Below are positions 1 to 64,000 of a stretch of 64,000 nt of DNA, piece by piece. A program made the position numbers and the translations under genes. Numbering within the stretch: position 1 is the stretch's first letter; each line of letters begins with the position of its first letter. The stretch is from NCBI GenBank assembly GCA_964019055.1, contig OZ025207.1, forward strand, positions 14,287,357-14,351,356, in the 5' to 3' direction. The notes under the pieces were generated by a model. The model saw only the letters and a program-made list of their open reading frames with translations. It was not told where the DNA came from and did no database searches. Source of the DNA: Anthopleura xanthogrammica. Taxonomy: Eukaryota > Cnidaria > Anthozoa > Actiniaria > Actiniidae.

Positions 1-119
1 ATAGGGATTCTACAAATTTGAACAGCTATTTCTGATTTCAAATCTTCTCACCTGTAAGCAGGATAAAAGTCAAGATAGACTCAAAGTTTATCCTTGAGTG
101 AATTGCCCACGGAACAACA

Positions 120-290
120 CCTGCGTACGTTATCGCAAGAAGATTCAGCACTGGTACTGAAATCTCCACGTTCAGTCTTGCTGGACTTAGGTTGGAGACC
201 ATACATGAACGGGTAGTTTGAAAAGTGTTCCAGAATTGCAGGTATTCATCGAAAAAGCTATTAGTAAAAAGTTTAAGGATGATGAGCAAC
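120..290 (+). pseudogene. 5' remnant of a rhodopsin-like GPCR copy
   Basis: This stretch matches the leader and first codons of the receptor copies at 3291 and 11338. The shared leader (a GCAAGTAGATTCTGG-like block, then CTCCACGTTCAGTCTTGCT) runs into ATGAACGGG at 205. The fourth codon is TAG (214-216) where the other copies have a serine codon, so translation would stop after MNG. The match continues to about 280 through the segment that reads FIEKVI in the other copies, then is lost. No membrane segments follow. It is a dead fragment of the same tandem family. Confidence 0.6.
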
Positions 291-481
291 AGCTCGCTAT
301 AATCAATTCTTTGTAAACTGCTGACATCCATCTTGTTATCTATAACTTCATGACAGGGCAAGAGATCTTTATCATCAGCAAGTGCATGAATGAACCAGCC
401 TTAGTCCACTGATAACTCTGTTTTCTCTGAAGAACCCTTAACTGACGTGTAGCTGTCATCCCTCACGGACAAGGCTTAGGA

Positions 482-1383
482 ATGAACTTAACGACGAAAA
501 ACTGCCCACTTGTGGTAGAAATATTCTACAATAGAGTAAGTGACGCCGTTGACTTGTTTCAGTCAGGAGCCAAGACTTATATCTTTCTAAATGTTCTTCT
601 ATCGTTCGTTGCAGCACTGGGAAATGGAATGATTATCGTTGCCATCTTGAGATCACAGAACCTACAAACGCCATCATTGCCTACTTACTACAAGTCTAGC
701 CTTCACAGATCTTCTGGTTGGTTTGGTGTTTCATCCTCTTCAGATTGTAGTTAATACTTTCTACTTGCGAAAGAATCTCATCCAGTTGTGCACAATAGTC
801 AGAACATTCTTATTTTTTTCCGCGTATTGTACTGGAATTTCGATAACCATGGTTACATGTATCAGTATAGACAGATACTTGGTGCTTACTCTAAGACATC
901 GATACACCATTATTGTCACCAAGAAACGAGTTCGATTCTTCATTGCCTTCGTCTGGATTTTTATTAGTCTATTTCTAGGATCTTTGGTGATAATTGATAA
1001 AATATATAACATTTTGTTTCTCATCGCGGGCTCCTGCCTCACCTTGATTCTACTGTCAACGACTTTTATTTTCTACATCAAGTCTTTCAGAGCCCTTCAT
1101 CTTTACACAGTCCAAGTTCACGCCCACAAGAAAACTTGTTCACAAGAAAACTTTAAAGACGATGCTTGTGGTACTAGTATGTCTTCTTCTGTGCTACGTA
1201 CCTTTAGTGTGCGCACTTATTTCAAGGGCTGTTCTAGGACCCTCAGAGGAAACGATTTTTCTATACTTAGCATCTTTTACCTCCATTGGTCTTAACTCTA
1301 GCATTAATCCAGTTATTTATTGGGTGAGATTTGCAGATATTCGAAGTTCATGTACTGAAACTCTGAGAAACTGTATACGATGA
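482..1383 (+). pseudogene. Rhodopsin-like (class A) GPCR pseudogene
   Basis: This copy encodes all seven membrane segments of the local receptor family, but in three frames. ATG at 482 opens MNLTTKNCPL, TM1 with LGNGMIIVAILRSQNLQTPS, and then a frameshift at about 680 in the TM1-TM2 loop, where the intact copy reads TPSYLLITS. The second frame carries TM2 (FHPLQIV), TM3 with CISIDRY, ICL2 (RHRYTIIVTKKRVR), TM4 and TM5 ending YIKSFRALHLYTVQVHA. Around 1125-1150 the third cytoplasmic loop has lost the PNPLAGNFDVVRY stretch and gained a partial repeat of CACAAGAAAACT, which shifts frame again. The third frame gives TM6 (LLLCYVPLVC) and TM7 (GLNSSINPVIYWVRFADIR) and stops at 1383. At least two lesions make a functional product unlikely. 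Confidence 0.85.
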
Positions 1384-1680
1384 AAAACATAGCATGGATT
1401 AGTTCTCCTTTTCTTTTCTCAAAAATCAAATATTAAAATATAAAGCAATATTTTTTGAAGCGAAATGTCATTCAGTAATCAAAAGACTTTGGTTTCAAAT
1501 ATATGATGAGTTTATTGATATTTATTCTAGAGGTGTGTCGGCTATGTAGCATTTATCAGCATTGTAAGTGGTCCTCATCTTGCGATTTCCAGCAGTTTGA
1601 GAGGCATTAGACTTCCTTGAAAAGTCGAATATTCCATTTGGTTCAAAAGAAGTAAAATCTTGAAATCGAATTTATGTGCT
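1384..1680. other. Receptor 3' flank, no gene seen
   Basis: AT-rich sequence downstream of the pseudogene. I see no open frame with recognisable content and no clear element ends. Confidence 0.5.
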
Positions 1681-1945
1681 CGCTCGATATTTTTTGCCGT
1701 ATCTGACGTTGCACGATATTTTTTTAAGCCGGATCGAGACCTCGCTCGATATTTTTTGCCGTATCTGACGTTGCACGATTTTTTTTTAAGCCGGATCGAG
1801 ACCTCGCTCGATATTTTTTGCCGTATCTGACGTTGTACGATATTTTTTTTAGCCGGATCAAGACCTCGCTCGATATTTTTTGCCGTATCTGACGTTGCAC
1901 GATTTTTTTTTTAAGCCGGATCGAGACCTCGCTAGATATTTTTTT
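1681..1945. repeat. 62-bp tandem repeat, about 4.2 copies
   Basis: The motif CGCTCGATATTTTTTGCCGT recurs at 1681, 1743, 1805 and 1867, and a decayed start appears at about 1930. The unit is 62 bp and ends in a T-run followed by AAGCCGGATCGAGACCT. Copies differ mainly in T-run length and one or two substitutions. The minus strand happens to stay open across the copies because of the repeat; this is not a gene. Confidence 0.9.
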
Positions 1946-3200
1946 GGGGGATTTAAGGGCGAACACTATTTATGATTCTTCAGACACATGGTAGTGTCCA
2001 CCTCCACACCTAGTAGAGTGGTAGAAGCTGAGTTAGTTAGTAGCCCGGCGACTTGGGAAACTTGTTATTTCTTTATTTTATTTTTCCACTCAATGAAGAA
2101 TATCATAGTAAATGTACACAAAATATGAAAAACCTCTCTTGGAAATCTAAATTCACCTCAAATATAAACTTTTATAAGTCAATTTTCACAATCTTCATGA
2201 CACCTCAGTTTTGCAGTGATGTCATTTCTATGTGACTATTTCATATCAGCTGGTGAGCCGTGAGCCCGTCAGTTACCGCTGTTCGTAATATACTTGAGCC
2301 GTTAACGATCAGTTGACAGCATATCGGTGTGTCTCATAAAAAAAAAACTTTTAAAAAAACTTATGTTTCGGAGTTTTATATAATCATATCCCAACAAAAT
2401 AGGAAACAAAGTAACTGCTCTCATTCATTTGAAATCAGTTTGTACCCCTTTTCGACAAAAAAAGAACAATGTATTTTGATGTTTATATTCCTGAAGCTTT
2501 CCAATGGGTTTATTGAAGCCTTTGATCAACTCCGACTCACTGTTTGCACTGGAAAACAGTTTTTAATAACATCATCGAGAAGTTCAAGATTTGGTAATCA
2601 GGCATGATAATAATTTATAACGAAAAGTGTTGCCTCTGTTTATTTGATTTATTTTGATGTTTCGGTCGTTAACTACGTGGTACTGCGACATTCATCAGAT
2701 CTGTTAGGCTATGTTAATGACAAGGTTTCAAGAGCAAACTTTGTACACTTGGGGGAAGTAAATCTGTTATTATGTGTTAAAAAGCAATTAAATCCTCGAG
2801 AAGACTTCCTATGGTTTTGAATTGACGACAGACGGCGTATCGTGCCTTTGTGTTAGATAAGACATGGAACGAAATAATAGTGTTAATGTTTTTGATCTTG
2901 TCAACATATCTTTGACAGCCGTTGGAACAGCCTCGAACCATCGATTAATGTTGATTAATATTGCAAGGTAAAAAACACATGAACTGTTTAATTAAAAGTA
3001 CAACTCATAGAGCCGAGAGACGAAGAACAAAAGGATTACCCTCCGGATAGTAACACTTGAAACAAAATTTTACAAGCTTTAGCAGCAATTTCTTGAAGCG
3101 TTCAGTTTACCATGACAAAACTACATTGAACGGTATACATACTTATCACGCCAGAGTCAAAGCCTTATTCAGTTATCTTTTGGTTCATTTTCAGTGGTTG
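1946..3200. other. Intergenic, no supported gene
   Basis: Low-complexity AT-rich sequence. Short open frames at 2053-2235 and 2329-2607 have no recognisable domain and compositions typical of chance frames. The last part (about 3190-3290) is the leader shared by several receptor copies. Confidence 0.5.
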
Positions 3201-3290
3201 AACTGACGAGCACCTGCAGAGGTTTTCTCGCAATTAGATTCTGGGAAATCTTCACGTTCAATCTTGTTTACCCGTGATTCAAGGCCAAAC

Positions 3291-4179
3291 ATGAATGGAT
3301 CGTTTGAAAACTGCCCAAAATTTGCCCCGTTATTCATCGAAAACGTTATCAATAATAAGTCCGAGGTGGTAAATATCGGTAGCATTGTCATTCTTTTCCT
3401 GAATGGTATTTTAGCATTCACTGCAACACTCGGCAATGGAGTGATTATACTTGCCATCTTGAGATCACAGAACCTACAAACGCCATCCTACTTACTGATA
3501 ACAAGTTTAGCGTTCACAGATCTTCTGGTTGGTTTAGTACTTCATCCTCTACAAATCGTACTCGGTACTTTCTTCTTGCAAGGCAATATCTCGGGATTAT
3601 GTGCAATTACTACTTTATATGCATTCTTTGTATATTATCTTGGTTCTCTTTCGGTCATGACTGTGCTATGTATCAGTATAGACAGATACTTGGCGCTTAC
3701 TCTAAGACATCGATACACCATTATTGTCACCAAGAAACGAGTTCGCTTCTTGATGGTATTTATTTGGGTTTTGGCTTTCTTGGGAACATTTTCAATTATC
3801 TTTGAAAATTACTACGATATTTTCTCCCGTATGGTGCTCGTTTGTTACTTGGTGCTACTGTTAATTATCTGTGTTTTCTACATCAAATCTTTCCGAGCTC
3901 TTCAACCCGTTGGCTGGTAACTTTGATGTTGTCAGATACAAGAAAACTTTAAAGACGATGCTTGTGGTTCTAGTATGTCTTCTTTTCTGCAACGTAACTT
4001 CAGTTTGTGTTTTTTCTTTGGACAAAACGTTAGATAAACTAAAGGGAGAGTTTGTCCCTTATTTTACGTCGATTACTCTTATGGCTTTGAATTCAAGTAT
4101 AAACCCAGTCATTTATTGGTCACGCTTTGCAGATATTCGTAACGCGTGTCGAGAAATGTGGAGGGGTATTGTTAATTGA
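3291..4179 (+). pseudogene. Rhodopsin-like GPCR pseudogene with ICL3 deletion
   Basis: ATG at 3291 (MNGSFENCPK) starts a receptor that is open through TM5: TM1 LGNGVIILAILRSQN, TM2 LAFTDLLVG, TM3 with CISIDRYLAL, ICL2 RHRYTIIVTKKRVR, and TM5 ending in YIKSFRALQ. At 3901-3904 about 35 nt are missing compared with the intact copy at 16131 (the part encoding LYTVQVHAQQPN), so the frame shifts and stops at 3920. The other frame then resumes with NPLAGNFDVVRYKKTLKTM, TM6 LFCNVTSVCVF and TM7 ALNSSINPVIYWSRFADIR, stopping at 4179. Apart from this one lesion the copy looks young. A truncated five-segment protein could be made, but a working receptor could not. Confidence 0.85.
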
Positions 4180-4640
4180 GATAGATTCACCTAGTTGGGT
4201 TTTAAGAAATAAGCATAATAATCCCATATTTATCCCAGTTCAGCCTCTCTATCTTCGACCATGCAAACGTTTCGTTTTCAATCAAGCAACTGTTATCAGA
4301 AGCTAAAAAACATTTCTTTAGTTCATTTGCTGAATACTTCAGTGTTGAAAGATATTTTGGTCAGATTGCAAACAATGTGATGGATTCGCCTTGATGAAAT
4401 GCTGTTCTTTAATAAACTTTAATATTGCTGCAATTGATATTACAGTAAACTGGAAGTATTCCGACAATATTCTGGCTGAACAACACCTTGTTTATTGAAG
4501 ATCCGGTCACGTGGTGAATGAAAACCACTGCTGGCCTTCAGTCATCAAAAGGCGGGAAAATTCTGACGTCACAACTGTAATAAGACTTTTCTCTTATTTG
4601 CCTCTGTATTGTATGAACTCTATAACTCCCGTTATGATAC
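4180..4640. other. Receptor 3' flank shared with 12 kb copy
   Basis: Sequence at about 4255-4335 (CTTCGACCATG, then ATTTCTTTAGTTCA) and about 4470-4540 resembles 12058-12130 and 12238-12310 downstream of the other pseudogene. The duplicated unit therefore included several hundred bases of 3' flank. AATAAA occurs at about 4412. No gene is seen. Confidence 0.5.
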
Positions 4641-4766
4641 ACGAATGTCATTTCTGTGAGGTAAATGGAAAAGAGAAATTAAAATAAGCCAACCAACCAA
4701 GCAATGCCTGGCTTTCAAACAGTGATAAAAACCAGCTGCCAATGCTATTATAGAACTCCAACTGGC

Positions 4767-4904
4767 AGATACAAAAACACTTTAAAGACGATGCTTGTGA
4801 TACTAGTATGTCTTCTTCTGTGCTATGCACCAGTGACATTCCTACTTATAACTATCGGTTTTCTTGATTTTTATCTTTACGAAACTTCAAGTGTTCCAGC
4901 ATGA
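4767..4904 (+). pseudogene. GPCR fragment, TM6 region only
   Basis: The frame reads RYKNTLKTMLVILVCLLLCYAP, which matches the end of ICL3 and TM6 of the neighbouring receptors (RYKKTLKTMLVVLVCLLLCY). It continues through a diverged extracellular loop 3 and stops at 4904 before any NPxxY segment. Nothing upstream of 4767 matches TM1-TM5. It is an isolated fragment of the same family. Confidence 0.75.
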
Positions 4905-5567
4905 CTTTAGCAGGTGATATAGAAAATTATCACTTTAGACGAATTCCAGTTGGAATCAATTGTAAATAATCAAAGATGAAAGTCATCAGTTGAATAAAAG
5001 ACATTAGATGATCATGATGTGTATAAATAGTAGAAATTAGAGTTATTAGTGGAGCTTCCGCGCGGAGCACCATACTTAAGAAAAAATTATATACATCGAG
5101 TTGATTTTTCATGGCTTGATTGTGTCATCAAAAACAAAAACAAAAACAAAAACAAAAACTAGGTACAGAAACTCTCGACAAGCCAAGGATGTTGCTTCGG
5201 CAAACATTGTCAGAAAAGCTTGTTTGTTTGATAGTTGTTTGTCGTTTTTAATGTATTTTAAATTTTTAATATCTTTTTCTTCATTACTTGTGAACCAGAA
5301 AAGCGATCAGTATTTGAAGCTCTGAATTTTTGTTTTTGATCCCATTTCGAGAAATAAGGCTATAAGACTTAGTAAAAAGACTTAGTTCTTTAAAAAATAT
5401 ATATTTGACGGCTAGCGAGCCTCACGCGAGGAATTCTGATGTCAAAACAAGCCTGAGATTCCATATTTCATGATTATTTTGATATTTTGACATTTTTATA
5501 AATAATTACTGGGTTACCTGTGGTAAACCAGTCATAAAATACCTTCGTTTTTTTTGTTTTTTTTTTT
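4905..5567. other. Intergenic, with (AAAAAC)n run
   Basis: No gene is seen. A short (AAAAAC)5-6 run lies at about 5127-5160. The rest is AT-rich unique sequence. Confidence 0.5.
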
Positions 5568-6873
5568 CCATTATGATTCCTTCGCGACAAAATGGCAATG
5601 TTGCGCAATAGTACCCAGGGGTCTTCAGAACTTTACCCAAGAGGCCTTAGCGAGCATCTGATACAGGGTTCCTGTCTATAGTCCGATCAATTAGCATGTG
5701 CCAACTGTCAATCAATGTCACTACGTTGCTAAGTGATTAACAGAGGGCGGAGCTACCTTATCACGTGACATAAATTAATGTCTACGCATGCTCTATTTCG
5801 TTGACTGCTGTAATTAAAGAGCGAGCCGAGTCAGATATTTTAATTTATTCGTAAACAAGGGTAATTCTAATCGAGCCAGGAATTCTGAAGAATTTTCATT
5901 GCTCACGGCAAATGGCTTACTTTGATTAACTCGTGCTTTGACTCAGCTATTTAAAGCAGTATTATCTGTAGTATAAGTACAAAAGGAAAAAGCTAGCCAT
6001 GGCCAATTTTTAATTCTTGTGTTAAAGAATTTCTACGCGCTCCAAGCTAAATCAAACCGATGGGATGTCCTGACTTCATTCGAGTTTTACCGACACGATT
6101 TTCGGATGCTTTATTTAATGGTTTGACTCAACAAGACTACTACAAATAAACAAGAGGTACAAAGAAGTTTATTGGGGCTTTCATTTTGATATTAAGAACT
6201 GAAGAGTAATGAGAAATATTGTTAAATCGAACGCATGTATTTTGATTCTCAGATCGATCTCTTATAAAGTCATTCAACTCGCGGCTCACTCGTCAAACAT
6301 TTACGAACTGTCGATTGATTTACAAATATATACGAACAAAGAAAATTATAAAATGTAAAACAATCCTGAGAGTAGTTTTGAGTAATTATTTGCTTGTCTT
6401 ACCGTTCTAAACGAAGGATTCATGTAGTAAACAAATATTGCTGACCTCAAGCAAACGTGTCTCGGTGAGCTCGCTTTGCAGACTTTCCGTCTGCGACTTA
6501 ATTACGTATGATAAAACTCGGACTGGAATCGGAATTAAGGATATGGAAGTTGGACTTCACCAAAATGGGTATTTTCGATGATTTAGTTTTTGATTTAACT
6601 TTTTTTTCCAAAATGGCTTTCACCGTACATTTATAGTAGGCAGTCTCTGACTGTCTTTTGAAAAACGACGAAAAAAGAAAACGAGGGCCTCGACAGTACG
6701 ATACATCAGAAACATTAAAAACCAAATTCCAGTCAGCTTATTTTATAATTGATCACTCTTTTTCCACAAAGGGTGGGTCAAGGGCACCCTAGGACCCCTC
6801 CCCCTGCCCCTGCCCCTGCCCCTGGTCTCACCCGGTCCAGGTAACCCAGTCTACCCTGCCCGCAGGGTCTTGT
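5568..6873. repeat. 1.3-kb duplicated non-coding unit, copy 1
   Basis: It starts CCATTATGATTCCTTCGCGA and ends near CCCGCAGGGTCTTGTTT. It is closely similar over its whole length to 7001-8312. It contains TCACGTGA near 5760, a TATAAA-like box near 6262, and a GC-rich tail of CCCCTG hexamers (about 6795-6830). I see no terminal inverted repeats, no LTR-like ends and no conserved long open frame. It could be an unclassified or non-autonomous repeat, or a simple local duplication. Confidence 0.75.
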
Positions 6874-7000
6874 TTTATAATTGATCACTCTTTTTCCACA
6901 AAGGGTGGGTCAAGGGCACCCTAGGAACCTCCCCCTCCCCCTGCCCCTGGTCCCACCCGGTCCAGGTAACCCAGTGCACGCTGCCACCAGCGTCTTGTTT
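6867..7000. repeat. Extra copy of the 1.3-kb unit's tail
   Basis: It repeats the last ~130 bp of the 1.3-kb unit (from TTATAATTGATCACTCTTTT through the CCCCTG-rich segment to GTCTTGTTT). The tail module therefore occurs twice in a row between the two full copies. Confidence 0.75.
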
Positions 7001-8312
7001 CCATTATGATTCCTTCGCGACAAAATGGCAAAGTTGCGCAATAGTACCCAGGGGTCTTCAGAACTTTACCCAAGAGGCCTTAGCGGGCATCTGCTACAGG
7101 CTTCCTGTCTATAGTTCGATTAATTAGCATGTGCGAACTGTCAATCAATGTCACTACGTTGCTAAGTGATTAACAGAGGGCGGAGCTAGGTATCACGTGA
7201 CATAAATTAATGTCTACGCATGCTCTATTTCGTTGACTGCTGTAATTAAAGAGTGAGCCGAGTCAGATTTTTTAATTTATTCGTAAACAAGGATAATTCT
7301 AATCCAACCCGGAATTCTGAAGAATTTGCATTGCTCACGGCAAATCCGCTAACTTTGATTAACTACTCGTGCTTTGACTCAGCTATCTAAAGCAGTATTA
7401 TCTGTAGTATCAGTACAAAAGGAAAAAGCTAGCCGTGGCCGATATTTAATTCTTGTATTAAAGAATTTCTACGCACTCCAAGCTAAATCAAACCGATGGG
7501 ACGTCCTGACTTCATTCGAGTTTTACCGACCCGATTTTCGGATGCTATATTTAATGGTTTGACTCAACAAGACTACTACAAATAAACATGAGGTACAAAG
7601 AAGTTTATTCGGGCTTTCATTTTGGTATTAAGAACTGAAGAGTAATGAGAAATGTTGTTAAATCGAACGCATGCATAATTTTTGACTCTCAGATCGATCT
7701 CTTATAAAGTCATTTAACTCGCGGCTCACTCGTCAAACATTTACGAACTGTCGATTGATTTACAAATATATACAAATATAGAAAATTGTAAAATGTAAAG
7801 CAATTCTGAGTGTAGTTTTGAGCAATTATTTGCTCGTCTTACCGTTCTAAACGAAGGATTCATGTAGTAAACAAATAATGCTGACCTCGAGCAAACGTGT
7901 CTCCGTCAGCTCGCTTTGCCGACTTTCTGTCTGCGACTTAATTAAGTATGATAAAACTCGGACTGGAATCGGAAGGATATGGAAGTTGGACTTCACCTAA
8001 ATGGGTATTTTCGAAGATTTAGTTTTTGATTTTTTTTTTTTTTCCAAAATGGCTTTCACTGTACATTTATAGTAGGCAGTCTCTGACTGTCTTTTGAAAA
8101 ACGACGAAAAAAGAAAACGAGGGCCTCGACAGTACGATACATCAGAAATATTAAAAACCAAATTCCAGTCCAGCTTATTTTATAATTGATCACTCTTTTT
8201 CCACAAAGGGTGGGTCAAGGGCACCCTAGGACCCCTCCCCCTGCCCCTGCCCCTGCCCCTGGTCTCACCCGGTCCAGGTAACCCAGTCTACCCTGCCTGC
8301 AGGGTCTTGTTT
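7001..8312. repeat. 1.3-kb duplicated non-coding unit, copy 2
   Basis: This is the second full copy, 1,433 bp downstream of copy 1, with scattered substitutions and small indels. The short open frame at 7374-7562 starts at TTG and lies inside the repeat. It is not kept as a coding unit in copy 1, so I do not call it a gene. Confidence 0.75.
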
Positions 8313-8391
8313 ACAAAGAAAGTTATTGTCTTACATTAATGAATATGTCTCTTGTTGCATGTGAAGTTCAAGTGAATCAGTATAAGCTTAA

Positions 8392-8962
8392 GGTTCCTGA
8401 CTACTTTTGAACGTTCAATTTGAGCCCACAATGTGCGCGCGCACAAAAATTGCTCAAAACCGCATAACAATTTTCAAAATTTTATTGACCATACACGTTT
8501 TGAACTTCGACAAGGTAAAAATCAATCTTTTGAGAAAGTTTGAGAAAAACGTAATTATTAGAACTTATAAAAAAGCGTTTCATGTGTTTTTGTTGTTGTA
8601 GTTTGAGTACGCTTTTCGGTTGATTGAGCTAACAAGAAGCTAAATTTTTAGCTTATTTTTAAAATTTTCTTCAAATATTTTTAGTTAGTCTTCAAAAATA
8701 ATGTTTAAAGTAGATGTCCTGAGAAAATTGCTTCCAGAGCTTCTTTAATTTTTGAGTTATGAATTTTTGTGTGCAAAGCTTGATTTCCGCCATTTTTCTT
8801 TCGAAATCTTGTCAAGATGGTCATATTCAAAATTTATTATCTCGAAAACGAGCTCTGGACACCCCATTTTTCTTTTCATTTTTGGAATCAGCGTTAGATT
8901 CTGTGTAAAATATCTTTCTAAGAACATTTTGTAATTATTCCTTGCTAAAGTAGTCAGTCACC
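8392..8962. mobile_element. TTAA-flanked MITE-like element (571 bp)
   Basis: TTAA lies on both sides (8388-8391 and 8963-8966). The ends are inverted: GGTTCCTGACTACTTT on the left against GGTGACTGACTACTTT read inward from the right (14 of 16 match). TTAA targets are typical of piggyBac-type transposons. No transposase is present, so this would be a non-autonomous derivative. Confidence 0.6.
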
Positions 8963-8966
8963 TTAA

Positions 8967-9630
8967 GTGTAGTTCACTCTCCACCTAAAAAAAATCTTTT
9001 AACTTAACATTTGCTGAATAAAATCCTTTGTTCTATACATATGTTCATATGTTCTATAATTTATAATTAATTTTCTTCGAATTGAATAAGTTTTCTAATG
9101 CTTTTGAAGGCTTAAAATAATGGTTTTTCTTTCAGTTTTTCCTTCTGGTAAAATCAAAAGAAGTGTTCACGCTGAACCGGCGTTGTGCTGCGTTACACAA
9201 TAGCTATTGTCACGTTTTTAGCAATATATATATACACTATTCTTAGGAGATCTGTGGGAGCAGCGCCTAAATATATATGTTAGAATTTGTTCATAATAGC
9301 ACTGTAAGGTGTCATGGGACACAAGTAGGTCATGTTTTTGAAACAGCTGTTTAAATCAGTATATGTCACGCCCTTGATTTTCAAAGGATTTGCAATGAAG
9401 TATTTTGAAAGTATAATAATTGAAGATTTTGAAGTAAAGTTCGATTTTATTTCAGCAAGTTGTTATTCATTTGGAATTGGACGATATAAGCTAGTTAAGA
9501 AAAATCAGTCGATTCCCTCCGACGCTTTGTGTAAACGGATTAGATTGTAACTCAATTTGCACATGTTGATCTAACAAAACTCTCTCAGATTTGTCATTTA
9601 GCGCCTCATTATTTTTAATGGTTTTTGAAG
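8967..9630. other. Intergenic, no supported gene
   Basis: AT-rich with a TATATA run near 9220. The short open frame at 9332-9550 shows no recognisable domain. Confidence 0.4.
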
Positions 9631-9634
9631 TTAA

Positions 9635-10358
9635 GGCAATGGGCTCGCGCAAATTTAACCGATAGATTTTCCTATAATTTTGCATATAGATAGTTTTTGA
9701 GATGGACAAAACAGAACAACAACAAAAATCGGGGGTCATCGACATAGATTTTGCGCTATGTTAGCTTGAACACGGCACTCCCCAGCGAGTCTAGAACGAA
9801 AACAACGCTTCTCAAAGTATTACGTCTAGTTTAATTCTGGTGGCTGCAATATGAAAAACAGAGGCTTTCAGAGGTACTAAAGTAAATAAACTTCCTTGAA
9901 AAACAGTTTAATGTCACAAAGTTTAGGAAAAATGCTAAGTTTTGACATTTCCAACTTGAAAAACAGTCGAAATTACGTGCGAATGTCAAGTCTTTTTTAG
10001 ATGATGTTTCACGATTTTCTCGAAAACAAACCGATAGATTTTTTATTTTTTTCGATATGTACTAGCTTTAGTTAAAAGACATCGAATTCAGGAAAAAATT
10101 GTATAGGTCACCGTATTCATTTACAAGATATAAGTCGTAAAGCAACGCAAAATGAAGAGCGACAAACGGAAAGCACACAGGTAGCCCAATCCATGGGTTT
10201 TGTCGCGCATGCCTCGAGTCATCGAACATACACAAAATGACTGCCATGCGACTAATTGTCAAGTTATATAAATACAGGGTATTGTTTCACATTTTGGTCA
10301 ATATATTATACAATTCTAAATAAATAAAAAAATGCGCACGAGTGCGCGGCCCATTGCC
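9635..10358. mobile_element. TTAA-flanked MITE-like element (724 bp)
   Basis: TTAA lies at 9631-9634 and 10359-10362. The ends are inverted: GGCAATGGGC followed by a C/G-rich CGCGC on both sides. The interior is AT-rich and holds no transposase. The TTAA duplication again suggests a piggyBac-type non-autonomous element, distinct in its ends from the one at 8392. Confidence 0.6.
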
Positions 10359-10362
10359 TTAA

Positions 10363-11159
10363 AACATATAGATAGTTTTCAAGTAGGTCCTTGTAGAAAA
10401 GTATCAACATCTTACGAAACTGCTTCAAGGCGTATTATAATATTATATTATACTATATAGCGTTTGAAATAGGACTTGGATGATCTTAAATAAATACTTA
10501 TATAGAAACAGCAGTAATATTTCCTCTGACGCAAGCAGGAAGCAAGACATTATTGCACAGTTCGATTATCAGTTGACGGCGACACCTTTGATCGACCATG
10601 GAAACTAGATTTTGCTAAATATCTCCTAAACCAGAAAAAATTATCAGTTTGTATCTATAAGTAACGGTAGATCTTCCCTTTAGCTATTGATATTTTGAGA
10701 TTATTTTTTCAAAAATTTCAACATTTCCAGTTATTTTGCTGAGATGATGTTCATTGACAGGAACAAACCCACTCAGCTCCACAAGACAAGGGTCAGAGTC
10801 AATAAAGTGGTTTTAAATTCATGATAACAGTAACCCTTGAAATCAGCAAACGTATTCCAAAGTTCATACGATCAGCTTTGTGGTTATCTGGGAAATATTA
10901 ATGCCGCCATACCACCTGGAGAGACAGTTTTCTTTATTCATAGTCCTTTCCATTATTGCTTTCTTTTCAAGAACGAAATTTAAATCAAAAATCACCTCAC
11001 CAATTACCACGCAAATATTCCTAGTCACCTAGGCAACCCGTTACTTGGCAAACAACCCTAAAATACTGAAGATTAAAGCCGATTTATTGGTTTTCAAGAA
11101 GCTTCAGTGTTAGTTTCTTCAGATTACCTCATAAAGAAATTATTGGCGTTATAAAAGAC
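10363..11159. other. Intergenic, no supported gene
   Basis: No open frame with recognisable content. The right end grades into the leader shared by the receptor copies. Confidence 0.4.
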
Positions 11160-11337
11160 AATAAAAGACAGAACATCAGTCTTATCCTCTAATCATCTGG
11201 TCGCCTAATGACACAAGGACAACTGTCTTCAAAGAATTGCTGGATTTAACTCAAGAACGACTGCACCTGTTTTAACGCAAGTAGATTCTGGGATATCTCC
11301 ACGTTCAGTCTTGCGTGTCCTTGATTAAACGCCAAAC
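11160..11337 (+). repeat. Shared 5' leader of the receptor family
   Basis: The block from TAAAAGACAGAACATCAGTC through CACCTGTTTTAACGCAAGTAGATTCTGGGATATCTCCACGTTCAGTCTTGC up to the ATG at 11338 recurs before the copies at 205 and 3291 and, inverted, at about 15340-15460. It probably holds the promoter and 5' UTR of the ancestral unit (inference). The intact gene at 16131 has a different immediate leader. Confidence 0.6.
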
Positions 11338-11953
11338 ATGAATGGGTCGTTTGGGAAATGCCCAGCACTTGGCCAGTTATTCATCGAAAAAGTTATTACA
11401 AATAAGTCCGAGTTGGTGGATATCGGTAGCATTGTCAATCTTTTTCTATGTATCAGTATAGACAGATACTTGGCGCTTACTCTAAGACATCGATACACCA
11501 TTATTGTCACCAAGAAACGAGTTCGCTTTTTGATTGTAGTCGTTTGGTTTTTGTCTTTCCTGGTAGTATTTGCAATTACCTTTGAAAAGTACCACTTTTT
11601 TTCGGGTAGAATGTTTTTTTTTTGTTACATAGGACTCTTGTCAACAACCTGTGTTTTCTACGTCAAGTCTTTCCGAGCTCTTCATCTTTGCACAGTCCAA
11701 GTTCACGCCCAACAACCAAACCCGTTGGCTGATAACTTTGATGTTTGTGGTACTAGCATCTCTTCTTCTGTGCTACGTACCTTCGGTTTGTGTTTTTTCT
11801 TTGTGGGAAGTGATAAATAACCGAAAGGGAGAGTCTTTCGCTTACTTTACCTTGATTACTCTGGTGTGTCTGAATTCAAGTATAAACCCAGTCATTTATT
11901 ATCTAAGATTTGGAGATATTCATAATTCTTGTTGGAAAATGAGGAGGAGTTAG
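11338..11953 (+). pseudogene. GPCR pseudogene lacking TM1-TM3
   Basis: ATG at 11338 (MNGSFGKCPALGQLFIEK) reads into GSIVNLFL and then jumps straight to CISIDRYLAL. TM1, TM2 and most of TM3 have been removed in frame at about 11446. The frame goes on through ICL2, TM4, TM5 and VQVHAQQPNPLADNFDV. There about 32 nt encoding VRYKKTLKTML are missing (near 11745), which shifts frame to a stop at 11820. The other frame supplies TM6 (LLLCYVPSVCVF) and TM7 (CLNSSINPVIYYLRFGDI), ending at 11953. Two independent deletions make it non-functional as a receptor. Confidence 0.85.
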
Positions 11954-13029
11954 CGACCATCTTCTAGTGAGTTAGAAAGTGGAACTCAGTGCAAGCCAAG
12001 GTTCTTTATGCCACCCCGGCCCTGAAGAAAACATACTTTACCAACTCATCCTCACTCCCTTCGACCATGTCAACGACAGTCAAGAAACTATTACACGAAG
12101 CTAATATAAGGAACAATTCTTTAGTTCAAATGACAGTAAACCAAAGAGGAGAAGGGAGTAGCATGTTGAAAGAATGAAAAAAAAGGAAGCAAACTTATTA
12201 CTGCAATCAAAATTCTAATAGATTGAAACTATTATTGGTTGAACTGACATTATATGACATTATTTTGGTTGAACTACACCTTATTGAAAGGTTGGAAGAT
12301 TGAAAACCGCTGGGGTTTACCTCTACTATTGCTGAAATTTAAGTTGGGATTAACATATTGAAAGAAAGAAAGTAATAAGAATTTAGAAAGAAAAAGTTGA
12401 CCATTGTCATTATAAAAAAAAAACAGGATAAAAGACAGAATATCTAATCCTCTGGTCGCCTATTGATACTGGGAGAACTGGCTCCTCAAGTCAAGTCATG
12501 TTAAGTCAAAGTCTTTTCACACCATTAGTAACTAATTACAGTAAATAGTAGTAGTAATAAAATAATGAAAAGGAAAGAAATGTCATAGCTAAAGTAACTA
12601 CCCAATGATACATAAAGATGGCAATAAAAGTTGGTGTTCAAAGATTATGGTTCAAAGATTCATTCTCAATAAATGTTTTAATAAGAAAGATTTTCTTTTG
12701 TGAAATACTACATAGTGGACTTCTCTACACGAAGGGATAGCTTGTTGGCTGAGAGCCATATTGTGATTTTTGCTAATTCATCACTCACAACTTTTTCTAG
12801 ACGGGCTTAGACTCTTACGAGAAAAAAGAGGTTGGTATCATCAGCCAAAAGATGAAATTGGAGTAAAAAAGAACAAGAAGTAAAATCATTAATATATATA
12901 AGAAACAGTAAAGGGCCTAAAACAGAATCCTGTAGCACACCACCGCTTATAAAATTAATTCGAGAAGTATGACTACCAAGAGAGACATACTTATGAAATA
13001 AATTGTACCTAATTGAAAGAAAAAGAAAA
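11954..13029. other. Receptor 3' flank and intergenic sequence
   Basis: The first ~350 bp resemble the 3' flank of the copy at 3291. At 12425-12480 a block resembling the shared 5' leader reappears (AAAAGACAGAATATC, TCTGGTCGCCTA), marking the start of another decayed unit. No gene is seen. Confidence 0.5.
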
Positions 13030-13290
13030 AGAAAAAATTGTTAAACTGGTACGAAAAAAAATAAAATTATAATCCTAAGCAAACCAAAGTGTTTAAATTA
13101 TTTTTACTTAGTATCCTAGTAATATCTAGCTGTGTTGGAGTCTTTCGCTCAACGAGAGATGATAGAAGACAGAACATTAGGAGAAAAAGGAGAGACAAGG
13201 CTCACTCAATTCTGAACAGTGGCAGACACATATTGATGCAAAATTTTACAACACTCCCGGTCATCGAGAGAAATTAAAGACAGAAAAGCT
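13030..13290 (+). repeat. Receptor-flank module, inverted relative to 15500-15790
   Basis: The sequence matches the reverse complement of about 15500-15790. Landmarks are TTACTTAGTATCCTA, GTCTTTCGCT and GAGAGAAATTAAAGACAG, in the same order. It is part of the upstream flank of the receptor units. Confidence 0.6.
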
Positions 13291-13339
13291 AAGGGTTCTG
13301 CTGCCAAAGACAACCTGTTTTGTTGGAGTTTTGCGTTCA

Positions 13340-13720
13340 GTTGTACCGCGCCAAGGTGTTTGGGACTGCGGTTGCTAGGATACTATGTAAACATCATTAC
13401 TTTATCCACATCGGGTTTGGTTTATAACAATATCTAATTTCATTTTATTTGTAGTTTTTTCATCAGAAAACTTAGCAGGATTCACGGAGAATTGGTTTTT
13501 TCAGAACTTCACCTACCACTCAGCAGATTTTGTTTCTACATATTGCAGGAATATATTGAATAGCTCCCTGATGGGAAAACAAACATCTAAACCTTGCGAT
13601 TCATAGTCAAAGAAAACTAGAATAATTAAAGAAACTAATTGAAATGCAAGTAGAAATAATGATTCGTCAAACTGGCAGGAAAAAAAATCAAATTAGATAG
13701 TGATTCTAAACGAACCAAAG
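13340..13720 (+). repeat. Receptor-flank module, inverted relative to 15745-16070
   Basis: Matches the reverse complement of about 15745-16070. Landmarks are GGTTGCTAGGATACTATGTA, CATCGGGTTTGGTTTATAAC and GGGAAAACAAACATC. With the preceding module it shows an inverted duplication around the minus-strand receptor. Confidence 0.7.
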
Positions 13721-13815
13721 GCGCCTTATGGCAAACACTCGCGCGTGATCGATACGATTCGTTAGAAGTTATTCTTATGGTTAACAAATATAAGCTGCGA
13801 ATAAAAATATATGAA

Positions 13816-13968
13816 TAAGAATAATGATAATAATGATAATAATAATAATAACAATAATAGTAATACTGAATAACAATAATAATAATAATAGTAATAATGA
13901 TTATAATAATGATAATAATAATAGTAATAATAATAATAGTAATAATAACAATAATAATAATAATAATA
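13816..13968. repeat. (TAA)n/(AAT)n microsatellite
   Basis: Imperfect trinucleotide repeat (ATAATAATA with AAC and AGT variants) directly upstream of the non-LTR retrotransposon end. Confidence 0.9.
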
Positions 13969-14224
13969 ATACGAACTTACGGCTATAGAGCTTTCAGCTC
14001 ATCTGCTCCAAGACTATGGAACTCACTTCCGGACAATCTGCGAAGCTACACTGACTATGACATTCAAAGTTTCAAACGCCAGCTCAAGACTCATTTATTT
14101 GAGAAAGCCTACAATTGACTTATTGACTTATTGACTTGTTTTCTTTAATTACTTCAAGTTTCTTTTTTGGATGTAAAGCGCCTATGGGCTAAAGGGAATA
14201 GGCGCTATATAAATCATTATTATT
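13969..14224 (+). mobile_element. 3' end of a non-LTR retrotransposon (CR1/L2-like)
   Basis: The reading frame ends RAFSSSAPRLWNSLPDNLRS, then a stretch to KTHLFEKAYN and stop at 14118. This is the typical carboxy terminus of CR1/L2-type reverse transcriptase proteins (known family feature). The short 3' UTR holds a hairpin (GCGCCTAT at 14178-14185 pairing with ATAGGCGC at 14198-14205), then CTATATAAATCATTATTATT leading into a trinucleotide tail. The element is 5'-truncated to about 250 bp, as is usual for target-primed insertions. Confidence 0.8.
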
Positions 14225-14420
14225 AATAATAATAATAATAATATAGTAATAATAACAATAACAACAATAATTATAATAATAATAACAACAATAACAATAA
14301 TGTTATTTGTAATCATATTAATAATAACAAAAACAACGACAACAATAATAATAACAACAGGAATAATAGTAAAACAATACTGAATAACAACAAGAATATT
14401 AATAATAATAACACTGTTCT
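14225..14420. repeat. (AAT)n/(AAC)n microsatellite tail
   Basis: Imperfect AAT/AAC trinucleotide run following the retrotransposon 3' end. It probably began as the element's tail and then expanded. Confidence 0.85.
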
Positions 14421-14721
14421 CTCTTGAGTTGTCAAAACGTTGTGTGAAAATCCTGAATTATGAATCATGAAATGCGCCGAATCAAACAGATTTTCTTACA
14501 GTTAAATCATGTGGAAGGGGCTTGAGAACAGCTTGTTTCCAAAGGTTCTTATATTTTTTACATGAAGATATAAAATCCATGGAAATAGTAGAACAGATGA
14601 TTGCCTGGTTTTAGACTCGACTTAGTAAACATTTTGTACAGAAACTAGTTTTTCCCGCTTTTCAGAAGCTGCTCAAATAGCGTTTCATCAAAAGTCATCT
14701 TACGATTTATAGCCATTTTCG

Positions 14722-15339
14722 CTATCGAACTCGGAAAGACTTGATGTAGAAAACACAGGTTATTGACATGAGTTCCAAGTAACAAAAGAATACTGTAGGG
14801 AATAAAATTTCGCGGAACTTTTCAAAGATATTTAAAATCGCTCCAGGAATGCGAAAATCCATACAAAAACAATCAAGAAGCAAACTCGTTTCTTGGTGAC
14901 GATAATGGTGTATCGATGTCTTAGAGTAAGCGCCAAGTATCTGTCTATACTGAAACATGTCACCATGAGGAGTGAGAGAACCAGGGCAAACTCCATGGCC
15001 AAAGAATATGAATAAAGTAGATCCTTTGCATAATCCTGAGATATTGTCTTGCAAGTAGAAATTACTTGTTACGATTTGTAAAGGATGAAACACCAAACCA
15101 ACCAGAAGATCTGCGAAGGCTAAACTTGTTATCAGTAAGTAGTATGGCGTTTGTAGGTTCTGTGATCTCAAGATGGCAACGATAATCATTCCATTCCCGA
15201 GTGATGCAGTGACTGCTAAAATAGTGTTCAGAATAATGTTAATAATAAAGCCCTTCTCTATCAGCTCACTTTTATATGCATTGTGTATTTGGGGCATCAA
15301 CTGTTTAATTTTTGGGTAGTTTCCAAACGACCCGTTCAT
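14722..15339 (-). pseudogene. GPCR pseudogene, TM1-TM5 only, minus strand
   Basis: Read on the minus strand from ATG at 15339: MNGSFGNYPK, TM1 LGNGMIIVAILRSQNLQTP, TM2 LAFADLLVGLVFHP. In TM3 an indel throws the frame, so the DRY region is read as QILGAYSKTSIHHY instead of RYLALTLRHRYT. A second indel in TM4-ECL2 restores the frame for TM5 (VFFCYLELMSITCVFYIKSF). Homology stops in ICL3 at FRVR, where the frame ends at 14722. TM6 and TM7 are absent. Its 5' flank, to the right, carries the family leader. Confidence 0.85.
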
Positions 15340-15499
15340 GTTTGACCTTGAATCTAAGACAAGCAAGACTGAATGTGGAGATTTCTCAGAATCTACTTAT
15401 GATGAAACAGGTGCAAGTGATCTTCAGTTCAATCCAGCAATGATTCTTTGAAGACGATTCCTGAGTTGAACAATTGAAACAAAAGACCTTATTCCGCGA

Positions 15500-16070
15500 T
15501 GAGTACCTTTCTGTCTTTAATTTCTCTCGATGACCTGAATGTTCGTAAAACTTTGTATAAATTTTTCTTTGTCAGTCTCCAACACTGAGTGTCAAGTTCT
15601 CACTGTCCGTTGAGCAAGAGGATCATAAGCCTTCATTTAGTGTGCTCATCCTGTCTTTTATCCTCTCTCAAAGCGAAAGACTTTGCACAGCAATGGTTGA
15701 TAGGATACTAAGTACAATTAATTTCTTTAACCAACTTTTTTAGAATCGTATCTAATTTGATTTTTTTGTCCTAGTTTAACAGATTCTATTTTTCTTCATT
15801 TTAATTAGTTTTTCTTTGACAAGGATTTGTCAGGTTAAGATGTTTGTTTTCCCATCAGGGAGCCATTTAATAAAATCCTACAACATTTAGAAACAATATC
15901 TGCTGGTAAGTAAAGTCCTGAAAAAACCAATTCCCCGAGAATCCTGCAAAGTTTTTTGATGAAGAAACTACAAATAAAATGAAATTAGATATTGTTATAA
16001 ACCAAACCCGATGTGGATAAAGTAATGATGTTTACATAGTATCCTAGCAACCGCAGTCTCACCTAAACAC
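15500..16070 (-). repeat. Inverted receptor-flank modules, right arm
   Basis: Reverse complement of the modules at 13030-13290 (matches 15790-15500) and 13340-13720 (matches 16070-15745). It lies between the minus-strand pseudogene and the intact plus-strand receptor, so it may carry regulatory sequence for either (inference). Confidence 0.65.
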
Positions 16071-16130
16071 GAGGCACCGGTTGTGTTTTGCAGAACTGTT
16101 CAACGACTTTTTACTGCTTCGCGCACAAGC

Positions 16131-17048
16131 ATGGAAGACATTGAAGAGTGTCCTCATTCAGTGAGCAGTTTACTGACAATCCAATTAATTGATAACCAAA
16201 GCAATGACAGTCTATCCATTTTGACGATTGTGATCAACGTCATTCTAGCGATAACAGCAACCCTGGGCAATGGAATGATTATCGTTGCCATCTTGAGATC
16301 GCAGAACTTACAAACGCCATCCTACTTACTGATAACAAGTTTAGCCTTCGCCGATCTTCTGGTTGGTTTGGTGTTTCATCCTCTTTTCATAATGTGGCAT
16401 TCTTTCACGTTACAGAATAACTTTGCTCGTATTTGTGCCTTAGCAAACGGTATTTTATTTATTATCTTTTTTCTGACTGGACTTTCATTTGTCATGGTAA
16501 CATGTATCAGTATAGACAGATACTTGGCGCTTACTCGAAGACATCGATACACCATTATTGTCACCAAGAAAAGAGTTCGTTACTTGATCGGTGTGGTGTG
16601 GACTTTGTCATTTTTCCTTTCGCTATTAACAACTTGGGATCACTTATTTTTACCTGTTTTCATGTTTGGATCTGTCGCTGCCTTGTTTCTCCTAGCGATA
16701 ATCTGTTTTTGCTACATCAAGTCTTTCCGAGTACTTCATCTTTACACAGTCCAAGTTCACGCCCAACAACCAAACCCGTTGGCCGGTAACTTTGATGTTG
16801 TCAGATACAAGAAAACTTTGAAGACGATGCTTGTGGTACTAACATGTCTTCTTCTGTGTTTCCTACCAGCCATCTGTCCATTCATAATAATGAGTTTTGT
16901 CAGCTTCTCCAGCGTGAAGTCGTCTGTACTCACTATGTCTGTTTGCTTGATGGGTCTTAATTCCAGTATAAACCCTGTTATTTATTTGGTGAGGTTTGCA
17001 GATATTCGTAACGCTTGTCGAGAAATGTTGAGGAATCTTGTTCATTGA
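16131..17048 (+). CDS. Rhodopsin-like (class A) G-protein-coupled receptor, intact
   Basis: A 305-residue single-exon receptor starting at ATG 16131 (MEDIEECPH); the frame is open upstream to 16083 but has no ATG there. Two N-glycosylation sites (N22, N25) precede seven hydrophobic segments. TM1 has GN at 46-47, TM2 has LAFADLLVG with D75, and C102 lies at the start of TM3. The DRY motif is 129-131, ICL2 carries RHRYTIIVTKKRVR, and TM4 has W157. TM6 has CFLP at 243-246 and TM7 has NPVIY at 281-285. The loop between TM4 and TM5 is short and has no cysteine, as in melanocortin/lipid-type receptors. It should sit in the plasma membrane and couple to G proteins; the ligand is unknown. It is the only unbroken member of the local array. 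A candidate AATAAA lies at about 17703. Confidence 0.88.
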   Translation: MEDIEECPHSVSSLLTIQLIDNQSNDSLSILTIVINVILAITATLGNGMIIVAILRSQNLQTPSYLLITSLAFADLLVGLVFHPLFIMWHSFTLQNNFARICALANGILFIIFFLTGLSFVMVTCISIDRYLALTRRHRYTIIVTKKRVRYLIGVVWTLSFFLSLLTTWDHLFLPVFMFGSVAALFLLAIICFCYIKSFRVLHLYTVQVHAQQPNPLAGNFDVVRYKKTLKTMLVVLTCLLLCFLPAICPFIIMSFVSFSSVKSSVLTMSVCLMGLNSSINPVIYLVRFADIRNACREMLRNLVH

Positions 17049-18694
17049 AATATTGTCAACATTTGCTGATTTTTGATGGATTCTTAATTGGTTCCTTGGA
17101 CACATAGTGTTTTTAGTAATTGGCTATGACTGAACTAACCTTCAGGACATGAGAACCATTAATATTTGAAGTAAACGTACACTGTCCAGATAGCTTCAGT
17201 TTCATGCCAGCAGCCATACTACTTAATTTACGATCATCTTTCCCACACACGAGAGAAAGATTTGTCGTTTGTTTATCTCTCGTGTCCGTCCGCAACTGTG
17301 ACTGATAGATGGACGTATGGAGGGACGGACGGACGGACGGATGGATGGATGGAAGGATGCATGGATACCCACCTCCTATTCCCCCGGTGCCCCGGCAACG
17401 ACCTAACACAACAGCATATAAGTGATGTATACATCATCTTGTTAGGGAATACATTTGTTTGTTTGGGGAGAAGGACAAAGGACGGCTGAGCATGGCTTTC
17501 TTTCAGTATGTGAAGAACAAGAAACAACACCTGACCATTATATTCCTGCAATCAGAGCTTTTGAAAAAGTGGTGACAACTCAAAAGTTTATTGCTTTCTT
17601 CTTTGTTTTTATTTGTATTTAATGCATCATTACAGTTAACATGTTGTAATCTGAGCAATTACAACAACTATATAGGAATATTGTCTGTAAATGAAATGAA
17701 TACAATAAACTCCCTTGGGCGTAATGTTTTCCCATTCCAGACCACGTGGCATTCCCTAGAGTATCATTTCTTTGTTTGGAGATTGCAAATGAGAAGTGAA
17801 ACTCAGCGATAGTGAGACATTGCGAATTTTCTCAGTCGTGCTTGTTTTCTAGTGGTTTCAGTGAAATTGTGTAGTTTCAGTAGGTGTTTTGTCACCGTTT
17901 TCATTGGTTTTACTATCTATTTGCCTTTACATAAGGAATAAAAATTAAAAAAATATGGCTTTTCACTCCTAGTCCTCGGTATTACTGCGAGAAACGTCCG
18001 AGGCGTCCACGTGAAGATAAGTATTTCCAAGAGAGCATAAATAAGAGAGGGAAACTTCTTAATTAATACCGCGCGCGCCATGTGAATTCCCGGTTGGGCT
18101 ATTTTTAGTAAGCTCATATTCGGAAAACACTAGTCATATACATTTATAAAGTGATCAAAATATGAATACAGAAATGACAAAAGCCATCCTCCCTCTTTAA
18201 ACCACTTGCTATGATCACGTGACCGGATGTTACATGTAACTGACACCATGGGATGCTACAAGCATCGTTTGTTGGTTTACATAGGTAACGTCGACAACCG
18301 TTTTTACGGGGTCGTTGACAATATCTGCACCACCCTCCCCCACGATTTATCAAATACGCTTAAGAAACGGCAAATGGTCACGTGATCGCATTAGATGCAT
18401 AACCATAGTTGTCTCAGCCTAAATTGTTCTCATTTAACTTAACAACTTCTCAACAACCCTTTTTTTTTTAATAAACAAATTTCCTTCCCTCTCTTCCCTT
18501 GCAAAAGAACGATCGTTTCACGAACGAATTCCGAATACGTTACGAAAAACCCACGCGCGTCCATTTTTTCGCGCCAAAACTAGTTTGACAGTTTTGAAGG
18601 TGAGTAACAGGGAATGCGGGAATGCTCTGATTTTTACCCTAAAATTTTGCTTAAATTTGAATTTTTTTCCAAAAAAAAACATTAGGAAATGTTT
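17049..18694. other. Intergenic, no supported gene
   Basis: Contains a (GGAC)n(GGAT)n microsatellite at about 17312-17358 (listed separately). TCACGTGA-type boxes near 18218 and 18377 sit in a 12-bp inverted repeat, with the 12-bp palindrome GTTACATGTAAC at about 18228 between them. Short open frames show no recognisable domain. Confidence 0.5.
17312..17358. repeat. (GGAC)n(GGAT)n microsatellite
   Basis: A compound tetranucleotide run, GGAC repeats followed by GGAT repeats. Overlapping open frames on both strands are products of this repeat. Confidence 0.9.
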
Positions 18695-18774
18695 TTAAGC
18701 AACATTGTATACAATTGAGAGGTTTTTTTCTGTGTAAGACGCATTTAACGGTGTTTTTTTTCGGACGTGACTAC

Positions 18775-19325
18775 TGGGCGTGTACTTGGACTGTGTAAAG
18801 ATAAAGAGCTTTGAAAGACTTGATGTAGAAAACACAGGTCGTTGACAAGAGGAAAAACGTTGACAAGAACCAGATTGGGTACAAAATGTCGTATAAGATG
18901 TTCCAATCGAGTAAAGAATGACAAGAGCAAGAAAAAGATCCATAGCCCTACGATCAATGAACCAACTCGTTTCTTGGTGACAATAATGGTGTATCGATGT
19001 CTTAGAGTAAGCGCCAAGTATCTGCATGTCTATACTGATACATGCAACCATGGCAAAAGAAAGTGTTCCAAGGAAAGTGATAATGAAAATGAACACTCTC
19101 ATGGCATCACATACACCTTGGAAGTTGCTCTTCAAGTGAAACACACTAATCGTAATATCCAGAGGATGAACGAACAAACCAACCAAAAGATCTGTGAAGG
19201 CAAAACTTGTTATCAGTAAGTAGGATGGCGTTTGTAGGTTCTGTGATCTCAAGATGGCAATTATAATCACTCCATTGCCCAGTGTTACTGTTATCGTTAG
19301 CACTGAGTGAATATTAGTGTTGAAC
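18775..19325 (-). pseudogene. GPCR pseudogene, TM1-TM5, minus strand
   Basis: Minus-strand copy without an ATG or N-terminus. It begins inside TM1 (LGNGVIIIAILRSQN) and continues through TM2 (FAFTDLLVG) and TM3 to CISID. There, at about 19022-19027, a 4-nt insertion splits the DRY motif so the frame reads ID-MQ. The alternative frame continues ALTLRHRYTIIVTKKRV into TM4. A further frameshift in TM5 moves YIKSFKAL to the third frame. Homology ends in ICL3 just after the VQVHAQ region, at about 18775. It is broken at both ends and in at least two places inside. Confidence 0.85.
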
Positions 19326-19327
19326 AA

Positions 19328-19890
19328 AATGAAATTTGCTATACATTTTTCGCCTTCGTATTAATGACCATAAAACTCGCTTACTTCAGGATGGCAGTTT
19401 TCAATTGTTTGTTACTCTTATTTAGCATTGAATTCTGATTTTCCTGGATATGTTAACTCTTTTCTCCACGGTTGCTACATCAATATGGGTTGTAAAGATT
19501 TCATAGCCACAATTCAATTATTTCTTTGTGGTCTACTTTTCCTATTATAATTCTTTTGAACCAAAAATCAATTTCCTAATTTTGAGTACTGAAAACAATT
19601 ATTTCAGCCTTTTGTCGCAGTAACTTTTTCATCGAGTAACAAAAAGCACAACTTCTTGTCAAGTGACAAACGTTACTTTCCCTTTGTTGACAAATGTCAT
19701 CTATTAAATGTTCATTAATATTCATTAGATTCGAACCCTGAAAGTTATTTCCGTTAGATGCTAATTAAGAACTTCCTAGTTACACACAAAAAAAGATCGA
19801 AAATGAAATAAGCCTCTAAAAATTGCCACCTGTCTTTTCTCATCTATACGTCCTCACCAGATGGATATCTCGATTGGACATGTTTATAAT
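19328..19890. other. Intergenic, no supported gene
   Basis: AT-rich sequence with no recognisable coding content and no clear element ends. Confidence 0.4.
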
Positions 19891-20031
19891 GGTAATTGAA
19901 CTAAGTGGAGTGCAATTTGGTCTGATATCAAACGCGCGATAACAAAATCACACGACCGCGTAGCGGGAGTGTGATTTGTAATCGCAAGTTTGATATCAGA
20001 CCAAAATTGCACGACATGAAGTTCAATTATC
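19891..20031. mobile_element. Foldback (hairpin) MITE, about 140 bp
   Basis: Nearly the whole segment folds on itself. GTGCAATTTGGTCTGATATC (from 19910) pairs with GATATCAGACCAAAATTGCAC (ending 20012), ATCACAC pairs with GTGTGAT around a short GC-rich centre, and the outer GGTAATTGAACT pairs with AGTTCAATTATC. This is the form of a miniature foldback transposon. Confidence 0.65.
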
Positions 20032-20034
20032 ACT

Positions 20035-20386
20035 TTATTATATCCATTTGGAAATCATAATAGATAGACACTAAATTTGTACAAGTACAAAAGTATTTAT
20101 TAATAAGTAGCTGTTAAAATCATCCATTTTGTTTCTTTTTGTAACAAAAAATTGCAGTCAAACTTGAAAAAAGCTACATTTTATGTTCCTTATTTGCTGT
20201 AATCTGATTGGCTGATTACATACAATCCTGTAATCTGATTGGTTACCTTTTCTAGTGTTGCATTGTGATTGGCTGACAAAAAGATGCGATTCGGACTCAA
20301 AATAGTGCGATTCGTGCTTGAATCAATCTACTGAGAGCCAATCAGATTACAGGATTTGCTAGTGATTTCAAAATGGATATAATAAG
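20035..20386. mobile_element. MITE-like element with ~22-bp inverted ends
   Basis: The left end TTATTATATCCATTTGGAAATCA (20035-20056) matches the reverse complement of the right end at 20363-20385 with one or two mismatches. Inside, CTGTAATCTGATTGG occurs in direct copies and once inverted near 20335. It abuts the foldback at 19891. Confidence 0.6.
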
Positions 20387-21474
20387 CATAGATATTGTTC
20401 AAGAAATTGCTCCCTCCATACTGGCCTGTAGCGTGCTTTCAGAGATCGGAGGAAGGGAGGGAGGGGAGGGGATCGGATTCGTTCGTGATTAATTGGCTCC
20501 TGATATGTTTCTATGGCAACGATGAAGAAGAACTTTTAATATCAGTTGAACTTTGATTGTACGGGATTCCGATGAGAACCTAATCAAAGTGCGCTTTCCA
20601 TGAGTCGGAAATGTCGAAAACTCTCAAGAAAAAGGCCTTCTCCAATATAAATTGACTGGTCTAGCCGGTCAGTCCCGACTAGTGGAAAGCGTCCTAAGGA
20701 GACTGATAATGTCTGGTGAAAAGTCCAACTTTAAAAGTTGGTTAAAAAGCCAATCAAGAAACCTTGCAATGGAATGGGGATAAAAGAACTAAAAGAGTAA
20801 CTCCTTAAGTCAATTTTTCCCCGCTATGATTTTTACCTTTCACTTCTATGTGATTTGGGCTCCCTGTGATAAAGGAACACGCCCCGATGAAGATTTCTTT
20901 GATTGACAGTTGTCTATTATTGCTCATTAACTTGTCGCGACTTTTGTCTCGATCAACGCGTGCCGGGCATTGAAAAGGTGGTGAGCTTTACTTTCATAAA
21001 ATTATGAAAGGGATTCGATGTTTTAAACTTTTTCTTCCTGTAAATTGTTTTTAGGATTAAGGGTTCTGCATCAAGACATATTCAGGACTCGTCAAACATT
21101 GAACAGGTAAATGATTATGAGGAATATCTGTCTTTTATAACTCTTGCAACGGTTTCCAGACGCCATCTTGTTTCTAAAGTTTGTACAATTGTACAATTTG
21201 TTTGAGCCATTTTATCCATCTGTGGAGTGCTGGAGGGCATCATGAAGCCCTAAGACAGCTTCAATCAGCATTACCTCGAAGAACTGAGGGTGTGCAGCAG
21301 ATTTTACCGTCAAAATGTCGTAAAGCATGTACCAAGTACGACTAAGATATTTTGGCGGGATTATCCCGTGAGCTCCTAAACAGATAGTCACAAGGTCTTA
21401 TGGTGGCATTTTCATGAGCTTTCCCTATCTAGACAATGCCCTCAGTCTGATATTTTGTCAGTAAGACCGAGTGA
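20387..21474. other. Flank left of the 177-bp array, no clear gene
   Basis: No open frame with recognisable content. A GTAAGA donor-like site at about 21460 could belong to an upstream exon of a gene running into the array, but nothing else supports that. Confidence 0.35.
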
Positions 21475-21624
21475 ATGAACACTTATAAAAATTATTCAAG
21501 ATACAAAAAACCACAAAATCCCTGTCTGTTTTTCATTAACTTTCCCATGATGCATTGCAAAATACAACAGAAAACAATAGCAAATCATCCAGATATTAGT
21601 CCCTGGGAAGAAGGGACTCTCTCG
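21475..21624 (+). other. Candidate first exon leading into the mini-exon array
   Basis: An open frame begins with ATG at 21475, encodes 32 residues (MNTYKNYSRYKKPQN onward, with a short hydrophobic patch LFFINF), and enters repeat copy 1 in the same phase as the mini-exons. It ends at the strong donor TCG|GTAAGT at 21625. It is not a convincing signal peptide. Alternatively CAACAG at 21565-21570 is the acceptor for copy 1 and the true start lies further upstream. Confidence 0.3.
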
Positions 21625-24600
21625 GTAAGTATTTGGCCCAAAAATCATTTTGGCTAAAATAGTGCAAAAATGGAATTTTTCGATGACCCCGGGGTGGGTA
21701 GAAATTTCAATTTTGGAACTTGCTGAAGTTTGGTCTCTTTTTCACAGAAAACAATAGCAAATCATCCAGATATTAGTCCCTGGGAAGAAGGGACTCTCTC
21801 GGTAAGTATTTGGCCCAAAAATCATTTTGGCTAAAATAGTGCAAAAATGGAATTTTTCGATGACCCCGGGGTGGGTAGAAATTTCAATTTTGGAACTTGC
21901 TGAAGTTTGGTCTCTTTTTCACAGAAATCAATAGCAAATCATCCAGATATTAGTCCCTGGGAAGAAGGGACTCTCTCGGTAAGTATTTGGCCCAAAAATC
22001 ATTTTGGCTAAAATAGTGCAAAAATGGAATTTTTCGATGACCCCGGGGTGGGTAGAAATTTCAATTTTGGAACTTGCTGAAGTTTGGTCTCTTTTTCACA
22101 GAAAACAATAGCAAATCATCCAGATATTAGTCCCTGGGAAGAAGGGACTCTCTCGGTAAGTATTTGGCCCAAAAATCATTTTGGCTAAAATAGTGCAAAA
22201 ATGGAATTTTTCGATGACCCCGGGGTGGGTAGAAATTTCAATTTTGGAACTTGCTGAAGTTTGGTCTCTTTTTCACAGAAAACAATAGCAAATCATCCAG
22301 ATATTAGTCCCTGGGAAGAAGGGACTCTCTCGGTAAGTATTTGGCCCAAAAATCATTTTGGCTAAAATAGTGCAAAAATGGAATTTTTCGATGACCCCGG
22401 GGTGGGTAGAAATTTCAATTTTGGAACTTGCTGAAGTTTGGTCTCTTTTTCACAGAAAACAATAGCAAATCATCCAGATATTAGTCCCTGGGAAGAAGGG
22501 ACTCTCTCGGTAAGTATTTGGCCCAAAAATCATTTTGGCTAAAATAGTGCAAAAATGGAATTTTTCGATGACCCCGGGGTGGGTAGAAATTTCAATTTTG
22601 GAACTTGCTGAAGTTTGGTCTCTTTTTCACAGAAATCAATAGCAAATCATCCAGATATTAGTCCCTGGGAAGAAGGGACTCTCTCGGTAAGTATTTGGCC
22701 CAAAAATCATTTTGGCTAAAATAGTGCAAAAATGGAATTTTTCGATGACCCCGGGGTGGGTAGAAATTTCAATTTTGGAACTTGCTGAAGTTTGGTCTCT
22801 TTTTCACAGAAAACAATAGCAAATCATCCAGATATTAGTCCCTGGGAAGAAGGGACTCTCTCGGTAAGTATTTGGCCCAAAAATCATTTTGGCTAAAATA
22901 GTGCAAAAATGGAATTTTTCGATGACCCCGGGGTGGGTAGAAATTTCAATTTTGGAACTTGCTGAAGTTTGGTCTCTTTTTCACAGAAAACAATAGCAAA
23001 TCATCCAGATATTAGTCCCTGGGAAGAAGGGACTCTCTCGGTAAGTATTTGGCCCAAAAATCATTTTGGCTAAAATAGTGCAAAAATGGAATTTTTCGAT
23101 GACCCCGGGGTGGGTAGAAATTTCAATTTTGGAACTTGCTGAAGTTTGGTCTCTTTTTCACAGAAAACAATAGCAAATCATCCAGATATTAGTCCCTGGG
23201 AAGAAGGGACTATCTCGGTAAGTATTTGGCCCAAAAATCATTTTGGCTAAAATAGTGCAAAAATGGAATTTTTCGATGACCCCGGGGTGGGTAGAAATTT
23301 CAATTTTGGAACTTGCTGAAGTTTGGTCTCTTTTTCACAGAAAACAATAGCAAATCATCCAGATATTAGTCCCTGGGAAGAAGGGACTCTCTCGGTAAGT
23401 ATTTGGCCCAAAAATCATTTTGGCTAAAATAGTGCAAAAATGGAATTTTTCGATGACCCCGGGGTGGGTAGAAATTTCAATTTTGGAACTTGCTGAAGTT
23501 TGGTCTCTTTTTCACAGAAAACAATAGCAAATCATCCAGATATTAGTCCCTGGGAAGAAGGGACTCTCTCGGTAAGTATTTGGCCCAAAAATCATTTTGG
23601 CTAAAATAGTGCAAAAATGGAATTTTTCGATGACCCCGGGGTGGGTAGAAATTTCAATTTTGGAACTTGCTGAAGTTTGGTCTCTTTTTCACAGAAAACA
23701 ATAGCAAATCATCCAGATATTAGTCCCTGGGAAGAAGGGACTCTCTCGGTAAGTATTTGGCCCAAAAATCATTTTGGCTAAAATAGTGCAAAAATGGAAT
23801 TTTTCGATGACCCCGGGGTGGGTAGAAATTTCAATTTTGGAACTTGCTGAAGTTTGGTCTCTTTTTCACAGAAATCAATAGCAAATCATCCAGATATTAG
23901 TCCCTGGGAAGAAGGGACTCTCTCGGTAAGTATTTGGCCCAAAAATCATTTTGGCTAAAATAGTGCAAAAATGGAATTTTTCGATGACCCCGGGGTGGGT
24001 AGAAATTTCAATTTTGGAACTTGCTGAAGTTTGGTCTCTTTTTCACAGAAATCAATAGCAAATCATCCAGATATTAGTCCCTGGGAAGAAGGGACTCTCT
24101 CGGTAAGTATTTGGCCCAAAAATCATTTTGGCTAAAATAGTGCAAAAATGGAATTTTTCGATGACCCCGGGGTGGGTAGAAATTTCAATTTTGGAACTTG
24201 CTGAAGTTTGGTCTCTTTTTCACAGAAAACAATAGCAAATCATCCAGATATTAGTCCCTGGGAAGAAGGGACTCTCTCGGTAAGTATTTGGCCCAAAAAT
24301 CATTTTGGCTAAAATAGTGCAAAAATGGAATTTTTCGATGACCCCGGGGTGGGTAGAAATTTCAATTTTGGAACTTGCTGAAGTTTGGTCTCTTTTTCAC
24401 AGAAAACAATAGCAAATCATCCAGATATTAGTCCCTGGGAAGAAGGGACTCTCTCGGTAAGTATTTGGCCCAAAAATCATTTTGGCTAAAATAGTGCAAA
24501 AATGGAATTTTTCGATGACCCCGGGGTGGGTAGAAATTTCAATTTTGGAACTTGCTGAAGTTTGGTCTCTTTTTCACAGAAAACAATAGCAAATCATCCA

Positions 24601-27600
24601 GATATTAGTCCCTGGGAAGAAGGGACTCTCTCGGTAAGTATTTGGCCCAAAAATCATTTTGGCTAAAATAGTGCAAAAATGGAATTTTTCGATGACCCCG
24701 GGGTGGGTAGAAATTTCAATTTTGGAACTTGCTGAAGTTTGGTCTCTTTTTCACAGAAAACAATAGCAAATCATCCAGATATTAGTCCCTGGGAAGAAGG
24801 GACTCTCTCGGTAAGTATTTGGCCCAAAAATCATTTTGGCTAAAATAGTGCAAAAATGGAATTTTTCGATGACCCCGGGGTGGGTAGAAATTTCAATTTT
24901 GGAACTTGCTGAAGTTTGGTCTCTTTTTCACAGAAAACAATAGCAAATCATCCAGATATTAGTCCCTGGGAAGAAGGGACTCTCTCGGTAAGTATTTGGC
25001 CCAAAAATCATTTTGGCTAAAATAGTGCAAAAATGGAATTTTTCGATGACCCCGGGGTGGGTAGAAATTTCAATTTTGGAACTTGCTGAAGTTTGGTCTC
25101 TTTTTCACAGAAAACAATAGCAAATCATCCAGATATTAGTCCCTGGGAAGAAGGGACTCTCTCGGTAAGTATTTGGCCCAAAAATCATTTTGGCTAAAAT
25201 AGTGCAAAAATGGAATTTTTCGATGACCCCGGGGTGGGTAGAAATTTCAATTTTGGAACTTGCTGAAGTTTGGTCTCTTTTTCACAGAAATCAATAGCAA
25301 ATCATCCAGATATTAGTCCCTGGGAAGAAGGGACTCTCTCGGTAAGTATTTGGCCCAAAAATCATTTTGGCTAAAATAGTGCAAAAATGGAATTTTTCGA
25401 TGACCCCGGGGTGGGTAGAAATTTCAATTTTGGAACTTGCTGAAGTTTGGTCTCTTTTTCACAGAAAACAATAGCAAATCATCCAGATATTAGTCCCTGG
25501 GAAGAAGGGACTCTCTCGGTAAGTATTTGGCCCAAAAATCATTTTGGCTAAAATAGTGCAAAAATGGAATTTTTCGATGACCCCGGGGTGGGTAGAAATT
25601 TCAATTTTGGAACTTGCTGAAGTTTGGTCTCTTTTTCACAGAAATCAATAGCAAATCATCCAGATATTAGTCCCTGGGAAGAAGGGACTCTCTCGGTAAG
25701 TATTTGGCCCAAAAATCATTTTGGCTAAAATAGTGCAAAAATGGAATTTTTCGATGACCCCGGGGTGGGTAGAAATTTCAATTTTGGAACTTGCTGAAGT
25801 TTGGTCTCTTTTTCACAGAAAACAATAGCAAATCATCCAGATATTAGTCCCTGGGAAGAAGGGACTCTCTCGGTAAGTATTTGGCCCAAAAATCATTTTG
25901 GCTAAAATAGTGCAAAAATGGAATTTTTCGATGACCCCGGGGTGGGTAGAAATTTCAATTTTGGAACTTGCTGAAGTTTGGTCTCTTTTTCACAGAAAAC
26001 AATAGCAAATCATCCAGATATTAGTCCCTGGGAAGAAGGGACTCTCTCGGTAAGTATTTGGCCCAAAAATCATTTTGGCTAAAATAGTGCAAAAATGGAA
26101 TTTTTCGATGACCCCGGGGTGGGTAGAAATTTCAATTTTGGAACTTGCTGAAGTTTGGTCTCTTTTTCACAGAAAACAATAGCAAATCATCCAGATATTA
26201 GTCCCTGGGAAGAAGGGACTCTCTCGGTAAGTATTTGGCCCAAAAATCATTTTGGCTAAAATAGTGCAAAAATGGAATTTTTCGATGACCCCGGGGTGGG
26301 TAGAAATTTCAATTTTGGAACTTGCTGAAGTTTGGTCTCTTTTTCACAGAAAACAATAGCAAATCATCCAGATATTAGTCCCTGGGAAGAAGGGACTCTC
26401 TCGGTAAGTATTTGGCCCAAAAATCATTTTGGCTAAAATAGTGCAAAAATGGAATTTTTCGATGACCCCGGGGTGGGTAGAAATTTCAATTTTGGAACTT
26501 GCTGAAGTTTGGTCTCTTTTTCACAGAAAACAATAGCAAATCATCCAGATATTAGTCCCTGGGAAGAAGGGACTCTCTCGGTAAGTATTTGGCCCAAAAA
26601 TCATTTTGGCTAAAATAGTGCAAAAATGGAATTTTTCGATGACCCCGGGGTGGGTAGAAATTTCAATTTTGGAACTTGCTGAAGTTTGGTCTCTTTTTCA
26701 CAGAAAACAATAGCAAATCATCCAGATATTAGTCCCTGGGAAGAAGGGACTCTCTCGGTAAGTATTTGGCCCAAAAATCATTTTGGCTAAAATAGTGCAA
26801 AAATGGAATTTTTCGATGACCCCGGGGTGGGTAGAAATTTCAATTTTGGAACTTGCTGAAGTTTGGTCTCTTTTTCACAGAAAACAATAGCAAATCATCC
26901 AGATATTAGTCCCTGGGAAGAAGGGACTCTCTCGGTAAGTATTTGGCCCAAAAATCATTTTGGCTAAAATAGTGCAAAAATGGAATTTTTCGATGACCCC
27001 GGGGTGGGTAGAAATTTCAATTTTGGAACTTGCTGAAGTTTGGTCTCTTTTTCACAGAAATCAATAGCAAATCATCCAGATATTAGTCCCTGGGAAGAAG
27101 GGACTCTCTCGGTAAGTATTTGGCCCAAAAATCATTTTGGCTAAAATAGTGCAAAAATGGAATTTTTCGATGACCCCGGGGTGGGTAGAAATTTCAATTT
27201 TGGAACTTGCTGAAGTTTGGTCTCTTTTTCACAGAAATCAATAGCAAATCATCCAGATATTAGTCCCTGGGAAGAAGGGACTCTCTCGGTAAGTATTTGG
27301 CCCAAAAATCATTTTGGCTAAAATAGTGCAAAAATGGAATTTTTCGATGACCCCGGGGTGGGTAGAAATTTCAATTTTGGAACTTGCTGAAGTTTGGTCT
27401 CTTTTTCACAGAAAACAATAGCAAATCATCCAGATATTAGTCCCTGGGAAGAAGGGACTCTCTCGGTAAGTATTTGGCCCAAAAATCATTTTGGCTAAAA
27501 TAGTGCAAAAATGGAATTTTTCGATGACCCCGGGGTGGGTAGAAATTTCAATTTTGGAACTTGCTGAAGTTTGGTCTCTTTTTCACAGAAAACAATAGCA

Positions 27601-30600
27601 AATCATCCAGATATTAGTCCCTGGGAAGAAGGGACTCTCTCGGTAAGTATTTGGCCCAAAAATCATTTTGGCTAAAATAGTGCAAAAATGGAATTTTTCG
27701 ATGACCCCGGGGTGGGTAGAAATTTCAATTTTGGAACTTGCTGAAGTTTGGTCTCTTTTTCACAGAAAACAATAGCAAATCATCCAGATATTAGTCCCTG
27801 GGAAGAAGGGACTCTCTCGGTAAGTATTTGGCCCAAAAATCATTTTGGCTAAAATAGTGCAAAAATGGAATTTTTCGATGACCCCGGGGTGGGTAGAAAT
27901 TTCAATTTTGGAACTTGCTGAAGTTTGGTCTCTTTTTCACAGAAAACAATAGCAAATCATCCAGATATTAGTCCCTGGGAAGAAGGGACTCTCTCGGTAA
28001 GTATTTGGCCCAAAAATCATTTTGGCTAAAATAGTGCAAAAATGGAATTTTTCGATGACCCCGGGGTGGGTAGAAATTTCAATTTTGGAACTTGCTGAAG
28101 TTTGGTCTCTTTTTCACAGAAAACAATAGCAAATCATCCAGATATTAGTCCCTGGGAAGAAGGGACTCTCTCGGTAAGTATTTGGCCCAAAAATCATTTT
28201 GGCTAAAATAGTGCAAAAATGGAATTTTTCGATGACCCCGGGGTGGGTAGAAATTTCAATTTTGGAACTTGCTGAAGTTTGGTCTCTTTTTCACAGAAAA
28301 CAATAGCAAATCATCCAGATATTAGTCCCTGGGAAGAAGGGACTCTCTCGGTAAGTATTTGGCCCAAAAATCATTTTGGCTAAAATAGTGCAAAAATGGA
28401 ATTTTTCGATGACCCCGGGTGGGTAGAAATTTCAATTTTGGAACTTGCTGAAGTTTGGTCTCTTTTTCACAGAAATCAATAGCAAATCATCCAGATATTA
28501 GTCCCTGGGAAGAAGGGACTCTCTCGGTAAGTATTTGGCCCAAAAATCATTTTGGCTAAAATAGTGCAAAAATGGAATTTTTCGATGACCCCGGGGTGGG
28601 TAGAAATTTCAATTTTGGAACTTGCTGAAGTTTGGTCTCTTTTTCACAGAAAACAATAGCAAATCATCCAGATATTAGTCCCTGGGAAGAAGGGACTCTC
28701 TCGGTAAGTATTTGGCCCAAAAATCATTTTGGCTAAAATAGTGCAAAAATGGAATTTTTCGATGACCCCGGGGTGGGTAGAAATTTCAATTTTGGAACTT
28801 GCTGAAGTTTGGTCTCTTTTTCACAGAAATCAATAGCAAATCATCCAGATATTAGTCCCTGGGAAGAAGGGACTCTCTCGGTAAGTATTTGGCCCAAAAA
28901 TCATTTTGGCTAAAATAGTGCAAAAATGGAATTTTTCGATGACCCCGGGGTGGGTAGAAATTTCAATTTTGGAACTTGCTGAAGTTTGGTCTCTTTTTCA
29001 CAGAAAACAATAGCAAATCATCCAGATATTAGTCCCTGGGAAGAAGGGACTCTCTCGGTAAGTATTTGGCCCAAAAATCATTTTGGCTAAAATAGTGCAA
29101 AAATGGAATTTTTCGATGACCCCGGGGTGGGTAGAAATTTCAATTTTGGAACTTGCTGAAGTTTGGTCTCTTTTTCACAGAAAACAATAGCAAATCATCC
29201 AGATATTAGTCCCTGGGAAGAAGGGACTCTCTCGGTAAGTATTTGGCCCAAAAATCATTTTGGCTAAAATAGTGCAAAAATGGAATTTTTCGATGACCCC
29301 GGGGTGGGTAGAAATTTCAATTTTGGAACTTGCTGAAGTTTGGTCTCTTTTTCACAGAAAACAATAGCAAATCATCCAGATATTAGTCCCTGGGAAGAAG
29401 GGACTCTCTCGGTAAGTATTTGGCCCAAAAATCATTTTGGCTAAAATAGTGCAAAAATGGAATTTTTCGATGACCCCGGGGTGGGTAGAAATTTCAATTT
29501 TGGAACTTGCTGAAGTTTGGTCTCTTTTTCACAGAAAACAATAGCAAATCATCCAGATATTAGTCCCTGGGAAGAAGGGACTCTCTCGGTAAGTATTTGG
29601 CCCAAAAATCATTTTGGCTAAAATAGTGCAAAAATGGAATTTTTCGATGACCCCGGGGTGGGTAGAAATTTCAATTTTGGAACTTGCTGAAGTTTGGTCT
29701 CTTTTTCACAGAAAACAATAGCAAATCATCCAGATATTAGTCCCTGGGAAGAAGGGACTCTCTCGGTAAGTATTTGGCCCAAAAATCATTTTGGCTAAAA
29801 TAGTGCAAAAATGGAATTTTTCGATGACCCCGGGGTGGGTAGAAATTTCAATTTTGGAACTTGCTGAAGTTTGGTCTCTTTTTCACAGAAAACAATAGCA
29901 AATCATCCAGATATTAGTCCCTGGGAAGAAGGGACTCTCTCGGTAAGTATTTGGCCCAAAAATCATTTTGGCTAAAATAGTGCAAAAATGGAATTTTTCG
30001 ATGACCCCGGGGTGGGTAGAAATTTCAATTTTGGAACTTGCTGAAGTTTGGTCTCTTTTTCACAGAAATCAATAGCAAATCATCCAGATATTAGTCCCTG
30101 GGAAGAAGGGACTCTCTCGGTAAGTATTTGGCCCAAAAATCATTTTGGCTAAAATAGTGCAAAAATGGAATTTTTCGATGACCCCGGGGTGGGTAGAAAT
30201 TTCAATTTTGGAACTTGCTGAAGTTTGGTCTCTTTTTCACAGAAAACAATAGCAAATCATCCAGATATTAGTCCCTGGGAAGAAGGGACTCTCTCGGTAA
30301 GTATTTGGCCCAAAAATCATTTTGGCTAAAATAGTGCAAAAATGGAATTTTTCGATGACCCCGGGGTGGGTAGAAATTTCAATTTTGGAACTTGCTGAAG
30401 TTTGGTCTCTTTTTCACAGAAAACAATAGCAAATCATCCAGATATTAGTCCCTGGGAAGAAGGGACTCTCTCGGTAAGTATTTGGCCCAAAAATCATTTT
30501 GGCTAAAATAGTGCAAAAATGGAATTTTTCGATGACCCCGGGGTGGGTAGAAATTTCAATTTTGGAACTTGCTGAAGTTTGGTCTCTTTTTCACAGAAAA

Positions 30601-33600
30601 CAATAGCAAATCATCCAGATATTAGTCCCTGGGAAGAAGGGACTCTCTCGGTAAGTATTTGGCCCAAAAATCATTTTGGCTAAAATAGTGCAAAAATGGA
30701 ATTTTTCGATGACCCCGGGGTGGGTAGAAATTTCAATTTTGGAACTTGCTGAAGTTTGGTCTCTTTTTCACAGAAAACAATAGCAAATCATCCAGATATT
30801 AGTCCCTGGGAAGAAGGGACTCTCTCGGTAAGTATTTGGCCCAAAAATCATTTTGGCTAAAATAGTGCAAAAATGGAATTTTTCGATGACCCCGGGGTGG
30901 GTAGAAATTTCAATTTTGGAACTTGCTGAAGTTTGGTCTCTTTTTCACAGAAAACAATAGCAAATCATCCAGATATTAGTCCCTGGGAAGAAGGGACTCT
31001 CTCGGTAAGTATTTGGCCCAAAAATCATTTTGGCTAAAATAGTGCAAAAATGGAATTTTTCGATGACCCCGGGGTGGGTAGAAATTTCAATTTTGGAACT
31101 TGCTGAAGTTTGGTCTCTTTTTCACAGAAAACAATAGCAAATCATCCAGATATTAGTCCCTGGGAAGAAGGGACTCTCTCGGTAAGTATTTGGCCCAAAA
31201 ATCATTTTGGCTAAAATAGTGCAAAAATGGAATTTTTCGATGACCCCGGGGTGGGTAGAAATTTCAATTTTGGAACTTGCTGAAGTTTGGTCTCTTTTTC
31301 ACAGAAATCAATAGCAAATCATCCAGATATTAGTCCCTGGGAAGAAGGGACTCTCTCGGTAAGTATTTGGCCCAAAAATCATTTTGGCTAAAATAGTGCA
31401 AAAATGGAATTTTTCGATGACCCCGGGGTGGGTAGAAATTTCAATTTTGGAACTTGCTGAAGTTTGGTCTCTTTTTCACAGAAAACAATAGCAAATCATC
31501 CAGATATTAGTCCCTGGGAAGAAGGGACTCTCTCGGTAAGTATTTGGCCCAAAAATCAGTTTGGCTAAAATAGTGCAAAAATGGAATTTTTCGATGACCC
31601 CGGGGTGGGTAGAAATTTCAATTTTGGAACTTGCTGAAGTTTGGTCTCTTTTTCACAGAAATCAATAGCAAATCATCCAGATATTAGTCCCTGGGAAGAA
31701 GGGACTCTCTCGGTAAGTATTTGGCCCAAAAATCATTTTGGCTAAAATAGTGCAAAAATGGAATTTTTCGATGACCCCGGGGTGGGTAGAAATTTCAATT
31801 TTGGAACTTGCTGAAGTTTGGTCTCTTTTTCACAGAAAACAATAGCAAATCATCCAGATATTAGTCCCTGGGAAGAAGGGACTCTCTCGGTAAGTATTTG
31901 GCCCAAAAATCATTTTGGCTAAAATAGTGCAAAAATGGAATTTTTCGATGACCCCGGGGTGGGTAGAAATTTCAATTTTGGAACTTGCTGAAGTTTGGTC
32001 TCTTTTTCACAGAAAACAATAGCAAATCATCCAGATATTAGTCCCTGGGAAGAAGGGACTCTCTCGGTAAGTATTTGGCCCAAAAATCATTTTGGCTAAA
32101 ATAGTGCAAAAATGGAATTTTTCGATGACCCCGGGGTGGGTAGAAATTTCAATTTTGGAACTTGCTGAAGTTTGGTCTCTTTTTCACAGAAAACAATAGC
32201 AAATCATCCAGATATTAGTCCCTGGGAAGAAGGGACTCTCTCGGTAAGTATTTGGCCCAAAAATCATTTTGGCTAAAATAGTGCAAAAATGGAATTTTTC
32301 GATGACCCCGGGGTGGGTAGAAATTTCAATTTTGGAACTTGCTGAAGTTTGGTCTCTTTTTCACAGAAAACAATAGCAAATCATCCAGATATTAGTCCCT
32401 GGGAAGAAGGGACTCTCTCGGTAAGTATTTGGCCCAAAAATCATTTTGGCTAAAATAGTGCAAAAATGGAATTTTTCGATGACCCCGGGGTGGGTAGAAA
32501 TTTCAATTTTGGAACTTGCTGAAGTTTGGTCTCTTTTTCACAGAAAACAATAGCAAATCATCCAGATATTAGTCCCTGGGAAGAAGGGACTCTCTCGGTA
32601 AGTATTTGGCCCAAAAATCATTTTGGCTAAAATAGTGCAAAAATGGAATTTTTCGATGACCCCGGGGTGGGTAGAAATTTCAATTTTGGAACTTGCTGAA
32701 GTTTGGTCTCTTTTTCACAGAAAACAATAGCAAATCATCCAGATATTAGTCCCTGGGAAGAAGGGACTCTCTCGGTAAGTATTTGGCCCAAAAATCATTT
32801 TGGCTAAAATAGTGCAAAAATGGAATTTTTCGATGACCCCGGGGTGGGTAGAAATTTCAATTTTGGAACTTGCTGAAGTTTGGTCTCTTTTTCACAGAAA
32901 ACAATAGCAAATCATCCAGATATTAGTCCCTGGGAAGAAGGGACTCTCTCGGTAAGTATTTGGCCCAAAAATCATTTTGGCTAAAATAGTGCAAAAATGG
33001 AATTTTTCGATGACCCCGGGGTGGGTAGAAATTTCAATTTTGGAACTTGCTGAAGTTTGGTCTCTTTTTCACAGAAAACAATAGCAAATCATCCAGATAT
33101 TAGTCCCTGGGAAGAAGGGACTCTCTCGGTAAGTATTTGGCCCAAAAATCATTTTGGCTAAAATAGTGCAAAAATGGAATTTTTCGATGACCCCGGGGTG
33201 GGTAGAAATTTCAATTTTGGAACTTGCTGAAGTTTGGTCTCTTTTTCACAGAAAACAATAGCAAATCATCCAGATATTAGTCCCTGGGAAGAAGGGACTC
33301 TCTCGGTAAGTATTTGGCCCAAAAATCATTTTGGCTAAAATAGTGCAAAAATGGAATTTTTCGATGACCCCGGGGTGGGTAGAAATTTCAATTTTGGAAC
33401 TTGCTGAAGTTTGGTCTCTTTTTCACAGAAAACAATAGCAAATCATCCAGATATTAGTCCCTGGGAAGAAGGGACTCTCTCGGTAAGTATTTGGCCCAAA
33501 AATCATTTTGGCTAAAATAGTGCAAAAATGGAATTTTTCGATGACCCCGGGGTGGGTAGAAATTTCAATTTTGGAACTTGCTGAAGTTTGGTCTCTTTTT

Positions 33601-36600
33601 CACAGAAAACAATAGCAAATCATCCAGATATTAGTCCCTGGGAAGAAGGGACTCTCTCGGTAAGTATTTGGCCCAAAAATCATTTTGGCTAAAATAGTGC
33701 AAAAATGGAATTTTTCGATGACCCCGGGGTGGGTAGAAATTTCAATTTTGGAACTTGCTGAAGTTTGGTCTCTTTTTCACAGAAAACAATAGCAAATCAT
33801 CCAGATATTAGTCCCTGGGAAGAAGGGACTCTCTCGGTAAGTATTTGGCCCAAAAATCATTTTGGCTAAAATAGTGCAAAAATGGAATTTTTCGATGACC
33901 CCGGGGTGGGTAGAAATTTCAATTTTGGAACTTGCTGAAGTTTGGTCTCTTTTTCACAGAAAACAATAGCAAATCATCCAGATATTAGTCCCTGGGAAGA
34001 AGGGACTCTCTCGGTAAGTATTTGGCCCAAAAATCATTTTGGCTAAAATAGTGCAAAAATGGAATTTTTCGATGACCCCGGGGTGGGTAGAAATTTCAAT
34101 TTTGGAACTTGCTGAAGTTTGGTCTCTTTTTCACAGAAAACAATAGCAAATCATCCAGATATTAGTCCCTGGGAAGAAGGGACTCTCTCGGTAAGTATTT
34201 GGCCCAAAAATCATTTTGGCTAAAATAGTGCAAAAATGGAATTTTTCGATGACCCCGGGGTGGGTAGAAATTTCAATTTTGGAACTTGCTGAAGTTTGGT
34301 CTCTTTTTCACAGAAAACAATAGCAAATCATCCAGATATTAGTCCCTGGGAAGAAGGGACTCTCTCGGTAAGTATTTGGCCCAAAAATCATTTTGGCTAA
34401 AATAGTGCAAAAATGGAATTTTTCGATGACCCCGGGGTGGGTAGAAATTTCAATTTTGGAACTTGCTGAAGTTTGGTCTCTTTTTCACAGAAAACAATAG
34501 CAAATCATCCAGATATTAGTCCCTGGGAAGAAGGGACTCTCTCGGTAAGTATTTGGCCCAAAAATCATTTTGGCTAAAATAGTGCAAAAATGGAATTTTT
34601 CGATGACCCCGGGGTGGGTAGAAATTTCAATTTTGGAACTTGCTGAAGTTTGGTCTCTTTTTCACAGAAAACAATAGCAAATCATCCAGATATTAGTCCC
34701 TGGGAAGAAGGGACTCTCTCGGTAAGTATTTGGCCCAAAAATCATTTTGGCTAAAATAGTGCAAAAATGGAATTTTTCGATGACCCCGGGGTGGGTAGAA
34801 ATTTCAATTTTGGAACTTGCTGAAGTTTGGTCTCTTTTTCACAGAAAACAATAGCAAATCATCCAGATATTAGTCCCTGGGAAGAAGGGACTCTCTCGGT
34901 AAGTATTTGGCCCAAAAATCATTTTGGCTAAAATAGTGCAAAAATGGAATTTTTCGATGACCCCGGGGTGGGTAGAAATTTCAATTTTGGAACTTGCTGA
35001 AGTTTGGTCTCTTTTTCACAGAAAACAATAGCAAATCATCCAGATATTAGTCCCTGGGAAGAAGGGACTCTCTCGGTAAGTATTTGGCCCAAAAATCATT
35101 TTGGCTAAAATAGTGCAAAAATGGAATTTTTCGATGACCCCGGGGTGGGTAGAAATTTCAATTTTGGAACTTGCTGAAGTTTGGTCTCTTTTTCACAGAA
35201 AACAATAGCAAATCATCCAGATATTAGTCCCTGGGAAGAAGGGACTCTCTCGGTAAGTATTTGGCCCAAAAATCATTTTGGCTAAAATAGTGCAAAAATG
35301 GAATTTTTCGATGACCCCGGGGTGGGTAGAAATTTCAATTTTGGAACTTGCTGAAGTTTGGTCTCTTTTTCACAGAAAACAATAGCAAATCATCCAGATA
35401 TTAGTCCCTGGGAAGAAGGGACTCTCTCGGTAAGTATTTGGCCCAAAAATCATTTTGGCTAAAATAGTGCAAAAATGGAATTTTTCGATGACCCCGGGGT
35501 GGGTAGAAATTTCAATTTTGGAACTTGCTGAAGTTTGGTCTCTTTTTCACAGAAAACAATAGCAAATCATCCAGATATTAGTCCCTGGGAAGAAGGGACT
35601 CTCTCGGTAAGTATTTGGCCCAAAAATCATTTTGGCTAAAATAGTGCAAAAATGGAATTTTTCGATGACCCCGGGGTGGGTAGAAATTTCAATTTTGGAA
35701 CTTGCTGAAGTTTGGTCTCTTTTTCACAGAAAACAATAGCAAATCATCCAGATATTAGTCCCTGGGAAGAAGGGACTCTCTCGGTAAGTATTTGGCCCAA
35801 AAATCATTTTGGCTAAAATAGTGCAAAAATGGAATTTTTCGATGACCCCGGGGTGGGTAGAAATTTCAATTTTGGAACTTGCTGAAGTTTGGTCTCTTTT
35901 TCACAGAAAACAATAGCAAATCATCCAGATATTAGTCCCTGGGAAGAAGGGACTCTCTCGGTAAGTATTTGGCCCAAAAATCATTTTGGCTAAAATAGTG
36001 CAAAAATGGAATTTTTCGATGACCCCGGGGTGGGTAGAAATTTCAATTTTGGAACTTGCTGAAGTTTGGTCTCTTTTTCACAGAAAACAATAGCAAATCA
36101 TCCAGATATTAGTCCCTGGGAAGAAGGGACTCTCTCGGTAAGTATTTGGCCCAAAAATCATTTTGGCTAAAATAGTGCAAAAATGGAATTTTTCGATGAC
36201 CCCGGGGTGGGTAGAAATTTCAATTTTGGAACTTGCTGAAGTTTGGTCTCTTTTTCACAGAAAACAATAGCAAATCATCCAGATATTAGTCCCTGGGAAG
36301 AAGGGACTCTCTCGGTAAGTATTTGGCCCAAAAATCATTTTGGCTAAAATAGTGCAAAAATGGAATTTTTCGATGACCCCGGGGTGGGTAGAAATTTCAA
36401 TTTTGGAACTTGCTGAAGTTTGGTCTCTTTTTCACAGAAAACAATAGCAAATCATCCAGATATTAGTCCCTGGGAAGAAGGGACTCTCTCGGTAAGTATT
36501 TGGCCCAAAAATCATTTTGGCTAAAATAGTGCAAAAATGGAATTTTTCGATGACCCCGGGGTGGGTAGAAATTTCAATTTTGGAACTTGCTGAAGTTTGG

Positions 36601-39600
36601 TCTCTTTTTCACAGAAAACAATAGCAAATCATCCAGATATTAGTCCCTGGGAAGAAGGGACTCTCTCGGTAAGTATTTGGCCCAAAAATCATTTTGGCTA
36701 AAATAGTGCAAAAATGGAATTTTTCGATGACCCCGGGGTGGGTAGAAATTTCAATTTTGGAACTTGCTGAAGTTTGGTCTCTTTTTCACAGAAAACAATA
36801 GCAAATCATCCAGATATTAGTCCCTGGGAAGAAGGGACTCTCTCGGTAAGTATTTGGCCCAAAAATCATTTTGGCTAAAATAGTGCAAAAATGGAATTTT
36901 TCGATGACCCCGGGGTGGGTAGAAATTTCAATTTTGGAACTTGCTGAAGTTTGGTCTCTTTTTCACAGAAAACAATAGCAAATCATCCAGATATTAGTCC
37001 CTGGGAAGAAGGGACTCTCTCGGTAAGTATTTGGCCCAAAAATCATTTTGGCTAAAATAGTGCAAAAATGGAATTTTTCGATGACCCCGGGGTGGGTAGA
37101 AATTTCAATTTTGGAACTTGCTGAAGTTTGGTCTCTTTTTCACAGAAAACAATAGCAAATCATCCAGATATTAGTCCCTGGGAAGAAGGGACTCTCTCGG
37201 TAAGTATTTGGCCCAAAAATCATTTTGGCTAAAATAGTGCAAAAATGGAATTTTTCGATGACCCCGGGGTGGGTAGAAATTTCAATTTTGGAACTTGCTG
37301 AAGTTTGGTCTCTTTTTCACAGAAAACAATAGCAAATCATCCAGATATTAGTCCCTGGGAAGAAGGGACTCTCTCGGTAAGTATTTGGCCCAAAAATCAT
37401 TTTGGCTAAAATAGTGCAAAAATGGAATTTTTCGATGACCCCGGGGTGGGTAGAAATTTCAATTTTGGAACTTGCTGAAGTTTGGTCTCTTTTTCACAGA
37501 AAACAATAGCAAATCATCCAGATATTAGTCCCTGGGAAGAAGGGACTCTCTCGGTAAGTATTTGGCCCAAAAATCATTTTGGCTAAAATAGTGCAAAAAT
37601 GGAATTTTTCGATGACCCCGGGGTGGGTAGAAATTTCAATTTTGGAACTTGCTGAAGTTTGGTCTCTTTTTCACAGAAAACAATAGCAAATCATCCAGAT
37701 ATTAGTCCCTGGGAAGAAGGGACTCTCTCGGTAAGTATTTGGCCCAAAAATCATTTTGGCTAAAATAGTGCAAAAATGGAATTTTTCGATGACCCCGGGG
37801 TGGGTAGAAATTTCAATTTTGGAACTTGCTGAAGTTTGGTCTCTTTTTCACAGAAAACAATAGCAAATCATCCAGATATTAGTCCCTGGGAAGAAGGGAC
37901 TCTCTCGGTAAGTATTTGGCCCAAAAATCATTTTGGCTAAAATAGTGCAAAAATGGAATTTTTCGATGACCCCGGGGTGGGTAGAAATTTCAATTTTGGA
38001 ACTTGCTGAAGTTTGGTCTCTTTTTCACAGAAAACAATAGCAAATCATCCAGATATTAGTCCCTGGGAAGAAGGGACTCTCTCGGTAAGTATTTGGCCCA
38101 AAAATCATTTTGGCTAAAATAGTGCAAAAATGGAATTTTTCGATGACCCCGGGGTGGGTAGAAATTTCAATTTTGGAACTTGCTGAAGTTTGGTCTCTTT
38201 TTCACAGAAAACAATAGCAAATCATCCAGATATTAGTCCCTGGGAAGAAGGGACTCTCTCGGTAAGTATTTGGCCCAAAAATCATTTTGGCTAAAATAGT
38301 GCAAAAATGGAATTTTTCGATGACCCCGGGGTGGGTAGAAATTTCAATTTTGGAACTTGCTGAAGTTTGGTCTCTTTTTCACAGAAAACAATAGCAAATC
38401 ATCCAGATATTAGTCCCTGGGTAGAAGGGACTCTCTCGGTAAGTATTTGGCCCAAAAATCATTTTGGCTAAAATAGTGCAAAAATGGAATTTTTCGATGA
38501 CCCCGGGGTGGGTAGAAATTTCAATTTTGGAACTTGCTGAAGTTTGGTCTCTTTTTCACAGAAAACAATAGCAAATCATCCAGATATTAGTCCCTGGGAA
38601 GAAGGGACTCTCTCGGTAAGTATTTGGCCCAAAAATCATTTTGGCTAAAATAGTGCAAAAATGGAATTTTTCGATGACCCCGGGGTGGGTAGAAATTTCA
38701 ATTTTGGAACTTGCTGAAGTTTGGTCTCTTTTTCACAGAAAACAATAGCAAATCATCCAGATATTAGTCCCTGGGAAGAAGGGACTCTCTCGGTAAGTAT
38801 TTGGCCCAAAAATCATTTTGGCTAAAATAGTGCAAAAATGGAATTTTTCGATGACCCCGGGGTGGGTAGAAATTTCAATTTTGGAACTTGCTGAAGTTTG
38901 GTCTCTTTTTCACAGAAAACAATAGCAAATCATCCAGATATTAGTCCCTGGGAAGAAGGGACTCTCTCGGTAAGTATTTGGCTCAAAAATCATTTTGGCT
39001 AAAATAGTGCAAAAATGGAATTTTTCGATGACCCCGGGGTGGGTAGAAATTTCAATTTTGGAACTTGCTGAAGTTTGGTCTCTTTTTCACAGAAAACAAT
39101 AGCAAATCATCCAGATATTAGTCCCTGGGAAGAAGGGACTCTCTCGGTAAGTATTTGGCCCAAAAGTCATTTTGGCTAAAATAGTGCAAAAATGGAATTT
39201 TTCGATGACCCCGGGGTGGGTAGAAATTTCAATTTTGGAACTTGCTGAAGTTTGGTCTCTTTTTCACAGAAAACAATAGCAAATCATCCAGATATTAGTC
39301 CCTGGGTAGAAGGGACTCTCTCGGTAAGTATTTGGCCCAAAAATCATTTTGGCTAAAATAGTGCAAAAATGGAATTTTTCGATGACCCCGGGGTGGGTAG
39401 AAATTTCAATTTTGGAACTTGCTGAAGTTTGGTCTCTTTTTCACAGAAAACAATAGCAAATCATCCAGATATTAGTCCCTGGGAAGAAGGGACTCTCTCG
39501 GTAAGTATTTGGCCCAAAAATCATTTTGGCTAAAATAGTGCAAAAATGGAATTTTTCGATGACCCCGGGGTGGGTAGAAATTTCAATTTTGGAACTTGCT

Positions 39601-42600
39601 GAAGTTTGGTCTCTTTTTCACAGAAAACAATAGCAAATCATCCAGATATTAGTCCCTGGGAAGAAGGGACTCTCTCGGTAAGTATTTGGCCCAAAAGTCA
39701 TTTTGGCTAAAATAGTGCAAAAATGGAATTTTTCGATGACCCCGGGGTGGGTAGAAATTTCAATTTTGGAACTTGCTGAAGTTTGGTCTCTTTTTCACAG
39801 AAAACAATAGCAAATCATCCAGATATTAGTCCCTGGGTAGAAGGGACTCTCTCGGTAAGTATTTGGCCCAAAAATCATTTTGGCTAAAATAGTGCAAAAA
39901 TGGAATTTTTCGATGACCCCGGGGTGGGTAGAAATTTCAATTTTGGAACTTGCTGAAGTTTGGTCTCTTTTTCACAGAAAACAATAGCAAATCATCCAGA
40001 TATTAGTCCCTGGGAAGAAGGGACTCTCTCGGTAAGTATTTGGCCCAAAAATCATTTTGGCTAAAATAGTGCAAAAATGGAATTTTTCGATGACCCCGGG
40101 GTGGGTAGAAATTTCAATTTTGGAACTTGCTGAAGTTTGGTCTCTTTTTCACAGAAAACAATAGCAAATCATCCAGATATTAGTCCCTGGGAAGAAGGGA
40201 CTCTCTCGGTAAGTATTTGGCCCAAAAATCATTTTGGCTAAAATAGTGCAAAAATGGAATTTTTCGATGACCCCGGGGTGGGTAGAAATTTCAATTTTGG
40301 AACTTGCTGAAGTTTGGTCTCTTTTTCACAGAAAACAATAGCAAATCATCCAGATATTAGTCCCTGGGAAGAAGGGACTCTCTCGGTAAGTATTTGGCCC
40401 AAAAATCATTTTGGCTAAAATAGTGCAAAAATGGAATTTTTCGATGACCCCGGGGTGGGTAGAAATTTCAATTTTGGAACTTGCTGAAGTTTGGTCTCTT
40501 TTTCACAGAAAACAATAGCAAATCATCCAGATATTAGTCCCTGGGAAGAAGGGACTCTCTCGGTAAGTATTTGGCCCAAAAGTCATTTTGGCTAAAATAG
40601 TGCAAAAATGGAATTTTTCGATGACCCCGGGGTGGGTAGAAATTTCAATTTTGGAACTTGCTGAAGTTTGGTCTCTTTTTCACAGAAAACAATAGCAAAT
40701 CATCCAGATATTAGTCCCTGGGAAGAAGGGACTCTCTCGGTAAGTATTTGGCCCAAAAATCATTTTGGCTAAAATAGTGCAAAAATGGAATTTTTCGATG
40801 ACCCCGGGGTGGGTAGAAATTTCAATTTTGGAACTTGCTGAAGTTTGGTCTCTTTTTCACAGAAAACAATAGCAAATCATCCAGATATTAGTCCCTGGGA
40901 AGAAGGGACTCTCTCGGTAAGTATTTGGCCCAAAAATCATTTTGGCTAAAATAGTGCAAAAATGGAATTTTTCGATGACCCCGGGGTGGGTAGAAATTTC
41001 AATTTTGGAACTTGCTGAAGTTTGGTCTCTTTTTCACAGAAAACAATAGCAAATCATCCAGATATTAGTCCCTGGGTAGAAGGGACTCTCTCGGTAAGTA
41101 TTTGGCCCAAAAATCATTTTGGCTAAAATAGTGCAAAAATGGAATTTTTCGATGACCCCGGGGTGGGTAGAAATTTCAATTTTGGAACTTGCTGAAGTTT
41201 GGTCTCTTTTTCACAGAAAACAATAGCAAATCATCCAGATATTAGTCCCTGGGAAGAAGGGACTCTCTCGGTAAGTATTTGGCCCAAAAATCATTTTGGC
41301 TAAAATAGTGCAAAAATGGAATTTTTCGATGACCCCGGGGTGGGTAGAAATTTCAATTTTGGAACTTGCTGAAGTTTGGTCTCTTTTTCACAGAAAACAA
41401 TAGCAAATCATCCAGATATTAGTCCCTGGGAAGAAGGGACTCTCTCGGTAAGTATTTGGCCCAAAAATCATTTTGGCTAAAATAGTGCAAAAATGGAATT
41501 TTTCGATGACCCCGGGGTGGGTAGAAATTTCAATTTTGGAACTTGCTGAAGTTTGGTCTCTTTTTCACAGAAAACAATAGCAAATCATCCAGATATTAGT
41601 CCCTGGGAAGAAGGGACTCTCTCGGTAAGTATTTGGCCCAAAAATCATTTTGGCTAAAATAGTGCAAAAATGGAATTTTTCGATGACCCCGGGGTGGGTA
41701 GAAATTTCAATTTTGGAACTTGCTGAAGTTTGGTCTCTTTTTCACAGAAAACAATAGCAAATCATCCAGATATTAGTCCCTGGGAAGAAGGGACTCTCTC
41801 GGTAAGTATTTGGCCCAAAAGTCATTTTGGCTAAAATAGTGCAAAAATGGAATTTTTCGATGACCCCGGGGTGGGTAGAAATTTCAATTTTGGAACTTGC
41901 TGAAGTTTGGTCTCTTTTTCACAGAAAACAATAGCAAATCATCCAGATATTAGTCCCTGGGTAGAAGGGACTCTCTCGGTAAGTATTTGTCCCAAAAATC
42001 ATTTTGGCTAAAATAGTGGAATAATGGAATTTTTCGATGACCCCGGGGTGGGTAGAAATTTCAATTTTGGAACTTGCTGAAGTTTGGTCTCTTTTTCACA
42101 GAAAACAATAGCAAATCATCCAGATATTAGTCCCTGGGAAGAAGGGACTCTCTCGGTAAGTATTTGGCCCAAAAGTCATTTTGGCTAAAATAGTGGAAAA
42201 ATGGAATTTTTCGATGACCCCGGGGTGGGTAGAAATTTCCATTTTGGAACTTGCTGAAGTTTGGTCTCTTTTTCACAGAAAAAAATAGCAAATCATCCAG
42301 ATATTAGTCCCTGGGTAGAAGGGACTCTCTCGGTAAGTATTTGGCCCAAAAATCATTTTGGCTAAAATAGTGCAAAAATGGAATTTTTCGATGACCCCGG
42401 GGTGGGTAGAAATTTCAATTTTGGAACTTGCTGAAGTTTGGTCTCTTTTTCACAGAAAACAATAGCAAATCATCCAGATATTAGTCCCTGGGAAGAAGGG
42501 ACTCTCTCGGTAAGTATTTGGCCCAAAAGTCATTTTGGCTAAAATAGTGCAAAAATGGAATTTTTCAATGACCCCGGGGTGGGTAGAAATTTCAATTTTG

Positions 42601-45600
42601 GAACTTGCTGAAGTTTGGTCTCTTTTTCACAGAAAACAATAGCAAATCATCCAGATATTAGTCCCTGGGAAGAAGGGACTCTCTCGGTAAGTATTTGGCC
42701 CAAAAGTCATTTTGGCTAAAATAGTGCAAAAATGGAATTTTTCGATGACCCCGGGGTGGGTAGAAATTTCAATTTTGGAACTTGCTGAAGTTTGGTCTCT
42801 TTTTCACAGAAAACAATAGCAAATCATCCAGATATTAGTCCCTGGGTAGAAGGGACTCTCTCGGTAAGTATTTGGCCCAAAAATCATTTTGGCTAAAATA
42901 GTGCAAAAATGGAATTTTTCGATGACCCCGGGGTGGGTAGAAATTTCAATTTTGGAACTTGCTGAAGTTTGGTCTCTTTTTCACAGAAAACAATAGCAAA
43001 TCATCCAGATATTAGTCCCTGGGAAGAAGGGACTCTCTCGGTAAGTATTTGACCCAAAAATCATTTTGGCTAAAATAGTGCAAAAATGGAATTTTTCGAT
43101 GACCCCGGGGTGGGTAGAAATTTCAATTTTGGAACTTGCTGAAGTTTGGTCTCTTTTTCACAGAAAACAATAGCAAATCATCCAGATATTAGTCCCTGGG
43201 AAGAAGGGACTCTCTCGGTAAGTATTTGACCCAAAAATCATTTTGGCTAAAATAGTGCAAAAATGGAATTTTTCGATGACCCCGGGGTGGGTAGAAATTT
43301 CAATTTTGGAACTTGCTGAAGTTTGGTCTCTTTTTCACAGAAAACAATAGCAAATCATCCAGATATTAGTCTCTGGGAAGAAGGGACTCTCTCGGTAAGT
43401 ATTTGGCCCAAAAATCATTTTGGCTAAAATAGTGCAAAAATGGAATTTTTCAATGACCCCGGGGTGGGTAGAAATTTCAATTTTGGAACTTGCTGAAGTT
43501 TGGTCTCTTTTTCACAGAAAACAATAGCAAATCATCCAGATATTAGTCCCTGGGAAGAAGGGACTCTCTCGGTAAGTATTTGGCCCAAAAGTCATTTTGG
43601 CTAAAATAGTGCAAAAATGGAATTTTTCGATGACCCCGGGGTGGGTAGAAATTTCAATTTTGGAACTTGCTGAAGTTTGGTCTCTTTTTCACAGAAAACA
43701 ATAGCAAATCATCCAGATATTAGTCCCTGGGAAGAAGGGACTCTCTCAGTAAGTATTTGGCCCAAAAGTCATTTTGGCTAAAATAGTGCAAAAATGGAAT
43801 TTTTCGAAGACCCCGGGGTGGGTAGAAATTTCAATTTTGGAACTTGCTGAAGTTTGGCCCCTTTTTCACAGAAAACAATAGCAAATCATCCAGATATTAG
43901 TCCCTGGGAAGAAGGGACTCTCTCGGTAAGTATTTGGCCCAAAAGTCATTTTGGCTAAAATAGTGCAAAAATGGAATTTTTCGATGACCCCGGGGTGGGT
44001 AGAAATTTCAATTTTTGAACTTGCTGAAGTTTGGTCTCTTTTTCACAGAAAACAATAGCAAATCATCCAGATATTAGTCCCTGGGAAGAAGGGACTCTCT
44101 CGGTAAGTATTTGGCCCAAAAATCATTTTGGCTAAAATAGTGCAAAAATGGAATTTTTCGATGACCCCGGGGTGGGTAGAAATTTCAATTTTGGAACTTG
44201 CTGAAGTTTGGTCTCTTTTTCACAGAAAACAATAGCAAATCATCCAGATATTAGTCCCTGGGAAGAAGGGACTCTCTCGGTAAGTATTTGGCCCAAAAGT
44301 CATTTTGGCTAAAATAGTGCAAAAATGGAATTTTTCGATGACCCCGGGGTGGGTAGAAATTTCAATTTTGGAACTTGCTGAAGTTTGGTCTCTTTTTCAC
44401 AGAAAACAATAGCAAATCATCCAGATATTAGTCCCTGGGAAGAAGGGACTCTCTCGGTAAGTATTTGGCCCAAAAGTCATTTTGGCTAAAATAGTGCAAA
44501 AATGGAATTTTTCGATGACCCCGGGGTGGGTAGAAATTTCAATTTTGGAACTTGCTGAAGTTTGGTCTCTTTTTCACAGAAAACAATAGCAAATCATCCA
44601 GATATTAGTCCCTGGGAAGAAGGGACTCTCTCGGTAAGTATTTGGCCCAAAAATCATTTTGGCTAAAATAGTGCAAAAATGGAATTTTTCGATGACCCCG
44701 GGGTGGGTAGAAATTTCAATTTTGGAACTTGCTGAAGTTTGGTCTCTTTTTCACAGAAAACAATAGCAAATCATCCAGATATTAGTCCCTGGGAAGAAGG
44801 GACTCTCTCGGTAAGTATTTGGCCCAAAAATCATTTTGGCTAAAATAGTGCAAAAATGGAATTTTTCGATGACCCCGGGGTGGGTAGAAATTTCAATTTT
44901 GGAACTTGCTGAAGTTTGGTCTCTTTTTCACAGAAAACAATAGCAAATCATCCAGATATTAGTCCCTGGGAAGAAGGGACTCTCTCGGTAAGTATTTGGC
45001 CCAAAAGTCATTTTGGCTAAAATAGTGCAAAAATGGAATTTTTCAATGACCCCGGGGTGGGTAGAAATTTCAATTTTGGAACTTGCTGAAGTTTGGTCTC
45101 TTTTTCACAGAAAACAATAGCAAATCATCCAGATATTAGTCCCTGGGAAGAAGGGACTCTCTCGGTAAGTATTTGGCCCAAAAATCATTTTGGCTAAAAT
45201 AGTGCAAAAATGGAATTTTTCGATGACCCCGGGGTGGGTAGAAATTTCAATTTTGGAACTTGCTGAAGTTTGGTCTCTTTTTCACAGAAAACAATAGCAA
45301 ATCATCCAGATATTAGTCCCTGGGAAGAAGGGACTCTCTCGGTAAGTATTTGGCCCAAAAATCATTTTGGCTAAAATAGTGCAAAAATGGAATTTTTCGA
45401 TGACCCCGGGGTGGGTAGAAATTTCAATTTTGGAACTTGCTGAAGTTTGGTCTCTTTTTCACAGAAAACAATAGCAAATCATCCAGATATTAGTCCCTGG
45501 GAAGAATGGACTCTCTCGGTAAGTATTTGGCCCAAAAGTCATTTTGGCTAAAATAGTGCAAAAATGGAATTTTTCAATGACCCCGGGGTGGGTAGAAATT

Positions 45601-46928
45601 TCAATTTTGGAACTTGCTGAAGTTTGGTCTCTTTTTCACAGAAAACAATAGCAAATCATCCAGATATTAGTCCCTGGGAAGAAGGGACTCTCTCGGTAAG
45701 TATTTGGCCCAAAAATCATTTTGGCTAAAATAGTGCAAAAATGGAATTTTTCGATGACCCCGGGGTGGGTAGAAATTTCAATTTTGGAACTTGCTGAAGT
45801 TTGGTCTCTTTTTCACACAAAAAAATAGCAAATCATCCAGATATTAGTCCCTGGGAAGAAGGGACTCTCTCGGTAAGTATTTGGCCCAAAAATCATTTTG
45901 GCTAAAATAGTGCAAAAATGGAATTTTTCGATGACCCCGGGGTGGGTAGAAATTTCAATTTTGGAACTTGCTGAAGTTTGGTCTCTTTTTCACAGAAAAC
46001 AATAGCAAATCATCCAGATATTAGTCCCTGGGAAGAAGGGACTCTCTCGGTAAGTATTTGGCCCAAAAATCATTTTGGCTAAAATAGTGCAAAAATGGAA
46101 TTTTTCGATGACCCCGGGGTGGGTAGAAATTTCAATTTTGGAACTTGCTGAAGTTTGGTCTCTTTTTCACAGAAAACAATAGCAAATCATCCAGATATTA
46201 GTCCCTGGGAAGAAGGGACTCTCTCGGTAAGTATTTGGCCCAAAAGTCATTTTGGCTAAAATAGTGCAAAAATGGAATTTTTCAATGACCCCGGGGTGGG
46301 TAGAAATTTCAATTTTGGAACTTGCTGAAGTTTGGTCTCTTTTTCACAGAAAACAATAGCAAATCATCCAGATATTAGTCCCTGGGAAGAAGGGACTCTC
46401 TCGGTAAGTATTTGGCCCAAAAATCATTTTGGCTAAAATAGTGCAAAAATGGAATTTTTCGATGACCCCGGGGTGGGTAGAAATTTCAATTTTGGAACTT
46501 GCTGAAGTTTGGTCTCTTTTTCACAGAAAACAATAGCAAATCATCCAGATATTAGTCCCTGGGAAGAAGGGACTCTCTCGGTAAGTATTTGGCCCAAAAG
46601 TCATTTTGGCTAAAATAGTGCAAAAATGGAATTTTTCAATGACCCCGGGGTGGGTAGAAATTTCAATTTTGGAACTTGCTGAGGTTTGGTCTCTTTTTCA
46701 CAGAAAACAATAGCAAATCATCCAGATATTAGTCCCTGGGAAGAAGGGACTCTCTCGGTAAGTATTTGGCCCAAAAATCATTTTGGCTAAAATAGTGCAA
46801 AAATGGAATTTTTCGATGACCCCAGGGTGGGTAGAAATTTCAATTTTGGAACTTGCTGAAGTTTGGTCTCTTTTTCACAGAAAACAATAGCAAATCATCC
46901 AGATATTAGTCCCTGGGAAGAAGGGACT
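21568..46928 (+). repeat. 177-bp exon-intron tandem array, left block (143 full units plus part of unit 144)
   Basis: The period is exactly 177 bp; phase drifts by only 1 nt over 25 kb, from a lost G at about 28418. Each unit is a 54-nt open segment (copy 1 at 21571-21624) encoding KTIANHPDISPWEEGTLS in phase 0, then 123 nt that begin GTAAGTATTTGG and end GGTCTCTTTTTCACAG, matching consensus splice donor and acceptor. Every frame of the unspliced unit has a stop, so the protein would exist only after splicing. Units are almost identical. Variants include T2 to S in 13 copies, E to V in seven copies and AAAAATC to AAAAGTC in the intron. One acceptor is lost before copy 138 (CACAC). It is either a gene of very many duplicated mini-exons or a satellite derived from one. 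The left edge falls at an exon start. Confidence 0.95.
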
Positions 46929-47377
46929 TGTAACGCACTTATCAGACGTTAGGGTACGCAATTTTAAATAAAGTCATAAGAACCCAGTATTTTGAACTCG
47001 CTGTAGTAGTTTAATCAACAAACGACACGGTATTATACGGAATTATACGGTTCGAAAACTACAAAACAAAGCAAGGAAAATAGGGTTATAAACTACAATA
47101 AATACAGAGAAATTACAAACAATTATCTAGGAAATCCTTACTTACATTACTGGGCCTTTTTATACGAATGGAAGTCGAGAGATTGAAATAAAAATGTAGA
47201 AAATATAGCAAGAACTTATATATTATTACTAGCACATGGGTTTCTTTGCTCAACGTCTTCCCTACGTTATACCCTCCGGCGCGACTCCGCTGACCGGAAG
47301 TGTCAAAAAATTAACCGGAAATCACAACAATATGAACGACAAAAACAGTACAGTATCAAGAACGTTCAGCCATTACA
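46929..47377 (-). repeat. 3' LTR of the BEL/Pao element (449 bp)
   Basis: On the plus strand it begins TGTAACGCACTTATCAGACG and ends CAGCCATTACA. It is identical to the other LTR except for an extra AATTATACGG at 47041-47050 and G instead of A at 47278. Confidence 0.95.
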
Positions 47378-47387
47378 TCCCGCCTCC
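47378..47387 (-). promoter_or_regulatory. Polypurine tract of the BEL/Pao element
   Basis: On the coding (minus) strand GGAGGCGGGA directly abuts the 3' LTR, the expected site for the plus-strand primer. Confidence 0.65.
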
Positions 47388-47493
47388 AATGCGTTGCCAC
47401 TGCGATGCATTTAGATACACGGATGGCTGAAATATTGATATCTTCAAGTGTTCATTGTTCATGGATGAGCCGTGGATCAGTATACGGACAAGA

Positions 47494-50400
47494 TCAGTTA
47501 TCAGACTGCAGCATATCTCCCTCTAGTAGACAAATCTTGTCAACGGGCCGATCGTACACTCCAGTTTGGGTCTTCACTTGAACGGATCGCACAAGGCCAT
47601 CTGATCCTGGATAGGTGTCGACGATGAGCCCAAGAGGCCAACGTAGACGTGCAGTATTGTCGTGCTTCACTAGTACCAAGTCTCCAACTTTAAGGCTACG
47701 CTTTGGGCGCAGCCACTTCTGGCGCACTTGAAGTGTTGGCAGGTATTCGCTCAGCCAGCGCTTCCAGAAGACGTCTGCCATATATTGAACCTGACGCCAA
47801 CGTCTCCTGTAGAGATCTTGTTTAACGAACATTCCTGAAGGAAGGGTTGGGCCCGAACGAAGCAAGAGAAGATGGTTTGGTGTCAGAGGAGTAAGATCCT
47901 TCGGATCGTCCGAGATCCTTGTGATGGGACGTCCATTGACAATTCCTTCGACGATGCACATCAAGGTTGACAGTCCTTCATCATCTAAGACCTGTAGGGG
48001 AAGTAGACCTCTCAGAACTGAACGAACAGTACGGATCTGTCTCTCCCAGACACCTCCCATATGGGAAGCACCTGGTGGGTTGTAGATCCACTGTATTTCC
48101 CTCTTGCGAAGAAAGTCATCAATTTGAGCTTGATTCCACTGTTTGAGGGCTCGTCGCAGTTCTACTTGAGCACCGGTGAAGTTAGTTCCATTATCAGAAC
48201 GGATCTCAACAGGTTCGCCACGGCGAGCGATGAATCGCTGAAGTACATTTATGAAAGAATCAGTCTCAAGTGTGTGACTAACTTCAATGTGGATGGCTCT
48301 TGTAGTGAGGCAGGTGAAGATGCAACCGTACCTCTTGAGTTCGCTCCTGGCTCGTTTTACGAGAAAGGGTCCAAAATAGTCCACCCCTACGCGTGTAAAG
48401 GGTGCTTCGTTGGGTGTTATGCGGTCCTTAGGCAGATCTCCCATGAATTGAGACACTGGCTGTGCCCTCAATTTCTTGCATGTGATGCATTTGGATAGTA
48501 CTCTTCTTACCGTCTTCTTACTCTTCTTTATCTCCGTTGGCATGGGATCATCCCAGCCAGATTTAATTCGGCAAAGTTCTTGGAATAACATCTTCGCCCT
48601 TAGTACGAAGGGGCTCACAAACCCAAGCGGGTCATACACTGAGCTGACGGTACTCAGTAGCCCACGCCGAGTAAATGGCCTTTCTTCTGGGTGCACATCA
48701 AATCCGTAGGTGTCGGACTCCACCTGCCATAATACGCCGAGAGTTCTTTCAGCAGGCAACAGCTCTTGATCTAAGTCAAGTGTCTTGACTTCCTTGGACC
48801 ACTCAACTTCCGGCACGGTGCGGAGAACTTCTCTTGAGTTGCTGATCCATTTGGTAAGGTTGAAACCGCTCCTTGATAGCAGCTCTCGCAACTCTTTGAC
48901 TAGACTCACTGCCTCCCCAAGGGAGGCAACAGACTTTAAACAGTCGTCAACATAAAAATTTCTATCAACTGTGGAGATCGTGTTTGGATCAAAGTCCTTT
49001 ACATTGTCCTGTGCACATTTCTTCAGTGCAAAGTTGGCACAACTGGGGGACCACACTCCTCCGAAGAGGTGGGTTTTCATCCAGTACACCAATGGAGTCT
49101 TAGTCGGGTCATCATCTTTCCACCAAAGGAATCGAAGAGCATCACGATCATTTTCACTCACGTGTACCTGGTTGAACATGCCCTGGATATCTGCCATCAA
49201 AGCAATAGGCTCCTGCCTAAAGCGAAGCAATACGCCGACAAGGCTATTCGTCAGATCAGGGCCTTGATGGACTTTGTCATTCAAAGACACTCCTCGATAC
49301 TTGGCAGCGCAATCGTATACAAGTCTGCACTTGTCTGGTTTTCTTGGATGCAACACTGGATGATGGGGAAGGAACCAAGTGTAGCCTTCTCTACCTTTCA
49401 GATTATCATCTGTCACAGGCTCAGCATACCCTTTTTCAAGGAGTTCGTGTACACTCGCAATATACTTTTCTGACAACTCCGGGTTTTTCTGTAGTCTCTT
49501 CCCAAGAAGATGCAGCCGATGTTCGGCCATCAGACGGTTGTCTGGCAACTCAGGTGGTCTTTCTTTAAATGGAATGTCCATGGTGTAGTGTTGATCAACA
49601 AGCTTTACTGATTCTTTCCAAACATTCAAGGCCTTTCTGTCGCTGCTAGACAAGCCTAGGCTGTCACCACAATCATCATCTTCTAACTTCCAAAGGGTTT
49701 CTAGTTGACGCTCAATGTTCAGTTCTGGTTTGGCGCTTGTGAAGTTCGAGGAGGTGAAAGTGGCTAGCTTGTCTTGGCCAATAGGGCCATTCATGACCCA
49801 GCCTAAAGCAGTGAGACAAGCATATGGCTCACCAGGCTTCCCTCTTCGGGTTTCCCCTGGGAATGTAAGGTCTGGAGTGTCCTGTCCAATGAGCAAATGA
49901 ACCTCATTGACATTCAGCTTAGGCATGTATATATCTTCTAGGTGAGGCCATTCTTTGAGGTCGGTTGACGTGGCCAAGTTGTCCAGCCCGATGTTCAAAG
50001 AAGGACGGACCATTACTCCTGTCATGTCGAATTGTGGTCCACCATTTACGTTTGAGACTTGCAGGTTGACGAAATCTGCTTTGACTGGAGTGTTGCTTTC
50101 GTGAATAGTAGACAAATTACATGTATAATTCTTTCTTGGGACACCTAGGTGTTGGGCAAGTTCTTCCGAACAATATCCACTGGTTCCACCAGGATCTATT
50201 AAAGCATAGGTATCCGTGTAATTATCAAGTCCTTTGCCCCTCACACGAACAGCAACAATGGGAAGGGCAACCTTTTCCTTGCCTCCGGCCACAAAATGAC
50301 TGTTACCTGAAGCCTTGGGTTGTTCAGGTTGTCTTGCAACTTCAGATTCTTGGGGTAGCCTGGGTGGCAGATGTAGAAATTTGCTGTGCTTTTGACCACA

Positions 50401-52512
50401 GCCATCGATGGTGCACACAAAGGGCCTACTACAGTCCCTACCCAGGTGACCAGGCTTAAAACAATTAACACAAAGTCTCTTAGATTGGATAAAGGCTAGA
50501 CGATCTTTCACGCGAAGAGCCTTGAAGTCCTTGCACTGGGTAAGGTAGTGGTGTCCTCCACATTTCACGCAAGGCTCCTTTGGCGTACTGTAGGAACTTG
50601 TGCTAGTCACAGGCGGGAATTGCATTACTGCAGGTGCTGGATTACTTCTAGGCACAGCCTGAGTGGCATGGCTGCCTTTACTTCTCCGTTTGGAATCTTG
50701 AGACCTTCTACTGTCAACCCTGGCCGGTGTTTCCTTGGGTGCCAGGGTTTTTCCGAAAACTGGATCCGATTCTTGTTGTGCTGCATCCGTCACTAAACGT
50801 ATAACATCGGCGAGAGTGGGATGGCGATTTTCCTTGTACTTTATCGCGTGGTTCACTTTCAGCAAGCGGGAGTGCAGATAAGCTGGTAACTTCTCCACTA
50901 TCTGACAGAGGCTTCTGCGGGTCTCAAGCTCATTTAGGTAACCCATCGTGAGCAGAGTTTCCCTACAGGTTCGGAGCTCATCGGCGAAGGTCTGCAAACC
51001 TTGTGTGTCCTTAATCTTTGGTCGATCAAGTATCTTGGCTATCCAAGCCTGAGGTATGACATCATTGTTACCGAAGCGTTCCTTAAGGAGCTCCCATGCA
51101 AGCTGATACCCTTCCGTGGGCTCTTTCACAAGACAACATTGCAGCAAACTTCTCGCCTTTCCGGTGCAGTATTGCATAAGGCTGTTCAATTTAGAACCAT
51201 CATCATCTGATTTGCTGTCAACCGCATTAGTAAATGCTCTGATAAAGGGCCAATACTTCAAAGGGTCTCCATCGAAGGTCATCAACTCAATCTTCGGTCT
51301 CTGCAAGCTATCTACAAGCGACTGTTGGTGCATTCTGGTGTCATTCATCATCTGCTGAAGCACATCTGCAAAGGTAGTATGTGGTGCATGCTGAGGCATG
51401 GAGTCCCCTCTATACGAGGCTGAGGGGGTCCAGGGTGGTTGGCGTATCTCGGCATCACCGGGTTTAAACTGTGGGGTGTAGTGAGCCCCTCCAACTGACT
51501 GAATGGGCTCCGGAGGGGGTGGCTGTAGGTCTCGCTTCGGTGTAGATACATTTGGTGTGGAGTGGGTGAAGCGCAGATCTACTTTGGCAACTTTCGTTGC
51601 CACGTCAGTAGGTGTATCCTCCTTGGTTTCAGTATTCATCTTTAGTTGGGCTAACTCAGCCTTCATATGCTTCATTTCTTCTTCCATAATTTTGCGTCGT
51701 TTCTCTAACTCTAATTGTAGCTTGATCCTTTGACGCTCCAGATTCATTTGTTCTTCGAGCTCCTGACTCTTGAGCTCGAATGCCTCCAATTCTAGAGCTT
51801 GTTGTCGCTTGACAGCCTGCACCTTAGCTTCAAGGGCAGCATTATGTTGTACTGTTTGTTCAATATCCAATTGCTTATATTGTAACTCTTTAACCTTTTC
51901 ATCCTCAACTTCATCGTCCATTTCATTGTTTTCTTCATTTTCATCATCGTCTTGTTCATTATCTGGTTCATCGTGGTCTTTATCTTGATCCTCCAACTCA
52001 GCAATCCAGGCACCAACTACATCGTTGAACTCATTTGCCGGAGCAATTGCATTTTGCCAATATTCTTCTGCAACCAGACGGTCATTGTCATCTGTAAGGC
52101 GGTCAGAATACGCATTGTGGGCAGTGGCAAAATCTTGCCTTAATTGGTCAAACTCTATCATTCGCTCCTTTACTGCCACAAGATTGGAGTCAACGGCCAT
52201 TAGCTTATCCACGGCTGTTATGATTCTTGTTACTGCCGCCTTCACTACGGCACGACGTGACTTGAGATGGGTAATTTCATCTTGTAATTCATTAGGCTCT
52301 TCAACGATTTCAACATTTTCTTCTCCAGACAAATTTACAGCAAATAAGCCAAACAACGGCACAAATATAGCTTGGTTTGATCTTGAATTCGGTACCTGTC
52401 CCAACGGCGATAATTTCAACCACGGCGATAATTTCCAACAATGGCGATAATTTCCAAGAATGGCGATAATTTTTCGAACTGTAACGCACTTATCAGACGT
52501 TAGGGTACGCAA
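47494..52512 (-). CDS. BEL/Pao polyprotein (Gag-protease-RT-integrase), RNase H deleted
   Basis: A single open frame of 1,672 codons. It starts in the LTR at a TTG, and the first in-frame ATG is codon 105 (52200). In order: a Gag-like N-terminus, an acidic stretch (175-205), a coiled coil (about 205-295), a DUF1759-type Gag domain (about 404-560), CCHC knuckles (C648-C660 and C681-C694), and a protease with D773-P-G-G. Reverse transcriptase follows, with D1108 and YVDD at 1187-1190, then the peptidase-A17-like region to about 1320. Integrase has D1378, D1440 and E1490, and a C-terminal domain (about 1567-1660). At codons 1328-1330 the A17 region (GWDDPMPTE) is joined directly to [14 protein letters not shown], the end of the integrase zinc finger. 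RNase H and the finger's histidines are therefore missing, though the frame stays open. Confidence 0.92.
52401..52479 (-). repeat. Leader repeat after the BEL/Pao 5' LTR
   Basis: On the plus strand the motif GGCGATAATTT occurs four times at about 19-bp spacing just inside the 5' LTR. No primer-binding site beginning TGG is visible next to the LTR; the leader there reads GTTCGAAAAATT. Confidence 0.7.
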
Positions 52513-52918
52513 TTTTAAATAAAGTCATAAGAACCCAGTATTTTGAACTCGCTGTAGTAGTTTAATCAACAAACGACACGGTATTATACGGTTCGAAAAC
52601 TACAAAACAAAGCAAGGAAAATAGGGTTATAAACTACAATAAATACAGAGAAATTACAAACAATTATCTAGGAAATCCTTACTTACATTACTGGGCCTTT
52701 TTATACGAATGGAAGTCGAGAGATTGAAATAAAAATGTAGAAAATATAGCAAGAACTTATATATTATTACTAGCACATGGGTTTCTTTGCTCAACGTCTT
52801 CCCTACGTTATACCCTCCAGCGCGACTCCGCTGACCGGAAGTGTCAAAAAATTAACCGGAAATCACAACAATATGAACGACAAAAACAGTACAGTATCAA
52901 GAACGTTCAGCCATTACA
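52480..52918 (-). repeat. 5' LTR of the BEL/Pao element (439 bp)
   Basis: Near-identical partner of 46929-47377. Transcription of the element would start here and run towards lower coordinates. Confidence 0.95.
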
Positions 52919-54192
52919 GGACTCTCTCGGTAAGTATTTGGCCCAAAAATCATTTTGGCTAAAATAGTGCAAAAATGGAATTTTTCGATGACCCCGGGGT
53001 GGGTAGAAATTTCAATTTTGGAACTTGCTGAAGTTTGGTCTCTTTTTCACAGAAAACAATAGCAAATCATCCAGATATTAGTCCCTGGGAAGAAGGGACT
53101 CTCTCGGTAAGTATTTGGCCCAAAAGTCATTTTGGCTAAAATAGTGCAAAAATGGAATTTTTCGATGACCCCGGGGTGGGTAGAAATTTCCATTTTGGAA
53201 CTTGCTGAAGTTTGGTCTCTTTTTCACAGAAAACAATAGCAAATCATCCAGATATTAGTCCCTGGGAAGAAGGGACTCTCTCGGTAAGTATTTGGCCCAA
53301 AAATCATTTTGGCTAAAATAGTGCAAAAATGGAATTTTTCGATGACCCCGGGGTGGGTAGAAATTTCAATTTTGGAACTTGCTGAAGTTTGGTCTCTTTT
53401 TCACAGAAAACAATAGCAAATCATCCAGATATTAGTCCCTGGGAAGAAGGGACTCTCTCGGTAAGTATTTGGCCCAAAAATCATTTTGGCTAAAATAGTG
53501 CAAAAATGGAATTTTTCGATGACCCCGGGGTGGGTAGAAATTTCAATTTTGGAACTTGCTGAAGTTTGGTCTCTTTTTCACAGAAAACAATAGCAAATCA
53601 TCCAGATATTAGTCCCTGGGAAGAAGGGACTCTCTCGGTAAGTATTTGGCCCAAAAGTCATTTTGGCTAAAATAGTGCAAAAATGGAATTTTTCGATGAC
53701 CCCGGGGTGGGTAGAAATTTCAATTTTGGAACTTGCTGAAGTTTGGTCTCTTTTTCACAGAAAACAATAGCAAATCATCCAGATATTAGTCCCTGGGAAG
53801 AAGGGACTCTCTCGGTAAGTATTTGGCCCAAAAATCATTTTGGCTAAAATAGTGCAAAAATGGAATTTTTCGATGACCCTGGGGTGGGTAGAAATTTCAA
53901 TTTTGGAACTTGCTGAAGTTTGGTCTCTTTTTCACAGAAAACAATAGCAAATCATCCAGATATTAGTCCCTGGGAAGAAGGGACTCTCTCGGTAAGTATT
54001 TGGCCCAAAAGTCATTTTGGCTAAAATAGTGCAAAAATGGAATTTTTCGATGACCCCGGGGTGGGTAGAAATTTCAATTTTGGAACTTGCTGAAGTTTGG
54101 TCTCTTTTTCACAGAAAACAATAGCAAATCATCCAGATATTAGTCCCTGGGAAGAAGGGACTCTCGGTAAGTATTTGGCCCAAAAATCATTT
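52919..54192 (+). repeat. 177-bp exon-intron tandem array, right block (end of unit 144 and seven more)
   Basis: This continues the array after the insertion. Exon copies start at 53053, 53230, 53407, 53584, 53761, 53938 and 54115. The last exon (54115-54166) lacks 2 nt (ACTCTCGG instead of ACTCTCTCGG). Read without splicing, it runs on past the donor to a TGA at 54211-54213, so it could act as a terminal exon. Unit homology ends about 27 nt into the last intron at about 54192. Confidence 0.95.
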
Positions 54193-54213
54193 GATTTTCT
54201 GTTGATGTTCTGA

Positions 54214-56094
54214 AAACGGGTTTCCCCACCCCCATTGCAAAATCCTTTCTACGCTCCCCTGCTCTGGTTTTTTCGAAGGTCATGTTCACCACTACATCAC
54301 AGGCTGATTACAGTGGAAATAATAGAATATGTTGATTTGTGTGGATCCAGTGATGAAGAAACCTACGGAGAACAACGACGAAACCCCTTGGAGGACATAA
54401 GAGAACCAATAAGCATTTACACTAACATGTCATGTTGTAGACGATTATTGAAACTGCCACTATAAGGTAATTGTCTTAACAAAACGCAACCACCCCTCCC
54501 CTTCCCCATCAATAATGAACATAAGGGAATGTCTACCTTGTTATGTGTCATTATCGTACATGTCACCTGACTAGGGGCATAGGCGGCGGAATAGTTTGAG
54601 AAGTGGGAGTGCCTGATCACTACATTCTCGGATCTACCGGAAAACGTTCCCCTTCTTTCTAGTAAACACTGCACTTGTAATGTTTGTCTAAAGACCCAAA
54701 CTAGACTCTTTGGTCATTTAGTATCCACTTTTAGGTAGGTCCCGTTTGAAGGTAGGGTGACCCTTTGTGGTGACAAGACAAATCTATTGCTTTCCTTCCT
54801 CAGGGAACCAAAATCAATGTGTCCTTGCCAAAACCCCTATCAGTAGGGACGCGGTACCTTTAGGTAAACAGGGCATTAGACATGGCTGCCCTGGACGATG
54901 ATTATATAAATACTGATGAACCATGTAATCGTAATAAAAAGAATTAATTTTTTTTTTTGCTCTGTTAATTTCTGCAGGTGGTTGACATGATGACTGGTAG
55001 TATAAAGGACGAAAGAAGTCAAGAAAAGAGAAGAAAATTGTAAAGAGAGCAGGAGAAAGGACAGAGAAACGATAGGGGAAAAAGTGAAGCAAAACGAAAG
55101 AGAACAAAAAAAACCGATTAGTTTTTAAAATGAGAAAAAAGAACTGAATAATATAGAATATAGGAAAAGGAAGAGGCAGAGTGAAAAGACAAGAGAGGTT
55201 GAATTCTATATAAATAACGATTGTAAAAAATTCAAAATAAAGTGGGTTTTGATAAGAAAAAACTTCCAAAAAAATACAAAATGGCAGTCGTCACCATATG
55301 TCTTACCCTTTACCACGCCCACACCCAAGTAGACCACTTTCAAAATTATCTTGAGGGCGAGTCTTGCAGGATAAAACAAAAGAAATGCGAGACATTCCTG
55401 CGAGAAAAGCTGTGATTCCTTTTGTATTTCTCTGTTGCTCATTTTCAGGGTAATTGTGAAAGTGACCATACAATGGTCATCAACCCCATGACCCACGTCA
55501 CCAACAAACAAACAAGCAATACTCAAGGGATTGATATAACAAAGAAAACTGATGAAAACACTAATAATTAAATAAAGGCTTTTATTTGTAAAGTGCTAGA
55601 TTGTTCGAGGCTTGCTTCTTTTTGTTTCATGACAGAATGCTGATCCTATGAAAGAAAGAAATGATGCTCGAGGGAACGATGTGACTAAAACACGGAGCAC
55701 CGTCAAAAGATTACACTAAAAAACTAAAACTATATCTTTAAAGTGCTAAATTCTTGGGACTCGCGGCCCTTCTAATTTCTATTTACTTCATGACTTGCAC
55801 GGGCTTCGACCATATTCACCCAAAGATGACGTCATGTATTGTTACTTTGGGCGCTGTTCATTTTAGTCACGTGTTACTCCCTCGGGTAGTTGTTTTATTC
55901 TACGCTTGAAAACACTTATTCAAACTAAAATAAAGGAAAAAACAATTATGCGCATAATTTACTAGTATCAAACAGACGGAACGCGTACTGTTTTCCTCTA
56001 AGAAGTTACGTCAAAACGGCCGCGCAAAGTGTCGAAAGAACAAGAGTTATAGTGATGGCACTTGATCCGTGAAATAGAAATTAGTCTAATACAA
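54214..56094. other. Unique flank right of the array, no supported gene
   Basis: AT-rich unique sequence. Open frames at 54235-54465, 54814-55269 and 55206-55526 have skewed or low-complexity composition and no recognisable domain. An AATAAA lies near 54933. Confidence 0.4.
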
Positions 56095-56308
56095 AAAGGC
56101 CCGTTTACTGGTGATTTTTGCTGCAATTTGAGATGGATTTCCGCGGCGATTTTGGTGATGAGAATGGTAACGGATGAACTTGTAAAGTTTTATTCCGGAC
56201 AACCAAGATTACCTGGACAAATGTCTCTAGAAGCATAAGGCAAATTTCATTGTTTTCAAATATCGCCGCAAAACTCGCATCAAAAATCGACAGTGTAAAC
56301 GGGCCTTT
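56095..56308. mobile_element. MITE with 14-bp perfect inverted ends (214 bp)
   Basis: AAAGGCCCGTTTAC at 56095-56108 is the exact reverse complement of 56295-56308. Inner sequence on both sides (GATTTTTG, CGGCGAT) is also partly inverted. It holds no coding content and matches the form of a miniature DNA transposon. The open frame on the minus strand across it is accidental. Confidence 0.7.
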
Positions 56309-57708
56309 AGTAGTCTCTGATTCCATTGTTTTGTTTCGACTATCAGACATTGAGTCATTCATTAGATTTTGTTTCAAGGGTTAAGTGCCATCAATAATAA
56401 AGTTAATAGTTTAAAGTGTAATAAAAAAATGTTAGCGCTGCATGCGTCTTGAAATCATTGTTTGTTGATTGTTGTCTCTGGGTGTAGTTTATTCTTGGTC
56501 AGGTGTCTCGATATCAAAAGGGTATTTTCAGCTGTTGTTATATTTTTCTCGTTTTCTTTTTTTATGGGTGTCGAGCAATACAGGGGAAAGAAAAGACATC
56601 AGACAATAAAAGTTTAACGTTCTTTTATTACACACTGCTTTATTGAATAAATATCAAATAATACGATGAAACTGAAATCCCGCAAAAAAAATTTTCGCCG
56701 GCAAAAATGTGAAAAACTGACCTAAAAAATGCAAAATTGGAGGTCACGTGACGTGTCACGTGACTAATTAACATAATATAGTTTTTGCCTAAAACGGCCG
56801 TTTTTACGGGGTTTTACTCTTTGTTGAGTGCTAAAATGGCTTTTTCTACTCATTTTTGATGGTTTGGGACAAAAAAATTGCTTAAAAACCACTCAATATT
56901 CGATATTTTCTCTCCAAAAAGTCCAGTTTTTCGCGGGTTGCCTGTGTAAAATGCTAGTATCCAGTCTCTGTGTATGTCACCTGCTCATTTTCTGCACGCT
57001 GTAGTTGGTGATGGATATTTGTTCGACATGTGCAAATACATGACGGTTTTTGGCTGAAATTGTACAAGAACAAAGATTGTTGTTAGTTCGTGCTCGACCT
57101 AACAGAGAGATAAGTACACAAGAACTATGAAAGGTAAGAATTATTGCGGTTTTCTGCGGGGTTTTTTTCCGTTTTCTATATTTTTGAGCAGTTTAAAAAT
57201 TTCGAATGTTCTTTTCACCGGCTTCGTCCGCCATGACACGTGTTAACTTTGAACCCTGGAAATTCTACTTTTTCTGACGAGAAACAACAAAATTTGTCAT
57301 CAATAAACAATTTTAGTAAGTTTTGAACTAGTTTCTCTGCTTGATATACGGCTATTTCCTTTTTTTGCATATTTTGAAAATTTGGTTTTCAGCGTGACAT
57401 GAAAGTTGACATGAAATGTAACATGAAACTTACAAACCTCCTTTCCCTCGTTAAAACCATCAAAATCCTAAATATTGATGTCCTAATAACTTATCTCTCT
57501 TTGTATTGCAGTTAAAACTCCCCATAAACCTGTCCAGTGAGCCTGTAACAAGATGGCTGTTGATACCTGACATCTGAGCCTGATAGCCATACTGTATCTT
57601 GACTCTATTAACCAATATATGCACACCAAACTGCAAGTCAATCATGGAATAGTTCAATATCAATCTTGTAATGATGGATTTACTGCACTGAAACAAGAAA
57701 AAAGACTG
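56309..57708. other. Intergenic with E-box pair, no supported gene
   Basis: AT-rich sequence with many T- and A-runs. The only distinctive sites are the paired palindromes at 56743-56764. Confidence 0.4.
56743..56764. promoter_or_regulatory. Two adjacent GTCACGTGAC palindromes
   Basis: GTCACGTGAC occurs twice, separated only by GT. In vertebrates this 10-mer is the CLEAR/E-box bound by TFEB/MITF/USF-type bHLH-zipper factors. A tandem pair is unlikely by chance and may mark a promoter or enhancer (inference). No adjacent gene could be identified. Confidence 0.45.
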
Positions 57709-57960
57709 ATAACAATATGGACTCACCTTGCTGTATGAGTATAGACCTGATTATCAAGATGATAATTGATGTGGTAACCTGGTAATGACCCTGTGACCTT
57801 TATAACAATATGGACTCACCTTGTTGCTGTATGAGTATTGACCTGATTATCAAGATGATAATTGATGTGGTAACCTGGTGATGACCCTGTGACCTTCATA
57901 ACAATATGGACTCACCTTGTTGCTGTATGAGTATTGACCTGATTATTAAGGTTTCTTTAC
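57709..57960. repeat. 93-96 bp tandem repeat, about 2.6 copies
   Basis: AACAATATGGACTCACCTTG recurs at 57711, 57804 and 57900, followed by CTGTATGAGTA and TGACCTGATTAT. The later copies carry an extra TTG. Confidence 0.85.
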
Positions 57961-58984
57961 CACATTTTAAGGAGTACTGATTATCAGAGGTATGTAGAAA
58001 TGCATTATGTTGGGGTGTATATAATACCTATTGCAAAATCATTGATGGGTTTAAAGCATCGTATGTAGAGACTGGGACTGAAATGGTACCTGGGAAATAT
58101 GTTAATTAGATGCATGTATTGATGATAGACATGGAATGTTCATACATGTGTTTTATTGTCTGTGTCTTAAATTGAATATATCAATTACATCAGAATATTA
58201 TTAGGTCATTTCCTGGGATATGTTTCAGTCTTGGCTTCTATGTACAGTATTATGTTTCGATTGAGATAATGTTTTTGCAATTAGGTATATATATATTGAA
58301 GGGTTTGAAACTAATGTCACTAAGTATTGATTGCCATTTATCCCTCCCCCCCCCCCCCCCCCCCACTACCTGTGACTAAAATATTTCTGGGGCATCTCTG
58401 TTTGTGACTCATATCAATACATCTCAAAAACATTAGCAAAGCACTCATCCCAAGCTAGAAGACTAAGACATTAATAAAGTTTCTCATTATTATTATCATT
58501 AATATTGATGTTATTTCTTCATTATTATTATTGTGACCCATGTAAATATACATCAAAATATTTTGCTTAATGGTATTAACTTCTTGTTTTCATCAGCTTG
58601 TCAGCCACTTTAGTCATTTGAATGTATTGATGCTGTCAACCTCTGGCCAGTTCCTCTGGTTCCTTTACAACATTTCAAGGGCCAGCATACTGCTGATTAT
58701 CAGGTATGTATTGGTGGGTTATATTTTGGAGGGTTTGAACTCATGTCAATAAGTACTTGATTGGTTGTTTTAAACCCAGCCGTGCCCCTGAGCCCTACTG
58801 TAAGTGTATTTAGTAGTACTATATTAGTTTTTGTTATTAATAATCCTAATTTGAACTAATACATCTTAAGACATGTTGTTTAATGATATTTGTTTCCTTC
58901 CTCAGCTTGTCAGCTACTTTAGTCAAGCTATATTTGAATGTATTGATGCTGTCAAGCTCTGGCCAGTCCATACATGACAGACAT
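57950..58984 (+). repeat. Degenerate exon-intron-like tandem repeats
   Basis: Two related blocks begin after TTTCATCAG (58598) and CTTCCTCAG (58905) with CTTGTCAGC and share TGTATTGATGCTGTCAA-CTCTGGCCAG. The first block ends CTGATTATCAG|GTATGT (about 58702). A relative of that end lies at 57985-58005 (GATTATCAGAGGTATGT). The second block ends ACAT|GTAAGT (about 58985). Acceptor-like and donor-like edges in each copy suggest duplicated exons. The second block has an early stop in the frame open in the first, so a non-coding transcript or decay is as likely. Confidence 0.4.
58346..58364. repeat. Poly-C run of 19
   Basis: An uninterrupted run of 19 cytosines. Its length in the assembly is unlikely to be exact. 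Confidence 0.9.
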
Positions 58985-59173
58985 GTAAGTTGAGCTTAAG
59001 TTGAGCATGCTAGTTAAACAATGGTTTTGAGTGGTATACCATGGAATATTCCATACGGCACTTGTATTTTATAACATACACACAAGCCTTCAGGTAAGTG
59101 TGTTTGCCAAGAAGATACAAGTGACAAGTGGGGTATTCCACAGCCTGGATAGAGGGGGCAAAAACAAGGCGAG

Positions 59174-59306
59174 TCAGTCATCCATGATCCTTGATTTTAT
59201 TCACCATTCAAGCATCATCTTTGTTACTGGTGTTTACATCCATTAAGAATCGTTTTTTTTGTGATGCCAAAGAGAAAAGCCTTTCCACAGATCATGGATG
59301 ACTGAC
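59174..59306. repeat. 16-bp inverted repeat, 133 bp overall
   Basis: TCAGTCATCCATGATC (59174-59189) is the exact reverse complement of 59291-59306. It may be the ends of a small foldback element. Nothing coding lies between. Confidence 0.6.
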
Positions 59307-59388
59307 ATGCCTCATTTTCGCTTGCTCGTTCAAGGAAAACCACTGGTCTCCCCCGTGTTCTGAATCGGTGCATAAAAGCCACACACAA

Positions 59389-59468
59389 GATATATATGTT
59401 TCCATTTCATTCCTGACTTCATAGCATGGTTGCTATGACATCAGGAATGAAATGGAAACATATATATC
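59389..59468. repeat. Near-perfect hairpin, 28-bp perfect arms
   Basis: 59389-59416 is the exact reverse complement of 59441-59468, and the 24-nt middle pairs further (ATAGCA with TGCTAT), leaving a very small loop. It could be a foldback element or a small-RNA precursor. It lies at the 3' end of a tRNA-derived SINE read on the minus strand. Confidence 0.75.
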
Positions 59469-59625
59469 AGGAGCAAAATGTCAGAATCTGGAGAAAACCC
59501 CTCAAAGCACAGGAGAGAACCAACTAGAAACTCTACCCACATATAACACTGAACCCATAGAGACTTGAACCTGAGTCACATTGATGAGAGGCGAGCACTC
59601 TCCTCAATATGCCACCTGTGCTTCC
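59469..59625 (-). mobile_element. tRNA-derived SINE, minus strand
   Basis: Read on the minus strand from about 59625, GGAAGCACAGGTGGCATATT leads into a B-box GGTTCAAGTCTC (plus strand 59560-59571). An A-box-like TGGCATATTGAG lies about 35 nt before it. The body that follows (GTTGGTTCTCTCCTGTGCTT, then GGGGTTTTCTCC) looks like tRNA-derived SINE bodies I recall from marine invertebrates. It is not an intact tRNA: the 3' half departs after the B-box. Confidence 0.5.
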
Positions 59626-60245
59626 CTAAGATAATACAACCACAAATATTGCTCTTGAATAATATAAACTGCAAACAATTTTCAGATATTTATTGGTATA
59701 CCATTGTGTCTTTTCAGATGTGACAGTTCTGTCATACTCACATCAACCAAGCTGTTGTGCTGCAAAGCCTTGTCAGATGATGCAGCACCATCAAGATCCA
59801 GTCAATCTGTAGTGAAGATAAGAAGCTGTGATACGGAGACAACAAAAAATGAAACAGGAAATTAGAATATCTAGTATTATCTAGGAATTTAAAAAAAATT
59901 AATTAGGAACATTTAAAATTTTCAAAACAGTTAAAGGTTTTTCAAAATAACATTTCAAAAAAATTGGCATTTAAAGTAATCAAATTATAAGTTTGTCTAA
60001 GAATTTTTTTTAAAAATAGGAGTATCTAGGAATATTCTAGGAAATTCCAACATGTAGCATTGGAAATTTCACTGGAAATTTCAAAAGTAAAAATTTTTTC
60101 CAAGAAATAATGAAGAATGAAAGCTTTCTTAAAATACATCCTTAGCTATATGTTGGAATTTCCAGAGAATTTAAGCTCAAAATATTTCAAGACTAGAATT
60201 TAAAAAAAATTAAGAATTATCTAGAAATTCAAAAAAAATCAAATG

Positions 60246-60689
60246 GGCTAGAGGACTGGCTACATTAGGGCTTTGTATCAGTTACAATAAAGAAAGAAAA
60301 GAATTACAAAACTTTTTTCATCATTTTAGAAATGACATTCTGCACACAAAAAATCCTATATTTCTATTTGTAAAATTGAAGACAACAAAACAAGATTCAA
60401 ATGGCCACAAATTATATATGCATATTAATATTGATGCCATAGTACGGTGAAACAAAAATAAGTAATAATGTTTAATGTTATCTATTATTTAAAAAGATGA
60501 AACTTTTGTTTTAGTGACCTATTTCATAATGACATCGACAACCAAAACAAACTACTGTACCAAAATCAACAACTTTTTCAGATTTATAAATAATTTCAAA
60601 GTGAGAAAAAAATATAAATGGTAGTTGAAAGTCTATAATTATTGAATCTGATGTCATCATGAAGTAGGTCAATTGCCAGTCCTCTAGCC
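60246..60689. repeat. Element-like segment with 15-bp perfect inverted ends
   Basis: GGCTAGAGGACTGGC (60246-60260) is the exact reverse complement of 60675-60689. The interior is AT-rich with many AAAATTT-type runs and no gene. I see no target duplication, so transposon status is unproven. Confidence 0.5.
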
Positions 60690-60693
60690 ACAG

Positions 60694-60978
60694 ATATTAG
60701 ATATAGGAGAGTGTTACACTAGGAGACTCAAATTCAATTGGACATTCAATTCAAACATTGATAAGAAATCCTTACATTAACACATCTTACAGACTAGTCA
60801 AGAGTTCTCAGTAGAGTTACAAAATATGAGGAAATTCCTGGTTGATCAAATCAAAGGAATATTTTATGGTTTTGACACTGAAAGTTTTCATTCTAACTGG
60901 CTACTGATTTAATTTCTTTGCTTACAATTTTACTGAGAACTCTGCTAGTTAGAAGAAACACTCTCCTATATCTAATAT
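60694..60978. repeat. Foldback segment with 22-bp perfect arms
   Basis: 60694-60715 is the exact reverse complement of 60957-60978, and an inner pair (AGAGTTCTCAGTA near 60808, TACTGAGAACTCT near 60931) continues the fold. It lies immediately beside the 60246-60689 inverted-repeat segment. Confidence 0.65.
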
Positions 60979-63190
60979 TATTATCATTTATTATTTGTAC
61001 ACCAGAAAAATGAAATACACTTCATACCTCCCACGAGGTCCTATCAGCACCAAACAGAGAAGCTGCCCCACAAGGCCAGGAAACCAATAAAGGTGGTACA
61101 TCATTGCTGCTCTCGGCAGAGTCTAACCTTGAGGCCATAATCAGATGACTGCTCTGGAGGTGAAGGTTGTCGGTAAGGATACCAGGTGATGGCCCTCTGC
61201 AGATTTCAAGGGAGTGCGCCGTTGGCATGAATGCCAGTCACTGTGCAGGTTAGTGCAAGTAGGAGCAGAGGTAATCATATCTCACTATTCATGGGTGTGT
61301 ACAGCAGTGATATCTTTGGGGTGGTGTGCTCAATAGACTTGCATAAGACACCATTCAGACTTCAATACAAGTAGATTATCAACCTGGGAAGACTAGAAGT
61401 TGAATCATTTCTAGGTGACCTAATCTTGCATTCAATGATGTTTGGCTAGACTGATATACAAGGTTCTATCATAGGATTGTAATTTAATAAGTTTTTTCAC
61501 CAGCAAAAAAAGACCTCAGTTCCTTCTAATATTAAATAAATTACCACTAAATAAATTTAATACTGGACCTTACTTAAAAATCAAATGAAATTTGATACAG
61601 TTTTGAAAATTAGAAAAAAAAGAAGACCAGCAGAAGAAAGGAAAAGAAAAGAAAAGAAAAATAATTGAACAAATAACTATTAATTAAGGATAAAAAAAAT
61701 CATTTAGATTTGGTAATAAAAAATACAGCTGGAATCCTGTCCTGCAGTATATTCTTATGCAGTATATTTAACAAACACAAAACTGATCAAAGCATACTTT
61801 CAAATGTTACCACATTATAGAAACTGAGGTCTTACTTAATCTGTTATCATACGATATCAAAAAAACAAACTAATGAATCAAATATGAATTAAAATGACCC
61901 AAAATAACTATCATCAAACCAGGATGATATGAAAGCAACTACAATATATGTATCACTGTTACAACTGTGGATATAAGAAAAACTTACTTCAAATTTGAAT
62001 TCAAATTTTTTTAAATTGAAAATTCAGGAACAAACAAACACTTGGGTCAACTGAGGTTTGAGCAAATGTTTCTGATTACTACAATATTTAGTACAAATTC
62101 AGCTGTGCAGAATCATGAAATATAATATACCAAAAGTGCAAACAAACAAATCCCAGCCAAACAAGGCAAATGTGAAATGGAAAATGAATGAATAGAGGAC
62201 AAGGTGAGCCATCAAAGAATGGCATTCAAAACACCCATACTTCACAATCAAGAAACAATTACACTAGAATGGAATGAAACTATTATTACAAGTAAAACCA
62301 AGAGTTGTTTTACTATGAATTATTATTTCAAAGCACTTGCATTAGATTGCACAAGCTGTACAAAATTCGAAAGCAAATAATTAATAAATGAAGCATTGGC
62401 AAAAAATACCAACTTGGTCACGAAGAATTTGTTGTGAAATGACATTAAAGACAGTTTACTTTGATACATGTAGTTGCTCAAAGTTTTACACAGGAAAAAA
62501 ATTTGCAATTTTTTTGTCAATCATTACAACACTTTTACTTCTGATGAGAAGTTTTTTGCTGGTGAAAAAACTGAGTCTAGAGAAAATAACTTAATAACCT
62601 TAGGAACTATTCAAAAGTCATACAAGCTGAATAGCAATGCTAAAACTCTAAAAAAAATTAGGAATAGGACAACCCTTAAATATCTTTCTCGTAAAGTTTA
62701 CTTTGCAACCATGTCATCCAAGGCTAATTTTAACAGATTATTACACAAATTATCCAAATTTGAAAATATATTTATTTGATATTTGGTCCTATAACTTGGA
62801 TGAAGGATGGGATGGATGCAATTTAAATGACTAAAAGAAAACTGTCTCATAATAATCATAGGCTACGTCGGTTTCGCTACGTCCCTTAGAAATAAGTTAG
62901 TAGAGTGGATGTGTCACAACAAGAACTTGATTATTTCTACATGATTCTATTGGCGCAGCTTATTTGACCTCAAAACATACAGATGAAGCACTTAGCTGGT
63001 TCTTACCTTGAATACAAAATCCACTCTATTAATTTTGACTTGTAACATCATACCAAAAGAACACAGATATATTGAGTGAATTAGTCTCAACCATCTTGAT
63101 AAAGTCAATCAAGGAATTTGTTGATTTACGAGATGACGTCACAGTCACAAGATGATTAAAAGTCTCCTTAGAAGAGCTTCAATATATTAA
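60979..63190. other. Intergenic, no supported gene
   Basis: AT-rich sequence. Open frames at 61022-61228, 62323-62594 and 62474-62779 have no recognisable domain and overlap on both strands; I treat them as chance frames. Confidence 0.4.
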
Positions 63191-63195
63191 TATTG

Positions 63196-63630
63196 AGCCC
63201 AGTCCCTTAGCAGACACTGAATAAATTAATATTTGATTGAATACATTCTAGACCCAGTCCCTTAGTGAATATATTAATTGATTGAATACATTCTAGACCC
63301 AGTCCCTTAGTGAATATATTAATATTTGATTGAATACATTCTAGACCCAGTCCCTTAGTGAATAAATTAATATTTGATTGAATACATTCTAGACCCAGTC
63401 CCTTAGTGAATATATTAATATTTGATTGAATACATTCTAGACCCAGTCCCTTAGTGAATATATTAATACTTAACTGAATACATTCTAGACCCAGTCCCTT
63501 AGTGAATATATTAATACTTAACTGAATACATTCTAGACCCAGTCCCTTAGTGAATATATTAATACTTAACTGAATACATTCTAGACCCAGTCCCTTAGTG
63601 AATATATTAATACTTAACTGAATACATTAC
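63196..63630. repeat. 48-bp tandem repeat, about nine copies
   Basis: The unit GAATACATTCTAGACCCAGT followed by CCCTTAGTGAATATATTAAT recurs at 48-bp steps (GACCC at 63251, 63296, 63344, 63392 and on). One copy is 3 bp shorter. A subtype switch from TATTTGATTGAA to TACTTAACTGAA occurs near 63468, and later copies all carry the second form. Confidence 0.9.
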
Positions 63631-64000
63631 AAGTCTTAGTCCTCTAGGGAAACATAAAATATTTTTCAAGGGTAAAGAGTCTAGGTTAGCTTTTCATATT
63701 AAATTACATGTTGGTAGTTTCCTTTTCGGGATAGACCAGCTCATTTTTCACAAGTTTAGTAGCCTAGAAACTTCGTTATTTTAGTCTTCGCAAACCAGGT
63801 TGATAATCACATACACTTTATGGGAGTCTGAATACCGCCTGAATAAAGTCTATTAATCACACCACTCTGAGATATACATCACTGTTGTGCAGTAAAACCT
63901 ATGGGTAGTGGGGAATGGTTATCTTGTAAGACTGCTACTTGCACTGACCCTCACAGTATGAAGGCTGGCTTTGCCATCGAGGTACTTTCATGAGTCTGTA
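63631..64000. other. Window end, nothing recognised
   Basis: Unique AT-rich sequence without recognisable genes or elements. Confidence 0.4.

Follow-up and report, generated by a model that had tools for sequence, protein, structure and literature searches.

A 177-bp satellite with exon grammar in the sea anemone Anthopleura xanthogrammica

Genes with amplified small exons are known, among them collagen with its exons of 54 bp, nebulin, and lipoprotein(a) with its kringle repeats. Satellite DNA can likewise carry short conserved elements, as alpha satellite does with the CENP-B box. Among noncoding RNAs, the lncRNA Firre contains a repeating RNA domain (RRD) which corresponds to 7 of 13 human exons and overlaps 11 of 23 mouse exons (PMC4820808).

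The stretch of DNA studied here (the window, 64,000 nucleotides) is part of a 27.7-Mb contig, in a genome of 290 Mb, and contains a tandem array, named W, which can be compared with each of these systems. It resembles Firre in that locally repeated sequence would provide the exons of a noncoding RNA and in that six related arrays have no conserved reading frame. The repeated exons are few in Firre, whereas here about 151 near-identical and regular 177-bp units are found, together with several paralogous arrays. Alpha satellite is also tandem and homogenised, has a unit of 170–180 bp and shows short conserved blocks amid variable sequence. In the present unit, by contrast, what is conserved is a donor, acceptor and branch-like motif, correctly ordered and spaced. 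Amplified exon–intron units are shared with collagen, nebulin and lipoprotein(a), and the collagen exons likewise measure 54 nt. However, the exons of these genes are in-frame and coding, whereas here no frame is maintained from array to array, and the W unit, when translated, lacks the Gly-X-Y pattern of collagen. Nothing describing the 177-bp unit was found in the literature at the level of titles and abstract openings.

Array W is built of 177-bp tandem units about 99% alike. Each unit consists of a 54-nt mini-exon, bounded by TCTCTTTTTCACAG and TCG/GTAAGT, and a 123-nt intron. The exon-core motif has 151 matches within the window; inside the array, exact copies of the acceptor CTCTTTTTCACAG number 148 and GGTAAGT donors 150. 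KTIANHPDISPWEEGTLS is encoded exactly by 123 of the 147 full-length 177-bp units. The giant array of mini-exon and intron units described in an earlier note on this DNA is thus real, with about 151 copies between 21571 and 54192. Three details of that description have to be corrected: the copies are near-identical, not identical, the exon of the last copy is not of full length, and the array is not unbroken. It is split by an LTR retrotransposon, putatively of the BEL/Pao group.

21571..46928, plus strand: left part of array W, about 143 units; first mini-exon 21571-21624
46929..52918, minus strand: LTR retrotransposon, 5,990 bp; long ORF 47494-52524
about 46929-47377 and 52480-52918, minus strand: LTRs of the inserted element; target-site duplication GGACT
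52919..54192, plus strand: right part of array W, about 7 units; last copy with a 52-nt exon

Across 449 aligned positions only a single mismatch and a single gap separate the two LTRs, which are thus nearly identical, so the insertion is recent. The final copy of the array is short by 2 nt, which places its exon out of phase, and stops 26 nt into the intron. No regular higher-order period is found in W or in the related array C; in the latter, near neighbours are slightly more similar than distant units.

A cluster of rhodopsin-type GPCR genes and fragments occupies 651-19360 of the window in both orientations. All four neighbouring forward ORFs scanned match 7tm_1, and two minus-strand ORFs downstream of the array gave no Pfam match. 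For one neighbouring GPCR the best named matches are Actinia tenebrosa proteins with at most 59% identity, and unnamed proteins score equally. Two features stand close to the left end of the array.

18695..19360, minus strand: rhodopsin-GPCR-like ORF, labelled from similar window neighbours that match 7tm_1
21204..21491, plus strand: dispersed-repeat relic; resemblance ends shortly before the array start

The ORF is divergent in orientation from the array and part of a duplicated locus, with homologous stretches in the loci of two other arrays (B and C, see below). The relic has many matches of 76–78% genome-wide, and three family copies examined are 97–98% alike. Further downstream, at 63218-63628, a 48-bp tandem repeat of 8.6 copies overlaps a minus-strand frame open for 139 codons.

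At least six related arrays (W, B, H, G, C and D) are distributed over two large contigs. This count is a lower bound, since the genome DNA search skips common words and, when run with the unit of G itself, failed to list G.

C2:14637891-14641452, strand opposite to W: array B, 19 full units
about C2:7591.5-7628.5 kb: array C, 211 matches over 37.0 kb
C6:12864610 onward: array D; contigs C107 and C24 are of the same type
C2 between about 15529.3 and 15555 kb: array G, with array sequence at both ends and in three of three interior samples
C2, 14746-14747 kb: array H, with array sequence also in three of three samples up to 14760.8 kb

Further samples of D gave array sequence at C6:12870 kb and other sequence at C6:12880 kb. 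Contig C107 is an unplaced 18.3-kb contig made nearly entirely of the 177-bp unit, in both orientations with switches, and is perhaps an assembly fragment of array D. Two stray satellite copies of about 1.4 units each are present on C6. One of them (C6:13318762-13319016) lies by eye inside LTR-element-like sequence, and its first unit reads CACTG in place of CACAG.

All five other arrays have at least one flank in common with W. Long common flanks join W and B, with 92–98% identity in the main blocks, and the W stretches 18923-21566 and 54193-54464 are missing from locus B. The left flank of W is also found at C (86–93% in the main blocks), D (91%) and G (85%), and the right flank at H (94%), G (93%) and B (96%). 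After the conserved flank, one and the same base begins the array in W, C and D. The first copy in G is degenerate, and at the C2:14802 kb flank, which is possibly upstream of H, the array does not follow directly. Edge units in G and H are degenerate and have lost their signals. The earlier note had counted copies elsewhere without gene context, together with an absence of spliced reads, against its reading. Copies elsewhere do exist, and five further arrays share the locus flanks of W.

Differences from the consensus per site amount to 0.2–0.3% in W, 0.8–0.9% in C and 0 in B, while the consensus sequences differ from each other by 3% (C–D) to 16% (W–D). Units are thus more alike within arrays than between them, as in concerted evolution. 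Long head-to-tail arrays, occurrence at several loci and degenerate edge units are the properties of a satellite, and the anatomy of the array is that of a satellite with exon grammar. Of the earlier suggestion that a satellite captured an exon and its intron, the satellite half is supported by the homogenised units, the variable copy number, the several loci and the degenerate edges.

More distant matches to the right flank of W, at 72–74% identity, are found at seven loci in C2 0.5-2.2 Mb and represent older paralogs. An nhmmer search listed 10 unit matches (9 at E<0.001) in six of these seven loci, three of which hold at least two units each. Wherever the acceptor place is covered in these units the AG is absent, and GATGG-type repeats then follow. 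Since the older paralogs keep one or more degenerate units, a low-copy form probably preceded the arrays.

We compared the splice signals with the rest of the unit by counting changes on a tree of six unit sequences, with a topology set by us as W,(B,H) versus G,(C,D), in which G and H each stand as one chosen unit. The splice core comprises the 14-nt acceptor and the 9-nt donor, and is exactly that of the motifs in the earlier note. It shows 0 changes over 23 sites, against 58 changes over the remaining 154 sites. The permutation p-value for this depletion is 0.0012, the same when stratified by base; for wider zones of our own choice (2 changes over 33 sites) it is 0.002–0.003, and all these values are approximate because the six unit sequences share ancestry. 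A circular-shift control of the 23-nt core is weaker than the permutation, with 6 of 177 shifts equalling it. The two longest invariant runs across the six units are GTCTCTTTTTCACAGAAA and CTCTCGGTAAGTATTT; the one at the acceptor measures 18 nt and the one at the donor 16 nt. A branch-site-like CTNA about 20 nt before the acceptor end is invariant save at N. Among the 16 sampled H exons the end is TCG in 11 (as in the chosen unit), TCA in 4 and TAA in 1. Within arrays the depletion in the wide zones is weak: 3 distinct variants versus 4.3 expected in W, and 5 versus 10.3 in C (153 units).

The interiors behave differently from the signals. Exon and intron interiors have changed at one rate, 0.40 per site, with 18 changes in the 45 exon sites and 38 in the 96 intron sites. 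The earlier statement that no purifying selection is visible holds for the exon body and needs amending for the splice signals. At the level of sequence comparison, the exon body is without sign of constraint, and between arrays significantly fewer changes than expected fall on the splice signals. Free exon content with fixed splice signals is as expected for an RNA that is spliced and untranslated. A self-complementary run of about 60 nt suggested an RNA structure in the intron; this idea was dropped, as the structures obtained for five introns do not agree (z from -3.5 to -0.05).

Candidate exons are predicted on both sides of the array.

21055..21106, plus strand: predicted upstream exon, 52 nt; donor GTAAATG kept in the four aligned loci W, C, D and G
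54303..54466, plus strand: predicted downstream exon, 164 nt; both the acceptor (CACAG) and the donor (GGTA) conserved in 10 of 10 aligned loci
54978..55260, plus strand: predicted terminal exon, end approximate; AATAAA at 55236

The ten loci of the downstream alignment are W, H, G and the seven older paralogs; one base of G in it is an artefact from joining two overlapping pieces. In the predicted terminal exon, the acceptor and AATAAA are kept in all nine loci that reach that far. Indels within the predicted downstream exons do not come in multiples of three, as would suit a noncoding RNA. The introns around them are likewise well conserved, so that the downstream candidates, and with them the proposal that the flanking blocks are exons of an RNA containing the array, are suggestive only. 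The stretches holding the predicted upstream exon and the first predicted downstream exon are those absent from locus B.

With these data we consider, at about even confidence, that the array is a satellite whose unit, a 54-nt exon-type segment plus a 123-nt stretch with intron signals, would be transcribed and spliced into a long noncoding RNA consisting mostly of repeats of that one mini-exon. The serious rival, which we place appreciably short of even, is a neutral satellite. Its arrays would be unspliced and would have inherited the splice-like motifs by accident or from an exon now dead; chance, common descent or a box of the satellite to which a protein binds would account for the invariant blocks. 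Homogenised arrays in several places, the stray copies on C6, a contig consisting almost wholly of the unit in both orientations and the degenerate edge units all fit such a satellite, as does the tolerance of a young retrotransposon within W. What it does not readily explain is that the core stays unchanged while the remaining sites vary, that the invariant blocks fall precisely on donor and acceptor, and that the branch-like motif is kept as well. Moreover, in dinucleotide shuffles of the unit, read on either strand, a donor GTAAGT and a pyrimidine-tract-CAG acceptor at exon-like spacing appear in only 10 of 4000. Two further observations lend weight to the neutral satellite. The truncated locus B is the most homogeneous array, with 19 of 19 full units identical, and keeps its signals without the flanking candidate exons; and the older units are without the acceptor AG.

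Much less probable is the other option raised in the earlier note, namely that the array encodes a protein of about 2,700 residues in which one 18-residue motif is repeated. Frames were counted in 54-nt exons whose acceptor and GTAAGT could be recognised; in W the two end copies and the one interrupted by the LTR element fall outside this set. Frame 0 is free of stops in W (148 of 148 exons), B (20 of 20), C (200 of 200) and D (99 of 99, from C107), and the predicted upstream exon can be read into it by eye. The stop-free frame 0 reported earlier for W is therefore found in all 148 exons of 54 nt, with the exception that the last copy, of 52 nt, is out of phase. In G and H, however, frame 0 is stopped in 21 of 21 and 16 of 16 sampled exons, so a repeat protein as a property of the whole family is rejected. 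The other frames fail elsewhere: frame 1 is stopped in 148 of 148 exons of W, 20 of 20 of B, 4 of 200 of C and 16 of 16 of H (none of 99 in D, none of 21 in G), and frame 2 in every exon of W, B, C, D and G and in 8 of 16 of H. No frame is open in all six arrays, and in the sampled H units no frame is open throughout while GTAAGT is intact in 16 of 16. Exon length also argues against translation, with 8 of 208 measured exons in C being 53, 55 or 56 nt and 1 of 22 in G having a length that is not a multiple of three.

Among exon variants within W and C (147 and 153 units), 22 of 28 distinct changes are nonsynonymous, compared with about 78% of the possible changes. Nonsynonymous changes are thus not rarer than expected, contrary to what a repeat protein would show, and the share equals expectation, which also speaks against positive selection on the exon. 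None of these variants makes a stop; this says little, as a stop would arise from just 6 of the 162 possible single changes. Two protein searches, with the frame-0 and frame-1 repeats, scored 7997 and 7994 candidates and gave no match at E values up to 10; candidates had to be 0.55–1.75 times as long as the queries (234 and 612 aa), limits under which a 2,700-residue protein would not be a candidate. Judged from the sequence, the repeat-protein reading is unlikely.

A tandem transposable element with fixed ends, or a ribozyme-bearing retrozyme, is scarcely credible: on the right, arrays W, B and C and one stray copy do all terminate at unit positions 74-80, but the left flanks of W, C and D are homologous up to the array and the right flank of W is common to B, G and H, so that duplicated loci with shared flanks account for the common ends, and for a hammerhead or other ribozyme the whole window gave no Rfam match at gathering scores and the folded introns no consistent fold.

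For the spliced satellite, we envisage that a low-copy ancestral unit was expanded by unequal crossing-over within duplicated loci and that new units without splicing were disfavoured. The RNA would start at or upstream of 21055-21106, run through about 150 mini-exons, amount to about 8 kb when spliced, and end after 55236. What such an RNA might do is a matter of speculation; nuclear retention through its repeated exons, on the model of Firre, is one example.

More broadly, and with a confidence somewhat below even, the arrays may constitute a family of giant exon-satellite genes. In such a family a noncoding 54-nt exon with its intron would have been copied from about 20 to more than 200 times, would have remained splice-competent through selection on the splice signals alone, and would give RNAs thousands of bases long in which a single exon is repeated. 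If the arrays are unspliced, they give a clear warning that a satellite with flawless exon grammar can lead gene finders to call a 2,700-residue protein wrongly. If they are spliced, one pre-RNA with about 150 identical donors and acceptors would offer a natural stress test of the spliceosome's ability to pair sites without skipping, and selection would see splicing only and be blind to the content of the exon.
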